A stretch of DNA of 64,000 nt from Sugiyamaella lignohabitans (lineage: Eukaryota; Ascomycota; Dipodascomycetes; Dipodascales; Trichomonascaceae), in the NCBI RefSeq assembly GCF_001640025.1, contig NC_031672.1, positions 496,001 through 560,000 of the forward strand. Direction: 5' to 3'. The notes beneath the pieces are model-generated. The model was not told where the DNA came from and searched no databases. It saw nothing but the letters and a program-made list of their open reading frames with translations. This document shows, one piece after another, positions 1-64,000 of the stretch; the first letter of the stretch is position 1; each line of letters opens with the position of its first letter. A program made the position numbers and the translations under genes.

Positions 1-165
1 GAGAAATTGAGAGAAAGGTCGCTGATGTAAGAGTAAGAGCTGCCTTTTAAGCGTACATAGCTTGACATTATTTAGATTTATGAACCATTAATTAATTTAT
101 TTTATTATTTGACAACAAAAATCATCATTCAATTCGTGACGATATACATATATTTACAATTGGGT

Positions 166-2571
166 CTAAGAAAGTATTCTACATTTTCCCATTCCAGCTT
201 GGTGGGGAAGAGCAGCACCGAAATCTTCAATATGAACATTTCCTTTGCGATCAGCTATTACTAAAACATGGCCATTAGGAGAGAATTGCATAGCAGCAGC
301 TTCTTTGAGAGTCTGTGCAGTTGCAACTTCATCTACTATTGTAATACGCTTCAACTCAGAAACCATTCCCTTTGAATACATGACTGAAACAAGACCGTTC
401 TTGTCCAGGAAGGCTACGGCATCTCCTCTGGGGGATATTTCTGCTTTATGGATTGAAGAACCAACCTTGTCCACCCTCATCATTACAGATGGATGAGACA
501 ACCCGGATGATGCACCAGAAGACATGGATCTTGTAGAAGTAGACACTTTCGAATCTAGGATAATGGGTGGTGCTGAAGAAGCCACTGACGTCACTGCAAG
601 ATATCTACTATTACTAGGAAAGAATCTTACACTGGTGATTCCCTCGTACTCTGGACCCACATCTGCACGACGTGAAGACTTCATTACCAACCTTGGCTCT
701 TGAGGATTCATCACTGAGATGACCATAAATCGAGATTCTGTGCACGTACTGCACGACAAATAGCACGCATCGCTTGAAAATGATAAAGTGGCGATTGGGT
801 CTCGGTAAGGAATCGTAAGTGTCACTATATTGACATTATCTTCGTTCCAGCTGATTGAATCAGCATTGGATAAGTACGAGCTGTGTGAACTTGAAAGCGA
901 ACTTCTTCCCAGTCGGTGTAGTACAATCATAGGTTGACTGCCTCCGGAAATTTTGTCTCTGCCGACAATGGCGTAAGCAATCAAGTCTCCACGAGGGGAT
1001 ATAGTCATGCAGTGGATTCCAAATGATGATTGATAAGAGTAAACTTCAGAGTATCCTGGCTCCAAACGTATCACCTTTAGAATGCCACTCTGACTAGCAA
1101 CAACCGCGAGATTATTAGTCATGGACACCATAGGTTTGTCCCAATCAGTGACTTGTGACGAAGAAGATGTCTTGTTAGAACGGATACTGGCGCTGTCTGA
1201 ACTGTCGGAGTTTTCTAAGATTAGTGTGTGTTGAAGAATAGGGGGGTCATTAAAATCTTGAGGAAGAGTGTAAAATAAGCACTTTCCTTTGGATGCAAAC
1301 ATAATATGACTAATGTCAGGTGAGATGGCTGAAGCCAGTGAGTTTTTGTTGGATCTTAAAAAATTCCTAGGTTGGGTCGGGTGAACAAACTGTTTTCGGT
1401 ATATTGGGAACGACTTTGAAAAGTTGAATTCGCGAAGTTCAAGCTCAGCTTGTGAAAATAGAGGTTGTGACGGCATTAGTTTTTGGTGATTATGAAGTAT
1501 TTGTTGCTGGGACAAAGGTGATGTTGAGGAGAAATTAGGAGATCGTGACAAATTTGCTTGTGACTGTTGTGGCGCAGGTATACTAGTTGGTTGTGAGGGA
1601 GGAGGCATTGTGGTCGGCTGTGACCCTGGTTGAGGTGATTGTGAGTGGAAAGAAGTCTGCGATAATTTTGATGCTTGTGATAACTGAGAAGTTTGGGACT
1701 GATGGGATGTCTGTGAGGGTTGCGAAAGTTGTGATAGTTGAGATCTCTGCGATAGGTCTGAAACTTCTGACAGCTGTGTATGTTGTGATTGCTGATCTGA
1801 AGCTATATTGGACATCCACTCGCCTACATCGAACTTTATACTGTCACCAGCAGTTGCCGATGTGCTCATATTTGAACTGCCATTAGTCGTTGTCAAGGTA
1901 GAACTTGTAGGTCCAAACCCGCCAATACTTGTTGTGACATTTGAATCAGCAGTAACAGGCTTTGCTATTAGATTATCTTTTCCTGGAATAATACCAACTT
2001 CGTTAGCGGCCGCGGTTCTAGCAGCCTCTCGTAATAATTCTATCAGTCCTCTCTTCTGGCTCGGACTGGAACTGGCAATTTCCACATTCGAATTATTCGT
2101 CTCCGTATACGCCTTTTGTGGTAGTGATTGTGTTGTGGTGGTACTAGACGATCGCCTATTAGAAGCATTATTAGGACTTGACGCTGATGAAGATCCTAGA
2201 CCAAGTGCTCTCTTGTTATTCGCTATAACCTGGTAGATGTCGTGTAATATGGGAACTCGGTTCAATATCTGGACATCAGGCGTCGCACATATGGGACAAA
2301 TGGTATTCAGGTTACTATCAGTTCGAGTTGCATTTCTTTGACTAGAGTCTGATTTCGATTTCCATGGAAATCCTTGAAGCCCGTCATCATCTTCTGGAAG
2401 TACACATCCACAAGATAGAACCACATACTCCGGGTGAGTTACGAGCTTTTCCAGAGAATATAAGAAATCAGACCAACTTGTCACAGTATTCTTATTGCTA
2501 GCAGCGGGATTGATCCTTTCTTTACCCTTGAGTACTGAATAATTCGCACTCGTTGAAACACTGGCCAACAT
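166..2571 (-). CDS. Uncharacterised WD40-like protein with N-terminal cysteine motif
   Basis: An 801-residue protein with a clear ATG. I do not recognise the family. Residues about 45-110 hold a possible zinc-binding or U-box/RING-like patch: a C-x-C pair (VVLSCGCVLPE) followed about 40 residues later by CPIC and a segment (NRVPILHDIYQVI) of the kind seen in U-box folds. Residues about 120-350 are low-complexity Ser/Gln/Thr, including at least a dozen SQ dipeptides. From about 365 onward the sequence is rich in short beta-strand-like stretches (FASKGKCLFYTLP, HCMTISPRGDLIAYAI, SVRFFPSNSRYLAVTS, AEISPRGDAVAFLD, AMQFSPNGHVLVIAD) typical of WD40/beta-propeller blades. A ubiquitin-ligase-like or scaffold role would be inference only. 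The arrangement recalls Prp19 (U-box then WD40), but the length and sequence do not fit Prp19. Confidence 0.75.
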   Translation of the reverse strand: MLASVSTSANYSVLKGKERINPAASNKNTVTSWSDFLYSLEKLVTHPEYVVLSCGCVLPEDDDGLQGFPWKSKSDSSQRNATRTDSNLNTICPICATPDVQILNRVPILHDIYQVIANNKRALGLGSSSASSPNNASNRRSSSTTTTQSLPQKAYTETNNSNVEIASSSPSQKRGLIELLREAARTAAANEVGIIPGKDNLIAKPVTADSNVTTSIGGFGPTSSTLTTTNGSSNMSTSATAGDSIKFDVGEWMSNIASDQQSQHTQLSEVSDLSQRSQLSQLSQPSQTSHQSQTSQLSQASKLSQTSFHSQSPQPGSQPTTMPPPSQPTSIPAPQQSQANLSRSPNFSSTSPLSQQQILHNHQKLMPSQPLFSQAELELREFNFSKSFPIYRKQFVHPTQPRNFLRSNKNSLASAISPDISHIMFASKGKCLFYTLPQDFNDPPILQHTLILENSDSSDSASIRSNKTSSSSQVTDWDKPMVSMTNNLAVVASQSGILKVIRLEPGYSEVYSYQSSFGIHCMTISPRGDLIAYAIVGRDKISGGSQPMIVLHRLGRSSLSSSHSSYLSNADSISWNEDNVNIVTLTIPYRDPIATLSFSSDACYLSCSTCTESRFMVISVMNPQEPRLVMKSSRRADVGPEYEGITSVRFFPSNSRYLAVTSVASSAPPIILDSKVSTSTRSMSSGASSGLSHPSVMMRVDKVGSSIHKAEISPRGDAVAFLDKNGLVSVMYSKGMVSELKRITIVDEVATAQTLKEAAAMQFSPNGHVLVIADRKGNVHIEDFGAALPHQAGMGKCRILS

Positions 2572-3918
2572 TTTTACAAATCAGCGATAGTCTCGTGTCA
2601 AAAAAAGCCAATCGTGTGGATGGAATATCTCTAAAGCTCCAAGTTCTGTTCTGAGCCTATCATCTGGATATGACTGGCTCGTATCTTACCAAAACGATGT
2701 GTAACTAACGTTCTTTTGAAATATCAGAAATAGTATCAGGCCGCAGAAGAAATCCACCTGATAGTCAGTATTCTTATTTATACAACTCTAGCGAGTATCA
2801 ACAGTGAAGATCCAAAAAATCAGGTCGATCCAAATGTTTAAATGTTTATCAGTGTAAACCCAGGTCAAAACAAGGACAATTAAATCTCATTCAATGTTCG
2901 GTCTGTTCATAAATAATCGAAAAAAAATACACCTGAATCTGGATTTTGAGACAGAGTTTCTTTTCTGATAAGCGCGTTAAGCCGTTGAACTCTCTCTTTC
3001 CAAATCCTACCTCACCCTAAACCATGCAGCTGGTTGGTGCATATATAAGGTGAGAGATAAGGTTTGTTGCGTGCTGAAGATTACCGATACCTGCTCACTG
3101 CAAATATCCGCTCGTTTAATATATTAAGAACAGGTTTTTTGAGTGCACTGAATAGATTTCCCATTTTCTGGGACTTTTTAGTTTCGAATATTCAGCAGTC
3201 ATGATTTTTATCACTTTAAATAAAAGAAATCTTTTTGTATTTAATTATGAGTTCTTGGAAGAGGATTTCAGTCTTGATATTCACTTGCATCTACCCCACC
3301 TTGACTGGATTGTGGGGTCTTCATTAGCGCATTAAAAATCTGACTGATCAGTGAATTCGTCCGTCAAGTTTGAGGGCTGTCCTGGTGCCTCGATATTCGG
3401 ATGAGTCCAAAAAAGTATATATCAATTGAGCCAAAAATTAAGCTTCTGAAAACCTTATGATAAATAGCTACTCTAACCGACTATGCATGTAGTACGTTGG
3501 TGGGCTATAAACTCAATTTACTAAAAAGGAGTGGTCTCATTATTTTGAACCCAGTTTTTATAGCTTTTAAAAGTAGTCTTTTCTCGCAGCATAAAAAATT
3601 TATTAGCCTTATTTTGCTGAGTGGAGTTCTAGTAACTCGAACTTAAATTCCCATAACCTCAGTTCCATCTTTACTCTACATAAATTGAAGCAGATACGAC
3701 TTGAGTAACACTGATAACAGGGTAGTAGATAGGGAGATGGGGTCGTATTCTTATTTCATAAAAGGTTCGTATTGTCTTAGAATTTTATTTTTGAGAACGT
3801 TATCTCTAAATTTTTTCTATTTCATAGATTACTACAATAATGTTCATTAATTTTTTTTTCTAATTCATAAAATTCTATAACAATATTTACAATTATGTAC
3901 AAGTACGATTTTACAGTG
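2572..3918. other. Intergenic region upstream of the WD40-like gene
   Basis: About 1.35 kb between two minus-strand genes. It is AT-rich with several poly-T/poly-A tracts and a TATA-like sequence (TATATAAGG near 3043). I see no convincing reading frame, tRNA or hairpin element. It probably holds the promoter of the WD40-like gene and the 3' end of AIM32. Confidence 0.5.
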
Positions 3919-4989
3919 CTACCACTTTCGCGGGCCATAGCCTCTAAGAAGTGGTTGAACAACTCGGCCATTCAAAATTGTCTCTTCAACTATGCCCTGG
4001 ACATGATGTGGAAAGACTTTACCATACCAGACGCTTGCTGGAAGGGCAGCAGAAGAAGAGTCTGAGGGATGATATATTACATTACCCGCAAAGGCATGGC
4101 CTCCAACATGAGAAGAAACTGAAACTCTTATACCCGTAGGATTGGTTTCGGCATCAAAATATAACCCTTTTTCTGTAAGAACCTTTGTAAACTCCTCTAC
4201 TAAGAGGGGAGCTATTACTCCACAGCGAACATCTCTAGAGGCATGTCCGCATATCAAAATTAATGGCGATGCCGGCCGGGGATTTGGAATATCTTCTGAT
4301 TGAACAGCCTCTGTTGAGCTAGGTCGCACATAGTTTTCAAAAAATTTGTCAACTTTGTCTAGTGGGATATCATCGAAATATAAATTGTCAGGAAATAAAT
4401 ATGCAGATGCTGAATTAGGAGACTTGGAAGATGTAGTGGCCGGCAAGTCACAATTGACCACCATAACCGGATATTGAGGACGAAACAAGGTTCTTTTGGA
4501 AGCACCAATTATACCAGCCAAACTAGTAGTATCGCCATCGATTTTGCTGGGCCAATCAGACGTTCCTGAACAGATGACCAGCTGCTTAGCATGTATAGGA
4601 GATGGAGGGAGAGGCTTGTCCTGCTTTGGAAACAAACTCATATCTGGCATACAATAAGTACATCCTGTATCATATTGAGGCTTTGGGCATACTTCCACAA
4701 GTGGCGGATCTGAATGGAAGTATCGTCGAGGAGAAATGTTGATTTGAAATGTTAATGCCCCTATTGGTTTGTGACCTCGCACGCCTGAATAGAGTGTCGA
4801 GCGTACAGAATTCGAGACTAACATGACACTCCTATGTAATTCTCTTGGCATACCAGATACCAGATACCTGGACTTAAATGATCTTGAAAAGGTGGCAAAG
4901 CAAAACTCTCGACAGCAGTTGCTTCTTTTTAAAAAAGCTGATATATTTCGATCCGAAGCCGGAACTCTGATCACGTGCATAATGTGCAT
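3919..4989 (-). CDS. AIM32: Aim32-like thioredoxin-fold ferredoxin, mitochondrial
   Basis: 356 residues, similar in length to S. cerevisiae Aim32 (about 311), a mitochondrial thioredoxin-like [2Fe-2S] protein of the sucrase/ferredoxin-like family. Visible hallmarks are the N-terminal CTYC pair (near residue 104), the conserved LVICSGTSDWPSKI strand, the ILICGHASRDVRCG segment holding the second cysteine, and the HVGGHAFAGNVIYHP motif near residue 300, followed by WYGKV and the HHVQGIVEETI end. The family function is redox or Fe-S related work in the mitochondrial matrix and intermembrane space. The N-terminus is basic and hydrophobic, as expected for a targeting signal. Two ATGs lie close together at the start (residues 1 and 4); the first is used here. 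The gene diverges from HIT1 with only about 105 bp between them. Confidence 0.85.
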   Translation of the reverse strand: MHIMHVIRVPASDRNISAFLKRSNCCREFCFATFSRSFKSRYLVSGMPRELHRSVMLVSNSVRSTLYSGVRGHKPIGALTFQINISPRRYFHSDPPLVEVCPKPQYDTGCTYCMPDMSLFPKQDKPLPPSPIHAKQLVICSGTSDWPSKIDGDTTSLAGIIGASKRTLFRPQYPVMVVNCDLPATTSSKSPNSASAYLFPDNLYFDDIPLDKVDKFFENYVRPSSTEAVQSEDIPNPRPASPLILICGHASRDVRCGVIAPLLVEEFTKVLTEKGLYFDAETNPTGIRVSVSSHVGGHAFAGNVIYHPSDSSSAALPASVWYGKVFPHHVQGIVEETILNGRVVQPLLRGYGPRKW

Positions 4990-5093
4990 TAGATAAACAT
5001 TTTCAAAAGATAAGCGTTGAGATCAGACAATATTGTCCAATTCGTGACGAAACTGGACTTTTATCCCAGTTTCGATTGTATTACACTTTAAAA

Positions 5094-5644
5094 CTGGCTC
5101 GATTAGGGGTCTGCCAGGTCTGTAATGAGACCGAGGCTAATTATCGATGTCCAAAATGTAGTACTACTTAGTAAGTATCAGCAATTTTGTGTTTATGAGA
5201 CAAAAGGGTTTACTAACAAATTAACTTAGCTGTAAATTATCCTGTTTCAAAACTCATAAAGAAACCTGTACACCGAGTGAACCAAAACCAGAGGTTCCTA
5301 AAACCTCAGGCAAGTCTTCCATTGATGGCAACAGTTCAATTACCGCTTCTAAACTTGAGTCTGTGCCAACTGGTGAATCGGTAGCTTCACCTTTTGAGCG
5401 CATTTTGAATGACAAGCAGATTCAGTATTACCTGTCATTTTCGAGTCTGAAAGTTCATCTGGTGAATATACTCCAGCTTCTGTCGGATCCGACTATTGCA
5501 GGTGAGCACACCGCTGAAGGTAGAAAAGTAGTCGCTCTTAAAAAATTGCGAGCACTTCGCAAAGGTGGAGGCGAAGAAAATGAGTTAGTTGAGGAGTTTG
5601 TCTTACGGGTCTTAGAACTGATGGACGAACAAGAGACTAGTTAA
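5094..5644 (+). CDS. HIT1: Hit1-like zf-HIT protein, box C/D snoRNP assembly (start unclear)
   Basis: A HIT-type zinc finger protein in two exons. Exon 1 ends at 5170, the intron is 5171-5229 (59 nt; GTAAGT donor, TACTAAC branch point at 5211, TTAG acceptor), and exon 2 runs to the stop at 5642-5644. Joining restores the complete zf-HIT pattern: C-x2-C, C-x2-C, C-x3-C and H-x3-C across the junction. In S. cerevisiae, Hit1 (164 residues) works with Rsa1 in assembling box C/D snoRNPs. There is no in-frame ATG between the upstream stop (4980-4982) and the finger. I placed the start at a near-cognate CTG (5094) with A at -3 and G at +4, which gives 163 residues and six residues before the first Cys, close to the family. 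An upstream exon or a sequencing error are alternatives. Confidence 0.75.
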
Positions 5645-5787
5645 GCTGGAAGAGGCCAACTAATTAAGAAATTAATGATGAGAGCCGGATTCTTCAATAC
5701 ACATTACAGAAGATCGTAAAACCTCGGGGATTGGAGTATAGAACCGACATGTCCGCGAACTGTAAATATAAATCTATTTATTTTAAT

Positions 5788-6837
5788 TTAAATGCTAACA
5801 ATGTTAGAAGGGATGCCACTAACGTCGACCTTGACTCTAAATATAGTTCCACCAAAGTCCTTGGCATAGCCATTGGTACCGTTGATCTTGTTCTTCTTTT
5901 CCTCAGTCTCTTCCTCATCAGCATGGACGAGGCTGGCAGTGGTGACGATTAACTCGTCAAAGTTGGGTCCTGCAAAAGTAGGACAACTGGTTCTCTCAGC
6001 AGGGAACTTGTAAACCTCGACCAATTCTCCTTCAGGGGAATATCTTAGAACAGAAGACTGGCCCCAGACAGCAACCCAAAGATGTCCGTCTTTACTAGTG
6101 GTCATTCCATCGGGCTCACCAGGGTCGACTCTGATAAATTCACGACGGTTGGACAATTCACCGGTAGCCACATCGTAGTCGAATTTGAAAATGAAGTGGG
6201 TCAGCGAATCAATGAAATACATGACCTTGTTGTCGGGGGAGAAACCAATTCCGTTGGGGATTTGCAATCCATCAGCAATGACTTCAACCTTGGAGCTCTT
6301 GGCATCGTATCTGTAGAGCTTACCATCCTTGTTATTTGGAGCTCCAAAATCAAACATGGATCCGGCTAAGAACCGTCCTTTAGGGTCGACCCAGCCATCA
6401 TTGAATCTCTTAAGTTTCAAATCCTCTTCAGAAGTGTGAATTTTAGTGACGTATTCAATTTCAACAAGTTCTCCATCACCCTTGGCCTTAGAAACATCTA
6501 CAAGGGCGAAACCGGTCTTAACAGCAGCGATATATTTTAAAGGAGTAGGGGTCAATGCGATCACTCCGACTGAAGTGCCAACTGAAACTGACTTATGAGT
6601 GGCCCACAAAGCCTCGCTTCCCTCACTGGCTTTGGTATAGTCGACCCAGTGAATCTTCTCTCCAACAATGTCGAGCCAAGCCAAAGTCTGGTTTCTGGAA
6701 TCATATAATGGACCCTCACCAAGAGCGTTCTTGGAGTAGATGAAAGGCTAGAAAAAGTTAGAACTTTCACTTATCATTTGTTAAAATTTAATTTCTCAAT
6801 CTCTACTCACTTCCTTAACGTCAATTGTTTTAACCAT
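5788..6837 (-). CDS. SMP-30/gluconolactonase family protein
   Basis: A 328-residue regucalcin/gluconolactonase-like beta-propeller in two exons. Exon 1 (6811-6837) encodes nine residues, MVKTIDVKE. The intron is 6748-6810 (63 nt; GTGAGT donor, TCTAAC branch, CTAG acceptor), and exon 2 is 5788-6747. The metal-binding residues of the family are visible: Glu in LGEGPLYD (about residue 20), Asn in IPNGIGFSPDNKVMYFIDS, and Asp in GEPDGMTTSKDGHLWVA. Characterised members hydrolyse sugar lactones such as gluconolactone with a divalent metal. The substrate here is unknown. It sits next to a TauD-type dioxygenase on the same strand, and both promoters share a 10-bp motif, which suggests co-regulation. 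No targeting signal is apparent, so a cytosolic location is likely. Confidence 0.85.
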
Positions 6838-7258
6838 TGCTATATCTAATGGGTTCTATGTGTTCAGTGAATGAAATGAAGAAATAAATACAACTCAACG
6901 ACCCATATGATGTTATATACTCCCCCTACGTGGGGGTTGAGCGTGCATACCCCACTCGACAAGGTATTTCCACCGATAATCCGCGCCGTGCATTTACACC
7001 GGGGAGATGCAAGTCACTGGTGAAGCGGAGTAAAAGACGGCGAAATCCACTCAACTGATTTCTCATAACTAAAACTTAGAAGTTGCTCGTGAGAATATCT
7101 TATTTGCCTCCGGCGGCTGGGGCTCTGCCCCAGACCCCGTGGCTCCTCTCGCTTCGCTCGAGTCGGTATATAATAGATGATTATATCTTATTCCATGCTG
7201 CTTTGAGTAAATAATGTGGAATTCACAGATACGGACTATAAAATTGGATTTGAATGAC
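6838..7258. promoter_or_regulatory. Lactonase upstream region with GC-palindrome
   Basis: 420 bp between the lactonase start and the dioxygenase stop. It contains ATACTCCCCC at 6917-6926 running into the near-palindrome CCCCCTACGTGGGGG (6922-6936), about 80-100 bp upstream of the lactonase ATG, so it is a plausible transcription-factor site. The same 10-mer is found upstream of the dioxygenase at 8631-8640. A single-arm hairpin element lies at 7106-7165, about 95 bp beyond the dioxygenase stop. Confidence 0.45.
7106..7165 (-). repeat. GC-rich hairpin element, single B arm
   Basis: Starts GCCTCCGGCGGCTGGGGC, folds through CTGGGGC-TCT-GCCCCAG, then ends in the B-type tail CTCCTCTCGCTTCGCTCGAG. 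It is a single arm downstream of the dioxygenase stop codon and the most isolated copy at the left end of the window. Confidence 0.9.
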
Positions 7259-8443
7259 TTAGACTGACAGACCAAGAGCCTCATGACGAGACTTGGAGTT
7301 AGGATCATAGTATGGTTTCTCACCGAGACCACTCACTCGAGTTCCATGACGAGGCTCTGAGTAATCGCCAACTGCATTGTGGATAGTGATACGGTTATCC
7401 CAGAGAGCAGAGGTTCCAAGACCCTCCTTGGTTGGTTGCCATCTGAATCTAACCTGGATATCAAGGTTCTTCTCAATGATATCATAAAGCAAATTAAGAA
7501 TTGCTGCCGACTCTGCTGGTTCTAAACCGACAATTCGGACAGTATGAGCACGGTTGACCCAAACCGCTTTCCATCCGGTTGCTGGATGTGTTCTTACAAT
7601 AGGGTGCTCAGTTTCAATGTACTTTGGACCACCGAATTGATCGTTCTTGTCCAAGTACGCATGTGCTGATCTGTGGATAGCAGTCTTTCCTTCAAGGAAT
7701 TTCTGGAGAGCAGGAGACAGCTTGTCATAAAGTCCATATCCAGACGACCAAGATGTGTCGCCTCCAACAGCAGGAATTTCATCATTGTGAAGATGTGTAA
7801 TAGCAGCACTTTGAATCAAATGATCCAAATCTGTGTGCCATCCGGATGCACCACCTGGCTTTCTGAAGTTGACTACTCGGCCTTCAAAGACCTGGAAATC
7901 CGGCCAGATAACTGAAACACCCGGAAGTCCTGGAACATGTGGCACTTGAGGGTGGATCTCGACGTCTCCAAAATACTTTCCGATTTCAAGCTGCTTCTGA
8001 GGAGCCAAATCTTGGTCACGGAAGAACACTACAGATCTCTCGGCAATGAGTAATGCCAGCTCATCCAATTGTGTTTGGTTCAAGTCAGCCAATTGTAAAC
8101 CGACAATCTCAGTACCAATGTGCTTCGTCAAGTTAATCACTTCTTTAGCAGCACCGAACAAAGCCTTCTTTTCTGGATCAGCTTTAGCACCTTTCTCAAC
8201 ATACTCGCTGCGACTACTGTGAATTTTGGCTGCTTCGTCTAGCCAGATTGGAATATGAGATGGACGCTCTGGATAACCACGAGAAAGATCAACTCCATGT
8301 CGTTCAAATCGCTTACGCGAGTGTTCCGGTAGCTTGTCAATATAATTGGCAGCAAAACCTTCTTTCAACACAGCATTGTTAGTCTTGATGGATTGGTTAC
8401 GAATACCTTCCTCAATAATCTCGACAGCAGTTGGTGGGGACAT
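7259..8443 (-). CDS. TauD/TfdA-family 2-oxoglutarate/Fe(II) dioxygenase (Jlp1-like)
   Basis: 394 residues, close to S. cerevisiae Jlp1 (about 412), an Fe(II)/2-oxoglutarate sulfonate dioxygenase that releases sulfite from taurine-like compounds. The facial triad is visible: H-T-D in GWHTDLDHL (near residues 202-204) and the distal His in LWDNRITIHNAVGDY (near 355). The 2-oxoglutarate-binding Arg follows in PRHGTRVSGLGEKP. The N-terminal part carries the usual TauD fungal extension and VGLQLADLNQTQLDELALLIAERSVVFFRDQ. The real substrate could be a sulfonate, a sulfate ester or another acid. The gene faces the MFS permease at 9286 across an 840-bp shared upstream region, a common arrangement for uptake plus catabolism. 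The ATG at 8443 is the only good start. Confidence 0.85.
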   Translation of the reverse strand: MSPPTAVEIIEEGIRNQSIKTNNAVLKEGFAANYIDKLPEHSRKRFERHGVDLSRGYPERPSHIPIWLDEAAKIHSSRSEYVEKGAKADPEKKALFGAAKEVINLTKHIGTEIVGLQLADLNQTQLDELALLIAERSVVFFRDQDLAPQKQLEIGKYFGDVEIHPQVPHVPGLPGVSVIWPDFQVFEGRVVNFRKPGGASGWHTDLDHLIQSAAITHLHNDEIPAVGGDTSWSSGYGLYDKLSPALQKFLEGKTAIHRSAHAYLDKNDQFGGPKYIETEHPIVRTHPATGWKAVWVNRAHTVRIVGLEPAESAAILNLLYDIIEKNLDIQVRFRWQPTKEGLGTSALWDNRITIHNAVGDYSEPRHGTRVSGLGEKPYYDPNSKSRHEALGLSV

Positions 8444-9285
8444 TGTTATTGACTATTAATTTGATAGAACACAATTAACAATTGAGTATCTCAGCGGTGA
8501 ATAATAGAACCAACCTCTACTCCGTTATCCGTATTTATAGCAAATCTAATTATGCCCATTCTAGTTACAGTATTTGTAATAGTATTTTTCTCAACCCGTC
8601 AAAAAATCAACTGAGCGGCCGTAGATAAGCATACTCCCCCGCATTTGCGGGATATGAGTGGTCTATTGCGTGATATCATGCATTGATAAACCTTGACGTG
8701 CATATCCTCATGCATTAGATGGTCCCTGCTTTTACGCCGGAATTACTGTTATTGACACGCAACTACCGGACCTTTGCACTCAAGATGATATTTGAACAGA
8801 CAATTGACAAGAAAAGTTTCACAAGCAGCAGCTTTCTTTTGTCATTCGACAGTGGCATTTACTGCACTCCGGAATATTTCTCGGCAGACTGGACCGAATT
8901 ATGAATCAGAGATGTCAATCACGTCAGATTGCAATCGGAATCACCATCTGAAATAGGAAACTCTCCGTACATGTAACGCTGATATTATAATTGAAATATG
9001 CTTAAGCTTTAGCGATTGTTCCTGACACAATATGATGAGACCCAATTCCGCCGGGTTTATAAACCTTTTAAGTAAGTGTCCGTCGACTTCAACGCAGCCA
9101 GATCTACAAGTCTGATGTAGAAAAACGTGACAATGCCATAATCACCATGCTGGTTGCCTTCTCTATCATACGCTGCTGGTTCGATTGGATTTATATGCTA
9201 GGTTCCATTTTTTGAAAATGTAGACATAAGGTTCTCAAAGTCCTGCCTACCTAAAGGCTATAAAACAACGAGAAATCCGTCACAG
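8444..9285. promoter_or_regulatory. Divergent promoter between dioxygenase and permease
   Basis: 842 bp with no gene. It holds ATACTCCCCC (8631-8640) overlapping a perfect inverted repeat CCCGCA-TT-TGCGGG (8638-8651), about 190 bp upstream of the dioxygenase ATG. The 10-mer is shared with the lactonase promoter. A short frame at 8719-8904 has no recognisable features and I do not call it. A TATA-like TTTATAAACC near 9056 may serve the permease. Confidence 0.45.
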
Positions 9286-10869
9286 ATGCCGAGGATCAAA
9301 AAACCAGGACCACTACTGAGCGATCCATATTCCACCATCGGGTACCAAGCAATGTCCAGTTCCATTGAAAGTATCAGCAAGACAGCTGAGTATCCAGTTG
9401 AAGAAAGGCAACTGAGCAGCTTTGATGATGTATCGGAAATTGAGGAGTTAGAGCGCAGAAAGGGATGGAAATACCGTCTAGCCAGTGTCATCTGGGATTC
9501 GGCAGATAAAGGCAAAGATGAAAGAGCTCTTCTATTCAAGCTCGATATCTTCTTTTTGTCGTCTATTATGCTTGGTTATTTTATCAAGACCCTGGATATG
9601 AACAATATTAACACTGCATATATAAATGGTATGCAGGAAGATCTGAAAATGAAGGGTTCTGATCTGAATCTGATACAAACATGCTGGACTGTTGGTTATA
9701 TTGTTGGCCAATTTCCCAGTAATTTGATTCTTCACCGAGTATCACCAAGATACTACCTTGGAGCTCTGGAAATAATGTGGTCAATTTTGACTGTGCTCAG
9801 AATTACCTGTAACACACTTCCCAAAATGTATGCAATCTCATTCTTCATCGGTTTGTTGGAAGCGGGTTTCTTTCCTGCTGTTGAATTCTTGCTCGGATCA
9901 TGGTATTTGCCAGACGAGCTGACCAAGAGATCGACTTTGTTTGCTGTGTCTGGAACAGCCGCCTCAATGGTTACTGGTTATTTACAGGCAGCTATTATCA
10001 AAACCCTTTCTCACAAGAAGCTGGCTTCCTATAAATACTTGTTTGTTCTGGATGCGGTAATTTCCTTTCCAATTGCACTTTACACAATGGTTGCAAATCC
10101 CGACACACCAGCATACACCACATCGTGGTACCTCAATGACCGCGATAAGAAGATTGCCATAGCTCGTACTACAAAGTACAGTGGCGCAAAACATCCTCCT
10201 AAAAGAAAGATAGGCAAAGACACTCTGAAAAGAACATTCAGTACTTGGCACATCTTTTTATTCCCGGTTATCTTTTTGGCGTTCAACAACACCTGTAATT
10301 CTTCCTCACAACCTACCTTCCAATCTTGGCTCAAGAGTTTGGGCTACACACCTGTAGAGTACAATGTCTATCCTACAGCAGTTAATGGAGCCGGAATTGG
10401 GTTCGCACTTGTAGTGGCCTGGATATCGGATGCTTTCAACGGATTGAACTGGCCATTTGTGCTCCTATATTTCTTTCTTCAGGCACTTGGCTCACTGTTT
10501 TTGGCTATCTGGCATATTCCTCGAGGATTACATTGGTTCTCATACTTCCTAGTGGGAATTCCGACTGCTTGGGGTCAGCCTATGATTTTCGCTTGGGTCA
10601 ACAGACTGCTGTCTGGTGATACTGACAAGCGATTGCTAACGGTGACTGCCACTAATAATTTGGCTTACGTTACAAATGCATGGGTTCCCATTCTGACCTG
10701 GAATGCTGGTGATATGCCCCGTTATTTTATTGGTTTCACATACAATGCCACTCTGGCCGTTGTTGGTTTTATTTTAACGATATCTGCAATTTTCTTGGAG
10801 AGACGAGACAAGCAAACGAGGAAAATCTCCGAAGCAGAGGCCCATTCCTCCGAAGTACAAGACGCATAG
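9286..10869 (+). CDS. MFS permease, anion:cation symporter (Fen2/Seo1/Liz1-like)
   Basis: 527 residues with about 12 membrane segments. It belongs to the allantoate/pantothenate-type ACS branch of the major facilitator superfamily: the first loop reads DMNNINTAYINGMQEDLKM, followed by GYIVGQFPSNLIL and EAGFFPAVEFLLGSWY, all signatures of the Fen2, Seo1, Liz1 and Vht1 group. Members take up organic acids, vitamins, amides or sulfur compounds by proton symport at the plasma membrane. The substrate here cannot be told from sequence. Facing a Jlp1-type dioxygenase, it may import that enzyme's substrate (inference). The ATG at 9286 is used; a second in-frame ATG 22 codons later (9352) is also possible since the N-terminal tail is cytosolic and poorly conserved. 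Confidence 0.85.
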   Translation: MPRIKKPGPLLSDPYSTIGYQAMSSSIESISKTAEYPVEERQLSSFDDVSEIEELERRKGWKYRLASVIWDSADKGKDERALLFKLDIFFLSSIMLGYFIKTLDMNNINTAYINGMQEDLKMKGSDLNLIQTCWTVGYIVGQFPSNLILHRVSPRYYLGALEIMWSILTVLRITCNTLPKMYAISFFIGLLEAGFFPAVEFLLGSWYLPDELTKRSTLFAVSGTAASMVTGYLQAAIIKTLSHKKLASYKYLFVLDAVISFPIALYTMVANPDTPAYTTSWYLNDRDKKIAIARTTKYSGAKHPPKRKIGKDTLKRTFSTWHIFLFPVIFLAFNNTCNSSSQPTFQSWLKSLGYTPVEYNVYPTAVNGAGIGFALVVAWISDAFNGLNWPFVLLYFFLQALGSLFLAIWHIPRGLHWFSYFLVGIPTAWGQPMIFAWVNRLLSGDTDKRLLTVTATNNLAYVTNAWVPILTWNAGDMPRYFIGFTYNATLAVVGFILTISAIFLERRDKQTRKISEAEAHSSEVQDA

Positions 10870-10954
10870 TGCGCTCTTTGTTTTATGTAATGGTTTTATG
10901 ATGAAATAAATAATATTAGTTGCAACAGACCTCTATCTCTTGGAGCGGGAATGT

Positions 10955-11091
10955 GCCTCCGGCGGGCTGGGGCTCCGCCCCAGACCCCGCTGCTCCTCTC
11001 GCTACGCTCGAGTCGTCACGTGTACGGTCCTGGCAAACTCCTGCGAAGCAGGAGCCACGGGGTCTGGGGCAGAGCCCCAGCCGCCGGAGGC
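10955..11091 (-). repeat. GC-rich paired-hairpin element, full copy
   Basis: 137 bp with the B arm on the left and the A arm inverted on the right, beginning GCCTCCGGCG and ending GCCGGAGGC. The left arm carries one extra G (GGCGGGCTGG). Flanks next to the ends are partly complementary (GGGAATGT left, ACATCCCC right). It lies 85 bp after the permease stop codon. Confidence 0.95.
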
Positions 11092-11237
11092 ACATCCCCA
11101 CCCTGGGTGTTGTGATAAAATAAAGCCATGTCCAATCTAACGGCGGAATCAGGTACCGTTGTTGGGATCTACGTTTGATTATCCTGTTGTAGGTAGTGTT
11201 CTGCGGGGTACGGCTCAGGAACCACCAATCTCGCAGA

Positions 11238-11244
11238 TATAAAA
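11238..11244 (+). promoter_or_regulatory. TATA box of the pirin gene
   Basis: TATAAAA, 48 bp upstream of the pirin ATG at 11292. It is the only strong TATA-like site in the gap after the hairpin element. Confidence 0.5.
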
Positions 11245-11291
11245 GCATTGTTGATGCCCACCGTTTAGTTCGGTGAGATTAGAGAGAAAAA

Positions 11292-12113
11292 ATGTTCAAA
11301 GTTACACTTCGTGGCGCTGCCACGCGTCGTTTTGTGAAAACGGATTGGATCACTGCTTACCAGTCGTTTGGCGAAGGTCCCAAGTATCAATTTGCTGGGT
11401 TCGGCAATCTGGAAGCTCTTAATGAAGACAGATTTCCTCCAAGAAGAGGTGTCAACATGCACCACCACAATGACCACGAAATATTCACTTATATGTTATC
11501 AGGTGGGCTTACACATCGTGATACAATGGCCGCTAAGGAAGAAGACAAGTCATACACTATACACCGAGGTGATGTACAGTTTATCAGCAGCGGGAGTGGT
11601 ATCCGTCATTCCGAGAAAAATGCGCAGGGCAACGAGGTAGCTCATTTACTGCAATTCTGGGTCAAACCATGGAAGAATTGTTTAGGACCCCGATATGAAA
11701 CTAAGACGTTTTCAGAAGCTGACAAAAGAAAAGGATTTGTGACAATAATTAGCCCGTTTTCCGAGAAAGAAAACTCCAACAGCCAACCAGTTGTTCCTGG
11801 ATCCATAGCAATCAACTCTGATTTCAGTATGGGTGCAGCGATCATTCCGCCCGGAGAAAAGTTCAGCTGGACCGTTACCGGCGCCGCTAATGCATCCGGC
11901 AACTCATCGGTCGGAGATCCTTCCCCGTCTCGAAACATTTACGTCTATTTACCCAGTTTACAAGATGGGCTCTCTAAAATTAAAGTAGCTGGTCAAGAAA
12001 CTCTGTCAGAAGGCGATGGTGCGTTTGTGGAAAATATTCGTCCTGGTGACTTGTTGGAAATAGAGTCTGTTGGTGAAAAAGACGCCGAGGTAGTGGTTAC
12101 TGACTCTGCATAG
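11292..12113 (+). CDS. Pirin family bicupin
   Basis: 273 residues, typical pirin length. The N-terminal cupin holds the metal-binding set: HHHNDHEIFTYMLSGGLTHRD near residues 58-80 and SGSGIRHSEKN near residue 103-112 (two His, then His and Glu). The PRRGVNMHHHNDHEIFTY stretch and the WVKPWKNCLGPRYE loop are characteristic of the family, and the C-terminal cupin is more divergent, as usual. Pirins bind Fe; some bacterial members have quercetin 2,3-dioxygenase activity and the human protein is a nuclear redox cofactor. The role in yeast is unclear. It follows the permease in the metabolic block, so a catabolic or redox role tied to that block is possible but inferred. Confidence 0.85.
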   Translation: MFKVTLRGAATRRFVKTDWITAYQSFGEGPKYQFAGFGNLEALNEDRFPPRRGVNMHHHNDHEIFTYMLSGGLTHRDTMAAKEEDKSYTIHRGDVQFISSGSGIRHSEKNAQGNEVAHLLQFWVKPWKNCLGPRYETKTFSEADKRKGFVTIISPFSEKENSNSQPVVPGSIAINSDFSMGAAIIPPGEKFSWTVTGAANASGNSSVGDPSPSRNIYVYLPSLQDGLSKIKVAGQETLSEGDGAFVENIRPGDLLEIESVGEKDAEVVVTDSA

Positions 12114-13256
12114 GAATAGCCTATGCCCTCACCCCCTGCATGTGGACCATGGGTATTGGGTATCTGTATCCTATCCTACTTTGCTTATTTGCTTATTTGC
12201 GTATTTACTTATTGGCGTATTGGGTTATTACGTATTTTCGAATTTGCGTTACGACGTTTGTTGCTCTCTATATTTGCGTCTGTGTAAGAAACTAAGAATT
12301 TTTAGGTCAAAACTTTCAACACATTCCATTTTGCGCTATTCTCGCCATGACTATTTCTAAGATTATATTTAGCGGCCCTACGACCTGTATAAACTGTCTC
12401 AAACCATCGTTAGAGCCGTTGGGGTGAAATTTTCCGACAAATTAAGATCTTCAGTTTTAACCCAAACTTTTAGTCAAGATCTTCAGTTAGGATTTCAAAC
12501 TTTCAACCGTGCGGGTCTGTCTGGTGATCATCGAAATGATTTATTTCTTAAAACAGGATTGATCCCGCATGCACCGGAGATATGGACAGAAATATTAGAC
12601 CTGTACCCCGGTTTTTGCGCTTAAATTTTGACATATGTCGGTACCCTTAGAGATTTCACATATTATAACGGGAAAGTCGGAAACTTACCCAGGATAGGAC
12701 TTATCGGAGTAAAGGAGGCAGTACTATAACAATTCTGAATCTCGGACTTACGAAGATTCTCCGGTGGATCCTGCACGGCCTGCGTTCTTGCCGGCATGAG
12801 CCTGCACGGCTTATATCTCCATCATGAATATCACTACCAATAATGGTGCCAAGAGATGCTGTCAATATCCCCAATAGGTAGTTCTCGGGCTATCACATTA
12901 AAATTCGATTATCTCAATGTATGACGCACTCCAGTTGCAACAAATGGAAACCGTTCAAAAAAATAATAATACCCAGGTCAGAACGGTTAAAAATGGCTAG
13001 TGCTTAATTATTTACCCCGGTCCTCCACAAACCAGGTAACTTTTTGAGGTGCAGAAATTTTGCGGAGTACTTGTCTCAGATCAGCGGTATTTAAATGCTC
13101 ATTCTCCCTGTAACCTGACTAACAATAAAACTTTTACCATATTTTGCTCCATAGATTTTTTATTTGACCAAGGTATTTAGTCTAGATCATCAAGACCGTC
13201 GAACCGACATCATACAAGTCATTAATCAGAAGTAAGGAGGTGGTACGGATTTCGTC
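12114..13256. other. Intergenic region upstream of sugar porter, with short repeats
   Basis: 1.14 kb without a supported gene. It contains a run of imperfect TTATTTGC-like units (12181-12250) and two copies of AAGATCTTCAGTT about 32 bp apart (near 12446 and 12477). A CAAACTTTCAAC-like 12-mer is also repeated (near 12310 and 12497). These could be binding sites in the sugar porter promoter. A 66-codon frame at 12424-12624 shows no recognisable family. Confidence 0.4.
12181..12250. repeat. Imperfect short tandem repeat, TTATTTGC-like units
   Basis: A run of units such as TTGCTTATTTGC, GTATTTAC and TTATTGGCGTATT drifting from one another. It is likely replication slippage with no coding potential. 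Confidence 0.6.
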
Positions 13257-14801
13257 ATGGGAAGATACATTGGTGCACAGGGCCATGTCCTCAATTTTGT
13301 CATTTTGACAGGGCTCATGATGCCCTGCTTTCTTTGGTATGGATATAATTTGGCCATTCTGGGTGGTGTTTTGAGTCAGCCCAATTTTTACAATCAATTT
13401 CCTAAACTTAATACAGATACCACCACGGGCGCTACCCACCACTATAACTCCAATATCCAAGGAACTGTCAGTTCTATCTATACAGTGGGTGGTATGTTTG
13501 GTGCTCTGTCTGCTTCATTCTATGGAGACATTCTGGGACGTAGAAAGACCATTTTCATTGCATCTATACTTTGCTTGATTGGAGCTGTTCTTATGACCAG
13601 TTCGTTCTCTCTAGGCCAGCTTATTGTTGGAAGACTCATTCTCGGCTTGAGTGCCGGTACTGTGTCCGCATCAGTTCCAGTTTATCAAAGTGAAATCTCC
13701 AGTGCTTCGAAAAGAGGAACTCATGTAGCCTATACTGGATTTTTCATTACCTCAGGTATCTTGATTGCCTACTGGATTGACTTTGGATGTTCCTATATTA
13801 ACAGTTCTGCTTCGTGGAGAGTCCCTTTTGCTGTGCAACTGATCTTGCCATTAATCTCTGGAACTTTGATCTTCTTTTTGCCAGAATCACCACATTGGCT
13901 GATCAAAGTCGGACGAGTCGACGAAGCTAGATCAATCATGTCACTCTTTGTAGACAACGCTGATCCCTACTCTGATCCTGTCGAAGAACAAGTTGCTGAG
14001 ATTCAAAGATCGTTATCTGTCATGCAAACTCTTAGATTCAGAGATGTCCTGTCAATGAAAGATAGTCGTATTTTCCACCGAGTACTATTGGCACTCTTTT
14101 CGCTCTTCTGTTCTCAAGCTTGTGGAGTGAATGCTGTTACCTTTTATGCACCATCTCTTCTCGCTCAAGCGGGAATTTCACCTGGAATGGCTGGCTGGCT
14201 AGCTGGTTGTACTGAAATTGTTCAACCAATTGGCGCTTATCTTGCAGTGCTGACTGTAGACAGTTTTGGTAGAAGAAGGCTGTTAATGACAGCCGCCATC
14301 GGTATGGGTATATCGATGATTGTCATGGCCGCCTGTACTGCACAGACTGAAAACAAGTCTGCTCTTCATGCTGGTGTTGCCTTTTTATTTATTATCAACC
14401 TTGCCTACAGTTATGGATTCTTGGGTGTCTGCTTTGTGTATTCAGCGGAAATCGCCCCACAGAGAATCAGAGCTCTTATCAATGGTTTCGCAACTTTTGT
14501 CACCTGGGGCACTAACTTCTGGGTCGTTGAAGTAACACCTGTGGCCTTTGCTAGTATCGGATGGAGATACTACATCGTCTATGCTGCCACAAACCTAGCA
14601 TTGATTCTTCCAGTCCTTTACTTTTGTTTTCCGGAAACTTCTGGTCTTCACCTTGACCAAATAGACGAGGTATTCAGCAAAGCAAAGGGATTTTTCGATA
14701 TTGTGAGAGTAGCAAAAGAAGTGAAACAAGAAGGATACCAGCACGAACCCTCTGTCATCGATACCAAAGAACAGATTGAAGAGGAAGAAAGTATAAATTA
14801 G
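13257..14801 (+). CDS. MFS sugar transporter (sugar porter family)
   Basis: 514 residues with 12 predicted membrane helices. Sugar porter hallmarks are GDILGRRKTIFIASI after helix 2, the conserved GRLILGLSAG, PVYQSEISSASKRG, the central PESPHWLIKVGRVDEA, the second-half VDSFGRRRLLMTAA, and FPETSGLHLDQIDEVF in place of the common PETKG. The family moves hexoses, pentoses or related polyols across the plasma membrane by facilitated diffusion or proton symport. The substrate cannot be assigned. The short N-terminus (about 20 residues before helix 1) suits high-affinity fungal porters rather than glucose sensors. It is the last gene of the accessory metabolic block, beside a lactonase and a pirin. 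Confidence 0.85.
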   Translation: MGRYIGAQGHVLNFVILTGLMMPCFLWYGYNLAILGGVLSQPNFYNQFPKLNTDTTTGATHHYNSNIQGTVSSIYTVGGMFGALSASFYGDILGRRKTIFIASILCLIGAVLMTSSFSLGQLIVGRLILGLSAGTVSASVPVYQSEISSASKRGTHVAYTGFFITSGILIAYWIDFGCSYINSSASWRVPFAVQLILPLISGTLIFFLPESPHWLIKVGRVDEARSIMSLFVDNADPYSDPVEEQVAEIQRSLSVMQTLRFRDVLSMKDSRIFHRVLLALFSLFCSQACGVNAVTFYAPSLLAQAGISPGMAGWLAGCTEIVQPIGAYLAVLTVDSFGRRRLLMTAAIGMGISMIVMAACTAQTENKSALHAGVAFLFIINLAYSYGFLGVCFVYSAEIAPQRIRALINGFATFVTWGTNFWVVEVTPVAFASIGWRYYIVYAATNLALILPVLYFCFPETSGLHLDQIDEVFSKAKGFFDIVRVAKEVKQEGYQHEPSVIDTKEQIEEEESIN

Positions 14802-14958
14802 TCTAGCGAAATACAACTATTTATTACCAAGCCAGCCTCGAGCGGTTAATTAAACCACGATATTTACAATATAGGACAATGCTTGAGCAACATAATTAAC
14901 ATAAATGACATGAATAAATAAACGCAAAGCAAGTGATGCGAAGAATAGCACAGCACAG

Positions 14959-16173
14959 CTAGCGGGCCGTTACTATAACCTTTTTGCCCACTGCTTTTCG
15001 TCTGGCATACTTCATGACGAAACTGTCTAGTTTGACATTAGGGTTTCGAATGTCGGCAATATAAGGTTCGATTTCTGGCAATTCCCAAGAGCTCTTGGCC
15101 GTTAAGAGCTGTTGGAACCGAATTTTGGGATTGTGTGATAGGTTTTCTGAAGTGAAATAGCGGATTTTGCCAGGAAGCGGGAGTATATAATTGCCCACCA
15201 GTAATTGAACCTCTAAGGGCCAATCAACAATAATAGGAATTGATTCTCTCCATTTGGTTTCAAACAAATCTATATCTATCGGCTTGGAGAGACAGTGCTC
15301 ACGCAGTGTGTAAACACCAAACCATTTAGCCAGACTGGTGGAGTCTAGGGCGTATACTGCTATTTTTGTTAGAACTAATAACTCCAGTAATTTCCACCTT
15401 GGAAGAAGTCATTTCAAGGGAAAACAATAGATATAAAACAGGAATTGGGGAACCAAATACTTACAATTACTGGAAGCTGATTGAGAAAAACGAGCCATCA
15501 CAGCTTCGACAACAGCCAGTGGTTCCGCATCAGAAGGCAAAAGAGGCAATAATTGAATGCAATTAACAGCAGATAGATCAAGTTTCGATCCAATAACAGT
15601 AGCTAGGATATCGCAAATTATGCTGTGTGTTAGAGAGTCATTTATTCGACAGGCGATATCATCAATTTCAACACCACCCTGTAATCGCCATTTTTCATTG
15701 AACTCAGCGTCACTCAAAGGCGCTCGTGATCTTAAAACTCCTAAACTTTCATAATGAATGCTAGTTGGTCTGTTTGGTTCATGTAATCCAGAGATCACTC
15801 CATTTCCCATGTATAAAGGAATAGATTCCACGGAAAGCTTGGGAGATTGTTCATCTATGACCTCGAGATAACTCGAGGCCGAGCCAAATGCAACTAGGTA
15901 AGGGGGTGCTTCAGACGATTCTGAAGAAAAAGATAAATCTCTACTATCTGAAAGTAAAAGTGTATTGGATTGATTCATTTGTCGAACTCGATATGTTTTC
16001 GAAACAGTGCATAGAATCAGGTGGGAATCTGTTTCAGGAGCTTTCAATGACAAGCTGGCACCTGATTCTAAAATGTCTGCCAGTTCTGGAGTCAGTTCAA
16101 GAAGTCGGTAAAATCCGTCCGGCTCCAATTGAGAGTAGAACTCTATAGACGGTGTACTACTTTGATCGGCCAT
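14959..16173 (-). CDS. DCC1: Dcc1, subunit of the Ctf18-RFC clamp loader
   Basis: Two exons: 15465-16173 and 14959-15359. The intron is 15360-15464 (105 nt; GTAAGT donor, TTCTAAC branch, ATAG acceptor). The joined protein is 369 residues, against about 380 in S. cerevisiae Dcc1. The N-terminal part shows GFYRLLELTPELADILE and YLEVIDEQSPKLSVE-like blocks of the family. The second exon gives the winged-helix end with ALDSTSLAKWFGVYTLREH, FETKWRESIP and YFTSENLSHNPKIRFQQLL. Dcc1 joins Ctf8 and Ctf18-RFC, which loads PCNA and promotes sister chromatid cohesion and leading-strand replication in the nucleus. It diverges from RAD54 across 235 bp. Confidence 0.87.
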
Positions 16174-16408
16174 ATCTCTTCAATAATTTAAATAAGAACT
16201 GTAGATGATTTCGTTCTGTAATATCACGTACCGTACGCGAAGTTTAATTAATATGAGAATCACGTGATTGTAGATCCAAAACTCGCGTTGCGCGTTTATT
16301 TCAGATGTATGTAGATATAGACATAATCAAAACAATAGCTTACAAATCGTTGTGGCAATTAAATTTCAGGTTTGTTGGGTTCAAAAGGAAGAAGAATTGT
16401 TATGAATA
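16174..16408. promoter_or_regulatory. Shared divergent promoter of DCC1 and RAD54
   Basis: 235 bp between two replication/repair genes. It contains three ACGCG cores (16235-16239, and on the reverse strand 16284-16288 and 16291-16295), the core of the MluI cell-cycle box bound by MBF in S. cerevisiae at G1/S. It also holds the perfect 12-bp palindrome AATCACGTGATT (16258-16269), a CACGTG E-box of Cbf1 type. A small uORF starts at 16402. Confidence 0.5.
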
Positions 16409-16425
16409 ATGATGGCAGAAGTTAG
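16402..16425 (+). other. Seven-codon uORF overlapping the RAD54 start
   Basis: An ATG at 16402, seven bases before the RAD54 ATG and in another frame, encodes MNNDGRS then TAG at 16423-16425. It overlaps the RAD54 start, so scanning ribosomes that use it would skip both RAD54 ATGs (16409 and 16412) unless they back up. Whether it lies in the mRNA is unknown. Confidence 0.35.
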
Positions 16426-19400
16426 ACCCCGAACAACGACAAGAAAAAGGCTGCCTCGATTAACCTCGAGCGGAGGGTCGGACCTTGTGGTCATTCCATA
16501 CGACCAGCATGAAGAACCAACTCCAATACTTCAAAATACTATCAATGAATGTATTCTGCCCGATAATGGTGGTATTATAGATGGATATGAACCTATTTAT
16601 CTTGATAACGAGACGGATGTGAATTTAATAGATGGACTAATGGTCGTACCAGACCATGCAACGGGTATTGATGGGTTACCTATAACGCCTATCGACACGT
16701 CTCCTTCTCATACAGATGTTATGTCCATTGGAGCTGTACTTTCTAATTCACAGCCTACGGAGTTGAGTCTTGATAATGGTGATACTCTGGGGGAAATCGA
16801 GGAAGTCAGCACACCTGTTGCTGAGAAAAGTCAGCCTAAATCACGTAAGGAGAGCAAGTCCAAAGCCGACTCTCAGAAGAAGAGCAAATCAAGCCAAGGA
16901 AGTTCTCAAAATATGAACCAAGCCAAGTCTCGAAGCCAGAAACGAAGTCAAAGTCAGAACCAAATCGTCGAGAATATTGCTCTAGAGGAAGAGGAAAATG
17001 AGGTCAAGGAAGCAGAGAAAACAGAAGAAAATCAGGAAGTTATAAAGAAACCCAAATCGTTACCACGTCGTCCACGACCCTTTGATCTTGCTTCTCCATG
17101 TACACCTATTCACTCTTCAGCAATTAGACGACCCCAGTCTGCTCAGAATTCTCCTCTGGGAATCAATAAACGTCTAAAAACCGACCCGCTGTCAACGATT
17201 ACAAAACCATTCAGAGTGCCCACTAAAAGTGCTATTAATGCCAACCGTCCATTTTCACGTAGAGATGATTTGTCTCGAAGTGCATCTCGAAAAATTAAGA
17301 GCTATGCTGAGATCGAAAATATAGAGACTGAGCAATTCAATAAAGAAATTGAGCAACCTGCTTCCCCTTATACTCCAGGAGGCGGTATTAAAAGATTAGG
17401 TACGAAAGTGGATCCAGCACTTAAGAATTCGATTGATGCTTCAGACATGATTCTTGGTCGGAGGTTTATCACGCCATTAAAGGAGAAGCCGCTTAACATG
17501 GGACCATCTGCTGCGCTAGGTATGAAGCGACGACATGAGTTTGTGCCTCGACCACTTCATGATCCCAGTGGTGAGTTTGCTATTGTTCTTTTTGACCCTA
17601 CTATTGACGACGAGCCTGTTGAAGAGATTGACCCAAATAAGATTGTTGAAGGCAGCGAAGATGAGAATCTCGGCGAAACTGAAGTAACACCTGTGGCACC
17701 CACGACTCCTTCTAAGCCCAGTCTTGCTGATATTTTAGGACTGTCCAATGAGAAGAAAAAAGTCTACCCCAAGGTACCAGTTGTTATTGATCCTAGACTG
17801 GCCAAGATTTTACGTCCTCATCAAGTTGAAGGTGTTAAATTCCTGTATAAATGCGTTACTGGACGAGTACAGAAGGATGCTAATGGATGCATTATGGCAG
17901 ATGAAATGGGTCTTGGTAAAACGCTTCAGTGCATTACATTAATGTGGACTCTTCTCAAGCAGTCACCTGAGGGAAATGGAGGCACCATCAGTAAATGTAT
18001 TGTTGTGTGTCCTTCAAGTTTAGTCCGAAATTGGGCGAATGAGCTTGTGAAGTGGTTAGGAGAAGGTGCTATAACTCCCTTGGCGGCTGATGGCAAGAGC
18101 GTAAAAAATGCCGATCTCAGTGCTGCTTTACGTCAATGGAGTACAGCCAGTGGACGGCAAATTGTTCGACCAGTTCTAATCATCTCCTATGAGACTCTTA
18201 GACGTCATTGTGATGATCTTCGTAATACTGAGATTGGACTTCTTTTAGCCGATGAGGGACATCGTCTGAAGAATGGCGAATCTTTGACATTCACAGCCCT
18301 TGATGCACTTAACGTTCAACGAAGAGTCATTCTGTCTGGTACTCCCATTCAAAATGATCTTTCGGAATATTTCTCTCTCCTATCGTTTGCTAATCCTGGA
18401 CTCCTGGGAACAAGGCTCGAGTTCCGTAAGAATTATGAAAATGCCATTCTTAAGGGTCGTGACTCGTTTGCTACGGAAGAAGAAGTGACAGATGGTGAAA
18501 CCAAACTCAAAGAACTCTCTCTACTGGTCAGCAGATTTATCATCCGCCGAACGAACGATATATTGTCCAAGTATCTTCCTGTGAAGTATGAGCATGTTGT
18601 ATTCTGCAACATGACCGAGTTCCAAATTAATCTCTACAACAAATTCATCGCCTCCCCCGACGTGAAAAAGGTAATCAAGGGAAGCAAAAACAATCCTTTA
18701 AAGTCCATCGGTATCCTCAAGAAGCTATGTAACCACCCAGATCTTCTCGACTTGTCAAGAGACATACAAGGAGCTGAGGACGTTCTGCCATCCGATTATG
18801 TTCATCCAAGTCACCGTGGAGGTCGTGATCGGGGTGTTCGGACATTGTATTCAGGTAAATTTATGGTTTTGGAAAGGATGCTCGCGCGTATTCGTTACGA
18901 GACGAATGACAAAATTGTCATCATCAGTAACTACACACAAACTTTGGATCTTATTGAGGCAATGTGTAGAGAATCAAGATATGGCGCATTCCGACTCGAT
19001 GGTAAAATGGCAATCAGTAAACGTCAAAAGTTGGTTGATAAGTTTAACGACCCTGAAGGAAGTGAGTTTGTCTTTCTTCTTAGTAGTAAGGCCGGTGGAT
19101 GTGGTATCAATCTGATTGGCGCCAATCGTCTCATTCTTATGGATCCCGATTGGAATCCTGCGGCAGACCAGCAAGCCCTAGCAAGAGTATGGCGTGATGG
19201 CCAGAAAAAGGACTGTTTTGTCTACCGGTTTATCTCTACAGGGTCTATTGAGGAGAAGATTTTTCAGCGACAGTCTATGAAGCAGTCTTTATCATCATGT
19301 GTAGTCGACGAGGCTGAGGACGTCGAGCGTCTTTTCTCTTTTAATGATTTGAAGAAGCTTTTCTCTTTTGACGGTCATACACTGTCAGACACCCATGACA

Positions 19401-19585
19401 CTTTTAAATGTAAACGATGCAAAGACAACCGTCAAGTCGCCAAAGCCCCAGCAATGCTGTACGGAGATGCCACGACCTGGAATCATTTCACCAAACCAGA
19501 GTTGGAAAACATCCAAGATCTGTTGCTGAGACAAGAATTAACAGAAGAAATCGTCAGTTTTGTGTTCCAGTACATTTCTCACTAA
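16409..19585 (+). CDS. RAD54: Rad54, Snf2-family recombination motor
   Basis: 1058 residues, about 160 longer than S. cerevisiae Rad54 (898). The Rad54 signature is clear: KRRHEFVPRPLHDPSGEFAI, VVIDPRLAKILRPHQVEGV, FLYKCVTGRVQKDANG, Walker A DEMGLGKT (near residue 497), motif II DEGH (near 613), LSGTPIQNDLSEYFSLL, FIIRRTNDILSKYLPVKYEH, and helicase motifs V-VI ending in ARVWRDGQKKDC. The C-terminus has a CKRC zinc-like pair typical of Rad54. It translocates on duplex DNA and stimulates Rad51 strand exchange in the nucleus. The extra length is an N-terminal disordered segment (residues about 1-300), rich in Lys/Ser/Gln and then Glu. No intron is seen. It is convergent with FAS2, stops 145 bp apart. 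Confidence 0.95.
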   Translation: MMAEVRPRTTTRKRLPRLTSSGGSDLVVIPYDQHEEPTPILQNTINECILPDNGGIIDGYEPIYLDNETDVNLIDGLMVVPDHATGIDGLPITPIDTSPSHTDVMSIGAVLSNSQPTELSLDNGDTLGEIEEVSTPVAEKSQPKSRKESKSKADSQKKSKSSQGSSQNMNQAKSRSQKRSQSQNQIVENIALEEEENEVKEAEKTEENQEVIKKPKSLPRRPRPFDLASPCTPIHSSAIRRPQSAQNSPLGINKRLKTDPLSTITKPFRVPTKSAINANRPFSRRDDLSRSASRKIKSYAEIENIETEQFNKEIEQPASPYTPGGGIKRLGTKVDPALKNSIDASDMILGRRFITPLKEKPLNMGPSAALGMKRRHEFVPRPLHDPSGEFAIVLFDPTIDDEPVEEIDPNKIVEGSEDENLGETEVTPVAPTTPSKPSLADILGLSNEKKKVYPKVPVVIDPRLAKILRPHQVEGVKFLYKCVTGRVQKDANGCIMADEMGLGKTLQCITLMWTLLKQSPEGNGGTISKCIVVCPSSLVRNWANELVKWLGEGAITPLAADGKSVKNADLSAALRQWSTASGRQIVRPVLIISYETLRRHCDDLRNTEIGLLLADEGHRLKNGESLTFTALDALNVQRRVILSGTPIQNDLSEYFSLLSFANPGLLGTRLEFRKNYENAILKGRDSFATEEEVTDGETKLKELSLLVSRFIIRRTNDILSKYLPVKYEHVVFCNMTEFQINLYNKFIASPDVKKVIKGSKNNPLKSIGILKKLCNHPDLLDLSRDIQGAEDVLPSDYVHPSHRGGRDRGVRTLYSGKFMVLERMLARIRYETNDKIVIISNYTQTLDLIEAMCRESRYGAFRLDGKMAISKRQKLVDKFNDPEGSEFVFLLSSKAGGCGINLIGANRLILMDPDWNPAADQQALARVWRDGQKKDCFVYRFISTGSIEEKIFQRQSMKQSLSSCVVDEAEDVERLFSFNDLKKLFSFDGHTLSDTHDTFKCKRCKDNRQVAKAPAMLYGDATTWNHFTKPELENIQDLLLRQELTEEIVSFVFQYISH

Positions 19586-19729
19586 TTTATTTTACCCATT
19601 AACACGTCTGTATGTTAGATATCTAATAGAATTAATGCAGGGTCTGCAAACTGAAAGAGACTGATTACAATATAACAGTATTAATGTATTTAGATAGTGA
19701 TATTAGATAAGATAATTAAAGAAATAGCT

Positions 19730-22700
19730 TTATTTCTCAGACACAGCAACAGCAACAGCTTGGAACTCATCGTGAGAAATGGAAACCTTGACATTCTTAA
19801 CACCAGCGGCATCAGCAGCGGCCTTGGCCTCACCATGAAGAGTCACAACTGGGGCGCCCTTGGCATCGCGAAGAACCTCAATCGACTTGAGAGAGGCACC
19901 AGCACCTTGGCTCTTGACACCGAGACTCTTGAAGACAGCCTCCTTGGCACTCCAGGTACCAGTGTAAGAGGAAAGAGGGTCGGCAGACTTGGCACAGTAT
20001 TGACGCTCAGCATCAGTGAAGTTGCGTTCAAGGAAGGTCTCATTCTCAACGTTAACGCCAGAAAGTGATTGAACATCAACACCAATATTACCGGCGCCAC
20101 CAGACAGACTGTTAGCAGCCAATTGCTTAAGAACGGCCTCAGTGTGTCCAGAAGATTGGGTAGGGTTGGCTTGCTCCAACTTCTTGGCGTTGAAGATAAG
20201 AGACTCGGACTTCTTGTCATAAGAAACACGAGCAAGGGGGTTGAGGTAGACAGACATCTCTTGCTCGTCAGTGTAAGGAGCCTTGCTCTTGCTAACAAAC
20301 ATGGAGTTCTCGGCGATAGCATTGTGCAAGTATCTGTAAGCCTTGTTGTAACGAGTTCCAACCTTGGCAGCATAGGTCTCATAAGCCTTCTTGTTCAAAG
20401 TGGCCAAGACGTAATCGGGGTGGATTACAACAGCAATGGCACCCTTTTGACCGAAACCGAACGAAGTAACAGTAGCAGCCTTGACACCGTAGGTTTGAAG
20501 AGTGACAGAGGGGTAGACAATCTTGTCGAAACCTTCCATTTGAGCGTCAATGTTGTCGGCATTAGGATTACCAGGGACAGTACCAGAGTTAAGAATTTGC
20601 ATAACACCGTTGAGCATCCAAGCACCAGCAGCACCCTTGGGATGACCAGTCAGGTACTTCTGGAAGACACCCAAAACTGGGTTACCCTTGGAACGGCCCA
20701 AGTGGTTAAGCATACCATTGATAGCACCAGACTCGTTCTTATCGTTGGCCTTGGTAGAAGTACCGTGGAATGAAGAAACACCGATATCATCAATGGTAAG
20801 GTTATAAGTAGCCAAAGCACCTCTAATAGGAGCGATTCTAGGATCAGACTTGTAGAAGTTGTTACCCCAGGTACCAAGAGCCTCCTTCTCTTGACGACGA
20901 GCCTCATTCTCGATTTGTTGAGATCTCTCCTTGAAGAAAGCCTCAGCATCGGCAGCCGAAGTAGTAGCCTTAATAGCCTCAAACTCGTCTTGAAGGTATT
21001 CAAACTCGGACTCAGTCCATTGCTTGATTTGAGCTCTACGAGACTCGATTTGTCTCTTTCTGTACTTGACATCCAAAAGACGGTAAGGGAACTTGAGGTC
21101 ACTGATGTTCTCTCTAGCAGTGGTCATAATACCCTTACCAGGAGCAGGGACAGAACGGCCAATCTTATCAGAAGCAGTAGAGGTCAAGGCAACAATACCA
21201 TAAATAGGGACACCCATATCAATGGCAAGCTTGGCGTTCATAAGGATTTGAATACCAGCACCTTGAGACTCCATGAAACCAGAACGAGAAGTGGAGTTAG
21301 GTCTGGACATCTCCTTAGGAGTACGGCCGTGTTCGAACTCGGTGAGAGAGTTACTGGTAGCATTCATGTTACCGAATTCGTGAGAACCTTCCTCTTGGAA
21401 GTCATCATAACCACCGACGATAACAATCTTGGCCTTACCAGACTCAATCAACTCAATACCACTGTCAACAGACTCGATGGCAGTAGCACAAGCACCGACA
21501 GGAGTCTTGATAGGACCAGAAGAAGAGAGCAACAGCATGTTAACCCAAGCGGACATGGTGTTGATGAAAGACTCCTGAAGAATATCGTTTTGGACAGGAC
21601 GATCAAGGTATCTGTCCTTGAACATACCACGGAGAGCAGTAACACCACCCATACCGGAACCAGAACAGTTACCAACTTCAGACAAGTGGACATACTTGTA
21701 GAACTCGTAAGGATCGGTAATACCAGCAGAGAGCAAGGCCTCAACAGTAGAAACAAGAACGTACAAAGTGATAGGATCGACTTGTGAGATAATGTCCTCA
21801 CCAATACCGTATCTACGAGCGTCCCAACCAGTAGGAATTTGACCAGCAACAAGACGGTCAAACTTGAGAGCCTTGGGGATGTAAATCTTAGCACCCTTAA
21901 GGAATCTAACAGTGTATTGACCAGACTCGGGGATTTCAAATACCTCGACCTTGTTGCCTTGTTCAAGCTTGAATTGGTCGGCAGCCTCCTTAGAAGCCTC
22001 GAAAGGCTCAAGATCGTGTTCGACAATGATCTCTTGCAACAATTGCTTCTTCAAAGGATCATAACCGTGGAACAACTCGGGCTCAATGAGACGGATACCA
22101 GAGTGCTCAAGGATGTAAGACTCGTACTTGCTCTTGACATCCTTATCATCAACAGGCTCGTTAGTCTTGGTATCAACCCAACCAGTGTATGGCTTGCCCT
22201 TCAAAGGACCACTGTGGTGCTTAATAAGACCCATGATCCAGGCCATTTCAATAGCACCCTCAAGAGAGAAGGCACCATTGATTTCCATATCCCATCTGGT
22301 ACGAGAGTTACCCCAAGGACCAACTTCAGAGAAACCGGTGGCAACCACAACCTTTTCAAGATCAAGAATACCCTCCAATTCAGGGGCAATCTTTCTAAGC
22401 TCCTCGTAGCTCTTAAGCTTGGGGAACTCGAACTTGTGGTTGGCACGAGGCTTGACAATAGCCTTTTGGTAAGGCAAGTCGGCATCAGGACCGTTGACAA
22501 CCTTGTGCTCAATAGCAGTTTCAACAGAAACAGCTCTTCTCAGCTCAGAAGAATCGACAAGCTCCTTACGAAGCTTACCAGTGACATCCTTGAGGTTCTC
22601 AACGAATTGCAAACCACCGTTAAGATCAGCCCAAACAGGTTGTTGTTGGCAGATGTTGACGATAGTAGGAGTCATAAGACCAAGAATGTTGAAAGCCATT

Positions 22701-25523
22701 TCCTTTTGAGAGAAAGTACGGACACCCAAGCTCTCGACACCTTCGGCAATGATGTTGTTCTGGGACATAAGACCAGTTCCACGAGTCCAGCCAATAACAG
22801 CACCACAGATAGTGAGGTAAGAGCTCCAAGACTCAGAGTACCATCTGTTGAACAAGGTCTCAAGAGACAACTTGGACTCGGAGTAAAGACCATCAGCACC
22901 AAATGTACCGTGATTAGGAGACATGGGCAGAATGACTTGAGCAGGACGGGTCTCAAAACCGTTGGCAGCCTTGTGAGACTTGATGCTACCCAGAAGACGG
23001 AGCAAGTTGGTCAACATGAGTCTGTGAGCAAGCTCAGACTTGGAGTCAATACCATCAAGTTCAATACCGTTCTCAGGAATAGCAGCAAATGGAATGACGA
23101 AATCCAAATCCCATCCAAGACCGCCCTTCTTGGTATCGTTGTAGATGTAATCAACCAAAGCACGGACATCAGATGAAGAGGCTTGGTTGAAAGGAACAAC
23201 AATAAGAGTGGAACCAGAAGCACCGAACTTGGTGTAGATGCTTTGGTAGTACTCGGTAACTTCACGCGAGTATCTTGAAGTTGTAACAACGACCTTGGCA
23301 CCACCAGAAATCAAACCTTGGAGAATATCAGCACCAATGGATCCAGCACCGGCACCAGTGATAAGAACGTTCTTGTTGGCGAAAGTAAGACCATCACGAG
23401 CAGCGACCTCCAAACCGTCAAGATAAGTGGCAGACAAGTCACGGTCGAAATCCCAGATCTCACCAGACTTCTTCTTGAGGTGCAAGAAAGGAATGGTCTC
23501 TTCTCTCATGTGCTTAGCGGAAACAGTATCAAGAGCCTTCTTGGGAGAAGACTCGGCCTCGACAGTATCAATGGCCTTGATAAGATCAGCGTAAAGAGCA
23601 TCGAGCTTGAGCTTACCAGAACTCTTGCCATCAGCAGCAGACGAGATTCTCTTGTAAATCTTGGCCAACTCAGCACGAGTGTGGGAACCGGCAGCAGGGT
23701 CCTTGGTCATCTCACCACCAGCAGCCATATCCTGAACATATTGTTCAAGCTTACGAACAGCAGGACGAGGAACCTCGGCATAGGAAATGTTACCGTTAGA
23801 ATCGACAGTAGTCTTAGGACCAGTGGGGTAGTTGACATCCTTGTAAACAGGGTCGGCATCAACAGCCTCCTTACAGTTTTGCAACAGCTTTTGAGCCAAT
23901 TCTTGTGCAAGCTCATAAGTAGCACCACGGTCAGTAGGAACGTGGTCGATGTAGTATTGCATGAAATCAATCAAAGTAGGGTTGGTTCTGTTCATAATAC
24001 TGATACAACGAGAAACAATCTCACGGTCCACATTAGATAATCTGCCAAAAATGATATCGTAGAACATAGTCAGACAGTCTTGACGAGCCCAGTTCCAGTA
24101 TGAGTCGTAAACACGAGCCTTTAATGGCGAGAAAACAGGTTTAATACCAGAAGCATAGAAATCACCGTGCTCACTGTACCACAAGTCGAGTTCTTGTTGA
24201 AGAAGGGCAGTGGCCTCCTTTTGAGCGACAAATGCCTTGTCACCATCACGAAGATCCACCTTGAGGTATCTAGCGAAAAGCTCCAATTGTTGTTGAACAA
24301 GGTATCTTTGATCTTTAGTAAGCTCTTCAAAGGCAGCAGAGTCAATAACAGCACCACCAGCACCGCCAGCAGCAGCTCCACCAGCAGCACTGGCAGAACT
24401 GAGGTTGACTCCGGCAATAGAAGCGTATTTAGTAGTAACATCGTCCAAGAAAGCCTTGGCAGCAGCCTCGTCACCCAAACGGTTCTTAGGTTCCAGAGTA
24501 ATGGCGACAAGGAAAACACTGTCTTGACGGCCAGGACCCAAACCCCATCTGGTGTTCAAGTATTTACGAGCAGATGTGATGTTGAAACCACCAGGCATCT
24601 TTGACGAAATAAGACGAGAAACCAAAGAAGATGATTGTTTACCCAATTGGCCACTGAATGAGTCTTGGAATTGCTCAGCAAGTTCACCAAGAGGAGTCTC
24701 CTCTGGCTTCTCAGGAGTGGAACCGAACTCCTTACCTAAATCACCGAGAATTTCGTTCTGAACAGTGGATTTACCACCAACAAGATCCTTAACAGCCTTT
24801 GAAAGAGGAACTTGGTCCAAAGTCTTCTTAATCTTTTGGGCAACCAGAGCGTGCAACACCTCAACAGCCTTGACTGGAGTATCTTCAACACTGGCAGCAG
24901 GACCGGCAGCGGCAGCAGCAGCAACTGGAGCAGCAGCAACGGCAGCCGGGGCAGCAGCAGCTGGAGCATCACCAGAAGCAGGAGTAGACTCAGACTCAGC
25001 TGGCTCGACGGGGTCGGGAGTGTAGTAGATCTCCTTAGTGTCCTTGGAGTAGCACAAAACCTGTCTTTGAAGAGACAAAGCTGCATCATATGACTCGTAC
25101 TTGGACTTCAAGGTTCTAGTAGCCATTCCAGCAAGAGTGGGAGAAGGTCCAATCTCCACAATTCTCTCGGCATTGTACTGACTGAGGATAACATCTTGGG
25201 TCTCAATCCTAGAAGTATGGTTAGCATCGTTGATCCGGGTGGTGGGAGGGACTTGCCTCCGGCGGCTGGGGCTCTGCCCCAGACCCCGTGGCTCCTGCTT
25301 CGCAGGAGATTGCTAGGATCGTTGAGATTGAGTTCAAGTCAAGTTCTCGAGCAAATGGATCAAATAGATCAAATGAATAGCACTGTTTATGGAGGAACAA
25401 TTCACGGTCTACGATCCTCAATAGATATATCAAAACTTACCATCTAACGGGAGATGCAAATTGATAAGCCAAAAGCTCTGTCAGAAGGACGTGAGCCAGT
25501 TCTTGTTCGACTTCAGGACGCAT
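19730..25523 (-). CDS. FAS2: Fatty acid synthase subunit alpha
   Basis: Two exons: 25441-25523 (28 codons, [16 protein letters not shown] start) and 19730-25208. The intron is 25209-25440 (232 nt; GTAAGT donor, TGCTAAC branch, CTAG acceptor), splitting a Trp codon exactly where the family reads VRWIETQDV. The product is 1853 residues (S. cerevisiae 1887). Order: N-terminal MPT fragment ([13 protein letters not shown]), Ala/Pro linker, acyl carrier domain with the phosphopantetheine Ser in GGKSTVQNE (about 175), ketoreductase with [13 protein letters not shown], ketosynthase with Cys in GACATA (about 1268) and [10 protein letters not shown], and a C-terminal phosphopantetheine transferase with IGVDVQSL. 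It forms the alpha6beta6 cytosolic synthase with Fas1. Codon bias is very strong, which creates long antisense frames. The intron carries a hairpin element arm. Confidence 0.97.
25255..25308 (+). repeat. Hairpin element A arm inside the FAS2 intron
   Basis: A complete A arm from GCCTCCGGCGG to GCAGGAG, within the intron 25209-25440. The bases just after it (ATTGCTAGGATCGTTGAG) match the spacer of full elements, so this looks like a full copy that lost its B arm. Confidence 0.92.
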
Positions 25524-26156
25524 TGTGTTTGTAATCTGTTATCTGTTAGTTTCATTATTTTGGTTCATCTCTTATCAGGGGCCGTCAGGGGAGATCCGGA
25601 GTGAGCAAGACCCAAGTCCAGCATGGATCCAGTTTCTGGACGACTTCTCACTCCATTCGCCATTCACTGTACCTACCTATTAAAACTACCAAATGCAAAT
25701 AAACAATAACAGAAATAAAATCAAATCTCTGTCTGCTCGTTTGTATTTGAATTAAAGTAAGTGCTGTCGTCTCGAGATATATATTTTTCAATATAATGTC
25801 CCAAAATGGGTGGGATCACTGGTGCGATTGAGGTTAGGATAGGCACACTATTCTGTTGTGTTGGGGATCACGCAAAATTGTTGACGCGCCACTGTGCATG
25901 ACACCGGAAAAATGGGACTTTTATAGTGGAATTCACCAGCATTCAACAGACCGGATCCGAACACGCTTAATGCTACATATCACCCTGCAGCCGCCAACAC
26001 ATACTTCAAACTTCACCAACTTTTTACTCCCACTCAGCCGGATGGACCAGATCGTCAACTTTTGGCTGTTGAGCGCTCTCCAGGTGCTGACTCGTCTTTT
26101 GATCGAGTGATCTCAGGGCAGAAAATTAATTATATTTATTTGTTTTAAATATTTGG

Positions 26157-26211
26157 TCTCGTAGTTTGATCTCATAGTTTGATCTCATAACTGGATCTCA
26201 CAGTTTGATTC
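26157..26211. repeat. 13-bp tandem repeat, four units
   Basis: Units of TAGTTTGATCTCA, TAGTTTGATCTCA, TAACTGGATCTCA and CAGTTTGATTCT follow one another, the first two identical. It is AT-rich and noncoding. Confidence 0.75.
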
Positions 26212-26746
26212 TTTCTATGTATTGTGTGTATCGTGTATGTCGTGTAAACAATATTATATTTGTGACATTATTATTCAACATATCTAATTTGATGATAATA
26301 TCGTGATCCAGGAAGTGGTGCTACAGTCGCATGCTGCTGGCGAACTTTTTCCGAGATTGTCCCAACGTTTTTATGCAGAGATCTACGTAGTTTAACAGCT
26401 CGGCTGTTGAGATAAGCAGGCTCGATCTCAGGGGGATTATGCAAATAAGCCCGTATACGTCTGGGTATATAGTTCTTTGGTAGGTTGTAAGGGATTTTTA
26501 AGTTGATATGGGATGTGTGCCAACTGCATGGTTGGGGGTGAATATATCTGTTTTTGATAGCTCAGCATCGAGGTATGGATTTTCTGATAGCTGGTTGAGA
26601 TGATCGTGAGCAAGGTGTATATTCGAGAACATATAACACTTTCTGTACTCCATCTGAAACAGCCATTTGAACTGGTCATACTATGTCTGTGGAGTTAGAG
26701 CTGCTGTTCAACAATCTCCAACAAACCAGAAACTACATCACTATGG

Positions 26747-26775
26747 CTATATGACCATGACCATATGACCATATG
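26747..26775. repeat. Short ATGACC-type tandem repeat
   Basis: Repeated TATGACCA units, about four, in the 3' flank of GPI8. Probably slippage. Confidence 0.55.
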
Positions 26776-26890
26776 ACGACGGCAATACCCAGGCCTCTAC
26801 AACTATGCCAAATCCTATGTAGTACTAATAAATAATATTAAACCTATACAAATATCCGACTAGATTCTGATATGACCATAGCCATGTCAT

Positions 26891-28120
26891 TTAAAAATAA
26901 GAGCTTCCAACAACAAGGGCCGTCACAGCAGTCAAAATGGAGATCGCAATGAGGAAATGAGAACTGGATTTCGCTTCACTCTCTAACAAGTGTTGAATAG
27001 GAGATGGTGAATTGGGCTTATTCTTAGCACGGGAACCAGAATTAACCTCGGGTTGTGGTAAATTGGGTTTCTTCTCTGGGGTACTGGTATTCTCACCGTT
27101 GAATGCATTTTGTCCTATAAGCTCTTCATCTCGAGCAAGCTTGGCCAACTCCAATACATTAGTTTCCACTTGACCCAATTCGACATTTTGTACATTACCA
27201 AAGAAATCAGTAATCAGCACCTGGTCAAGAGGATCTTTGAATAGATCTGATCGAATTCCTGGATTCGAGTGAATGTCTGCTGGGTTATAGGATGCAAACA
27301 AATCTGCCATGGTCTCTTTTGAGGTCTTGTCAATAGACTCCAAGAACTCAAGATTATAATAGGTAAATCTATCGATTACGGCAACACCCACATCTTGATC
27401 AGCATGGTGCGAGTATGAATTTTCGTCCATTGCAGATGAGCCAACTGCCAAAATATTCGGAGAGTAGAACTTAGAGTACATGGTGTTTGCTTGGCATGTA
27501 TCAATCATGAATAGGATCTCATTATATCTGCGCTTTTCCCACATTTGCTCAAAAGCATCAGCAATATCAAAAGCACCGATTTCCTCTGCATCTTGAAACT
27601 TGAGAAATTCATTACCTCCATGTCCTGTCATATAAACAAAAATGTTTGATCGATCATCTGTAAGCAATCGTTTTGATCTGGGAGTATCAGCATCCCAACG
27701 ATCTGTCAACAGACGAATGAAGTTTTCTACTGTTACATCGTATCCTCGGTAATCAACTTCAATATTATCACCATACAAGTCGAGTGCTCTATCAGCATTA
27801 TTGTAGACTGTTCCCGGGAATGCATTTCGAGGATTGCAAGAAACATCATCCGAAAGCATGAGAATGATCTGAGAGTCAGGAATTCCCAATCGTTTTATAG
27901 TTCTATACATACTAAGAACATTGGCCATGTGTCTATAATTGAACCAGAACCTTGATGTTGACACTAGAACTGCCCAATTATTAGTATGACGCGAAGTGCG
28001 AAAGAACTTCTCGGCCGTTTCTTCAGGAGCCGCTTCCTCTGTGAACTCTTGAGCTCTGCTGAACCCTAATAACAGCACAGCTGCTATTTGGAGCAGGTTC
28101 AAAAAATAAATAAATCGCAT
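26891..28120 (-). CDS. GPI8: GPI transamidase catalytic subunit Gpi8
   Basis: 409 residues (S. cerevisiae Gpi8 411), a caspase-like cysteine protease (C13 family) of the endoplasmic reticulum. It cleaves the C-terminal signal of precursor proteins and joins them to a GPI anchor as part of the Gpi8-Gaa1-Gpi16-Gpi17-Gab1 complex. A signal peptide is visible (FLNLLQIAAVLLLGFSRAQ). The protease domain begins NNWAVLVSTSRFWFNYRH. The catalytic His lies in YMTGHGG (about 167) and the catalytic Cys in MIDTCQA (about 208). Further family blocks are ILMLSDDVSCNPRN and ILAVGSSAMDENSYSHH. A single C-terminal membrane segment (HFLIAISILTAVTALVV) ends the protein. No intron or anomaly is seen. Confidence 0.96.
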   Translation of the reverse strand: MRFIYFLNLLQIAAVLLLGFSRAQEFTEEAAPEETAEKFFRTSRHTNNWAVLVSTSRFWFNYRHMANVLSMYRTIKRLGIPDSQIILMLSDDVSCNPRNAFPGTVYNNADRALDLYGDNIEVDYRGYDVTVENFIRLLTDRWDADTPRSKRLLTDDRSNIFVYMTGHGGNEFLKFQDAEEIGAFDIADAFEQMWEKRRYNEILFMIDTCQANTMYSKFYSPNILAVGSSAMDENSYSHHADQDVGVAVIDRFTYYNLEFLESIDKTSKETMADLFASYNPADIHSNPGIRSDLFKDPLDQVLITDFFGNVQNVELGQVETNVLELAKLARDEELIGQNAFNGENTSTPEKKPNLPQPEVNSGSRAKNKPNSPSPIQHLLESEAKSSSHFLIAISILTAVTALVVGSSYF

Positions 28121-29251
28121 TTTAGGTATAGATGTCTAACATCAATGTTGAGCGTTAGATGAAGGAGGTCTTATTGTGTGATGTAGTTTTATTCTTACAG
28201 TCAATGATTTCTTAGACATGTATTATTAAGGTATACACTGTCGGACGACTTTCAGCCGTGTGTTTTCTACCAGATGTCAAAGCGTGGCCCACCAACTAAA
28301 AAGAGCCGAGAAAATTTACTTGAGAGAAATAAAAATCACCCAAATAACCCTGTAGTCGAGTATTTAGATGATAGTTGCTAATAAGGTAGTTAATGGATAT
28401 CCATGGAATTAGTGCTGTTATGAAATACCTGATATATATAATTTATTCGGGGGGTAGGGCCACTAGATTCGATATGAGAAGGAATGACGGTAGTAAAAAT
28501 GCCTCAATTGAGGAGAGGCAACAGTTCCAGTGGTGCCTCAAATACAATTACTAGACTTCTTTCTGTAAATGTGAGATGGTACAATTTTAAAGCGATGGAT
28601 AATCTATGAAGTGGTATGCAGGGTCTTGCATTGGATTGCATAATGCATCGTTGTAAATTTCTTTTTGATTAATTTGAGGCAATGAAACCCATCTACTTTT
28701 CTATTTTTCAAGCAATCAGAAACTGTCTTTCGTACATCTACAAATAGCATTACATATAAGCTAATTATTTTTCAAGGCAAAAATATTGGTCTATATACCC
28801 TCTAAACCCTTGTGGACTGCCATATTCTATCCATTGCTGGAGAAATAAGGTAACACTTTATGATATTTGACTTCTTTACCCCATCAGACCAACAGATGAA
28901 ACGCTTGATTAGATATTGAAACGATTTGACATGGCCGTTTGACAGCCAGGTGGGTCTGGATCTTCAGTCTTGACTTCCTAAAACGCTACTATAATAGTAG
29001 AGAATCCCGAGAACCATAGTATCCACGCGGCTGGAAATGTTAATTAGATTATTATAGCAGTTGCATCTCTAAATCTACAACCGATGGATAAAATTATTGG
29101 CCTGGCACAAAAATGATAAATATAGTTGGATTTCTGGTACTCTCTGGTTTTACGTTCTTATCAAGTATATTGTAAACTTGGCTTTTCGTTTTATTTTTCT
29201 TTCTTCTGTTTTCTTCGTTTATTTATCGCCACTATTCTGTTACATTTACAT
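28121..29251. other. Divergent intergenic region between GPI8 and IRC3
   Basis: About 1.13 kb of AT-rich sequence holding both promoters. A 35-codon frame at 28274-28381 (MSKRGPPTKKSREN start) is the only notable short frame, and I cannot support it as a gene. There is a pyrimidine-rich stretch just before the IRC3 ATG. No tRNA or hairpin element was seen. Confidence 0.45.
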
Positions 29252-31288
29252 ATGATTGTCAGAAAAGCGTTCCCAGGATCTCTGCTATCCTCCGAATCCA
29301 CTTTAACTGCTCGCTTCTTGTCTCGTCTTTCTGCTTACAATAATCTGAAATCTTGTTCTCAGTGTTTTGTTCCTAGCATTTATGCCCAACATGGCACATT
29401 TCTCCGACATAACTCTACTAAACTCGGTCGTCCCGAGGGTCTCCCACTTCGTGATTATCAACAAGAATGTATTGAAGAATGTTTGATTACTATCAAAAAA
29501 GGCTATCGTCGTTTTGCTGTTAGTATGCCTACTGGTAGTGGTAAAACAAGGACCTTTTATGGTCTTCTGGAAGCAATTTCCAGAGGTGGAGCCCATTCTG
29601 GACATGGTAAGAAGTGGTTGATCTTGGCTCATCGTGAAGAGCTTATCACCCAGGCTTATGATCATGCAAAGAGGCTGTTTCCCGATTTAAAGACTTCAAT
29701 GGAAATGGGTAAACATACAGCAGATCCTGATGCTGATATTATTGTTGCTAGTGTCCAGTCCATTTCCCGTGAAAAGCGCCTTGAGAGGTTCGACGGATCT
29801 GATTTCAGTGCTATTGTTATTGATGAGGCTCATCACGCTCCTGCTGCTAGTTATGCCAAAGTTCTCAATCATCTTGGTGCGAATAATCCTGATTCTGAGA
29901 TTGTTGTAGCTGGATTTTCTGCGACCCTCTCACGCATGGATGGGTTAGCTTTAGGCTCCACTTTTGATTACATTGCTTATCACAAAGATCTCAGTGAGAT
30001 GATTAAAAATGGATACCTGACCGATATCAAATTTACAACCATTGCTACTGATGTAGATCTTACTGGTGTTAAAAAGGCCAGAGGTGATTTCGCTACTGGA
30101 AGTCTTTCAAAAGCAGTCGATACTCCTGCTTTGAATGAGCTGGTTTATAAAGCATGGAAACGTCAATCTGGGAAACATTCGTTAATATTCGGTGTTAATA
30201 TCGAACATGTTAGTAACTTGGCTCTGACTTTCCGGGAAAATGGTATTGATGCCCATGTCGTCACTTCCGATACCCCAAGAGATTTACGACGCGGACTGGT
30301 TGAAGATTTTCGAAATGGCCACCTGCCGGTTCTTATTAACTGTGGTATCTTTACCGAGGGCACTGATATTCCCAATATCGATACAGTCATTCTTGTGCGA
30401 CCCACCAGATCGGCTGGGCTGTTGATGCAAATGATTGGTAGAGGTTTAAGACTCCACCCTGGGAAGGAAGTTTGTCATATTATCGATATGTTTGGTTCTT
30501 CGTCCAATGCCAATGCATTGGCTACTGTTCCTACCCTTGCTGGGCTTGATCCATCTCAGGTAAGAGTTATTGATAAGGCTGAGATTGCTAATGGTGTTAG
30601 CCGGCCTCGAGTTGTTGCCTCTTCCAAGGATCCTGATAGTGTCTATGTCGAGGACTTTGACAATCTTGATGATTTTCTTAACCGAAATGGTGGAAAGCTT
30701 AATACGTCAGCCATTAGTCGTAGTCGACTAAATTGGATCCCATCTGGTCAAAATAACTTTCTCCTGTTCGGCAAAGAAGGTTATCTCCGCCTTTGTCCCG
30801 ATGCCAATCCGTCTAAATTAGCTCCGAAGTATTCACTTATCCAGTACTTTGAGAACCCTTTTAGAGAAGATAACCGTGGAGCGAAATACCTCCGAAAGTA
30901 TATCTTCGAAAGCATGCCCGATTTCAATGCTGCTGTTAATGCCGCTGAGTTATTTGCTAGACAAAATTGTCCATACCATCTGGTTGCCAAGAACGTTCCT
31001 TGGCGGAGTCAACCCTGTACGATCAATCAAGAAAAGGCCGTTATGAAGCTGTTTACCAAAGTTGTTGTTGATGGCGATGAAGAGGGCATGAAACGTGCGA
31101 AAACAATTTGCAAAGATCTCACCAAAGGTCAAAGTGCAAATATCATAAACCTTGCATCCATTGGCAACAAATCTATTTTAAAGGATATGCTATATCCCAA
31201 AAAAGAGAAGAAAAGCAAAGCTGATTTGTTTGAATTTCTCCAGGCCGGTCCTGTCAACAAATTGGAGATTAAGCTTTCGCAAAATTAG
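29252..31288 (+). CDS. IRC3: Irc3-like mitochondrial DNA helicase
   Basis: 678 residues from the ATG at 29252 (S. cerevisiae Irc3 689). The reading frame stays open upstream but without an ATG. It is a superfamily 2 helicase: Q-like LPLRDYQQECIEECL, Walker A SMPTGSGKT (near 92), LILAHREELITQ, motif II IDEAHHAP (near 191), motif III FSATLSRMDG, and motif VI LMQMIGRGLRLHPGK. Irc3 is a double-stranded DNA helicase that maintains mitochondrial DNA. The N-terminus (MIVRKAFPGSLLSS and following, rich in Arg/Ser/Leu) fits a mitochondrial targeting peptide. The C-terminal half matches the long Irc3-specific extension (LNWIPSGQNNFLLFGKEGYLRL). Confidence 0.9.
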   Translation: MIVRKAFPGSLLSSESTLTARFLSRLSAYNNLKSCSQCFVPSIYAQHGTFLRHNSTKLGRPEGLPLRDYQQECIEECLITIKKGYRRFAVSMPTGSGKTRTFYGLLEAISRGGAHSGHGKKWLILAHREELITQAYDHAKRLFPDLKTSMEMGKHTADPDADIIVASVQSISREKRLERFDGSDFSAIVIDEAHHAPAASYAKVLNHLGANNPDSEIVVAGFSATLSRMDGLALGSTFDYIAYHKDLSEMIKNGYLTDIKFTTIATDVDLTGVKKARGDFATGSLSKAVDTPALNELVYKAWKRQSGKHSLIFGVNIEHVSNLALTFRENGIDAHVVTSDTPRDLRRGLVEDFRNGHLPVLINCGIFTEGTDIPNIDTVILVRPTRSAGLLMQMIGRGLRLHPGKEVCHIIDMFGSSSNANALATVPTLAGLDPSQVRVIDKAEIANGVSRPRVVASSKDPDSVYVEDFDNLDDFLNRNGGKLNTSAISRSRLNWIPSGQNNFLLFGKEGYLRLCPDANPSKLAPKYSLIQYFENPFREDNRGAKYLRKYIFESMPDFNAAVNAAELFARQNCPYHLVAKNVPWRSQPCTINQEKAVMKLFTKVVVDGDEEGMKRAKTICKDLTKGQSANIINLASIGNKSILKDMLYPKKEKKSKADLFEFLQAGPVNKLEIKLSQN

Positions 31289-31433
31289 ACAACTTGCGGC
31301 ACCTAATTTTAAGCTGAGCTTAATTGGCGAACCAAATCATTGTCATCATTATCACCTGTGATTAGGTAGTGGTGTGTTACTGTATTTATATATTCAATCT
31401 AGCTAGCAATTATTCCTATCTCTTTTGTTTACA

Positions 31434-33569
31434 ATGACAGTTTTTGTAGAGTACGATACTGGGGATGCGAATCTGCCTAATCCGTCTGGTCATGTTAATG
31501 ATCTATATGAAGACATATCCGACTCGACTGAAACTGACAGTTTGACTGATGATGAGGAGAGCACATTCGAGTCACGGCATCCTCGGTCTTCATGGATTTT
31601 CAGTAACATCGCGTCAATTAACCCAATACATTCGTTTGAAAATCGTAGAAATAATGTACCTCCGCCAGTCAGCTTGCAACATCCTAAGGACGACGTGCCT
31701 TCCCACAAAAGTCCCATTCCCGTCTCCCCGCTTTCGAATACCCGCCCAATCAGTGACATAATTCTCAAGCAGTCAATTGATGATAAAGGCAGGCAGCTAC
31801 CTGCAGTTCCACCGAAATCGGATGGCCCACAGAACGCCAGGTTTGATTCGCAGAATATTTATACGGATACTGTACGAGTCAAACGACGATATTCATCTCA
31901 TCCTGGTGTTACAAATGCTGCTAAGCGTAAACCTGGTTGGGAACCTGGTATCGATCTAGATACAACGGATATTATACTTGAATCATCCGGTTCGATCGTG
32001 ACTGTTGTAGATTACAATTCTGACAGATGTCGTCTTGCGAGAACAGAATTCTACAGCAATCCCAGAGATACTTCTAGCATGGACTCGTGTTTCTATGACA
32101 AGACTCACGATGTTGATTTGAGTTTAACCAAATATCTTGAATCCCGTCCTAAATGGTCCAAAGTGAGATGGATTAATGTGAATGGTCTCTCCAAAACAGC
32201 AATCTATACAATTGGCCAACATTATAAGCTCCACAAGCTGGCGATTGAAGATATGGTAGATATTCCACAACGTACCAAGGTGGATGAGTACCCTCTTCAT
32301 ACTTTCTGCTGTTTACCTCTGCACAGGCTAATCCCGTATAAACATCTGACGGGGCCAAGAGTGAGATATAATCAATTTTTCAATTTTTTCACAAAGCGGT
32401 TTGGGGGCAATAACGACAATTTTGCACCACAGTCTGCAACAGCCAGGTTTTCAACTCTGGCCGCGGTCGATTCAGCAAAGCTTGCAAAGTCTAATATTAA
32501 CTATAAGATTAAACCCCATTTTGATACTCTTCAATCGAGACTAGCTTCAACGAGAAATATGAAATCCATGTATCAATGGAGTAATCCGACTCAACTTCAG
32601 CGATCTGATTATTTAGAGTCACGACGCCCTCTAGCTAGCCGCCAGAAAATGGTCGGAGTAGAACAAGTGTCTTTGTATTTGACACATGAAGGAACAGTCA
32701 TATCCTTCTTTGAAGGTTCGGGAGATGAGATTGAAAAACCAATACTTGAACGTCTTGAATCTGAATCAACTATTTTACGAGAGTCTGCTGACCCGTCTAT
32801 TCTGTTCCAGGCAATAATTGATGCTATAGTGGATTTGTTACACCCTATAATAGCGGCTTACCGGTCCAGACTTGCCGAGCTTGAGTTAGCGGCCATTTTA
32901 AATCCTTCAATGGCCCATACTAGAGACCTTCACTTGATAAACGCAGACTTGACAGTACTGCGGAATAGTATTACACCAGTTACCTCTTTGATCAATTCCT
33001 TACGAGATCGGGCAGGGAATAGTCGTAAAAAAAGTGATAGTGACAAAGGCACTTCTTCTGCTACTGGCGTCAGTTCTTCCTGTACAACGAAGCCGTCAAG
33101 AGCATCATCCACACGAAGTGATTATAGCAAAATTTCACAAGAAGCATGTGTATACCTCGCAGACGTAGCAGATCACACACTCTCATATACACAAGACCTG
33201 GATGTGATGCGAAATAACACAAAGTCAATGATAGATCTTATTTTTAATACAATTTCAATCCAGTCGAGTGATGCAGTCAAGTTGCTATCTCTTGTTACAG
33301 TTATATTTCTTCCGTTATCATTCTTGACAGGATACTTTGGTATGAACTTTACTGGATTTGATGCACTTTCAAACGGAGTTGGTTATTATTGGGGAATAGC
33401 AGTTCCATCGTCTGCTAGCATGACCATACTACTGATGTACCCATGGGTGCGAGACAATGTTCGCAAGATACATCAGCTTATAAAGCGTTCAAGAGACCAC
33501 AATAGACGCAAGAAGCAAACTAGACGGAAACAAAAGAGACGCCAAGTAACTGTTATCGAAAGTGTGTAA
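31434..33569 (+). CDS. CorA-type Mg2+ transporter, fungal long form
   Basis: 711 residues from the ATG at 31434. The family is fixed by the GMN signature in GYFGMNFTGFD (near residue 636), between two C-terminal membrane helices (VKLLSLVTVIFLPLSFLTG and the GIAVPSSASMTILLMYPWV segment), followed by a basic cytosolic tail. The N-terminal ~180 residues are disordered; then comes a long alpha/beta cytosolic domain with KLAIEDMVDIPQRTKVDEY (the CorA HPLAIED-like block). The pore passes Mg2+ down its gradient; related yeast proteins are Alr1/Alr2 (plasma membrane) and Mnr2 (vacuole). Sequence alone does not decide which membrane. A Ser/Lys/Thr-rich loop interrupts the predicted long helix near 530-560. 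It is convergent with UBX5. Confidence 0.85.
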   Translation: MTVFVEYDTGDANLPNPSGHVNDLYEDISDSTETDSLTDDEESTFESRHPRSSWIFSNIASINPIHSFENRRNNVPPPVSLQHPKDDVPSHKSPIPVSPLSNTRPISDIILKQSIDDKGRQLPAVPPKSDGPQNARFDSQNIYTDTVRVKRRYSSHPGVTNAAKRKPGWEPGIDLDTTDIILESSGSIVTVVDYNSDRCRLARTEFYSNPRDTSSMDSCFYDKTHDVDLSLTKYLESRPKWSKVRWINVNGLSKTAIYTIGQHYKLHKLAIEDMVDIPQRTKVDEYPLHTFCCLPLHRLIPYKHLTGPRVRYNQFFNFFTKRFGGNNDNFAPQSATARFSTLAAVDSAKLAKSNINYKIKPHFDTLQSRLASTRNMKSMYQWSNPTQLQRSDYLESRRPLASRQKMVGVEQVSLYLTHEGTVISFFEGSGDEIEKPILERLESESTILRESADPSILFQAIIDAIVDLLHPIIAAYRSRLAELELAAILNPSMAHTRDLHLINADLTVLRNSITPVTSLINSLRDRAGNSRKKSDSDKGTSSATGVSSSCTTKPSRASSTRSDYSKISQEACVYLADVADHTLSYTQDLDVMRNNTKSMIDLIFNTISIQSSDAVKLLSLVTVIFLPLSFLTGYFGMNFTGFDALSNGVGYYWGIAVPSSASMTILLMYPWVRDNVRKIHQLIKRSRDHNRRKKQTRRKQKRRQVTVIESV

Positions 33570-33765
33570 CTTAAGATATATTATCACATTAGCTTATTTT
33601 CTTATCCAATAGACAATATAAGTAGAGAATAAAAAAGCATGCATTTATCTAACCGTCTTTGACGATGTCTACCTAGGAATAAATATTGGTAATCAATAGT
33701 GAGTGGGATATTTATTTGATCGATAATCTCCAGCAATAATGCCGTGGATACGCTGGTGTGCGTGA

Positions 33766-35430
33766 TTAGTCGAGAATCTCTACCAACACTACACTATTCT
33801 GAAGTTTTGCCGACTGTATAGTCTCGTCCACCAAGTCTATTAATTTTCTGCGATCGCTAGCAAGTCCAAAATGGTGACCGGACAAAGCTTCGACATTTTG
33901 TTTCAAAAACGCAAATATTGTTCTAACGCTGTCGTCAAGGCGAAACCGGCGAATTATTCTCGATCCGTCAGCTAGTCTAAACTGGATTCTGGTGGTAGTC
34001 TTTGGATCAGCTTCTGGCTCCTGGATCTCTCTCGGGAGAATGGATGCAAAAATATCTTCTTCAGTAAGATCATGATCATCTTCGGGCTCGCTTTCACTAA
34101 TATCTGGTGCTTGTGGTACCCTTGACGATGATCCAGACGACTCAGGCACCGCCGAGCGCTCCTCAACCACTTCAATCTCGTCATTCGAGTCTTCGTCCAT
34201 GACATCACTATGAACAGATACAAAGTCATCGTCAGAAGACGAATTGCTCTTCACGCCTAAGGACTGTCTAACAGCAAATTCGATCTGCTCCTCTTCAGTC
34301 ATATGTTGTACATCGGTTTTGGTGCGAGATATCTTCGCAATAGGATTCTTGTGCGAGGGGTCTAAGCTATAGCGAGACAAAAAGTTATGAACATCATCAA
34401 TCCACTGCAATGGTTCGGGGACTTCAGACCACACTCTAAGTCGCTCTCCAGTTCTGGGATCAAGAATGGCAATATGAGGATATCCCTGATATGGATAATA
34501 CTGTAAATAGTTGATACCATATGAATCCTCAGATGAATACTGTAAGAAAATAAAGTTGGCTTTAACAGTGGCCTTAACGTCTTTATTTGACCAGAGATCT
34601 CTGTTCAGTTTTTGACAAGAAAACTCTCGTGAGTTCTGAATATCAACAAGAATCCACTTTTTCTCCTCTTGACCCAAATTCTTTGCCAATTCTAGATCAA
34701 CGTCCTGAATAAGGTCAAACGGTGGTCGAAACAGTGCTGCAAGTCTATTAGCATGTGGCGTCAAATTCGATGAACCGACTGTTTCTTCCATAAAACTGTT
34801 TGACCCTGTAATCTCCATATCCGAGTCATCATCTTCATCCTCTTCATCTTCATCATTATCAAACACCCCTCTCTGACGACGACGAATCTGCTGAGACGGC
34901 ATTCCTTGATTAAAAATACCTCGAGGGGTAACACCTCTCATAGCCAAATTTCTCGTCATGCGTCCTAAGAAATCGTCTGCCTCGCCAAATCCGCCAAACC
35001 CAGCTCCAAATCCTGGATCCACTAACCTCTCCGTTACAGGACGGATTCTCTCTCTTACCTCATCATTGCCCGAACCGAATCCTCCTGTACCGCCACCACC
35101 ATTACCAGCCTGTGCGTATTCTTCTTCCTGTAATCTTTGAACAAAAGCCTCTTCATCCTCGTCATTGGTATTATTAATACCAGAATCCATTGGATCAGGA
35201 GAATGAACAGATGCAGCGCCTGAACCCGTGCCACCGGCTCCACCAGCCACATTTGTCGAGCTGGCCGCCCTGTGCTGAGACTCAATTGACGGCCCCCCAG
35301 CCTCTAAAAACAAAGTCACCGCGGTGTCCAAATCATAATCAGCTACTGCCAAATACTGCTGAGCTGATTCCGGATCAGCTGCCGTCACAGCACAGAAAGC
35401 TGCGATCTCGTCAGAATGGTCCTGATCCAT
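33766..35430 (-). CDS. UBX5: Ubx5/UBXN7-like Cdc48 cofactor (UBA-UAS-UIM-UBX)
   Basis: 554 residues (S. cerevisiae Ubx5 500). Domains in order: a UBA-like domain at about 8-45 (IAAFCAVTAADPESAQQYLAVADYDLDTAV); a disordered acidic and Gly-rich linker; a thioredoxin-like UAS domain at about 228-355 (RPPFDLIQDVDLELAKNLG, WILVDIQNSREFSCQKLNRD, YPYQGYPHIAILDPRTGE); a UIM-like helix at about 378-391 (EEEQIEFAVRQSLG); and a C-terminal UBX domain (TTTRIQFRLADGSRIIRRF to the end). The UBX domain binds Cdc48/p97 and the UBA and UIM bind ubiquitin chains. Ubx5 recruits Cdc48 to cullin-linked substrates such as stalled RNA polymerase II. The domain order is diagnostic of the Ubx5/UBXN7 group. Confidence 0.9.
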   Translation of the reverse strand: MDQDHSDEIAAFCAVTAADPESAQQYLAVADYDLDTAVTLFLEAGGPSIESQHRAASSTNVAGGAGGTGSGAASVHSPDPMDSGINNTNDEDEEAFVQRLQEEEYAQAGNGGGGTGGFGSGNDEVRERIRPVTERLVDPGFGAGFGGFGEADDFLGRMTRNLAMRGVTPRGIFNQGMPSQQIRRRQRGVFDNDEDEEDEDDDSDMEITGSNSFMEETVGSSNLTPHANRLAALFRPPFDLIQDVDLELAKNLGQEEKKWILVDIQNSREFSCQKLNRDLWSNKDVKATVKANFIFLQYSSEDSYGINYLQYYPYQGYPHIAILDPRTGERLRVWSEVPEPLQWIDDVHNFLSRYSLDPSHKNPIAKISRTKTDVQHMTEEEQIEFAVRQSLGVKSNSSSDDDFVSVHSDVMDEDSNDEIEVVEERSAVPESSGSSSRVPQAPDISESEPEDDHDLTEEDIFASILPREIQEPEADPKTTTRIQFRLADGSRIIRRFRLDDSVRTIFAFLKQNVEALSGHHFGLASDRRKLIDLVDETIQSAKLQNSVVLVEILD

Positions 35431-37330
35431 CCTAAACCAACTATCAAATCAGCCAATTATCACCCCGTTCTCTCCACGATATCAGCGCCACGAAACAATC
35501 AGCAAATCAATTCACAAACTCTGCTCTCTCCAACAATTCAAAACACGTTCAACTCGCAATAAACAATTCTTTACTGCTTCTCCCTCAACCGCTGTTGACT
35601 AACAATCCACTTCTCTTCGTGATCTGCATCTTCGACTTGCTGCTCGACATGCCCCTTCACCAACCCGCACGGCTGAACACACGGGTTCAGGGGGAACGGG
35701 GGTCTGCCTCCGGCGGCTGGGGCTCTGCCCCAGACCCCGTGGCTCCTGCTTCGCAGGAGACTGCTAGGACCGTCGACGAAAACGACTCGAGCGTAGCGAG
35801 AGGAGCAGCGGGGTCTGGGGCGGAGCCCCAGCCGCCGGAGGCACCCACCCCCGCCGACGTCGGATCCGAGTAACACAGTTTATCCGCGCCAGGTTGGAGG
35901 AGTAGGGTCCGATGCAGAGCGGAAGACGGTTTTAGACCCTGCAGGCGGAGCTGTTGAGGGGTAGCAGATCGCGGAAGGTGGTGTGGTTTGTGTGTTGACG
36001 TAATCAAATTGGGAGCTGAGTCGCACAGTGCCAAGTCCGTGTCCGACAATAAGCGCAAAATAAGCTTTCAAACGTTGATATTCCCCCGCGAAGACACTGG
36101 GTTTGACTCGTGGATTTGGCGGGGTTCGTCATCCTGATGTAGCAATATATCCGAATAAACTTCGGATCTTCACGCGACGTCTCAAAAAATAAAAAAATAA
36201 AAAAATTACCCCGCTTTTGACTAAACTGAAAACCCCCTGTAGATTGATTGTGTGCTGCTATCGTCCACGGCACTAACCCTGTTGGATATCCCCTGTTTAT
36301 AGACTAGACTTTGTTGGATTTGGTCCTGGATCACATGTATGTTTTTTTTATTTCTCATAGTGGAGCTCCTCTTCCTGGTCAAGACTCACTCGGACAAACA
36401 TCTGAACATATCCGCAGCTGGACATCTCAGCAGCTGAGCATCTGAGTATGCATACTTGTGTTATATATGGAGGTCGAGGCACAGTCAGATCGCTGTGTTT
36501 CAGCCAGACACGGTCGCTCGCTTGCCAGCTTACCGCAGACTTTGACAGGTGCCAATCAGAATCCATTGATTTCTTGCATCGTGCTTTTTGGCGCCTTTTA
36601 GCCAGCATATTTGCTGGGTAGATCGACAGTCAATGCGAGAAATGAAAGCTTTTTTGGGCACTCAGATCAACTTCGTCTCCAGATCAAGGGGTAATCTTTT
36701 TGCCGCCAATATGGTCAGTCCACCTCTGTTTAGGCAGCTGTTTAGTGTGTGTGGTTCGCTCTATTTTTTTTTGACGCTAGTAAAGGTCAAGTTGACGGGG
36801 GTTACAACATCTCCGACTGTTAGGAACGGAGGAGGATAGCCGTTGTGAGTGGATCGCGATCCACCGTTGGTTTCACGTGGATCAACTGGTTACTAAACGT
36901 TTCACGCAATTGCTCGCTGCTCAATTTTCGATCTTGAAACCAGAAGGATTTTTTTTGGTACTCAATTGTTTTTTTTTAATTTTTTTTTTCAATTTTTTAT
37001 TCAATATTCATCATAATTCTGATCATCTCTCAACCTATGATTATGTCTATGACTATAACTGTGTTCTGGTTGATTCACCTAGCATGTTGCCCCCACGGAG
37101 ATGCCCCTCATTATGCACAATCTCCATACATATCAAAAAGTAACTATATGCTAGTTGCCGAAATCGGAAATTGAGATGCATCTCCATCAAACGTTAACAG
37201 ATGAGAGATTTTCAGGTTCTAGGTCTGGTTATGACCCTTTTTATTTAAATTACGCTTATTTTCTGCTAACCATTCAGCGTCCAAGCTTCACTTTCTCAAA
37301 AAAAAGATTATTAGGTGAAAAATATATACC
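35431..37330. other. Intergenic region with a full hairpin element
   Basis: About 1.9 kb between the UBX5 start and an MFS permease. A full element lies at 35706-35842. Poly-A and poly-T tracts occur near 36185-36207 and 36950-36990, and STRE-like CCCC/GGGG tracts near 37090-37110. Several frames of 80-120 codons exist only because the GC element is open in all frames, or through AT-rich runs; none shows a family motif. Confidence 0.5.
35706..35842 (+). repeat. GC-rich paired-hairpin element, full copy
   Basis: 137 bp, A arm left and B arm right, with spacer ACTGCTAGGACCGTCGACG. Left flank is GGGGGTCT, right flank ACCCACCCCC. It lies about 275 bp upstream of the UBX5 ATG. Confidence 0.95.
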
Positions 37331-38845
37331 ATGGTGAAGCAAGAAACCAGTGTGGTTGACATCGAGCAACCCCAGGAGCTCGAGCTCGCTACTACTAATG
37401 TGTCTCATGAGAAAAAAGGCATCAGTGTCGAGGTTCAAGAGGCTCTTGATTATGAGTATACTCCTGAAGAAGAGAAGCGCGTTGTTCGCAAATTCGACAT
37501 GAATATTTTAATTTACCTGTTCTTCTTGTATATGCTCAGTTTCCTGGATAGAGGTAATATCGGTAATGCCAACACTGCTGGTATGAGCAAAGATTTGAAT
37601 ATGTCAGATAGCCAGTACCAATGGCTGTTGACTATTTTCTATATCTTTTACATCTGTTTCGAATTCATGATCCTGTGTTATAAAATCTTTCCTCCTCGTT
37701 TGTATGTTCCAACTATTGTCATTGGCTGGGGTATCACGTCCACATGTTGTGCAGCTGCTCAGAAATGGGAGCATTTGATGGGTCTTCGAGCTTTGTTAGG
37801 AATTTTCGAAGCTTCTTTTGGTCCTGGTGCCATTCTGTATATCTCGTTTTTCTACTATAGACATGAGGTTGCTGCTAAGAATGCCATTTTCCTGTCATCA
37901 GCACCTTTAGCTACTACCTTCTCTGGTGCTTTAGCTTATGGTATCACTAAACACAACTTGGCCATTGCCTCGTGGAGAGTTTTGTTCTTGGTCGAGGGTC
38001 TTCCTACTATTGTAGTTGGTGCCATTGGATACTATGCCATTCCTAACGGACCTACCACATGTAGATTCCTTACTGAGCATGAGAAGCGTATTGCCGGAGC
38101 CAGAATGGCTAAACAGACTGGTCGAGTCAATATGGAAAAGACTCTTCATTTCAAGGAAATGTTACGTGCTGCCATTGATATCAAGGTATGGATTCCTATG
38201 ATCATGTACTTTTCCATCAATGTGCCGTTTTCGTCACTACCAGTTTTCACACCTGCTATTATTGAAGGTATGGGATTCACCTCTGTCAACAGTCAAGGAC
38301 TGTCTGCACTTCCATACATCTATACCTTCCTGACCATGTTAGGAGCAGCATATTTGTCAGATAGAATCAAGAGAAGAGGAATTGTCATTGCATTCCTTGC
38401 CCTTCACGGTGCTGCTGGGTACCTAATTCTCGCTCTCAGCACCACTGTCGGAGCCCGATACTTTGCACTTTTCCTGGCCGCTGGCGGCATTTTCCCCTGT
38501 ATTGCTCTCGTTTTGAGTTGGCAGTCGAATAACCAAGGCACCGAGTCACAACGAGCCACCGGATTCGTGCTTCTCCAGACCCTGGGACAATCCGGACCCC
38601 TCGTCGGCACACGACTTTTCCCCAGCACTGACGCTCCATTATACCACAAGGGATTCTGGGTGAGTTTCGGGTTCTGCTGCCTGCTCTTTGCCTGTGCTTG
38701 CACGCTCATGACCCACCTCTACTTCGAGAACAAGAAACTCGACGCCCGCTACGGCCCCATCGAGGAGTCCGACGAGGTCGAGGTAACCTCGGACGCCTAC
38801 AACGCCGAGGGCGAGTTCAATCCCCGCTTCCGATATATCATGTAA
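37331..38845 (+). CDS. MFS permease, Dal5/Tna1-like (nicotinate-type)
   Basis: 504 residues with 12 membrane segments. It belongs to the ACS branch of the major facilitator superfamily, nearer the Tna1/Dal5 group: VRKFDMNILIYLFFLYMLSFLDRGNIGNA, MGLRALLGIFEASFGPGAI, YISFFYYRHEVAAKNA and LFLVEGLPTIVVG are the group's usual blocks. Tna1 is the high-affinity nicotinate permease and Dal5 imports allantoate; the substrate here is unproven. It is placed well away from the other permease at 9286. From about 38400 to the stop, third codon positions become strongly G/C, unlike the first 1 kb of the gene. A full hairpin element begins 49 bp after the stop. Confidence 0.85.
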   Translation: MVKQETSVVDIEQPQELELATTNVSHEKKGISVEVQEALDYEYTPEEEKRVVRKFDMNILIYLFFLYMLSFLDRGNIGNANTAGMSKDLNMSDSQYQWLLTIFYIFYICFEFMILCYKIFPPRLYVPTIVIGWGITSTCCAAAQKWEHLMGLRALLGIFEASFGPGAILYISFFYYRHEVAAKNAIFLSSAPLATTFSGALAYGITKHNLAIASWRVLFLVEGLPTIVVGAIGYYAIPNGPTTCRFLTEHEKRIAGARMAKQTGRVNMEKTLHFKEMLRAAIDIKVWIPMIMYFSINVPFSSLPVFTPAIIEGMGFTSVNSQGLSALPYIYTFLTMLGAAYLSDRIKRRGIVIAFLALHGAAGYLILALSTTVGARYFALFLAAGGIFPCIALVLSWQSNNQGTESQRATGFVLLQTLGQSGPLVGTRLFPSTDAPLYHKGFWVSFGFCCLLFACACTLMTHLYFENKKLDARYGPIEESDEVEVTSDAYNAEGEFNPRFRYIM

Positions 38846-38893
38846 TTTGTTTGCTAGTTAGTACAGTGGATTTTTCATCTTCCAGGGGGGTGT

Positions 38894-39039
38894 GCCTCCG
38901 GCGGCTGGGGCTCCGCCCCAGACCCTGGTTGCTCCTCTCGCTGCGCTCGAGTCGTTACTTGGAGGTCCCCACCGACTCCGCAATCTCCTGCGAAGCAGGA
39001 GCAACCAGGGTCTGGGGCGGAGCCCCAGCCGCCGGAGGC
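38894..39039 (-). repeat. GC-rich paired-hairpin element, full copy (longest)
   Basis: 146 bp, B arm left and A arm right, with a longer and different spacer. Both arms carry the same variant CCCTGGTTGCTCC in place of the usual CCCCGTGGCTCC, so the arms have changed together. Left flank GGGGTGT-like, right flank ACACCCC. It lies between a permease stop and the TATA box of the next gene. Confidence 0.95.
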
Positions 39040-39143
39040 ACACCCCACCCCCCGGTGATGCAGTGTTTTCTTATCGGAAGTGCGAAGAGGGTTCATGTAT
39101 GGCGCCAATCTGCAGTGTTATCGCCTATCGCACATTAAGGTTG

Positions 39144-39151
39144 TATATAAA
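39144..39151 (+). promoter_or_regulatory. TATA box of the C45 acyltransferase gene
   Basis: TATATAAA, about 53 bp upstream of the ATG at 39204 and about 105 bp after a full hairpin element. Confidence 0.5.
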
Positions 39152-39203
39152 GGCAGGGCCATGTCTCCGCATTTCCGTCCGGTTCGAGAAGATAAAAAAT
39201 AAG

Positions 39204-40402
39204 ATGAAGGTCGTCACTTGTTCAGGGAGTCCATATGAAGTGAGTTTCGATTCCGTCTGACTGTAGACTTAAATGGAAAGAATGTGAGAATGAGGAAGAT
39301 GCTAACGGGCAGATTGGGTACACGCATGGCTCGCAGGCCAAGGAGCAGGTGCTCAAGTCGAAGCAGTTCTACAAGGACTTTTTCAAGGAAACGGCAGGTA
39401 TAGGCTGGGATAAGGTTCAGGAGATTGGTCTGTCATTTCTTCCGATAGTCGAGAAGAACTGGGACTTTATTTTAGACGAAATCAAGGGCGTGGCAGACGG
39501 GTCGGGCCTCGAACTGGCGGACATTTTGGCTCTCAATGTTCGCACGGAAATCGCGTTTGGTCTCAAACATGATAATGAGAGTGATGGATGCACTACTATG
39601 TTCTGGAAGTCCGATAAGACCAGCTTCCTGAGCCAGAATTGGGACGTAAGTAGGGAACAGTCGGTTGACTGAGGTCTGAACCGGGTCTGATTGAACTCAA
39701 TTAGACCCGGACCGAGACCTGGACAGTGTACTAACTGGTCGGTGGTAGTGGAGAGAGGCTCAGAAGGATGCTTTGGTGGCTCTAATAGTCAATCCAGACT
39801 CTGGACCGAGGTATAGAATCATGACAGAGGGCGGAATAGTGGGCAAAATCGGGTTGAATGAATATGGCGTTGGCTGTTGTTTAAATGCGATAATGGCTAA
39901 AGGTGTCGACAAGAACAAGATTCCTATTCATTTGGCTCTACGGCTGGTTGTGTCGTCCAAATCAGCTGAAGAGGCCATTGAAACTCTTACAAAAACAGGA
40001 TGTGCTTCAGCAGGACATATTTTTGTCGCTGACTCGACTACTGCTCGTGGTCTAGAGTTCTCTGCTTTCGATTATAAAGCTCTGGATTTGGATGGCAAGA
40101 ACCATCTGTTCCATACTAACCACTACCTGGCACCTCATAATGCCGAGGAAGGGCAAACTGAGTGGGTATCTGATTCTCCGTTCAGACTGTCTCGGATCGA
40201 AGAGCTGTCGAAGTCGCTGAAACCGTCTATAGAAGGTATTCAGGAGGCTTTCAAAGACGAGAAGAACAGTCCTGGATCCATCTGTAGAATCGGTAGCTCG
40301 GTTACTCTGTTCAATATCGTCATGGATCTGTCTGCCAAAACTGCTGCTGTGACTATAGGAAGGCCAATTGATCCTGATAGCAAGCTGACCTTCAGCTTTT
40401 AA
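39204..40402 (+). CDS. Peptidase C45 / acyl-CoA:6-APA acyltransferase-like Ntn hydrolase
   Basis: 340 residues in three exons: 39204-39239, 39313-39645, 39749-40402. Introns are 39240-39312 (73 nt; GTGAGT donor, GCTAAC branch) and 39646-39748 (103 nt; GTAAGT, TACTAAC, GTAG). The joined start SGSPYEIGYTHGSQAKEQV matches the family opening (G-x-P-x-E-I-G-x-x-H-G). The predicted nucleophile is Cys105 in SDGCTTMF, next to NVRTEIAF. After autoproteolysis this Cys would become the N-terminal residue of the beta chain. Penicillium isopenicillin N acyltransferase, the best-known member, cleaves at the same place. Yeast homologues have no assigned substrate, and an amidase or acyltransferase role is inferred. 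No C-terminal ARL/SKL peroxisome signal is seen (ends LTFSF). Intron 2 holds a strong foldback. Confidence 0.85.
39672..39720. repeat. 49-bp foldback inside acyltransferase intron 2
   Basis: Inner stem CCGGGTCTGATTGA pairs with TCAATTAGACCCGG (one G-T mismatch), and outer AGGTCT pairs with AGACCT. It sits between the donor (26 nt away) and the last 28 nt holding the TACTAAC branch point. It is unrelated in sequence to the GC hairpin family. Confidence 0.75.
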
Positions 40403-40420
40403 CCAAGCTCACGTTAACAG

Positions 40421-40466
40421 CTCATGCTCAAGCTCATGCTCAACTCATGCTCAACTCATGCTCACA
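40421..40466. repeat. CTCATGCTCAA tandem repeat
   Basis: About four 10-11-bp units (CTCATGCTCAAG, CTCATGCTCAA, CTCATGCTCAA, CTCATGCTCA) just after the acyltransferase stop codon. Confidence 0.75.
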
Positions 40467-40657
40467 TGTCCCTATAAAACTCTTGTAACAGACATTTGAT
40501 AAATCAATTATACTTTTATAATCACCAAATACTAAAATAATAAATAAAAACGACACTAGCTCTTTCTCCTCACTCGCTTTATACTTTCCATGTCGATTCC
40601 AGGAACAATAGCTCCCTGGCTGTTGTTGTTTTATGGATTAGGCTGCTGTGGGAACTG

Positions 40658-41100
40658 TTACTGAGGAACTGGCTGTCTCTCTGCCATGCTCTGTTTGATC
40701 AGGACAAGCCTCTTCTCAACCTCTTTTAACGTGTGATTGACAGCCACCAGTCTCTTCTGCGTCGTGTACATCTTCAAAACAGTCTCTTTAAGATCCGGCG
40801 GCGGGTTTGATTCGAAAGTCTCGAGTTCTGGAGACGGGTTAGTAGGGGTTGGTAGTGATGCCTCCGGCGGCTGGGGCGCTGCCCCAGACCCCGTGGCTCC
40901 TGCTTCGCAGGAGAGATATGGGTACGTGTGTACTTACTTTTTCTCAGAAACTCCAGCTGGGATAACAGCGCATCTTGCGACTCGTGAAGACTGTCCAGTC
41001 GCTGTGAAGCGGTCTCTAGCGCCGGCACCAGCAGCGACCGAACTGCAAACTCCACCGACTCCTCGTTCGACGGACCACCCGCTGTATCGCCTGACGCCAT
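40658..41100 (-). CDS. Snapin-like small coiled-coil protein (BLOC-1 type)
   Basis: A 110-residue protein in two exons: 40938-41100 and 40658-40827. The intron is 40828-40937 (110 nt; GTAAGT donor, TACTAAC branch, CCAG acceptor) and contains a hairpin element A arm. The N-terminus ends in a coiled coil (LLVPALETASQRLDSLHESQ, DALLSQLEFLRK). The second exon gives LKMYTTQKRLVAVNHTLKEV then EKRLVLIKQSM, resembling the Snapin C-terminal segment (VNNTL-x4-ERL). Snapin-type proteins (Snn1 in S. cerevisiae) are subunits of the BLOC-1 complex on endosomes. The assignment rests on that short block and overall size, so another small coiled-coil subunit is possible. Without splicing the gene looks like two unrelated short frames. 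Confidence 0.6.
40860..40913 (+). repeat. Hairpin element A arm inside the Snapin-like gene intron
   Basis: 54-bp A arm, with the loop of the first hairpin changed (CTGGGGC-GCT-GCCCCAG, stem intact). It lies 32 nt from the acceptor and 24 nt from the donor of a 110-nt intron. No B arm or spacer is left. Confidence 0.93.
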
Positions 41101-41276
41101 TTCTCCAAACCCAACTCCACAAACTCTTTTCTAACCGCGACACCAAACTCACCAACTCACTCTGCGGCACTTCACTGTCTAACATCAAGCGGTGGTGATC
41201 TTCAATGTTCATCATGATTATTATGCATATTATGTACCATATCTATATACACATGCACCATAGTTACGGGAGGACT

Positions 41277-41413
41277 GCCTCCGGCGGCTGGGGCTCTGCC
41301 CCAGACCCCGTGGCTCCTGCTTCGCAGGAGATAGCTGGGACCGTCGACGGAACCGACTCGAGCGCAGCGAGAGGAGCAGCGGGGTCTGGGGCGGAGCCCC
41401 AGCCGCCGGAGGC
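41277..41413 (+). repeat. GC-rich paired-hairpin element, full copy
   Basis: 137 bp, A arm left, spacer ATAGCTGGGACCGTCGACGG, B arm right. The flanks are complementary for 8 of 9 bases (GGGAGGACT left, AGTCCCCCC right). It ends 19 bp from the MRF1 stop codon, so it is probably in that gene's 3' UTR or terminator region. Confidence 0.95.
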
Positions 41414-41432
41414 AGTCCCCCCAGGTAGATAT

Positions 41433-42908
41433 TTACAGAGAAGAGGCCTGGTCTTCGAGGAGTTGTTTCATGGCCTCGGTTTTGGCGAACGCGTCCATTT
41501 GGTCGACGACTTCGTTGAACTCGTTGATTTCGCCTTTGACCACGTCGTCCAGTTTGTATGTGGTGGACCCGCACCGGTGGTCGGTGATTCGGTTTTGTGG
41601 GTAGTTATAGGTCCGGATTTTGTCGGACCGTTCAGTGGTGGTCACTTGAGCGGTTCGTTTGCTCCGCTCTTCGCGTACTTTTTCTTGTCGTTCGATCTCG
41701 TCCAAACGGGCTCGCAGGATCGTGAACGCTTTGGCTTTGTTTTTATGCTGAGACCGCTCGTCTTGTATCACTACCACAATTCCACTGGGAATATGGGTCA
41801 GTCGTACTGCTGAGTCCGTGGTATTCACATGCTGACCACCGGCACCTCGTGCTCTCATCACATCGACTCGTACTTCATTGGCTTGGAACGTCCGTTCAGC
41901 TTCTTCACCAGCTTTCGACTCGTCGGCTCCTGGTTCCATGACTTCGGTCGGTAGTACCACTACAGCGGCTGTTGATGTATGAACACGACCCTTAGTCTCA
42001 GTTTCGGGAATTCTTTGGACTCTATGAACCCCACCTTCATACTGTAGTCTTTCATAAGCTCCAGCAGCATTGATGTTGAAAATAGCTTCTACAATTCCGT
42101 TTCCTGCCGGGGTTTTTGTAATGGATATCATTCGAGTATCCCATTTGTTTTTGATAGCGTAATTCTCATACATAGTTAATAAATCGTTGGCGAAAATGGC
42201 CGCTTCACTGCCTCCTACACCCGGACGAAGCTCGAGAATGCACGCTTTATCCACAAACGGATTTGTAGGTACTAGTTTCGATTGTAATGTAGCAGTCAGC
42301 GCCGTCAAATTCGACTCAACTGATTTCAGCTCAGATTCGGCTTCTTCCTTTAAAGACGGATCATTCAGCAAATGCAGTAGTTCCTGATACTCTTTCTCCA
42401 TGGACTCGTACTGGTCGAACAGATCAACCACGAACCCGAGTCTCGACATCCGAGTAGCTTTGACTTGGTCAAACCCGGATCCCGATTCTGACGACATTTC
42501 TTGTGCAAGACCATTGTACTCGACTTTCAGCTGCTCGGCCTTCTGAACCAGCAGCGGGTGCAGCAGCTCGACTTCGACCTCAGTCGACGATTCCGGTGTC
42601 TCTTCGGTAGAATAACACCTTCTAACGCCAAACTCCCGATTCTGGGTCGTATTCCACCCATTTCTGAACTGATTCAAGTCCAAACCAGCCCGAGTTTTGC
42701 CCAACAGAGTCTGAAAATGGCGAACCAGCGACCGTCCCTTCTGCAAACTCCTCGTCTCAAACCCCCCATTCACAGCCGAAAAACACTTTTCCGGGCCCAT
42801 AAACCTGTTCTCGGTTCCTACTGGTCTCCCCCTGACCGCTGCCGAACTCAGCGACCGGGTCCGTAGCCCGCCGCACCGAACTCCACTCTTCAAAGCCATC
42901 CTGCTCAT
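41433..42908 (-). CDS. MRF1: Mitochondrial class I peptide chain release factor
   Basis: 491 residues (S. cerevisiae Mrf1 413), with extra length at the N-terminus. Domain order: a basic, Ser/Arg-rich targeting region; the helical domain 1; PGVGGSEAA (the conserved RF1 block LELRPGVGG); the codon-recognition domain with RLQYEGGVHRVQRIPETE; the catalytic GGQ in RGAGGQHVNTTDSAV (near 357); and the C-terminal SDKIRTYNYPQNRITDHR. RF1-type factors recognise UAA/UAG in mitochondria and release the nascent chain through the GGQ glutamine. The first ATG is used; a second at residue 4 is equally plausible. The 5' end of the frame is GC-richer than its middle, and it faces a full hairpin element at 42986. 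Confidence 0.95.
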   Translation of the reverse strand: MSRMALKSGVRCGGLRTRSLSSAAVRGRPVGTENRFMGPEKCFSAVNGGFETRSLQKGRSLVRHFQTLLGKTRAGLDLNQFRNGWNTTQNREFGVRRCYSTEETPESSTEVEVELLHPLLVQKAEQLKVEYNGLAQEMSSESGSGFDQVKATRMSRLGFVVDLFDQYESMEKEYQELLHLLNDPSLKEEAESELKSVESNLTALTATLQSKLVPTNPFVDKACILELRPGVGGSEAAIFANDLLTMYENYAIKNKWDTRMISITKTPAGNGIVEAIFNINAAGAYERLQYEGGVHRVQRIPETETKGRVHTSTAAVVVLPTEVMEPGADESKAGEEAERTFQANEVRVDVMRARGAGGQHVNTTDSAVRLTHIPSGIVVVIQDERSQHKNKAKAFTILRARLDEIERQEKVREERSKRTAQVTTTERSDKIRTYNYPQNRITDHRCGSTTYKLDDVVKGEINEFNEVVDQMDAFAKTEAMKQLLEDQASSL

Positions 42909-42985
42909 TCCCCTGACATCAGATCACGCACCTGCAGCTGAAATATTTCACTTCACGAACCTGCAATGCAGGGGGTCGGGGACCT

Positions 42986-43122
42986 GCCTCCGGCGGCTGG
43001 GGCTCTGCCCCAGACCCCGTGGCTCCTGCTTCGCAGGAGTTGGCTAGGACTGTCGGCGGAACCGACTCGAGCGCAGCGAGAGGAGCCACGGGGTCTGGGG
43101 CAGAGCCCCAGCCGCCGGAGGC
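42986..43122 (+). repeat. GC-rich paired-hairpin element, full copy, in MRF1-ATG16 promoter
   Basis: 137 bp, A arm left, B arm right. It occupies almost half of the 309-bp gap between two divergent ATGs (42908 and 43218), so both promoters must work around or through it. Confidence 0.95.
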
Positions 43123-43217
43123 TGGCCCGGTCCCAGGCGGACCCTAACCGCTATCGCCTTTGACAGCTGATAAGAAACCAGATCACGGACACGGGATCCT
43201 GTGAGAAGACGACGACG

Positions 43218-43953
43218 ATGGTTTCGCAGACCAGCTGGCGAGAGACATTGGCCAGTGAGCTAGCGAAGCGCGACCGGCGTGAGAAGCAGTTTGACGAGTT
43301 TATTGTGGCGTGTAAGTGGCGGCAGGTGGCGGGAATGGGTGATTTTGTGACTAACGGAGATGGCAGTTGAACAGGCGGCCAAACGGGCTGTGGAGTCGGA
43401 AGCGGCCGTTTTAGGGACCAGTGGCAAATCTGGCGGGTCGAGTGGTGGTCCGGTAGATACAGAAAGAGAACTGGCTCAATTATATACACGGCTGTCAATA
43501 GCAGAAGAGAAAGCCAAGAATCTGGAGACCCTGAAGAGCACGTATGAGAAGACCACGAGCCAGCTGACGCGGCGGCTGACGGAAGAACAGGCCAAAGCAC
43601 AAAACTACCGGGACGAGGTGGACCTCAAAACGACGTCGATGCAGCATCTCCAGGACGAGATGCTGGCGCTCCAGATCCAGCTCAACGTCATCGAAGACAA
43701 CATGAAACAGGTCCAAAAAGAAAACGAGGCACTCGTCGAGCGCTGGATGGCCAAAGTGGCTGGCGAGGCCGAGAAACTCAACGATGCCAACGCTTTCATC
43801 GAAAGGTACAGTTTCACGGGTTGGCGGTCTGTGCCTCCGGCGGCTGGGGCTCCGCCCCAGACCCCGTGGCTCCTGCTTCGCAGGAGTTTGCGTGGGGAAA
43901 TGGTTGCTAACAGGAACAGTCTTAAACGGATTAAACCTCCCTCCGAAGGTTAG
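43218..43953 (+). CDS. ATG16: Atg16, autophagy coiled-coil scaffold
   Basis: 190 residues in three exons: 43218-43311, 43367-43805 and 43914-43953. Intron 1 (43312-43366, 55 nt) has GTAAGT, GACTAAC and GCAG. Intron 2 (43806-43913, 108 nt) has an unusual GTACAG donor and TGCTAACAG, and contains a hairpin element A arm. S. cerevisiae Atg16 is 150 residues. The N-terminal helix (SWRETLASELAKRDRREKQF, DEFIVA) is the Atg5-binding motif with a W-x4-L pattern. Residues about 70-175 form a coiled coil whose end ENEALVERWMAKVAGEAEKL is the best family block. With Atg12-Atg5, Atg16 forms the E3-like complex that directs Atg8 lipidation at the autophagosome precursor. The last exon encodes only 12 residues plus stop. 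Confidence 0.85.
43833..43886 (+). repeat. Hairpin element A arm inside ATG16 intron 2
   Basis: 54-bp A arm, 27 nt from the donor and 27 nt from the acceptor of a 108-nt intron. An inverted arm follows at 43976-44031, beyond the last exon. Confidence 0.93.
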
Positions 43954-43975
43954 AATATACAGGGCACGCTCAACG

Positions 43976-44031
43976 CTCTCTCGCGAAGCGAGAGCCACGG
44001 GGTCTGGGGCGGAGCCCCAGCCGCCGGAGGC
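43976..44031 (+). repeat. Hairpin element single inverted arm, 3' of ATG16
   Basis: Ends in GCCGGAGGC. The inner hairpin is CTCTCGC-GAA-GCGAGAG, a perfect 7-bp stem that differs from both standard A and B tips. It lies 22 bp after the ATG16 stop and 54 bp from the DOT1 stop (convergent genes). Confidence 0.9.
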
Positions 44032-44085
44032 AGGTGCCCCCCAGAAAGTCATTAATCTCATTAAATAATTAAGCAAAGAAACTTT

Positions 44086-45918
44086 TTAAGAGGCCGTGAG
44101 GCGGGACCTGTCGATGGTCGCGATGTAGTAGTCGCCGCCGGCAGTGGTCCAGCTGACCGAGTCGTTGGAGAAGTGCCGTTTTTCGACGCGGAGGATGTTG
44201 ATAGGCGACTCGCGGTTGTGTTCGGTGATGACATGGCCTGTGGGCACGAACGATCGGAGGGACACGATTTTACACCCGTCTTTCAGATCGAGGAACATGT
44301 TCACCAGCTGGCCGTTGAGTTCGGCGTCGAATGCGTAGTTATTGACCAGCAAAACGTCGGCTCGGTGCAGAACCGCGTGAATGCTCTCGTCTTGTACAAA
44401 GTCCGAGGATACAAGGTTGATACTGCCCATAGCAAGTCGGTATAGTTTGTTGACACGGTTTTCCAGCTCGGTTTTCTGTTTTGTAGCCAGTTCAGATGCC
44501 GTTTTCATCATCTCACACCCCCAACTTTCACAACCGATTTCAAGTGCCGCTTGTAGGACACAGTTACCGACTCCGGACCCGAGATCAATGAATACTGATG
44601 ACGGCACCAGTTTGGTTTGGCGAAATATCTCGGTAACGAATGGAGGCAACAGCTCACCGTAGACATTCGACGAGAAAGCCTTATAATCACGCAGTTCGTG
44701 GGTCCGTGGTGAGACTACTCGTCGGTACACTTGGTTCAGCAGTTCGTAGATGGTCGGGGTAGGCAGTCTATCAATAGATTTAATGGTTGATTCGATAGCT
44801 CCTGACTCACGTAAACTGAGTATGAGGTCGTTGAACTCGTCAATAGATCTGTGAAACGACTGGGAGTCGTTGTTTTTGACTGCTCTTCTGAGTCTTCGCA
44901 GTATACAGTCCTGGTTGGAGGGGTGTTTAATGAGCCACGACGGTGAGTTCTCACCTCCTCCCGGCACAAAAACAGTGGCTGTCATTTCAAACACCGCAGC
45001 GATCTCGTCTATGGGATTGGCTTCTTCTACTTTTGAGGGGATCATTACTGGATACTCTTCTGATCCGAACGGCAATTGCAACGTGATTGTCCTCTTCTCA
45101 TCGTCTTTTTGTTCATTTTCGGGTTCATTCGTCTTGTAAGATTCATTACGACTATTATTCACGGTGTTCTTCTTGAAATCAAACAGCGGTTTATATCGCA
45201 CGTTCCTGGAAGTCGATGTCACCAGCTGTGCAAACGATATTATATCCACTGGACCAGCCAGTTCGGACGAGTGGTTTTCGGGATCTAAATAGAACTGACG
45301 ACTCGTCTGGCCATCTTCAAACTCCAGATCAGACGATGGAGACTGAGTTGCAGTGATACTGGCCGACGACGGCTTCTTGAGCGTCAGCTCCCAGTTCTCT
45401 TCTTCCTCCGACGACGACTCGTCCGAAACGCGTGTATTATACGATTTAGCGGTTCTACGCTTCCGAGGTTTCGGCGACGACGTCGCTCTATCACCTCCAC
45501 GACCACCAACTCCGCTACTACCACCCGTCGACCCAGTACTTCCATTCTGATCTGTCGCTAGAGGCGACGAGCCCGCCGTCGCTCGACCGGTCCTGGCTCC
45601 AGCTGTACTTCGATTTTCGACTCTTTTTCGTTTCGAGCTGGCCACAGGTTCTGAAGAGTGTCTATTTTTCACCTGCCTATCCCGTTTCGAGCTGTTATTA
45701 CCGACATTCGAACCCGCAATACCACCACTGATGCCGCTGCCGCTGCTGCTACCGCTGCCATGGGAACCGCTGGCAGCCGCGGCTGGTTGCGCCAATGGAG
45801 ACGACGATTTCCTCACGACCTTCGTGGTCGTAATCACCGTCTTCTTCACATTCGCCGAGTTCTGCGGATGGCCCTTACTTGCGGACCCCGACACTTTACT
45901 CAGCTGGCTGAAAAACAT
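44086..45918 (-). CDS. DOT1: Dot1 histone H3K79 methyltransferase
   Basis: 610 residues from the ATG at 45918 (S. cerevisiae Dot1 582). The first 200 residues are basic, Ser/Gly-rich and disordered (KRKRVENRSTAGARTGRATA), the nucleosome-contacting part of yeast Dot1. The catalytic domain covers about 330-605: YELLNQVYRRVVSPRTHELR, YKAFSSNVYGELLP, the SAM-binding DLGSGVGNCVLQAALEIGC (near 450), WGCEMM, and VLLVNNYAFDAELN then VSLRSFVPT. It methylates H3 lysine 79 on nucleosomes in the nucleus, with roles in silencing and the DNA damage checkpoint. It is convergent with ATG16; a single hairpin-element arm lies between the two stops. Confidence 0.95.
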   Translation of the reverse strand: MFFSQLSKVSGSASKGHPQNSANVKKTVITTTKVVRKSSSPLAQPAAAASGSHGSGSSSGSGISGGIAGSNVGNNSSKRDRQVKNRHSSEPVASSKRKRVENRSTAGARTGRATAGSSPLATDQNGSTGSTGGSSGVGGRGGDRATSSPKPRKRRTAKSYNTRVSDESSSEEEENWELTLKKPSSASITATQSPSSDLEFEDGQTSRQFYLDPENHSSELAGPVDIISFAQLVTSTSRNVRYKPLFDFKKNTVNNSRNESYKTNEPENEQKDDEKRTITLQLPFGSEEYPVMIPSKVEEANPIDEIAAVFEMTATVFVPGGGENSPSWLIKHPSNQDCILRRLRRAVKNNDSQSFHRSIDEFNDLILSLRESGAIESTIKSIDRLPTPTIYELLNQVYRRVVSPRTHELRDYKAFSSNVYGELLPPFVTEIFRQTKLVPSSVFIDLGSGVGNCVLQAALEIGCESWGCEMMKTASELATKQKTELENRVNKLYRLAMGSINLVSSDFVQDESIHAVLHRADVLLVNNYAFDAELNGQLVNMFLDLKDGCKIVSLRSFVPTGHVITEHNRESPINILRVEKRHFSNDSVSWTTAGGDYYIATIDRSRLTAS

Positions 45919-46580
45919 GATGCTATCTCTCCGGATCAACTTCGCGAACCTGCTCCTTCCTCTTTAAGCGTACCGCGCAAAATGTGCCACTTATACAAGG
46001 GAGCCGGGTGTGCCTCCGGCGGCTGGGGCTCCGCCCCAGACCCCGTGGCTCCTGCTTCGCAGGAGACTGCTGGGACCGTCTACGCCCGACTCGAGCGCAG
46101 CGAGAGGAGCAGCGGGGTCTGGGGCGGAGCCCCAGCCGCCGGAGGCACATCCGGCCACCCCCTGTTATGTCACGTGATACATGCCCTAACCTGGAATTTT
46201 CACGGGTGGAGGCGAGGAGGATTGGATTCAGAGAGTTTCGGGGACTTGAGTGTGGGCTGACTGGCTGATACTGACGTTTTGCGATTGGGTTTGCCGTTTT
46301 GGAGCTTGTGTGTTTGTTGTGTTTTGAGTGGTTGATTTGTTGTTTTAGTTCTGCACCCCTGGAACTGGCGGATCTGTGGAAGTGTTCTCAGGACCGTAGG
46401 CTGAAGTGGTTGACGAGCCGTTTAAAAATTGGTCTGATTGCGGTCTGTTTCGTGGCTGTTTGTGAGTGTGCGGTTTTTATGGACTGTACAGTTTGTGAAC
46501 GGACAAGAGAGAGTTGAAATTTTTGGGGGCAATTTTTTTTTGAGTTTGGCAGCAAGTGTCTGGTGTACAGGTGGTTCAAC
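45919..46580. promoter_or_regulatory. Divergent DOT1-GPI10 region with a full hairpin element
   Basis: 660 bp between two divergent ATGs. The left part holds a full hairpin element (46012-46146) close to the DOT1 start. A CACGTG-containing GTCACGTGATAC lies near 46169. The right part is T-rich before the GPI10 ATG. No gene is seen. Confidence 0.5.
46012..46146 (+). repeat. GC-rich paired-hairpin element, full copy, DOT1 promoter
   Basis: 135 bp, A arm left, B arm right, short spacer. Flanks are complementary in 8 of 9 bases (GCCGGGTGT left; right flank reads GCCGGATGT on the reverse strand). It lies 94 bp upstream of the DOT1 ATG. Confidence 0.95.
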
Positions 46581-48332
46581 ATGCAGTACTCGTCGCGAAG
46601 ATGGATTCACTTGCCATTGTACGCAATTCCATTGTTAGTGGCTTTTCGAGTGTTTAATGCACTGTCTATTAAGACGTTTTTCCAGCCAGATGAATACTGG
46701 CAGTCGCTGGAACCGGCTCATATCGCTGTTTATGGCTACGGGTATTTGACTTGGGAATGGCGTGAACATCTCCGAAGTGCCGCTCATCCGCTTTTATTTG
46801 CGGGTGTCTATAAACTGGCCAATTGGCTCGATATTGACCCTGTTTTGGGCCCAAAACTTTTTCAGGGTGTTGTTGCGGCAATTGGCGATATTTATACCTA
46901 TGAACTGGCAATTCAGGCTACTAATACTCCTTCAGCTTCAGTAGCCAAACTAGCTCTATTTGCCAATTTAGCGTCTGCTTTCAATTGGTTCTGTTTACCA
47001 AGAACGTTTTCAAACTCGCTAGAAACTGTTCTTACAACTATAGCACTGTCGTATTGGCCCTGGAAATCGTTTACTAGTGGATCTCCTATCATCTGGCCAC
47101 GGTTCGTGCTGTCTCTGGCCATTGCCTCGATTGCATGTATATTCCGACCCACAAATGCTCTGTTGTGGTTGTTTCTTGGAATTCATTTTCTATGGACCTC
47201 CAGCTCGTCTCGTCAGACCACTGTCAAAATCATTGCCGCGACCTCTGCTGTTCTGACGCTCTCTCTGTGTTTCAATGGCCTGGTAGATTATGTATATTTT
47301 GGCGAGCCCGTGTTTCCATTGCTCAATTTTATCAAATTCAATATCGTAGAATCGCTGTCGCAGTTCTACGGAGTCAATCAATGGCATTATTACCTCAGTC
47401 AGGGACTACCTCTATTGACAATGGCATACTTACCACTAGTTCTGACCGGGCTCTATCAATACAAAAGCACTATTATCGTGCAATTAATCCTGTTTATCAT
47501 TGGTTCGTACTCGCTTCTCGCTCATAAAGAAGTGCGATTCATCTTCCCGCTCATACCACTTTTGCATCTCCTGGTAGCGGCTGCTTTAGATCGCATCCGA
47601 CGACGAGCCATATTCCCCCTTCCATATCTCGTGGCCATATTACTAGCAATCAACGTCCCAGTGGCCACATACTTCTCACTATACCATCAACGAGGAGTCA
47701 TCGACGTGATCTCGTACCTCCGCCATGAACCAACCGTCTCAAGTGTCGGATTCCTCATGCCCTGTCATTCGACCCCCTGGCAGAGCCACATCCACCGACC
47801 CGATATCACTGCCTGGTTCCTCACCTGTGAACCACCCCTCGGCCTTACCGCCAAACAACAAAAAAGCTATCTCGACATCGCCGACCAGTTCTACGCCGAC
47901 CCGACCACCTTCCTCGACACGCACTTCCCGCCTCTCGACGACGCGCCAACCGACACCCCACCTTCCCACTCCGACTACGACTGGCCATCTCACCTCGTTT
48001 TCTTCGCGGCTCTCGAACCGCTCGCAAGCCGGTACCTGTCACCAGTATACCAAGAGGTAAGTTCTTTTTTCCCGGGTGCTGGCGCCTCTGGCGGCTGGGG
48101 CTCCGCCCCAGACCCCGCTGCTCCTCTCGCTGCGCTCGAGTCGTTTTCGTCGACGGTCCTAGCCATCTCCTGCGAAGCAGGAGCTACGGGGTCTGGGGCG
48201 GAGCCCCAGCCGCCGGAGGCACCGTGGCCCCCTGACACGGTCTAACAGGAGCAGGAAACACGGTTTTTTAATAGCCACTTCCACGACGACGCGCGTCGCA
48301 GGGGTGACGTGATTGTATATAGAAAAGTATAG
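46581..48332 (+). CDS. GPI10: Gpi10, GPI alpha-1,2-mannosyltransferase III
   Basis: 519 residues in two exons: 46581-48056 and 48249-48332. The intron 48057-48248 (192 nt; GTAAGT donor, TCTAACAG branch-acceptor) carries a full hairpin element. It is a GT22/Alg9-family mannosyltransferase: the luminal FQPDEYWQSLEPAH block (near 34) is the family's acidic catalytic motif, followed by YGYLTWEW and RSAAHPLLFAG, then 8-10 membrane helices and the KEVRFIFPLIPLLHL block. The last exon restores the conserved end RFFNSHFHDDARRRGDVIV. The enzyme adds the third mannose of the GPI precursor in the ER. The 3' quarter of exon 1 is much GC-richer than the start. It is convergent with UNG1, stops 8 bp apart. 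Confidence 0.9.
48084..48220 (-). repeat. GC-rich paired-hairpin element, full copy, inside GPI10 intron
   Basis: 137 bp, B arm left and A arm right, 27 nt after the donor and 28 nt before the end of the 192-nt intron. The first base block reads GCCTCTGGCGG (one change). Confidence 0.95.
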
Positions 48333-48340
48333 GAGCGAGT

Positions 48341-49511
48341 CTAGTTTTTGGTAGTGGTGGGTGGTATTTCGTCGTCGTCTTCGTCGTCGTCGTCGGCGAG
48401 CAGTGTTTCGAGCTCTTTGAGTTGCTGCTGTTTGGCAGGGTCCAGCAGGAGCTCGATGGCTTGGAGTTTGTTGCCGGTTTGGAGCGCCCAGTCAACCACG
48501 CCGGCCGGTCCGTACTTCTCGAACAGCCATTCGTTGGCTTTGCGGAAGTGATTGCATTCGAAGAATCCCCGTGAGGCGGAAAGGGGACTGGGATGGACTG
48601 ACCGGAGCACCAGGTGCTCGCTCGAGGGACGGATTTTCTGCATTCGTGCGTATGCTGGGTTTCCCCATGCCAGGAAACAGATCCCGCTTGGTCGTGCTTT
48701 GACTGCTGCTTTTAGAACTTCTTCTGTGAATGTCTCCCAGCCTTTACCGGCATGTGAATTGGCATTGGCTGCTTGTACTGTCAGACAGGTGTTTAGAAGA
48801 AGCACGCCTCGATTGGCCCAGGGAGTCAGAAGTCCTGATTTGGGGACGACGAAGTCGGGGTAATCGATTGCAATGCCTTTATAAATATTTCGCAGCGATG
48901 GAGGTGGTGGTGTGGGCGGGTTGACGGAAAACGCCAGTCCGTGTGCTTGGTTCGGTCCGTGGTACGGATCTTGGCCGAGAATCACCACTCTCACCGAGTC
49001 TAGTGGCGTGTGACGCGACCATGAGTAGATATCTTGTAGTGGTGGGAAAATCCGTTTCCCGTTATTGATCTCGGTTTTAATGAACTTCTTCAGGTTCAGA
49101 AAATACGGTTTACTCAATTCCTTGTGAAGAACTGCCAGCCATGACTCGTCCAGAGTCGTTATCTCCAGTCTGCATCTCGTTAGTATCTCTGCCCGACTGA
49201 CTGTTTGTCTGTTGGTTTCTGGTGATAGAAAGGTCATCAACTTACTCAAGAAGTTCACGCTGCTCGGGTGTTAGACCATCGATCCAGCCCTGTTTGTCGA
49301 ATTTCGGTCTGGCTGCTGTTGGTAGGGTTGTTTTGGTAGAATCTCCAGCCGGTGTCTTCGTCGTCACAGTTGCACTGGTTGTGATTGTGGCTTTCGCTGT
49401 AACGGCGGTGGTTTTCTGGAGCTTTGTCTTGGGCTGGAAGAACGAAGTGATCTTCCGCGACGAATCCTCCAGCTCTCGTTTCGCTGTTTGAGTTACCATT
49501 TTCTTGAGCAT
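48341..49511 (-). CDS. UNG1: Uracil-DNA glycosylase Ung1
   Basis: 364 residues in two exons: 49246-49511 and 48341-49169. The intron is 49170-49245 (76 nt; GTAAGT donor, TACTAAC branch, GCAG acceptor). S. cerevisiae Ung1 has 359. The N-terminal tail carries a PCNA-binding-like RKITSFFQPK (residues 19-28). The catalytic domain shows the water-activating GQDPYHGPNQAHGLAFSV (near 152), LLNTCLTVQ, and the DNA-intercalating HPSPLSASRGFFECNHF (near 280). It excises uracil from DNA in nucleus and mitochondria as the first step of base excision repair. The C-terminus has an unusual acidic run (LLADDDDEDDDEIPP) after the conserved domain. It is convergent with GPI10, stops 8 bp apart, so their 3' UTRs must overlap. 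Confidence 0.95.
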
Positions 49512-50077
49512 CCACCGGCAAGTCTTTGAGTCTGCTCACTGACCCGCTTCTCGTCTCTCAACAACCGCGACTCTCATGCGCGTATTCGCGTCGTCCTGTA
49601 TGCATCTCTCAATTGCATCTTGCAGCGTGCCTGCACAACCGTTGGGCCGCACATCTCCCCCCTGACACTCCTCTACCCGGGTCTCTCTCCTCTCACTGTC
49701 GGCAATTTTCACGGAGACAATCCGTGGTTGGCCTGGCCTGCCTCCGGCGGCTGGGCTCCGCCCAGACCCGTAGCTCGAACTTCGCTCGAGTTGCTAGGAC
49801 CGTCTAGTATAGTCTGCTTGTCTGTGAGGGTGGTACACTGAGTCTCGCCCTTCACCAGTAGCCTCTAGCAGTAATCCCAGCTTGACCATTCAAATATCCT
49901 CTTTCGTTCTTGTCTATATAAAATAATCTCTCTAGTTAAACAAGCGGAAAACAAATAATTAAATTCGTACTCAGAACTTAACCCCTGAATCTCCTATACA
50001 ATATACATTTTACATGTACAGAACATAAATTAAATATATATACACGATAGTCATAAGTCATTAAAATGCAAGATATT
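49512..50077. other. Intergenic region upstream of UNG1 with a degenerate hairpin element
   Basis: About 570 bp. It holds an element remnant at 49740-49790 and AT-rich sequence after 49900. No gene is recognisable. Confidence 0.5.
49740..49790 (+). repeat. Hairpin element A arm, shortened variant
   Basis: Starts GCCTCCGGCGGCTGGGCTCC. The first stem has lost one base on each side (CTGGGC-TCC-GCCCAG), so it still pairs. The second tip is CTCGAACTTCGCTCGAG instead of CTCCTGCTTCGCAGGAG and also still pairs. The A-type spacer TTGCTAGGACCGTC follows it. Confidence 0.88.
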
Positions 50078-51541
50078 TTAAAAGCTCCACCTCTCGCTAC
50101 CAGCATCAGCACCGTCATTTCTATTACCTGATCCTCCGGGAGGTGGACCCTGGCGATGCTGTTCAAGCTGCTCTATCAGTTTCTTCCTCGACTGCACCAC
50201 CAGATCTCCTTTCTCATCGCGTCTTATTTTATCAAGAACACGTGCTGCTCCTTCATAATCACCCAATTTCATCAGACAGTCAAACAGTCCAGTATGGCAG
50301 TTGATGTCGTCAATACTACTTCCGAGCTCAAACCATTGTTGAGCGAGCTCAACTTTATTAAAGTAATTGAGCAGTAGAAAGCCCAGTGGGGCAAACGCTT
50401 GTCGTAGTCCTGTAGAAGCGGCCTTTTCTAAATGATATCGAGATGCAGTTTGATTCTTCTCGAGAATCTGACCCAGGTAGAAATGGCAGTCCGACACCTG
50501 ATTGAGATCAAGAGCACTGGCTACTGCTTTATCAAAGTACCGACGCGCTGTTACTAGATCGATCTGATCTTTCGTCATTAAACAGATCAAGCCAATATTT
50601 CTCAGACACTCGACGTACAACGAGTTATCTGATTGAATGCCATTGTCGATGGCCAACTGATAAAACTGTCTGGCCTTTTCTCGCTGGTTTCTCTGGTACG
50701 CCAGATCACCAGCTATTTTGAATGCAAGTGGGAACTTTTTGTCCATGAGCTGTCGTAGCAGCAAATTCGCGTGTTGTCTATCCTCAACAGTGATCTCATC
50801 TTTTGGTAGAGATGACTCCTTAACTACAATGGAACTAGCACCATTGTTCGAGGGTGTATTGCTTCCATTACCAGTACTGACATCGGCATTGACACTAGCA
50901 TTGCTGCTATCAGCATCAGGAAGAGTAGGAGCAGCTGAAGAAGCAGCTGAAGAAGCAATTCCAGAGGTAGTTCTATCAGTATTATTAGCAGGAGTAGTAG
51001 CAGAGGTAGTTCCACTACTACTAGCAGTAGTAGAATCAGTAGCAGAAGTACCACTAGACGTAGCAGAGGTAGCAGCAGTGATATTAGAAGATCCAGCAGT
51101 AGAAGCAGTAGCGCCAGACAGTGCAGAAGAGGTAGCTGATGTAGCAGACGTATCAGATGTGCTACGAGTCAATTGCTGGTCCGAACCAGGGCTGCTAGCG
51201 AGAGTACGACCACAGAGAAGAGCGATAGCAGCGTAGTCACCGAGCTCAGACGCTCTATCCACGAGATTGTTTTCAACATCCACAGCCCGTTTTGAAATAA
51301 CCCCCGAAGACTTGCGATAGTTTTCCAGAATTCTCTTCAAAGTCATCAGCTGATATGGCGGGACTTGGTCGACATCTTTGGACGGTTGCAAGAAGTTGGG
51401 GTCGGATTCATCCAAACACGACTGGTACACCCTGACAACGGTTTTATACCCCAGCGGCACACGAAAGTCGAACAAATACTTCCTCAAAGCTCTTTTCGGA
51501 ATCAAACTGAATTCCGCAAGCAAAACCCCCGAAATTCTCAT
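50078..51541 (-). CDS. MSS2: Mss2-like TPR protein of the mitochondrial matrix
   Basis: 487 residues from the ATG at 51541; the frame is open upstream but without an ATG. S. cerevisiae Mss2 (351 residues) is a peripheral inner-membrane TPR protein needed to export the Cox2 C-terminal tail. Matching blocks are an early RALRKYLFDFRVPLGYKTVV, PYQLMTLKRILENYRKS, RASELGDYAAIALL, and near the end GFLLLNYFNKVELAQQWFELG and GLFDCLMKLGDYEGAARVLD. Several helix pairs of TPR/Sel1 type fill residues 260-460. The N-terminus is basic and amphipathic, as expected for mitochondrial import. Between about residues 120 and 250 lies a Ser/Thr/Ala/Gly-rich insert absent from Mss2, which accounts for the extra length. 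Confidence 0.75.
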   Translation of the reverse strand: MRISGVLLAEFSLIPKRALRKYLFDFRVPLGYKTVVRVYQSCLDESDPNFLQPSKDVDQVPPYQLMTLKRILENYRKSSGVISKRAVDVENNLVDRASELGDYAAIALLCGRTLASSPGSDQQLTRSTSDTSATSATSSALSGATASTAGSSNITAATSATSSGTSATDSTTASSSGTTSATTPANNTDRTTSGIASSAASSAAPTLPDADSSNASVNADVSTGNGSNTPSNNGASSIVVKESSLPKDEITVEDRQHANLLLRQLMDKKFPLAFKIAGDLAYQRNQREKARQFYQLAIDNGIQSDNSLYVECLRNIGLICLMTKDQIDLVTARRYFDKAVASALDLNQVSDCHFYLGQILEKNQTASRYHLEKAASTGLRQAFAPLGFLLLNYFNKVELAQQWFELGSSIDDINCHTGLFDCLMKLGDYEGAARVLDKIRRDEKGDLVVQSRKKLIEQLEQHRQGPPPGGSGNRNDGADAGSERWSF

Positions 51542-51671
51542 TCTCCACCACAAACTCACGAACCCACACTAACATCAACGGATCCTGCAGAATCAGCCTG
51601 TCCGCATGATTTTCACCCCGAGATCACCAACATCACCACACACCCGCTGCCGCGCTCTTCCTGGGGGGCAT

Positions 51672-51725
51672 GCCTCCGGCGGCTGGGGCTCTGCCCCAGA
51701 CCCCGTGGCTCCTGCTTCGCAGGAG
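51672..51725 (+). repeat. Hairpin element single A arm
   Basis: 54-bp A arm with no spacer after it, followed by a G-rich stretch. It lies 131 bp upstream of the MSS2 ATG. Confidence 0.93.
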
Positions 51726-51779
51726 ATTTTAAGGGGGGGAGACTGGATACGGGTGTGAGGGGGAGGGGAGGGGGGGTGT

Positions 51780-51913
51780 GCCTCCGGCGGCTGGGGCACT
51801 GCCCCAGACCCCGCTGTGCTCCGCTTCGCGGAGCGGCAGAGACCGTCGACGCACGACTCAAGCGCAGCGAGAGGAGCAGTGGGGTCTGGGGTGGAGCCCC
51901 AGCCGCCGGAGGC
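51780..51913 (+). repeat. GC-rich paired-hairpin element, full copy with recoded tip
   Basis: 134 bp. The A-arm tip reads GCTCCGC-TTC-GCGGAGC instead of CTCCTGC-TTC-GCAGGAG: both sides of the stem have changed and still pair. The first stem has loop TCT replaced by ACT. Right arm carries GGGGTGGAGCCCC. Confidence 0.95.
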
Positions 51914-51951
51914 CGACCCCCCACCGCGGGCAGCGAGGGGACCCCTAAGCC

Positions 51952-52011
51952 CGACTCGAGCGTAGCGAGAGGAGCAGCGGGGTCTGGGGCGGAGCCCCAG
52001 CCGCCGGAGGC
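51952..52011 (+). repeat. Hairpin element single B arm (inverted)
   Basis: Reads CGACTCGAGCGTAGCGAGAG through GCCGGAGGC. It lies 38 bp after the previous full copy, making a small cluster of three. Confidence 0.93.
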
Positions 52012-52519
52012 AGGACCCTTCCCCCAAGACCCGTGGGAGGAGTGAGGGGGGTGAATGCTATTACTATTTCAGGTGTTTCTCGTTACCATTCACAGGTGTA
52101 AGGCTTATGTGGACGCCAGCAGTCATAAACTCTAAGTTTGCCAGCCAGAAGAACGCGCCATACGTCACGCATCGCGCCAGTCAGCTTCAATCAAGTCCAA
52201 GCCAGAACCCGCAGTCCGACGGCAATCAACAAGAAAACTAGCCCGACCAGATCGGCTGGCGTCGCCCGCACCGCTGGCCAAACCCAGTCGGACCCCTCGT
52301 CCGGCAGCAGGAGCCCCTCCCCCTCGTCGCATTATCAAATCCAAATCACGGATCGATTGACGAGATCTCGGACACTAATGCATGCATAATATGTTGATGA
52401 AAATGCCCGTCTGGGAACCAAGCATTGTAAATCCGCCGATCGCCATGTGTGAGTTTAAGCACTGGACCTGGGCCTTCATGGCCAGCGACCCGATCCTAGA
52501 GGAGGGGGGGGAGGGGTGT

Positions 52520-52656
52520 GCCTCCGGCGGCTGGGGCGCTGCCCCAGACCCCGTGGCTCCTGCTTCGCAGGAGATTGCTGGGACCGTGGGCGGAACCGAC
52601 TCGAGCGTAGCGAGAGGAGCAGTGGGGTCTGGGGCGGAGCCCCAGCCGCCGGAGGC
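52520..52656 (+). repeat. GC-rich paired-hairpin element, full copy
   Basis: 137 bp, A arm left with loop CGCT-type change (GGGGCGCTGCCCC), B arm right. Preceded by a G-run (GGAGGGGGGGGAGGGG). Confidence 0.95.
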
Positions 52657-53289
52657 TGCGGGCACCCCGGCCGGTGCAAGCCAGAGGCCTGTTTGAGAGG
52701 AGTGGGAGTGCCCTTGTCAGGAGCGGCCGAGCAGAGAGCGAAGCAGGAGGGAGGTGGTAGAGGGCCACCGAAGCTTAAAACACGAATGAATCAGCCAGTT
52801 ACAGTGCTCAGTTGTCGAGGCTCTGTTCGGTTGAGTATAGCGGCGGGTGCACGCTGGTTGTTGGACGGACAGGCCCAGCTGTTTGCTCGATGACGAACTC
52901 CTTCCAGAACCAGCAGACCTAATGTCACCTGCCGGAACAGCAGGGGCAGCAGGGGCAGCAGCAGCAGTAGCACCATCAAGTCCCTCGTTCTACACTTGCT
53001 GCTGCTCCTCAACGTGTGAGGTGGGACACATGGGCCAGCAAACGGGCCGATGGGCAGTGATCCAGAAGTGGTCAGCAGCGAGTGAGGCGAGCCCTAGGGC
53101 AGGTGAAAGGGCAGCGTGTGCGAGCGGGCTGACTGGGCTAGTGAGCCAGTGAGCGGTGCAAGGTCTGCAGGATGAAATTAAACATCGTATGCGGGGCAAA
53201 TCCCAAAAGCAACGAAAGCTCGGACTCAGAGGGGGGAGGAGGAGGAGGAGGAGGGGAAAGACCTGGAGAGGGAAGGGGGGGGGGCACTT

Positions 53290-53426
53290 GCCTCCGGCGG
53301 CTGGGGCTCCGCCCCAGACCCCGTTGCTCCTGCTTCGCAGGAGATTGCTGGGACCGTCGACGGAACCGACTCGAGCGAAGCGAGAGGAGCAGCGGGGTCT
53401 GGGGCGGAGCCCCAGCCGCCGGAGGC
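53290..53426 (+). repeat. GC-rich paired-hairpin element, full copy
   Basis: 137 bp, A arm left, consensus spacer ATTGCTGGGACCGTCGACGG, B arm right. Close to a consensus for the family. Preceded by a long purine/G tract (53228-53283). Confidence 0.95.
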
Positions 53427-54189
53427 ACACCCAAACCACACACCCCACCACCAGCTCCCAGACCGACCCCATGGAGGGGCAGAGTGCCCAGGAAGGAAGA
53501 GGAGGAGGGGCAGTTGGAGGGTTGCCAGGAACGGGCCAGTGGTGGGAGGGAGGGAGGAGCAGCAGAAGGAACAACAAAAGAAACGAAACAAGCCAAACGA
53601 AGAAAAAGCAAAGAAAAAAGAAACAAAACGGGTACTACAGGCATTAAGCATTAACAGACAGGTCAGTTTATCTTGTATTGCTTTTTCTTACTCATTTTCC
53701 TGTATTTATTATATATACCCAAGGTTGTTCTCTTTTCAAGATTTCGTTTCTTTGCTTCCTGATTTTTGCAGTCCGGGGCGTTCAGATTTGTGTTTTGGCA
53801 CCGGCTGTTTCAATGACTTGCTTCTTTCTCGCTCCTGTTCAACAGTGGGGAAACTTAGATGCGGCGACACGCCGCACCCAGCTCTTTATCGCTGGCTACC
53901 GCTGCCAGCTCTGACACCGGCCAGTGACTGAGTTGTGAGAGCGAGACAGTGGTTTATTCAACCTTGAGACAGTTGTAATCAGTAACTCCAGAATCAGATT
54001 TGGTTGTGATTCTATTACAGTGGGTATCAGTAGCAAGTTGATCGGATTGGACTAAGACTGCGGGTTTTGATTTGATTTCTACGAGTAGAAAAAGGTTTGT
54101 TCGTTTTAGTAGACGCAGACTGTGAACAGATCCGACCGGCAGTGTCACATCACACAACACACCCTAGGTCACTCGCTGCTAGAGATCAC

Positions 54190-54240
54190 TCAACAACAAC
54201 AACAACAGAACAGAACAGAACAGGACAAAACAGAACAGCG
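54190..54240. repeat. CAA / CAGAA microsatellite
   Basis: CAACAACAACAACAACAGAA followed by CAGAACAGAACAGG-like pentamers. Noncoding. Confidence 0.8.
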
Positions 54241-54887
54241 AGCAAAAACAACTGCATGCAGCGACGGTACAGTACCAGTTTCAGTTTGACCAGCACCAGC
54301 ACCGTGGTACTACCTATCAGTAGCTATTAAATTAGTCTATCCAGTTTAGTGATCTCGGCATTGGATTCGGAGCATCAGTAATGGTAGCATTTTTACTAGT
54401 ATTAACAGTATTGGGTGATATCATTAGTGGATACCTAAGAAAAAAATAAGCTATCAATGATAGTGACCAGCCGACAGAAGTAAACCAGCGGATTAGTAGG
54501 AGCTGTTTATTTTTTTTTGGTTATTTCGTTATTTTTTTTATTTTTTTATTTTTTTTATTTTTGATTTTGATTTTTGATTACAGCTGGATCGGTGGTAGTA
54601 CAACTAACAGCAGTAGTACTTTATTACCAACAAGTGTCAGTGAAAGCAGTAGTAGCGTAAGGTGCCGAGACCTTGATTTTGATATTGATAATCAGCAGGA
54701 TCAGCAAGAAACACAAGGCACCCACCCCCCTACCCACCCACAGTACTTCTATCATCGGCTGAAACAATAGTAGGGTACAGTGTAGGTAGTAGTATTACAT
54801 CAAGCAACACGCATTGAACTAGCAGCATAAGCCCCAGCAGAAGCGTAGCAGCAGTCAGCCTCAGTAGGTATCAGCAAGACTCAGAAT

Positions 54888-54975
54888 CGGTATCGGTATC
54901 GGTATCTGCTGTAATTTCATCGGTTGTAACATAAGCAGCAGAAGCAGAAGCAGAAGCAGAAGCAGAAGCAGTAGC
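54888..54975. repeat. TCGGTA and AGAAGC hexanucleotide repeats
   Basis: Three to four TCGGTA units (54888-54906), then about six AGAAGC units (54938-54974). The surrounding 400 bp are degenerate CAGCAG/TCAGCA sequence. Confidence 0.75.
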
Positions 54976-55698
54976 GCAACAACAGCAGCTGTATCAGCAG
55001 AAGCAGACAAGCAGGAACAGGAACAGAAACAGAAGCATCGGCATCAGCGTCAGCTTTAGCTTCAGTATCAGCAGACTAAGCAGATTGACAGACTAGCAGA
55101 CTAGCACATAAGCTGCAGCAGCAGTAGCAACAACGTCATTTATCGTTATCTTGCGGCGAGAGAGCCGAGTTGAATCCGAGTTGAATAAGCTGGCAAAAGA
55201 ATTCGAAAAGAAGAATTAGTTTAATTTGACAGCAACAGTGGTGAAACAAATTACCCCTGACGGTGCCAGTTGCCAACAAAAGTAAGTACTACACAAACCA
55301 AGGTCTCGTTCCCGTCCCCCACTGATCAACGGCTTAAACCACCCCACCAGAGGTCGCCATGGTCCCCTATGTTCCCTAATAAGGTTTACTGCCAGAAAGG
55401 AAATCACCTGCGTGCCCTCCCACATCCAACTGCCCCACAGCCAACTCCCAACGACCTTCATCCAACGTCCAGCGTGCCAGCCAGCCAGCCTGCGCCAGTA
55501 CCAGCACCAGCAACTTATGCCCCACCGACCCCACCAACCGCCAACCGCCAATCGCCAAGCAGCCCCTCCAAGCCCCACCAGCCCACCAGCGCCCACCAGA
55601 AACAGTTGGTCAAGAAATCGCCCACTTCCCTGCCCACATCCCGTTACCCCTCGCTCGAACTCCTGTGAAAACCCCACGCTAGTGATACCCCCCTCTCC

Positions 55699-55758
55699 CG
55701 ACTCGAGCGAAGCGAGAGGAGCAGCGGGGTCTGGGGCGGAGCCCCAGCCGCCGGAGGC
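55699..55758 (+). repeat. Hairpin element single B arm (inverted)
   Basis: CGACTCGAGCGAAGCGAGAG to GCCGGAGGC. Followed by CCCAG-rich sequence. Confidence 0.93.
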
Positions 55759-56415
55759 ACACCTCCCATCCCAGCCCAGGCCCAGCCCAGCCCAGCAGCC
55801 AAAGTAAAATACCCAAACCCATAATATCAGGACAGCCCACCGTAGACCACCGAATACCAGCGCATACCCTAACATCCAACGCAGACATCCACACCAAACA
55901 CAAATTGCTACACCAACAACCACCCACCCACACAGACAATCACTGAATCCAGCGAGCCAGCCACAATCGGGGCCCACCACACCACCACCCACCCACAGTA
56001 AGTAAGTACTATTAAACCAACGAGGCCAAATCGAATATTTTCAGACACAGCGAGCGCGTTGGGCAGGACACAAGCGTATCTGGTGGTCGCACTCGGCTCG
56101 GCAGTTGCAAATAATTTACCACCGGAAAATATATTTCGGACGCGTTTGCACTCGATTTTCTTGATAACTTTGATTTATTGACACACGGGCGGATCCAGCA
56201 CACCCTAGAAACTGGCTATTTTCCGAGTTGGTTTGGTTTTTGGCTGTTGCTGGCACGATTCTTTTTTGTAGGTGACTCTGGCTACCATTACACACCAACT
56301 GTGGTTGTACCCCTGCTCGACAACTATTGACGGTTCTCAGTGGTTGGCGTCTCGAGGTTGGACTGGCAACCAGGGAACCGTGACTGGAACGGGATCAGTT
56401 GGCTGGGGGGCTTGT

Positions 56416-56475
56416 GCCTCCGGCGGCTGGGGCTCCGCCCCAGACCCCGCTGCTCCTCTCGCTTCGCTCGAGTCG
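56416..56475 (-). repeat. Hairpin element single B arm
   Basis: GCCTCCGGCGG through CTCCTCTCGCTTCGCTCGAG and TCG. It lies about 380 bp upstream of the SNF2 ATG. Confidence 0.93.
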
Positions 56476-56853
56476 GGCTTCGGGGTGCCCAGTTGAAGCT
56501 GATGGACCTTGTTCCCAGAACGTAACACCGGGCCAGCTGTCAATTGACGAGTTCGAAAAGGGAGAGATCGAAACGAGATGAGGCGAGGCAAGGAACTGGA
56601 GTTGGAGTTGGGATTTATACTAACAGGATCTAGAACAGGAACACTATCAGTGACGGTAGGGATAACACAGAAACTGACTGTAGCAGAGAGCACGACTCGA
56701 GGAGCCCGATTCCGTGGGAGTATATGAGACGTTGAAGCGACCGCGATCCCAGCAACGGACCCGTCAGAGCGACCTCGACCTCGACCGCGACTCTCGACCC
56801 ACCACCATCACCACCTCCTCGACAGCTGTCGGCACCGGACGAGCCAGGCAGCA

Positions 56854-59800
56854 ATGAACTCGCAACCAGGCCCCGGCACGCCCATCTCGTTCATACCCAA
56901 CTACGGGGGCGTGCCCAGGCAGCAGCAGCAGCAACAACAACAGACCATAGGCACGATGCCTCTGCCGACCAACAAAGAAGAACTGTCTCGACTGTTTAAC
57001 GTAAGTGTGCCCTGTGCCTCCGGCGGCTGGGGCTCCGCCCCAGACCCCCCGGCTCCTCTCGCTGCGCTCGAGTCGGCGCGTCGACTGTCCCAGCCATCTC
57101 CTGCGAAGCAGGAGCCACGGGGTCTGGGGCGGAGCCCCAGCCGCCGGAGGCATTGGCCCCACCGGTGACACCAGAACTAACGGATTTTTGCAGCGATGGC
57201 ACGAGCTGCGTGCTCAGCTCGGCGAGCATGCGCCGACGAACCCCGAGTTTCTCGAGATCTCGCGTGTTCTAAGGACCATCAGCCGCCAGCAGAAAATGCA
57301 ACAACAGCAGCAACAGCAGCAGCAGCAACAACAGGGGATCCAGCAACAGCAAATGCCCATGGGCCAGCAGCAGCAGCAACAACGGCCTCAGAACTTCATG
57401 CGATCAAACGACCAGTCCACACCGCCGTTTCCCGGAACGCCAATGGGTAAGTGTTTTAGGGGAGGACATGCCTCCGGCGGCTGGGGCTGTGCCCCAGACC
57501 CCGTGGCTCCTGCTTCGCAGGAGATGACTGGGCCGTCGACGGAACCGACTCGAGCGCAGCGAGAGGAGCCAGGGGGTCTGGGGCGCAGCCCCAGCCGCCG
57601 GAGGCAGCGTGGGAGTAGAGAAGCGAAGAACTAACAGCGGTAGCAGGACCTCAAGTGCCGAATACGGGAAGAGGAGGGCCACAGACGCTGCTTCAGACGC
57701 CGGCAGCAGGTGCTGGGATGGGCAGCGGGCCCGGTGCGGGCCTGGGACAGGGTCAGGGACCACAGGGGCCGATGAGACAGCAGCCGCCAATGCCCAGTTT
57801 GGGACCGGACTCACCGTTTAATCAGGAGCAGATGATGCTGCTCAGGAACCAGATGATTGCGTACCGTGCTTTGAGCAAGAACGCGCCTATTGCTCAGGCG
57901 ATGCAGGCCGTTCAGCAGGCGCTGGCCAGTAATATTAGGCTCCAGCTGCCCGGCCAGCAGCCACAACAGCAACAGCAACAACAGACACAACAGTCCCAGC
58001 AACCACAACAACAGCAGCCTCAGCCACAGCAACAGCCTCAACAACAACAGCAGCCACAGGCTCAGTTACAGGCGCAATTGGGTCCAGGAGCAGCAGCTCA
58101 GGGCAGTCCGAATGCGGCGGTTTTGAATCACCAACGACAACCGTCGGTACCAGTACCGGACGAGTTTCAGAACTCGCCAGGCCGAGGATTCCGAAAACCG
58201 GCTCCGAGTATGAGCCAGCGAAGTTTTAGCAGAGCTAGCAGCATTTCCAGCCCCGTGGCTACTCCTCAGACACCTGCTTCAGGTGCTGGAACGGGTCCAG
58301 CGACAGGAGGAACTGATCCGTTGTTAGGAGTTGGCGGCGTTTCCGGACAAGCAAGCGCGGGTCTGGGGAATACCCCGTCTCCTCAACCACCAATGCCTGT
58401 GAATTTACCACCTTCGGTTAAACTGTTTGGCGTTTCTTCGTATATCGACCCAAGATCACCTTCGTATTTGGCACAATCAGTGTCATTTGAAGATTATACG
58501 GCACGTCAACAGCAGCTATTTATTCCCACAATCATGCCAGTTGGGTTGGATGTCGTGGATATGAAATTGGAACGCGAACGTCGAGTCCAGCAAGCCATGC
58601 ATAACAGAATGGCATATTTAGAAGAACAGGAATCGGAAAGTAGCTCTGGTTTGAGCATAGACGAAAAAATAGAGCTCAAGTCGCTACGGCTCGCCAATTA
58701 TAACAAGGCTCTGCGAGGCGATATTCTGGCTAATGTGTACTATTTCAATATGGTGGCTCTGGATGAGTCCAATAAGGGTAGATATACCCGGATGAAGAAG
58801 CTCAGTTTGCAAGAAGCAATTGCTACCGAGCAGTTTACGTATCAACAGAGAGTGGAAAGACAACGTCGTGAAAACCAGAGGAAGATTGATAATATCCAAA
58901 GTACCGTTAAGCATGCAGTTGATGTGGCCAACTCGGTGACTCAGAAACGAAGCCGATTGTCAAGATTACAAAAATCGATAGTCAGTTTCCATGCTTATAC
59001 TGAAAAAGAAGAACAAAAGAGATTGGAAAGAACCGCTAAACAGAGATTGCAGGCCTTGCGAGCTAATGATGAAGAGGCATATATCAAACTGCTCGACCAG
59101 ACAAAAGATACTCGTATCACGCATTTGCTTCGACAAACAAACACATTTTTGCATTCACTTACAAAAGCGGTTGAATCTCAACAGCGAGAAAACAAGGGCT
59201 TAGCCACTCTTAATACAGAGCTTCCTGATATCCAAGAAGGCGACGAAGACAGTGAGGTACGTGATTACTATGCTGTTGCCCATAGAATAAAAGAAGAGAT
59301 TACCAAACAACCGAGTATTTTGGTGGGTGGAACGCTGAAAGAGTACCAACTCAAGGGTCTACAATGGATGGTATCTTTGTATAATAACAGTTTGAACGGA
59401 ATTCTCGCCGATGAAATGGGTCTTGGTAAGACCATTCAGTCGATCTCGCTGATTACCTATTTAATCGAGATGAAGCAGTTGGCAGGTCCATTTCTGGTTA
59501 TTGTACCCTTGTCAACACTGACCAACTGGAATCTGGAGTTTGAGAAATGGGCTCCCAGTGTTAAAAAAGTTGTATACAAAGGACCTCCAATGGCGAGAAA
59601 GGCTCAACAAGGAATTATTCGGTCGGGTGACTTCCAGGTTTTACTTACAACTTATGAGTATATTATCAAGGATCGACCTATTTTGAGTAGAATCAAATGG
59701 GCTCATATGATTATTGATGAAGGTCATCGAATGAAAAATACCCAATCCAAGCTGTCATTTACGCTTACGACATATTATTCCACGAGATACAGACTTATTT

Positions 59801-62487
59801 TGACTGGTACGCCTTTACAAAACAACTTGCCTGAGCTATGGGCACTGCTCAATTTCGTGTTGCCGAAAATTTTCAACTCTGTCAAGTCGTTTGATGAATG
59901 GTTTAATACTCCATTTGCCAATACCGGTGGTCAAGACAAGATGGATTTGAGCGAAGAAGAGACTCTGCTGATTATTCGACGTTTACACAAGGTGCTGAGA
60001 CCGTTTTTGTTGAGACGTCTTAAAAAGGATGTCGAGAAAGATCTTCCCGACAAGGTGGAAAAGGTTATCAAGTGTAAGATGAGTGCTCTTCAACAAAAAC
60101 TTTACCAACAAATGATCAAGTACAAGCTACTGATTTTGGGCGACAATGTACAAGGAGCATCTGCATCTGGTTTGAAGGGATTGAATAACCAGATCATGCA
60201 GCTGCGTAAAATCTGTAACCATCCTTTTGTCTTCGAAGAAGTTGAGAATTTGGTTAATCCTAACAAGGAAACCAACGACGATTTGTTCCGTGCAGCAGGT
60301 AAATTCGAACTGTTAGACCGAATTCTGCCAAAATTCAAGAAAACTGGCCATAGAGTGTTGATTTTCTTCCAAATGACGCAGATTATGGATATTATGGAAG
60401 ATTATCTTCGTCTTCGAGACATGCAATACCTTCGATTGGACGGTAGTACCAAAGCAGAGGATCGATCAGACTTGCTCAAGAAGTTCAATGCCCCAGACTC
60501 GCCATATTTTGCGTTCTTATTGTCTACTCGTGCTGGTGGTTTGGGTCTTAATCTTCAAACTGCAGACACGGTTATCATTTACGATACCGATTGGAATCCT
60601 CATCAGGATTTGCAAGCCCAGGATCGTGCCCATCGTATTGGACAGACCAAGGAAGTGCGAATCCTGCGGTTGATTACTGAAGATTCGGTAGAAGAGCATA
60701 TTTTGGAAAAAGCTCATCGTAAGCTTGAAATCGACGGTAAAGTCATCCAGGCTGGTAAATTCGATAACAAGTCGACTAATGAAGAACAAGAAGCATTTTT
60801 GCGATCGCTTTTGGAAGCTGAAGAAGCAAAGAAGGGTCATAAAGATGACGATGACGAAGAAATGGACGACGAGGAACTGAATGAAGTACTTGCTCGAGAT
60901 GATAATGAAAAGGAAATCTTCCGAGAAATTGACCGTATACGAGCGGCTGACTATGGCAAGTCTGGAGCTCGGGCACGTCTTATTACCGAAGACGAACTGC
61001 CTGATATTTATAAGCAAGATGTGTCACATTTGGTCAAACCAGAGCCGATGGAAAATTACGGACGAGGTACTCGTGAACGGAAAGTGCTTCATTACGATGA
61101 TGGGCTCACTGAAGAGCAGTGGCTCGAGGCGGTTGACAATGACGACGATACAATTGAAGACGCTATTGCCAGAAAGAGACAACGGATCAACAAACGTCAA
61201 CAGAACAAGTTACGTGATAGAGAAGAAGACTCTGCAGATGTATCGTCGCCAGGAACTCCATTGGCCGGTGGTGACTTTGCAGTGTCAACACCTGGTACAA
61301 ACGGTAAACGGAAAAGAGGTCGTAAAGCACGAGATACTACTGCTAGTGTCAGTGCAAGTGCCACTGGAAACGTTGGAACACCGACTGCTAAAGACGAGTC
61401 ACCAGCATCTGCTATCATCCTTCCGGTGCGAAAACGGGCTAAAGGAAGACCACCAAAAGTCAAGGAAACATTGTCTCCACAAGCAAGACGTCAACTCACT
61501 GAGCAAATGGAGGAGATATTTAATTTCGTTACAACTCAAGTCAAAGATGACGACGAGCGAAATAGAATCGATTTGTTCCTTGAACGACCTCCTAAAAGAA
61601 TATACCCCGATTATTATTTGCTGATTGAGAACCCGATTGCATGCGACATTATAAGAAAGAGAATCAATGACGCATACTATCAAAGTTTACCGCAGTTCAG
61701 AGAAGATTTCAGGCTCATGTTTAGAAACGCCCGTACTTATAATGAAGAGGGATCGTTTGTGGTGCAGGATGCCAACATTCTGGAAAATATGGTCAACACT
61801 CTATACTACAAGTACATACCAGAAGCAGAGGCTATAGACAAGGCCGAGGCTGAACGGGTTCTACAAGAGAAGTTGAAGAAAGAAGAAACCGCCAAACTCA
61901 TGAAGTCGGAAGTCACACAGACTACTGTTAGCGATGCCACTACTGTTTCAGGAGGTAATGCTGGTGTGACAAGTACTTCTGTGGGAGAGTCTACCAGTAA
62001 AGTAGAGCTGATGAAACTTCCATTGTCTTCATTAGCGAACGAACAAGAACCAAAACAGGTGTTTAAGGCGAGCGATTCTGAATCTGACCACGATAAAGCA
62101 CACCTGTCACCCCGTTTGAAGGAGACTTCGTCGTCATCGACTTCGCCACTTGAAAACGGATCAATTGCTGGTGGTGCTATTAAAGATAGCGCCAGAATCT
62201 CCCCTGGTATTCACAGCGGGAACAGTTCCGACGGCGGGTCTGCAGCGAGCCAGCTGGGACCTGGTGAAGACGGCGACGACGAAAACATGGACGGCGGCGA
62301 CAACAGCCTGCTTGTTAGCGGACAGCAGTCGGCAGTGGACGGGTCTACCGTTCAAGGCGACGAAGATGAAGACGACGACGCGCTGATGCACGATCACGAC
62401 GGGCTGGAACTGGACCCATTTGGCGGCGATTTCAACGACTACGGCAACGACTTCGACAACAGCAACCTGCTGGACCGGCTCAACTGA
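56854..62487 (+). CDS. SNF2: Snf2-type SWI/SNF chromatin-remodelling ATPase
   Basis: About 1747 residues in three exons: 56854-57000, 57194-57446, 57644-62487. Introns 57001-57193 (193 nt) and 57447-57643 (197 nt) have GTAAGT donors and AACTAAC branches, and each contains a full hairpin element. S. cerevisiae Snf2 is 1703, Sth1 1359; length and the Gln-rich N-terminus favour Snf2. Exons 1-2 give LSRLFNRWHELRAQLGEHAP, like the N-terminal Snf2 block. Then come poly-Q tracts, an HSA region (about 520-610), an ATPase with LADEMGLGKT (about 720), DEGHRMKN and RAHRIGQ, AT-hook-like KRKRGRKAR and KRAKGRPPK (about 1355 and 1395), a bromodomain (about 1412-1525, PPKRIYPDYYLLIENPIACD) and an acidic tail. 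It slides and ejects nucleosomes in the nucleus. The last 250 bp of the frame are notably GC-rich. Confidence 0.9.
57016..57151 (-). repeat. GC-rich paired-hairpin element, full copy, SNF2 intron 1
   Basis: 136 bp, B arm left and A arm right, 15 nt after the donor and 42 nt before the end of the intron. Confidence 0.95.
57470..57605 (+). repeat. GC-rich paired-hairpin element, full copy, SNF2 intron 2
   Basis: 136 bp, A arm left and B arm right, 23 nt after the donor and 38 nt before the end of the intron. It is in the opposite orientation to the copy in intron 1, so the two introns were not copied as a unit. Confidence 0.95.
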
Positions 62488-62555
62488 CCTGTTTCTCTCT
62501 ACTTTATTTGTAATGTAATATAACGACTTCACGATTCACGTCAGGGTGGGGGTCT

Positions 62556-62692
62556 GCCTCCGGCGGCTGGGGCTGCGCCCCAGACCCCGTGGCTCCTGCT
62601 TCGCAGGAGACTGCTGGGACTGTCGACAGAACCGACACGAGCGTAGCGAGAGGAGCCATGGGGTCTGGGGCTCTGCCCCAGCCGCCGGAGGC
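62556..62692 (+). repeat. GC-rich paired-hairpin element, full copy, 3' of SNF2
   Basis: 137 bp, A arm left and B arm right, 69 bp after the SNF2 stop. Flanks are complementary (GGGTCT left, AGACCC right). Confidence 0.95.
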
Positions 62693-63169
62693 AGACCCTC
62701 GACGGAGTTCTAAGCGGAGATTACCGGCGTGCGGCTGCCGTATCGGGGCTTATCATACATGCGTCAGGTTTAGGGTTGGAGAGCTTCGTGAGATGAGGCT
62801 TGTTGATTGAGTGTAAGAATCGGACCAGTGAGGGGTGTCGAAGGGTTCTTTTTGGGTACTGGAGAGGTGATTCCTTGCTTTAGGACTGTGGAATTAGAAA
62901 AAAGTGGTGGTTGGGCCGGATTGCGGGGATGGAGTGAGGCTCAGGGGGCGGTCGATGGTGCAGGTTGGGCGTGCGGCTGGAGGGGGACAAATTTTTCAAA
63001 CAAATTTCCTAAATGGGTAATAAATGATGAAATACGCAGTCACCGAGACGGCGCACTCGCAAAAGAGTTAACGAAAACGACTTCGTTTGCAGACTGATAT
63101 CCATTTCTTTGAACCATCGAAAAGCATCCATCGCAGGTCAAATTATACAACAAAAAAACATAAATCAAA
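62693..63169. other. Intergenic region / RPS27 promoter
   Basis: 477 bp with no recognisable gene. The right half becomes A/T-rich before the RPS27 ATG, as expected for a strongly transcribed ribosomal protein gene. I could not identify a specific ribosomal-protein promoter element with confidence. Confidence 0.4.
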
Positions 63170-64000
63170 ATGGTACGTGTGAATGAGTGAAGAGGAGTTA
63201 GTGGAGAGTCGAGTTATGAGTCGAATGAGACGAGTAGTTTGGATAGAATGGTTAACGACTGGTGCTGGAATATGAGGACGAGAGAGATCGAGAATAGAGG
63301 CAAACTCGATGTGGCGAAACATGAACGACAACCGTGAAAGATAAGACCAGTATCGCGACTGGTGCTTTGTATTCAACAGAGTTTCAACGATCAGAAGAAG
63401 GAAATACGAAATACGACTGAATAACGAAACATTTGTGAGCGATCGAGTTGAATCAGAGACTCGGCCTTTGAAGACGCCATATCAGGCGTGCTTCTGAGAA
63501 ATGTGAGACGACAATAGAAACACATTTGATACTAGTTTGAATGAAAGCTAGTCGGAACATCGATCCAGTCTTGTGTTTATGTCAAGCAGTATTTCGACTG
63601 AAAATTTTCTTTGTCGTGTAGTAACACAGACTATGACAACAGTGCCACCTTTGACATATATCCAGTATTCTATTTACCGTTTACCAGTTGTGTTCCAGTT
63701 CTATTTATGAAAATCTTTCATTCGTCTCAACTATTCTCACGAAAAAATTAGAAACATAATACTAACAAAGCCCAGGTTTTAGCTCAAGATCTCCTTAACC
63801 CTACCCAGGCCTCTGAACTCAGAAAGCACAAGCTCAAGCAACTTGTCGCTTCCCCAAGATCTTTCTTCATGGACGTCAAGTGCCCTGGTTGTCTTAACAT
63901 CACCACTGTTTTCTCACATGCCCAAACTGTTGTTACCTGCGGTTCTTGCGCCACCGTCCTTTGTCAACCCACCGGTGGTAAGGCCCGTTTGACTGAGGGC
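63170..64000 (+). CDS. RPS27: 40S ribosomal protein S27 (eS27), partial
   Basis: The ATG (63170-63172) is a separate exon. The intron is 63173-63775 (603 nt; GTACGT donor, TACTAAC branch near 63759, CCAG acceptor) and exon 2 starts at 63776. The reading frame gives [20 protein letters not shown] then the C4 zinc finger CPGC...CGSC ([19 protein letters not shown] and [19 protein letters not shown]). 76 of about 82 residues are in the window, and the rest is beyond its end. eS27 is a structural protein of the small ribosomal subunit. An intron directly after the initiator ATG is usual in yeast ribosomal protein genes, and this is by far the longest intron in the window. Confidence 0.95.

Follow-up and report, generated by a model that had tools for sequence, protein, structure and literature searches.

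REPIN/BIME elements, associated with RAYT or TnpA-REP, consist of many short extragenic palindromes, either lone or arranged as inverted doublets, and in the sections of the published accounts that concern their structure a doublet with its variable spacer forms one hairpin, of which a mismatched-stem variant exists (PMC3116915, PMC8266576). In yeast mitochondria, the GC clusters exemplified by GC42 are described, in the corresponding part of one study, as GC-rich hairpins in which substitutions fall in the loops (PMC4478555). A third kind of system, the introner elements, consists of repeated families that occupy many introns.

Here we describe a repeat family that shares features with each of these and was noticed in a window of 64,000 nt (the whole stretch of DNA analysed) from Sugiyamaella lignohabitans. 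To our knowledge, REPIN-like doublets have been described only from bacteria. The earlier note on this DNA considered the family nuclear and not well described; nuclear genes do surround the copies, and no description was found in the open-access literature searched. Like REPIN/BIME elements, as far as the cited sections portray them, the family consists of lone or inverted-doublet palindromes with a variable spacer, a single hairpin and a mismatched-stem variant. Unlike them it is nuclear, occurs in introns, has two to three hairpins per arm and lacks a GTAG ahead of the palindrome; a search of its genome for a Y1 enzyme detected none. The likeness to GC42, judged from the part of its description cited above, lies in GC-rich hairpins with loop-confined substitutions, whereas the nuclear family, compared by description, is longer and paired, and shows neither a location in mtDNA nor an AG target duplication, or indeed any recurrent duplication.

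Abundance and anatomy of the family

All 23 copies reported earlier are present in the window, as 13 inverted pairs (26 arms) and 10 other arms (Table 1). The latter had been taken for single arms, but two of them, at 43833 and 43976-44031, face each other and make up a further inverted pair. The head GCCTCCGGCGGCTGGGGC has 35 window matches with at most three mismatches, against 0.04 expected and a maximum of one in 100 shuffles; a 36th arm, at 10955, carries one extra G in the head and falls outside these 35. The whole-genome search that had been proposed revealed a family far larger than the window set: an 18-mer query with at most one mismatch finds 6,511 arms (3,248 + 3,263) in the 15.93 Mb of the four contigs and none in the reversed control. 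A 271 kb sample holds 48 inverted pairs and 79 unpaired arms, indel-bearing arms being missed in this count. Plain inverted pairs account for 50 of the 129 element clusters in the sample, and lone B arms number 61 as against 23 lone A arms. The family thus has the high copy number of short extragenic palindromes, often in inverted doublets, that characterises REP and REPIN sequences, and the parallel already drawn from its single and paired layout is borne out.

Table 1. Element copies and predicted introns in the window
Feature	Position	Strand	Remark
Single B arm	7106..7165	+	
Full unit, B (extra G in head) then inverted A	10955..11091	+	
Single A arm and part of central spacer	25255..25322	+	
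Full unit, A then inverted B	35706..35842	+	RNA fold z -11.2
Full unit, B then inverted A	38894..39039	+	
Predicted intron with single A arm	40828..40937	-	GTAAGT...CTAAC...CAG; joined open frames at least 165 nt per side
Single A arm	40860..40914	+	Inside predicted intron 40828..40937 (-)
Full unit, A then inverted B	41277..41413	+	
Full unit, A then inverted B	42986..43122	+	
Inverted arm pair, unique DNA between arms, 199 bp	43833..44031	+	Earlier note: two single arms
Full unit, A then inverted B	46012..46146	+	
Predicted intron, 198 nt, GPI10-like mannosyltransferase gene	48057..48254	+	Spliced tail matches homologs
Full unit, B then inverted A	48084..48220	+	Inside predicted intron 48057..48254
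Single arm, shorter stem TGGGC-TCC-GCCCA	49740..49790	+	
Single A arm	51672..51725	+	
Full unit, variant inner hairpin then inverted B	51780..51913	+	
Single B arm	51952..52011	-	
Full unit, A then inverted B	52520..52656	+	
Full unit, A then inverted B	53290..53426	+	
Single B arm	55699..55758	-	
Single B arm	56416..56475	+	
Predicted intron, 193 nt, SNF2-like gene	57001..57193	+	Splice signals and fold
Full unit, B then inverted A	57016..57151	+	Inside predicted intron 57001..57193
Predicted intron, 197 nt, same SNF2-like gene as 57001..57193	57447..57643	+	
Full unit, A then inverted B	57470..57605	+	Inside predicted intron 57447..57643
Full unit, A then inverted B	62556..62692	+	

Arms share four constant components: the head T-GCCTCCGGCGGC; a hairpin with a tri-loop, in most cases TGGGGC-NNN-GCCCCA; the tail GACCC; and another hairpin. 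The two arm types end as first described, A in CTCCTGC-TTC-GCAGGAG and B in CTCCTCTCGCTNCGCTCGAG, and arm 43976-44031 has a third, inner hairpin, CTCTCGC-TTC-GCGAGAG. The proposal that every arm makes two tri-loop hairpins agrees with the fold of the A arm examined (z -3.5) but fares less well for the B arm, where the signal is weak (z -0.9): the second hairpin of the B form contains a TC/TC internal loop and is absent from the RNA minimum-energy fold of the arm tested. Three whole units, one of them folded on both strands, each form one long hairpin with z between -11.2 and -11.5.

Among the 184 ungapped arms of the 209 found, divergence is 1.1% at the 28 non-loop sites versus 18% at tri-loop sites; paired arms (110) carry 0.25 and single arms (74) 0.42 mismatches of 28 (p = 0.08). 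Linker class is the same within the unit in 31 of 39 A/B units, compared with 18.5 after shuffling. Stem 1 shows no covariation in the 177 sequences of the 15-nt form, where it hardly varies, and weak covariation at best in the 13 sequences of the 13-nt form. A subfamily has a C-G closed stem, beside the T-A closed stems of other members, and TCC and TCT are the two commonest loop variants.

Borders and the search for an enzyme

A sharp G-rich zone of 14 nt adjoins the arms, at -14 to -4, and T occupies -1 in 92% of 209 arm matches, which include a few false arms. No recurrent direct repeat that could represent a target site duplication was detected in 45 units (offsets 0-39, k 3-10), nor is there a GTAG-type tetranucleotide 5′ of the palindrome, hairpin 1 being preceded by CGGC in the common arm form. 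Self-comparison of the 271 kb sample returned 11 repeats, none useful as a paralogous empty site. The guides of IS200/IS605 elements served as the model for a possible pairing between flank and element, here GGGGTCT with AGACCCC inside the arm. This candidate was rejected: GGGGTCT is exact in 14 of 209 flanks and GGGGTGT is commoner (20), and the C-G subfamily, with its different linker, shows by eye no corresponding change in the flank. The two flanks of a unit match as inverted repeats slightly more often than shuffled pairs do (p 0.005-0.035 anchored, 0.09 local).

The suggestion that a Y1 or RAYT-type enzyme accompanies the family found no support, since Y1_Tnp (PF01797) has no match in the whole genome whereas the control matched in 5 of 14 genomes, those of bacteria and archaea; the enzyme that the REP model of bacteria requires is therefore missing. 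Helitron-type PF14214 likewise has no match in the genome, nor in any of the 14 control genomes. Consistent with the earlier statement that the window encodes no transposase, a Pfam scan of 19 of its 34 ORFs of at least 150 aa found none. Rfam at gathering score and ARAGORN each gave no match in the window, so that neither a tRNA-type SINE nor a known RNA family was recognised there. The genome does contain a LINE-type element and further reverse transcriptase matches; as a partner the LINE was set aside, its 3′ end (L045) being unlike the hairpins by eye.

Bacterial counterparts

Two features go beyond the earlier description, namely exact counterparts in bacteria and an association with introns. 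The 29-base core of head, stem and GACCC tail is found exactly in four bacterial contigs, where about 0.0003 matches are expected; these belong to Desulfovibrionaceae and Acetobacteraceae, and once the core occurs as an inverted pair. Further bacterial copies combine the same head with different stems, GACCC tails and inverted pairs. The GCCTCCGGCGGC-hairpin-GACCC repeat of these and other bacteria is identical to the yeast family in head, tri-loop stem and tail in the four contigs, and both have inverted pairs and both C-G and T-A closed stems. It differs in its hosts and in its second hairpins and spacers, the matches being limited to about 29-35 bases, and most of the bacterial flanks examined have no clear G-run border comparable to the 14-nt zone. 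Viral contigs contain no match to the exact core, and a looser head-to-GACCCC pattern is hardly commoner there than in the control (30 versus 23 stretches, in overlapping sets).

Association with introns

Genome-wide, GTAAGT lies 6-36 nt upstream of an arm 213 times. Its reverse complement does so 21 times, and at a distance of 37-67 nt GTAAGT itself is found 28 times; the excess stops at 36 nt. These pattern counts suggest that a few hundred arms may lie within introns. Strict splice signals surround 18 of 129 sampled element clusters versus 20 of 1,589 control positions, and an independent scan yielded 21 introns, 11 of them with elements (one doubtful), against a null value of 1. The strict introns that hold a two-arm unit (11 units) are uniform, at 193-208 nt, and their donor is located 15-36 nt ahead of the element. 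Four of the window elements, a lone arm and three units, fall within predicted introns.

Two genes bear on the age of such introns. The GPI10 intron position is old, being common to some distant yeasts, and five distant metagenome-derived frames leave the alignment exactly at this position with V (corresponding to GT). Compared with 26 homologs, the protein that results from the predicted ADE3 splice neither lacks nor gains a residue where the exons meet; this intron is absent from all 16 metagenome-derived frames, including the closest among the matches listed (P0121, 90% identical), while the other 10 of the 26, from annotated genomes, are uninformative on the intron.

Proposed origin and spread of the elements

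The reading that we favour, with a probability of roughly 0.5, is that these are small non-autonomous mobile palindromes of REPIN type, residing in a yeast nucleus, sharing ancestry with a bacterial family and tolerated in introns as hairpins. Copy number, predicted structure and location in predicted introns are observed directly, as are the bacterial matches and the failure to detect a target duplication; from them we infer mobility and its single-strand route, the ancestry with its direction, and the mechanism of tolerance. The main travelling unit would be the inverted pair of about 137 bp, with lone arms representing either remnants or an alternative form. Movement probably proceeds through single strands that form hairpins, because no target duplication was found, a 14-nt G-rich zone is present and the stems are constrained while the loops are free. 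Shared ancestry through horizontal transfer is most likely, given that the order of head, hairpin and tail is the same and 29 of 29 bases are exact in Desulfovibrionaceae and Acetobacteraceae. Copies would build up in non-coding DNA, often in introns, where a unit is predicted to fold into a hairpin of ~40 bp between the 5′ splice site and the branch site; this folding out would leave an effective intron of about 60 nt and could account for the tolerance. A bolder version, in which a bacterial palindrome entered the yeast nucleus, reached thousands of copies without Y1, fills a large share of introns and is active in two domains through shared machinery, is distinctly tentative. A nuclear family with the exact bacterial core would make transfer of a 30-bp mobile palindrome between domains testable; it would also point to RAYT-independent spread of such hairpins, and the genome would offer natural experiments on introns that tolerate or acquire inserted hairpins.

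The bacterial resemblance could instead be convergent, selection for the same DNA structure having shaped both cores. We consider this rather unlikely: only about 30 bases are common to both, and a headless hairpin with GACCCC is widespread in GC-rich bacterial plasmids, yet base pairing in a hairpin leaves the 12-nt head and GACCC tail unexplained, and two bacterial copies (L052 and L054) equal the two commonest yeast loop variants, TCC and TCT, all the way from the head through stem and loop to the tail. Somewhat less probable still is spread without a dedicated enzyme, in which template switching during replication, or else break repair, copies the palindromes and also perfects their stems. 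The lack of a candidate transposase, whether among the 19 window ORFs or, for Y1_Tnp, genome-wide, would fit such copying, as would the homogenisation of arms within units and the merged back-to-back arms at C1:221406-221487. However, stem correction should erase the TC/TC mismatch of the B form, which about 100 sampled arms retain, and the left end is exact, as the T at -1 attests.

That insertion itself created the introns, as with introner-like elements, seems improbable. The uniform intron lengths, the narrow donor distance with its limit at 36 nt, and the absence of the ADE3 intron from P0121 and 15 further metagenome-derived frames all favour it, but the GPI10 position is old, the splice signals are not contained in the repeated core and vary between copies, and 111 of the 129 sampled clusters are without strict splice signals. 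We give least credence to a MITE, that is, a short terminal-inverted-repeat relic whose parent DNA transposon is unknown: inverted arms, high copy number, a size of about 137 bp and no evident coding capacity are as expected of one, whereas the missing target site duplication, the abundance of partnerless arms (79 versus 48 pairs, with indel-bearing arms missed) and a G-rich border that adjoins arms generally are not.

Orientation and annotation of intronic units

Of 10 sampled units that lie in introns and contain a single B arm, 9 have this arm first in the sense direction; genome-wide pattern counts give 127 versus 58. The true excess is modest, because the sample contains more lone B than lone A arms. 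Among intergenic units this orientation is seen in 7 of the 7 that are nearest a gene 5′ end and in 5 of the 12 for which a 3′ end is nearest. The database protein of the GPI10-like gene (P0241) is the unspliced frame of 554 aa, which suggests that the introns of this genome are under-annotated.

Distribution of the element in the yeast genome

The 18-base head that opens each arm, allowing at most one mismatch, has 3,248 + 3,263 matches across the whole genome against none for a reversed control, and the A-type inner hairpin has 950 + 932. The assembly comprises 15,932,016 bp in four contigs, with 5,930,846 bp in C1, the contig that carries the window (at 496001-560000); published values for Sugiyamaella lignohabitans CBS10342 are 16.0 Mb, 4 chromosomes and 5% split genes (PMC5499181). 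The genes of the window are nuclear (RAD54-like, FAS2-like, DOT1, GPI10-like and SNF2-like), and the top-scoring species-named homologue of DOT1, from Trichomonascus vanleenenianus, is 60% identical across 54% of the query.

The sample analysed in detail (271,069 bases) consists of three long blocks, picked partly for arm density, and seven short ones assembled from eleven 3-kb loci, each chosen around arms; its densities, including the 4.5% lying under best-hit intervals, are therefore not genome averages. Arms are patchily distributed, with 6-17 in 11 of 18 10-kb stretches (C1 180-270 kb and 3.00-3.09 Mb) and 0-5 in the other seven, and none was found in the outermost 10 kb at either end of C1.

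Constrained arms with sharp borders

The inner hairpin of an arm occurs as CTCCTGC-TTC-GCAGGAG, GCTCGC-TTC-GCGAGC, CTCCGC-TTC-GCGGAG or a B form interrupted by a TC/TC internal loop, and one arm subfamily has a first stem closed by C-G (CGGGC-NNN-GCCCG) and the tail GACCCG. Ungapped alignment kept 184 of 209 matches (at most 8 mismatches of 28), some of the 25 left out being false arms. Mean divergence from the consensus among the 184 is 1.1% at non-loop sites, compared with 18% at the three loop sites. Conservation at positions 1-16 is biased upward because these belonged to the search pattern; at positions 22-32, which lie outside it, conservation is about equal. Of 39 A/B units, the inverted pairs of arms, 31 have the same linker class in both arms (18.5 when shuffled) and 25 the same loop (19.4 when shuffled), which argues that arms travel, or are corrected, as pairs.

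Across the 209 matches, a T precedes the head in 92%, and the flank is G-rich from -14 to -4 with a sharp edge at -15; this zone lies on both sides of the unit, in inverted orientation (40 units). Intronic elements also have it, being C-rich at +5 to +14 past the element and then A-rich, and in eight short element-free introns, judged by eye, it was not obvious. The 14-nt zone may belong either to the target or to the element. In 45 units no recurrent direct repeat was found at offsets 0-39, and the longest stretch common to the two flanks did not exceed that of shuffled pairs (5.16 against 5.09).

Elements within predicted introns

Strict splice signals (donor, CTAAC and YAG) surround 18 of 129 element clusters and 20 of 1,589 randomly chosen positions clear of elements; when the joined open frames must also measure 90 nt or more, the counts are 14 and 6. 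Introns predicted around the 11 plain two-arm units measure 193-208 nt. An independent search of the sample for joined frames (at least 210 nt) returned 21 introns, against 1 in reversed sequence, and 11 of the 21 contain the element, one of these introns (530 nt) being doubtful. Genome-wide, GTAAGT stands 6-36 nt ahead of an exact arm 213 times, compared with 21 for ACTTAC and 28 for GTAAGT at 37-67 nt. The pattern of arm, CTAAC and CAG has 356 matches, certain elements being counted twice, and short element-free introns with a GTAAGT-type donor have 375, some double-counted, against 77 in the control. From these counts, very roughly a third of introns with such a donor would carry the element. 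Introns also seem to be under-annotated, the patterns implying hundreds with this donor type as against the 5% of split genes published for the species (PMC5499181). The palindrome in one element-free intron (see table) is possibly a different intronic hairpin family.

Two host genes bear on the age of these introns. The predicted ADE3 splice is exact, the joined protein having neither gap nor added residue at the junction relative to 26 homologues, which were drawn from the best 120 matches, a set that favours full-length frames. All 16 homologues of purely metagenomic origin (jgi, lgn) are continuous across the junction, among them P0121, the closest among the matches listed (90% identity); the remaining 10, taken from annotated genomes, have no bearing on intron presence. 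For GPI10 (41 matches), P0242 and P0244-P0249 run through the junction, and P0265, P0267, P0273, P0276 and P0278 leave the alignment there with V (GT). These endings suggest that the GPI10 intron position is old and that the element entered or re-entered it. Together with P0241, an unspliced 554-aa GPI10-like frame, they also indicate that metagenome frames are unspliced, and the continuous ADE3 homologues would fit a recent gain of that intron.

Bacterial counterparts

A scan for the core, GCCTCCGGCGGCTGGGGC-NNN-GCCCCAGACCC, through 257 billion bases of bacterial and archaeal contigs (genome_contigs) gave exact matches in four contigs of 63-71% GC. Markov models of order 1-4 built on the bacterial loci predict 0.0001-0.0003 matches, and the commonest two yeast loops, TCC and TCT, both occur in bacterial copies. 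Contamination of the yeast assembly cannot account for the copies within spliced yeast genes. IMG/VR contains no exact core; head, GGGG...CCCC stem and tail together gave 5 stretches there, and a looser head-to-GACCCC pattern 30, against 23 for a control with another tail, partly on the same stretches. Plasmids mainly have the hairpin and GACCCC without the head.

Of 61 heads in the bacterial loci collected, 28 lead straight into a hairpin of 6 bp or more. Four of these copies (L086, L087, L098 and L100) have a different tail and resemble one another. Tail counts are no test, since most loci were fetched by patterns requiring the T, head or tail. Inverted pairs occur in L053, L056 and L057, and in L067 with unlike stems. 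Like REP repeats and terminators, the repeat lies just past frame ends in six bacterial contigs.

The earlier note took the yeast family to be probably not well described. Literature searches, some of them using letters of the core and covering mainly open-access texts, revealed no description of it or of the bacterial repeat, which is not proof of novelty; nor were the head letters found in the REP papers examined for them.

Features located in the yeast genome (G000) and in bacterial loci (L051 onward)
Feature	Location	Remarks
AT-rich tri-loop hairpins, distinct set	L049:60-200; final 400 bases of L050	both ends of C1; cores GGC-TTC-GCC and TTTTGC-TTC-GCAAAA; opposite orientations at the two ends
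C-G-type arms in tandem	G000:C1:215050-215420	single orientation; period ~75-88 bp; flanks copied too
Element-free predicted intron	G000:C1:535646-535748 (window 39646-39748)	another palindrome, CCGGGTCT...AGACCCGG
LINE-type element	L045:5228-9929	yeast locus; reverse transcriptase frame open; equal score at two further genome places
Repeat 2-62 nt beyond long-frame end	L052:4654; L058:1797; L059:733; L069:6715; L073:3831; L074:3898
Copies within long frames	L051; L053-L057	simple frame caller
Core-bearing contig		Solidesulfovibrio aerotolerans, named strain
Core-bearing contig		Desulfovibrionaceae MAG
Core-bearing contig		Desulfovibrio MAG
Core-bearing contig		Acetobacteraceae MAG; inverted pair, ~107 bp

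Possible routes of mobilisation

The sharp left end, the lack of detectable duplication, the constrained stems with free loops and the doublet units suggest that the element would live as single-stranded hairpins, in the manner of bacterial REPINs. Y1 enzymes process REPs, according to the consulted part of one paper (PMC8266576), and the earlier note had suggested looking for a protein of this RAYT type; none (PF01797) is detectable in the yeast genome. Reverse transcriptase, also among the proteins that the earlier note suggested looking for, is present with 13 matches, and the element may accordingly use an RNA route. Three units have predicted folds with z of about -11, and one whole intron has -10. 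The minimum-energy structure of that intron keeps CTAAC unpaired and GTAAGT only partly paired, and such stable folding would fit tolerance of the element within introns.
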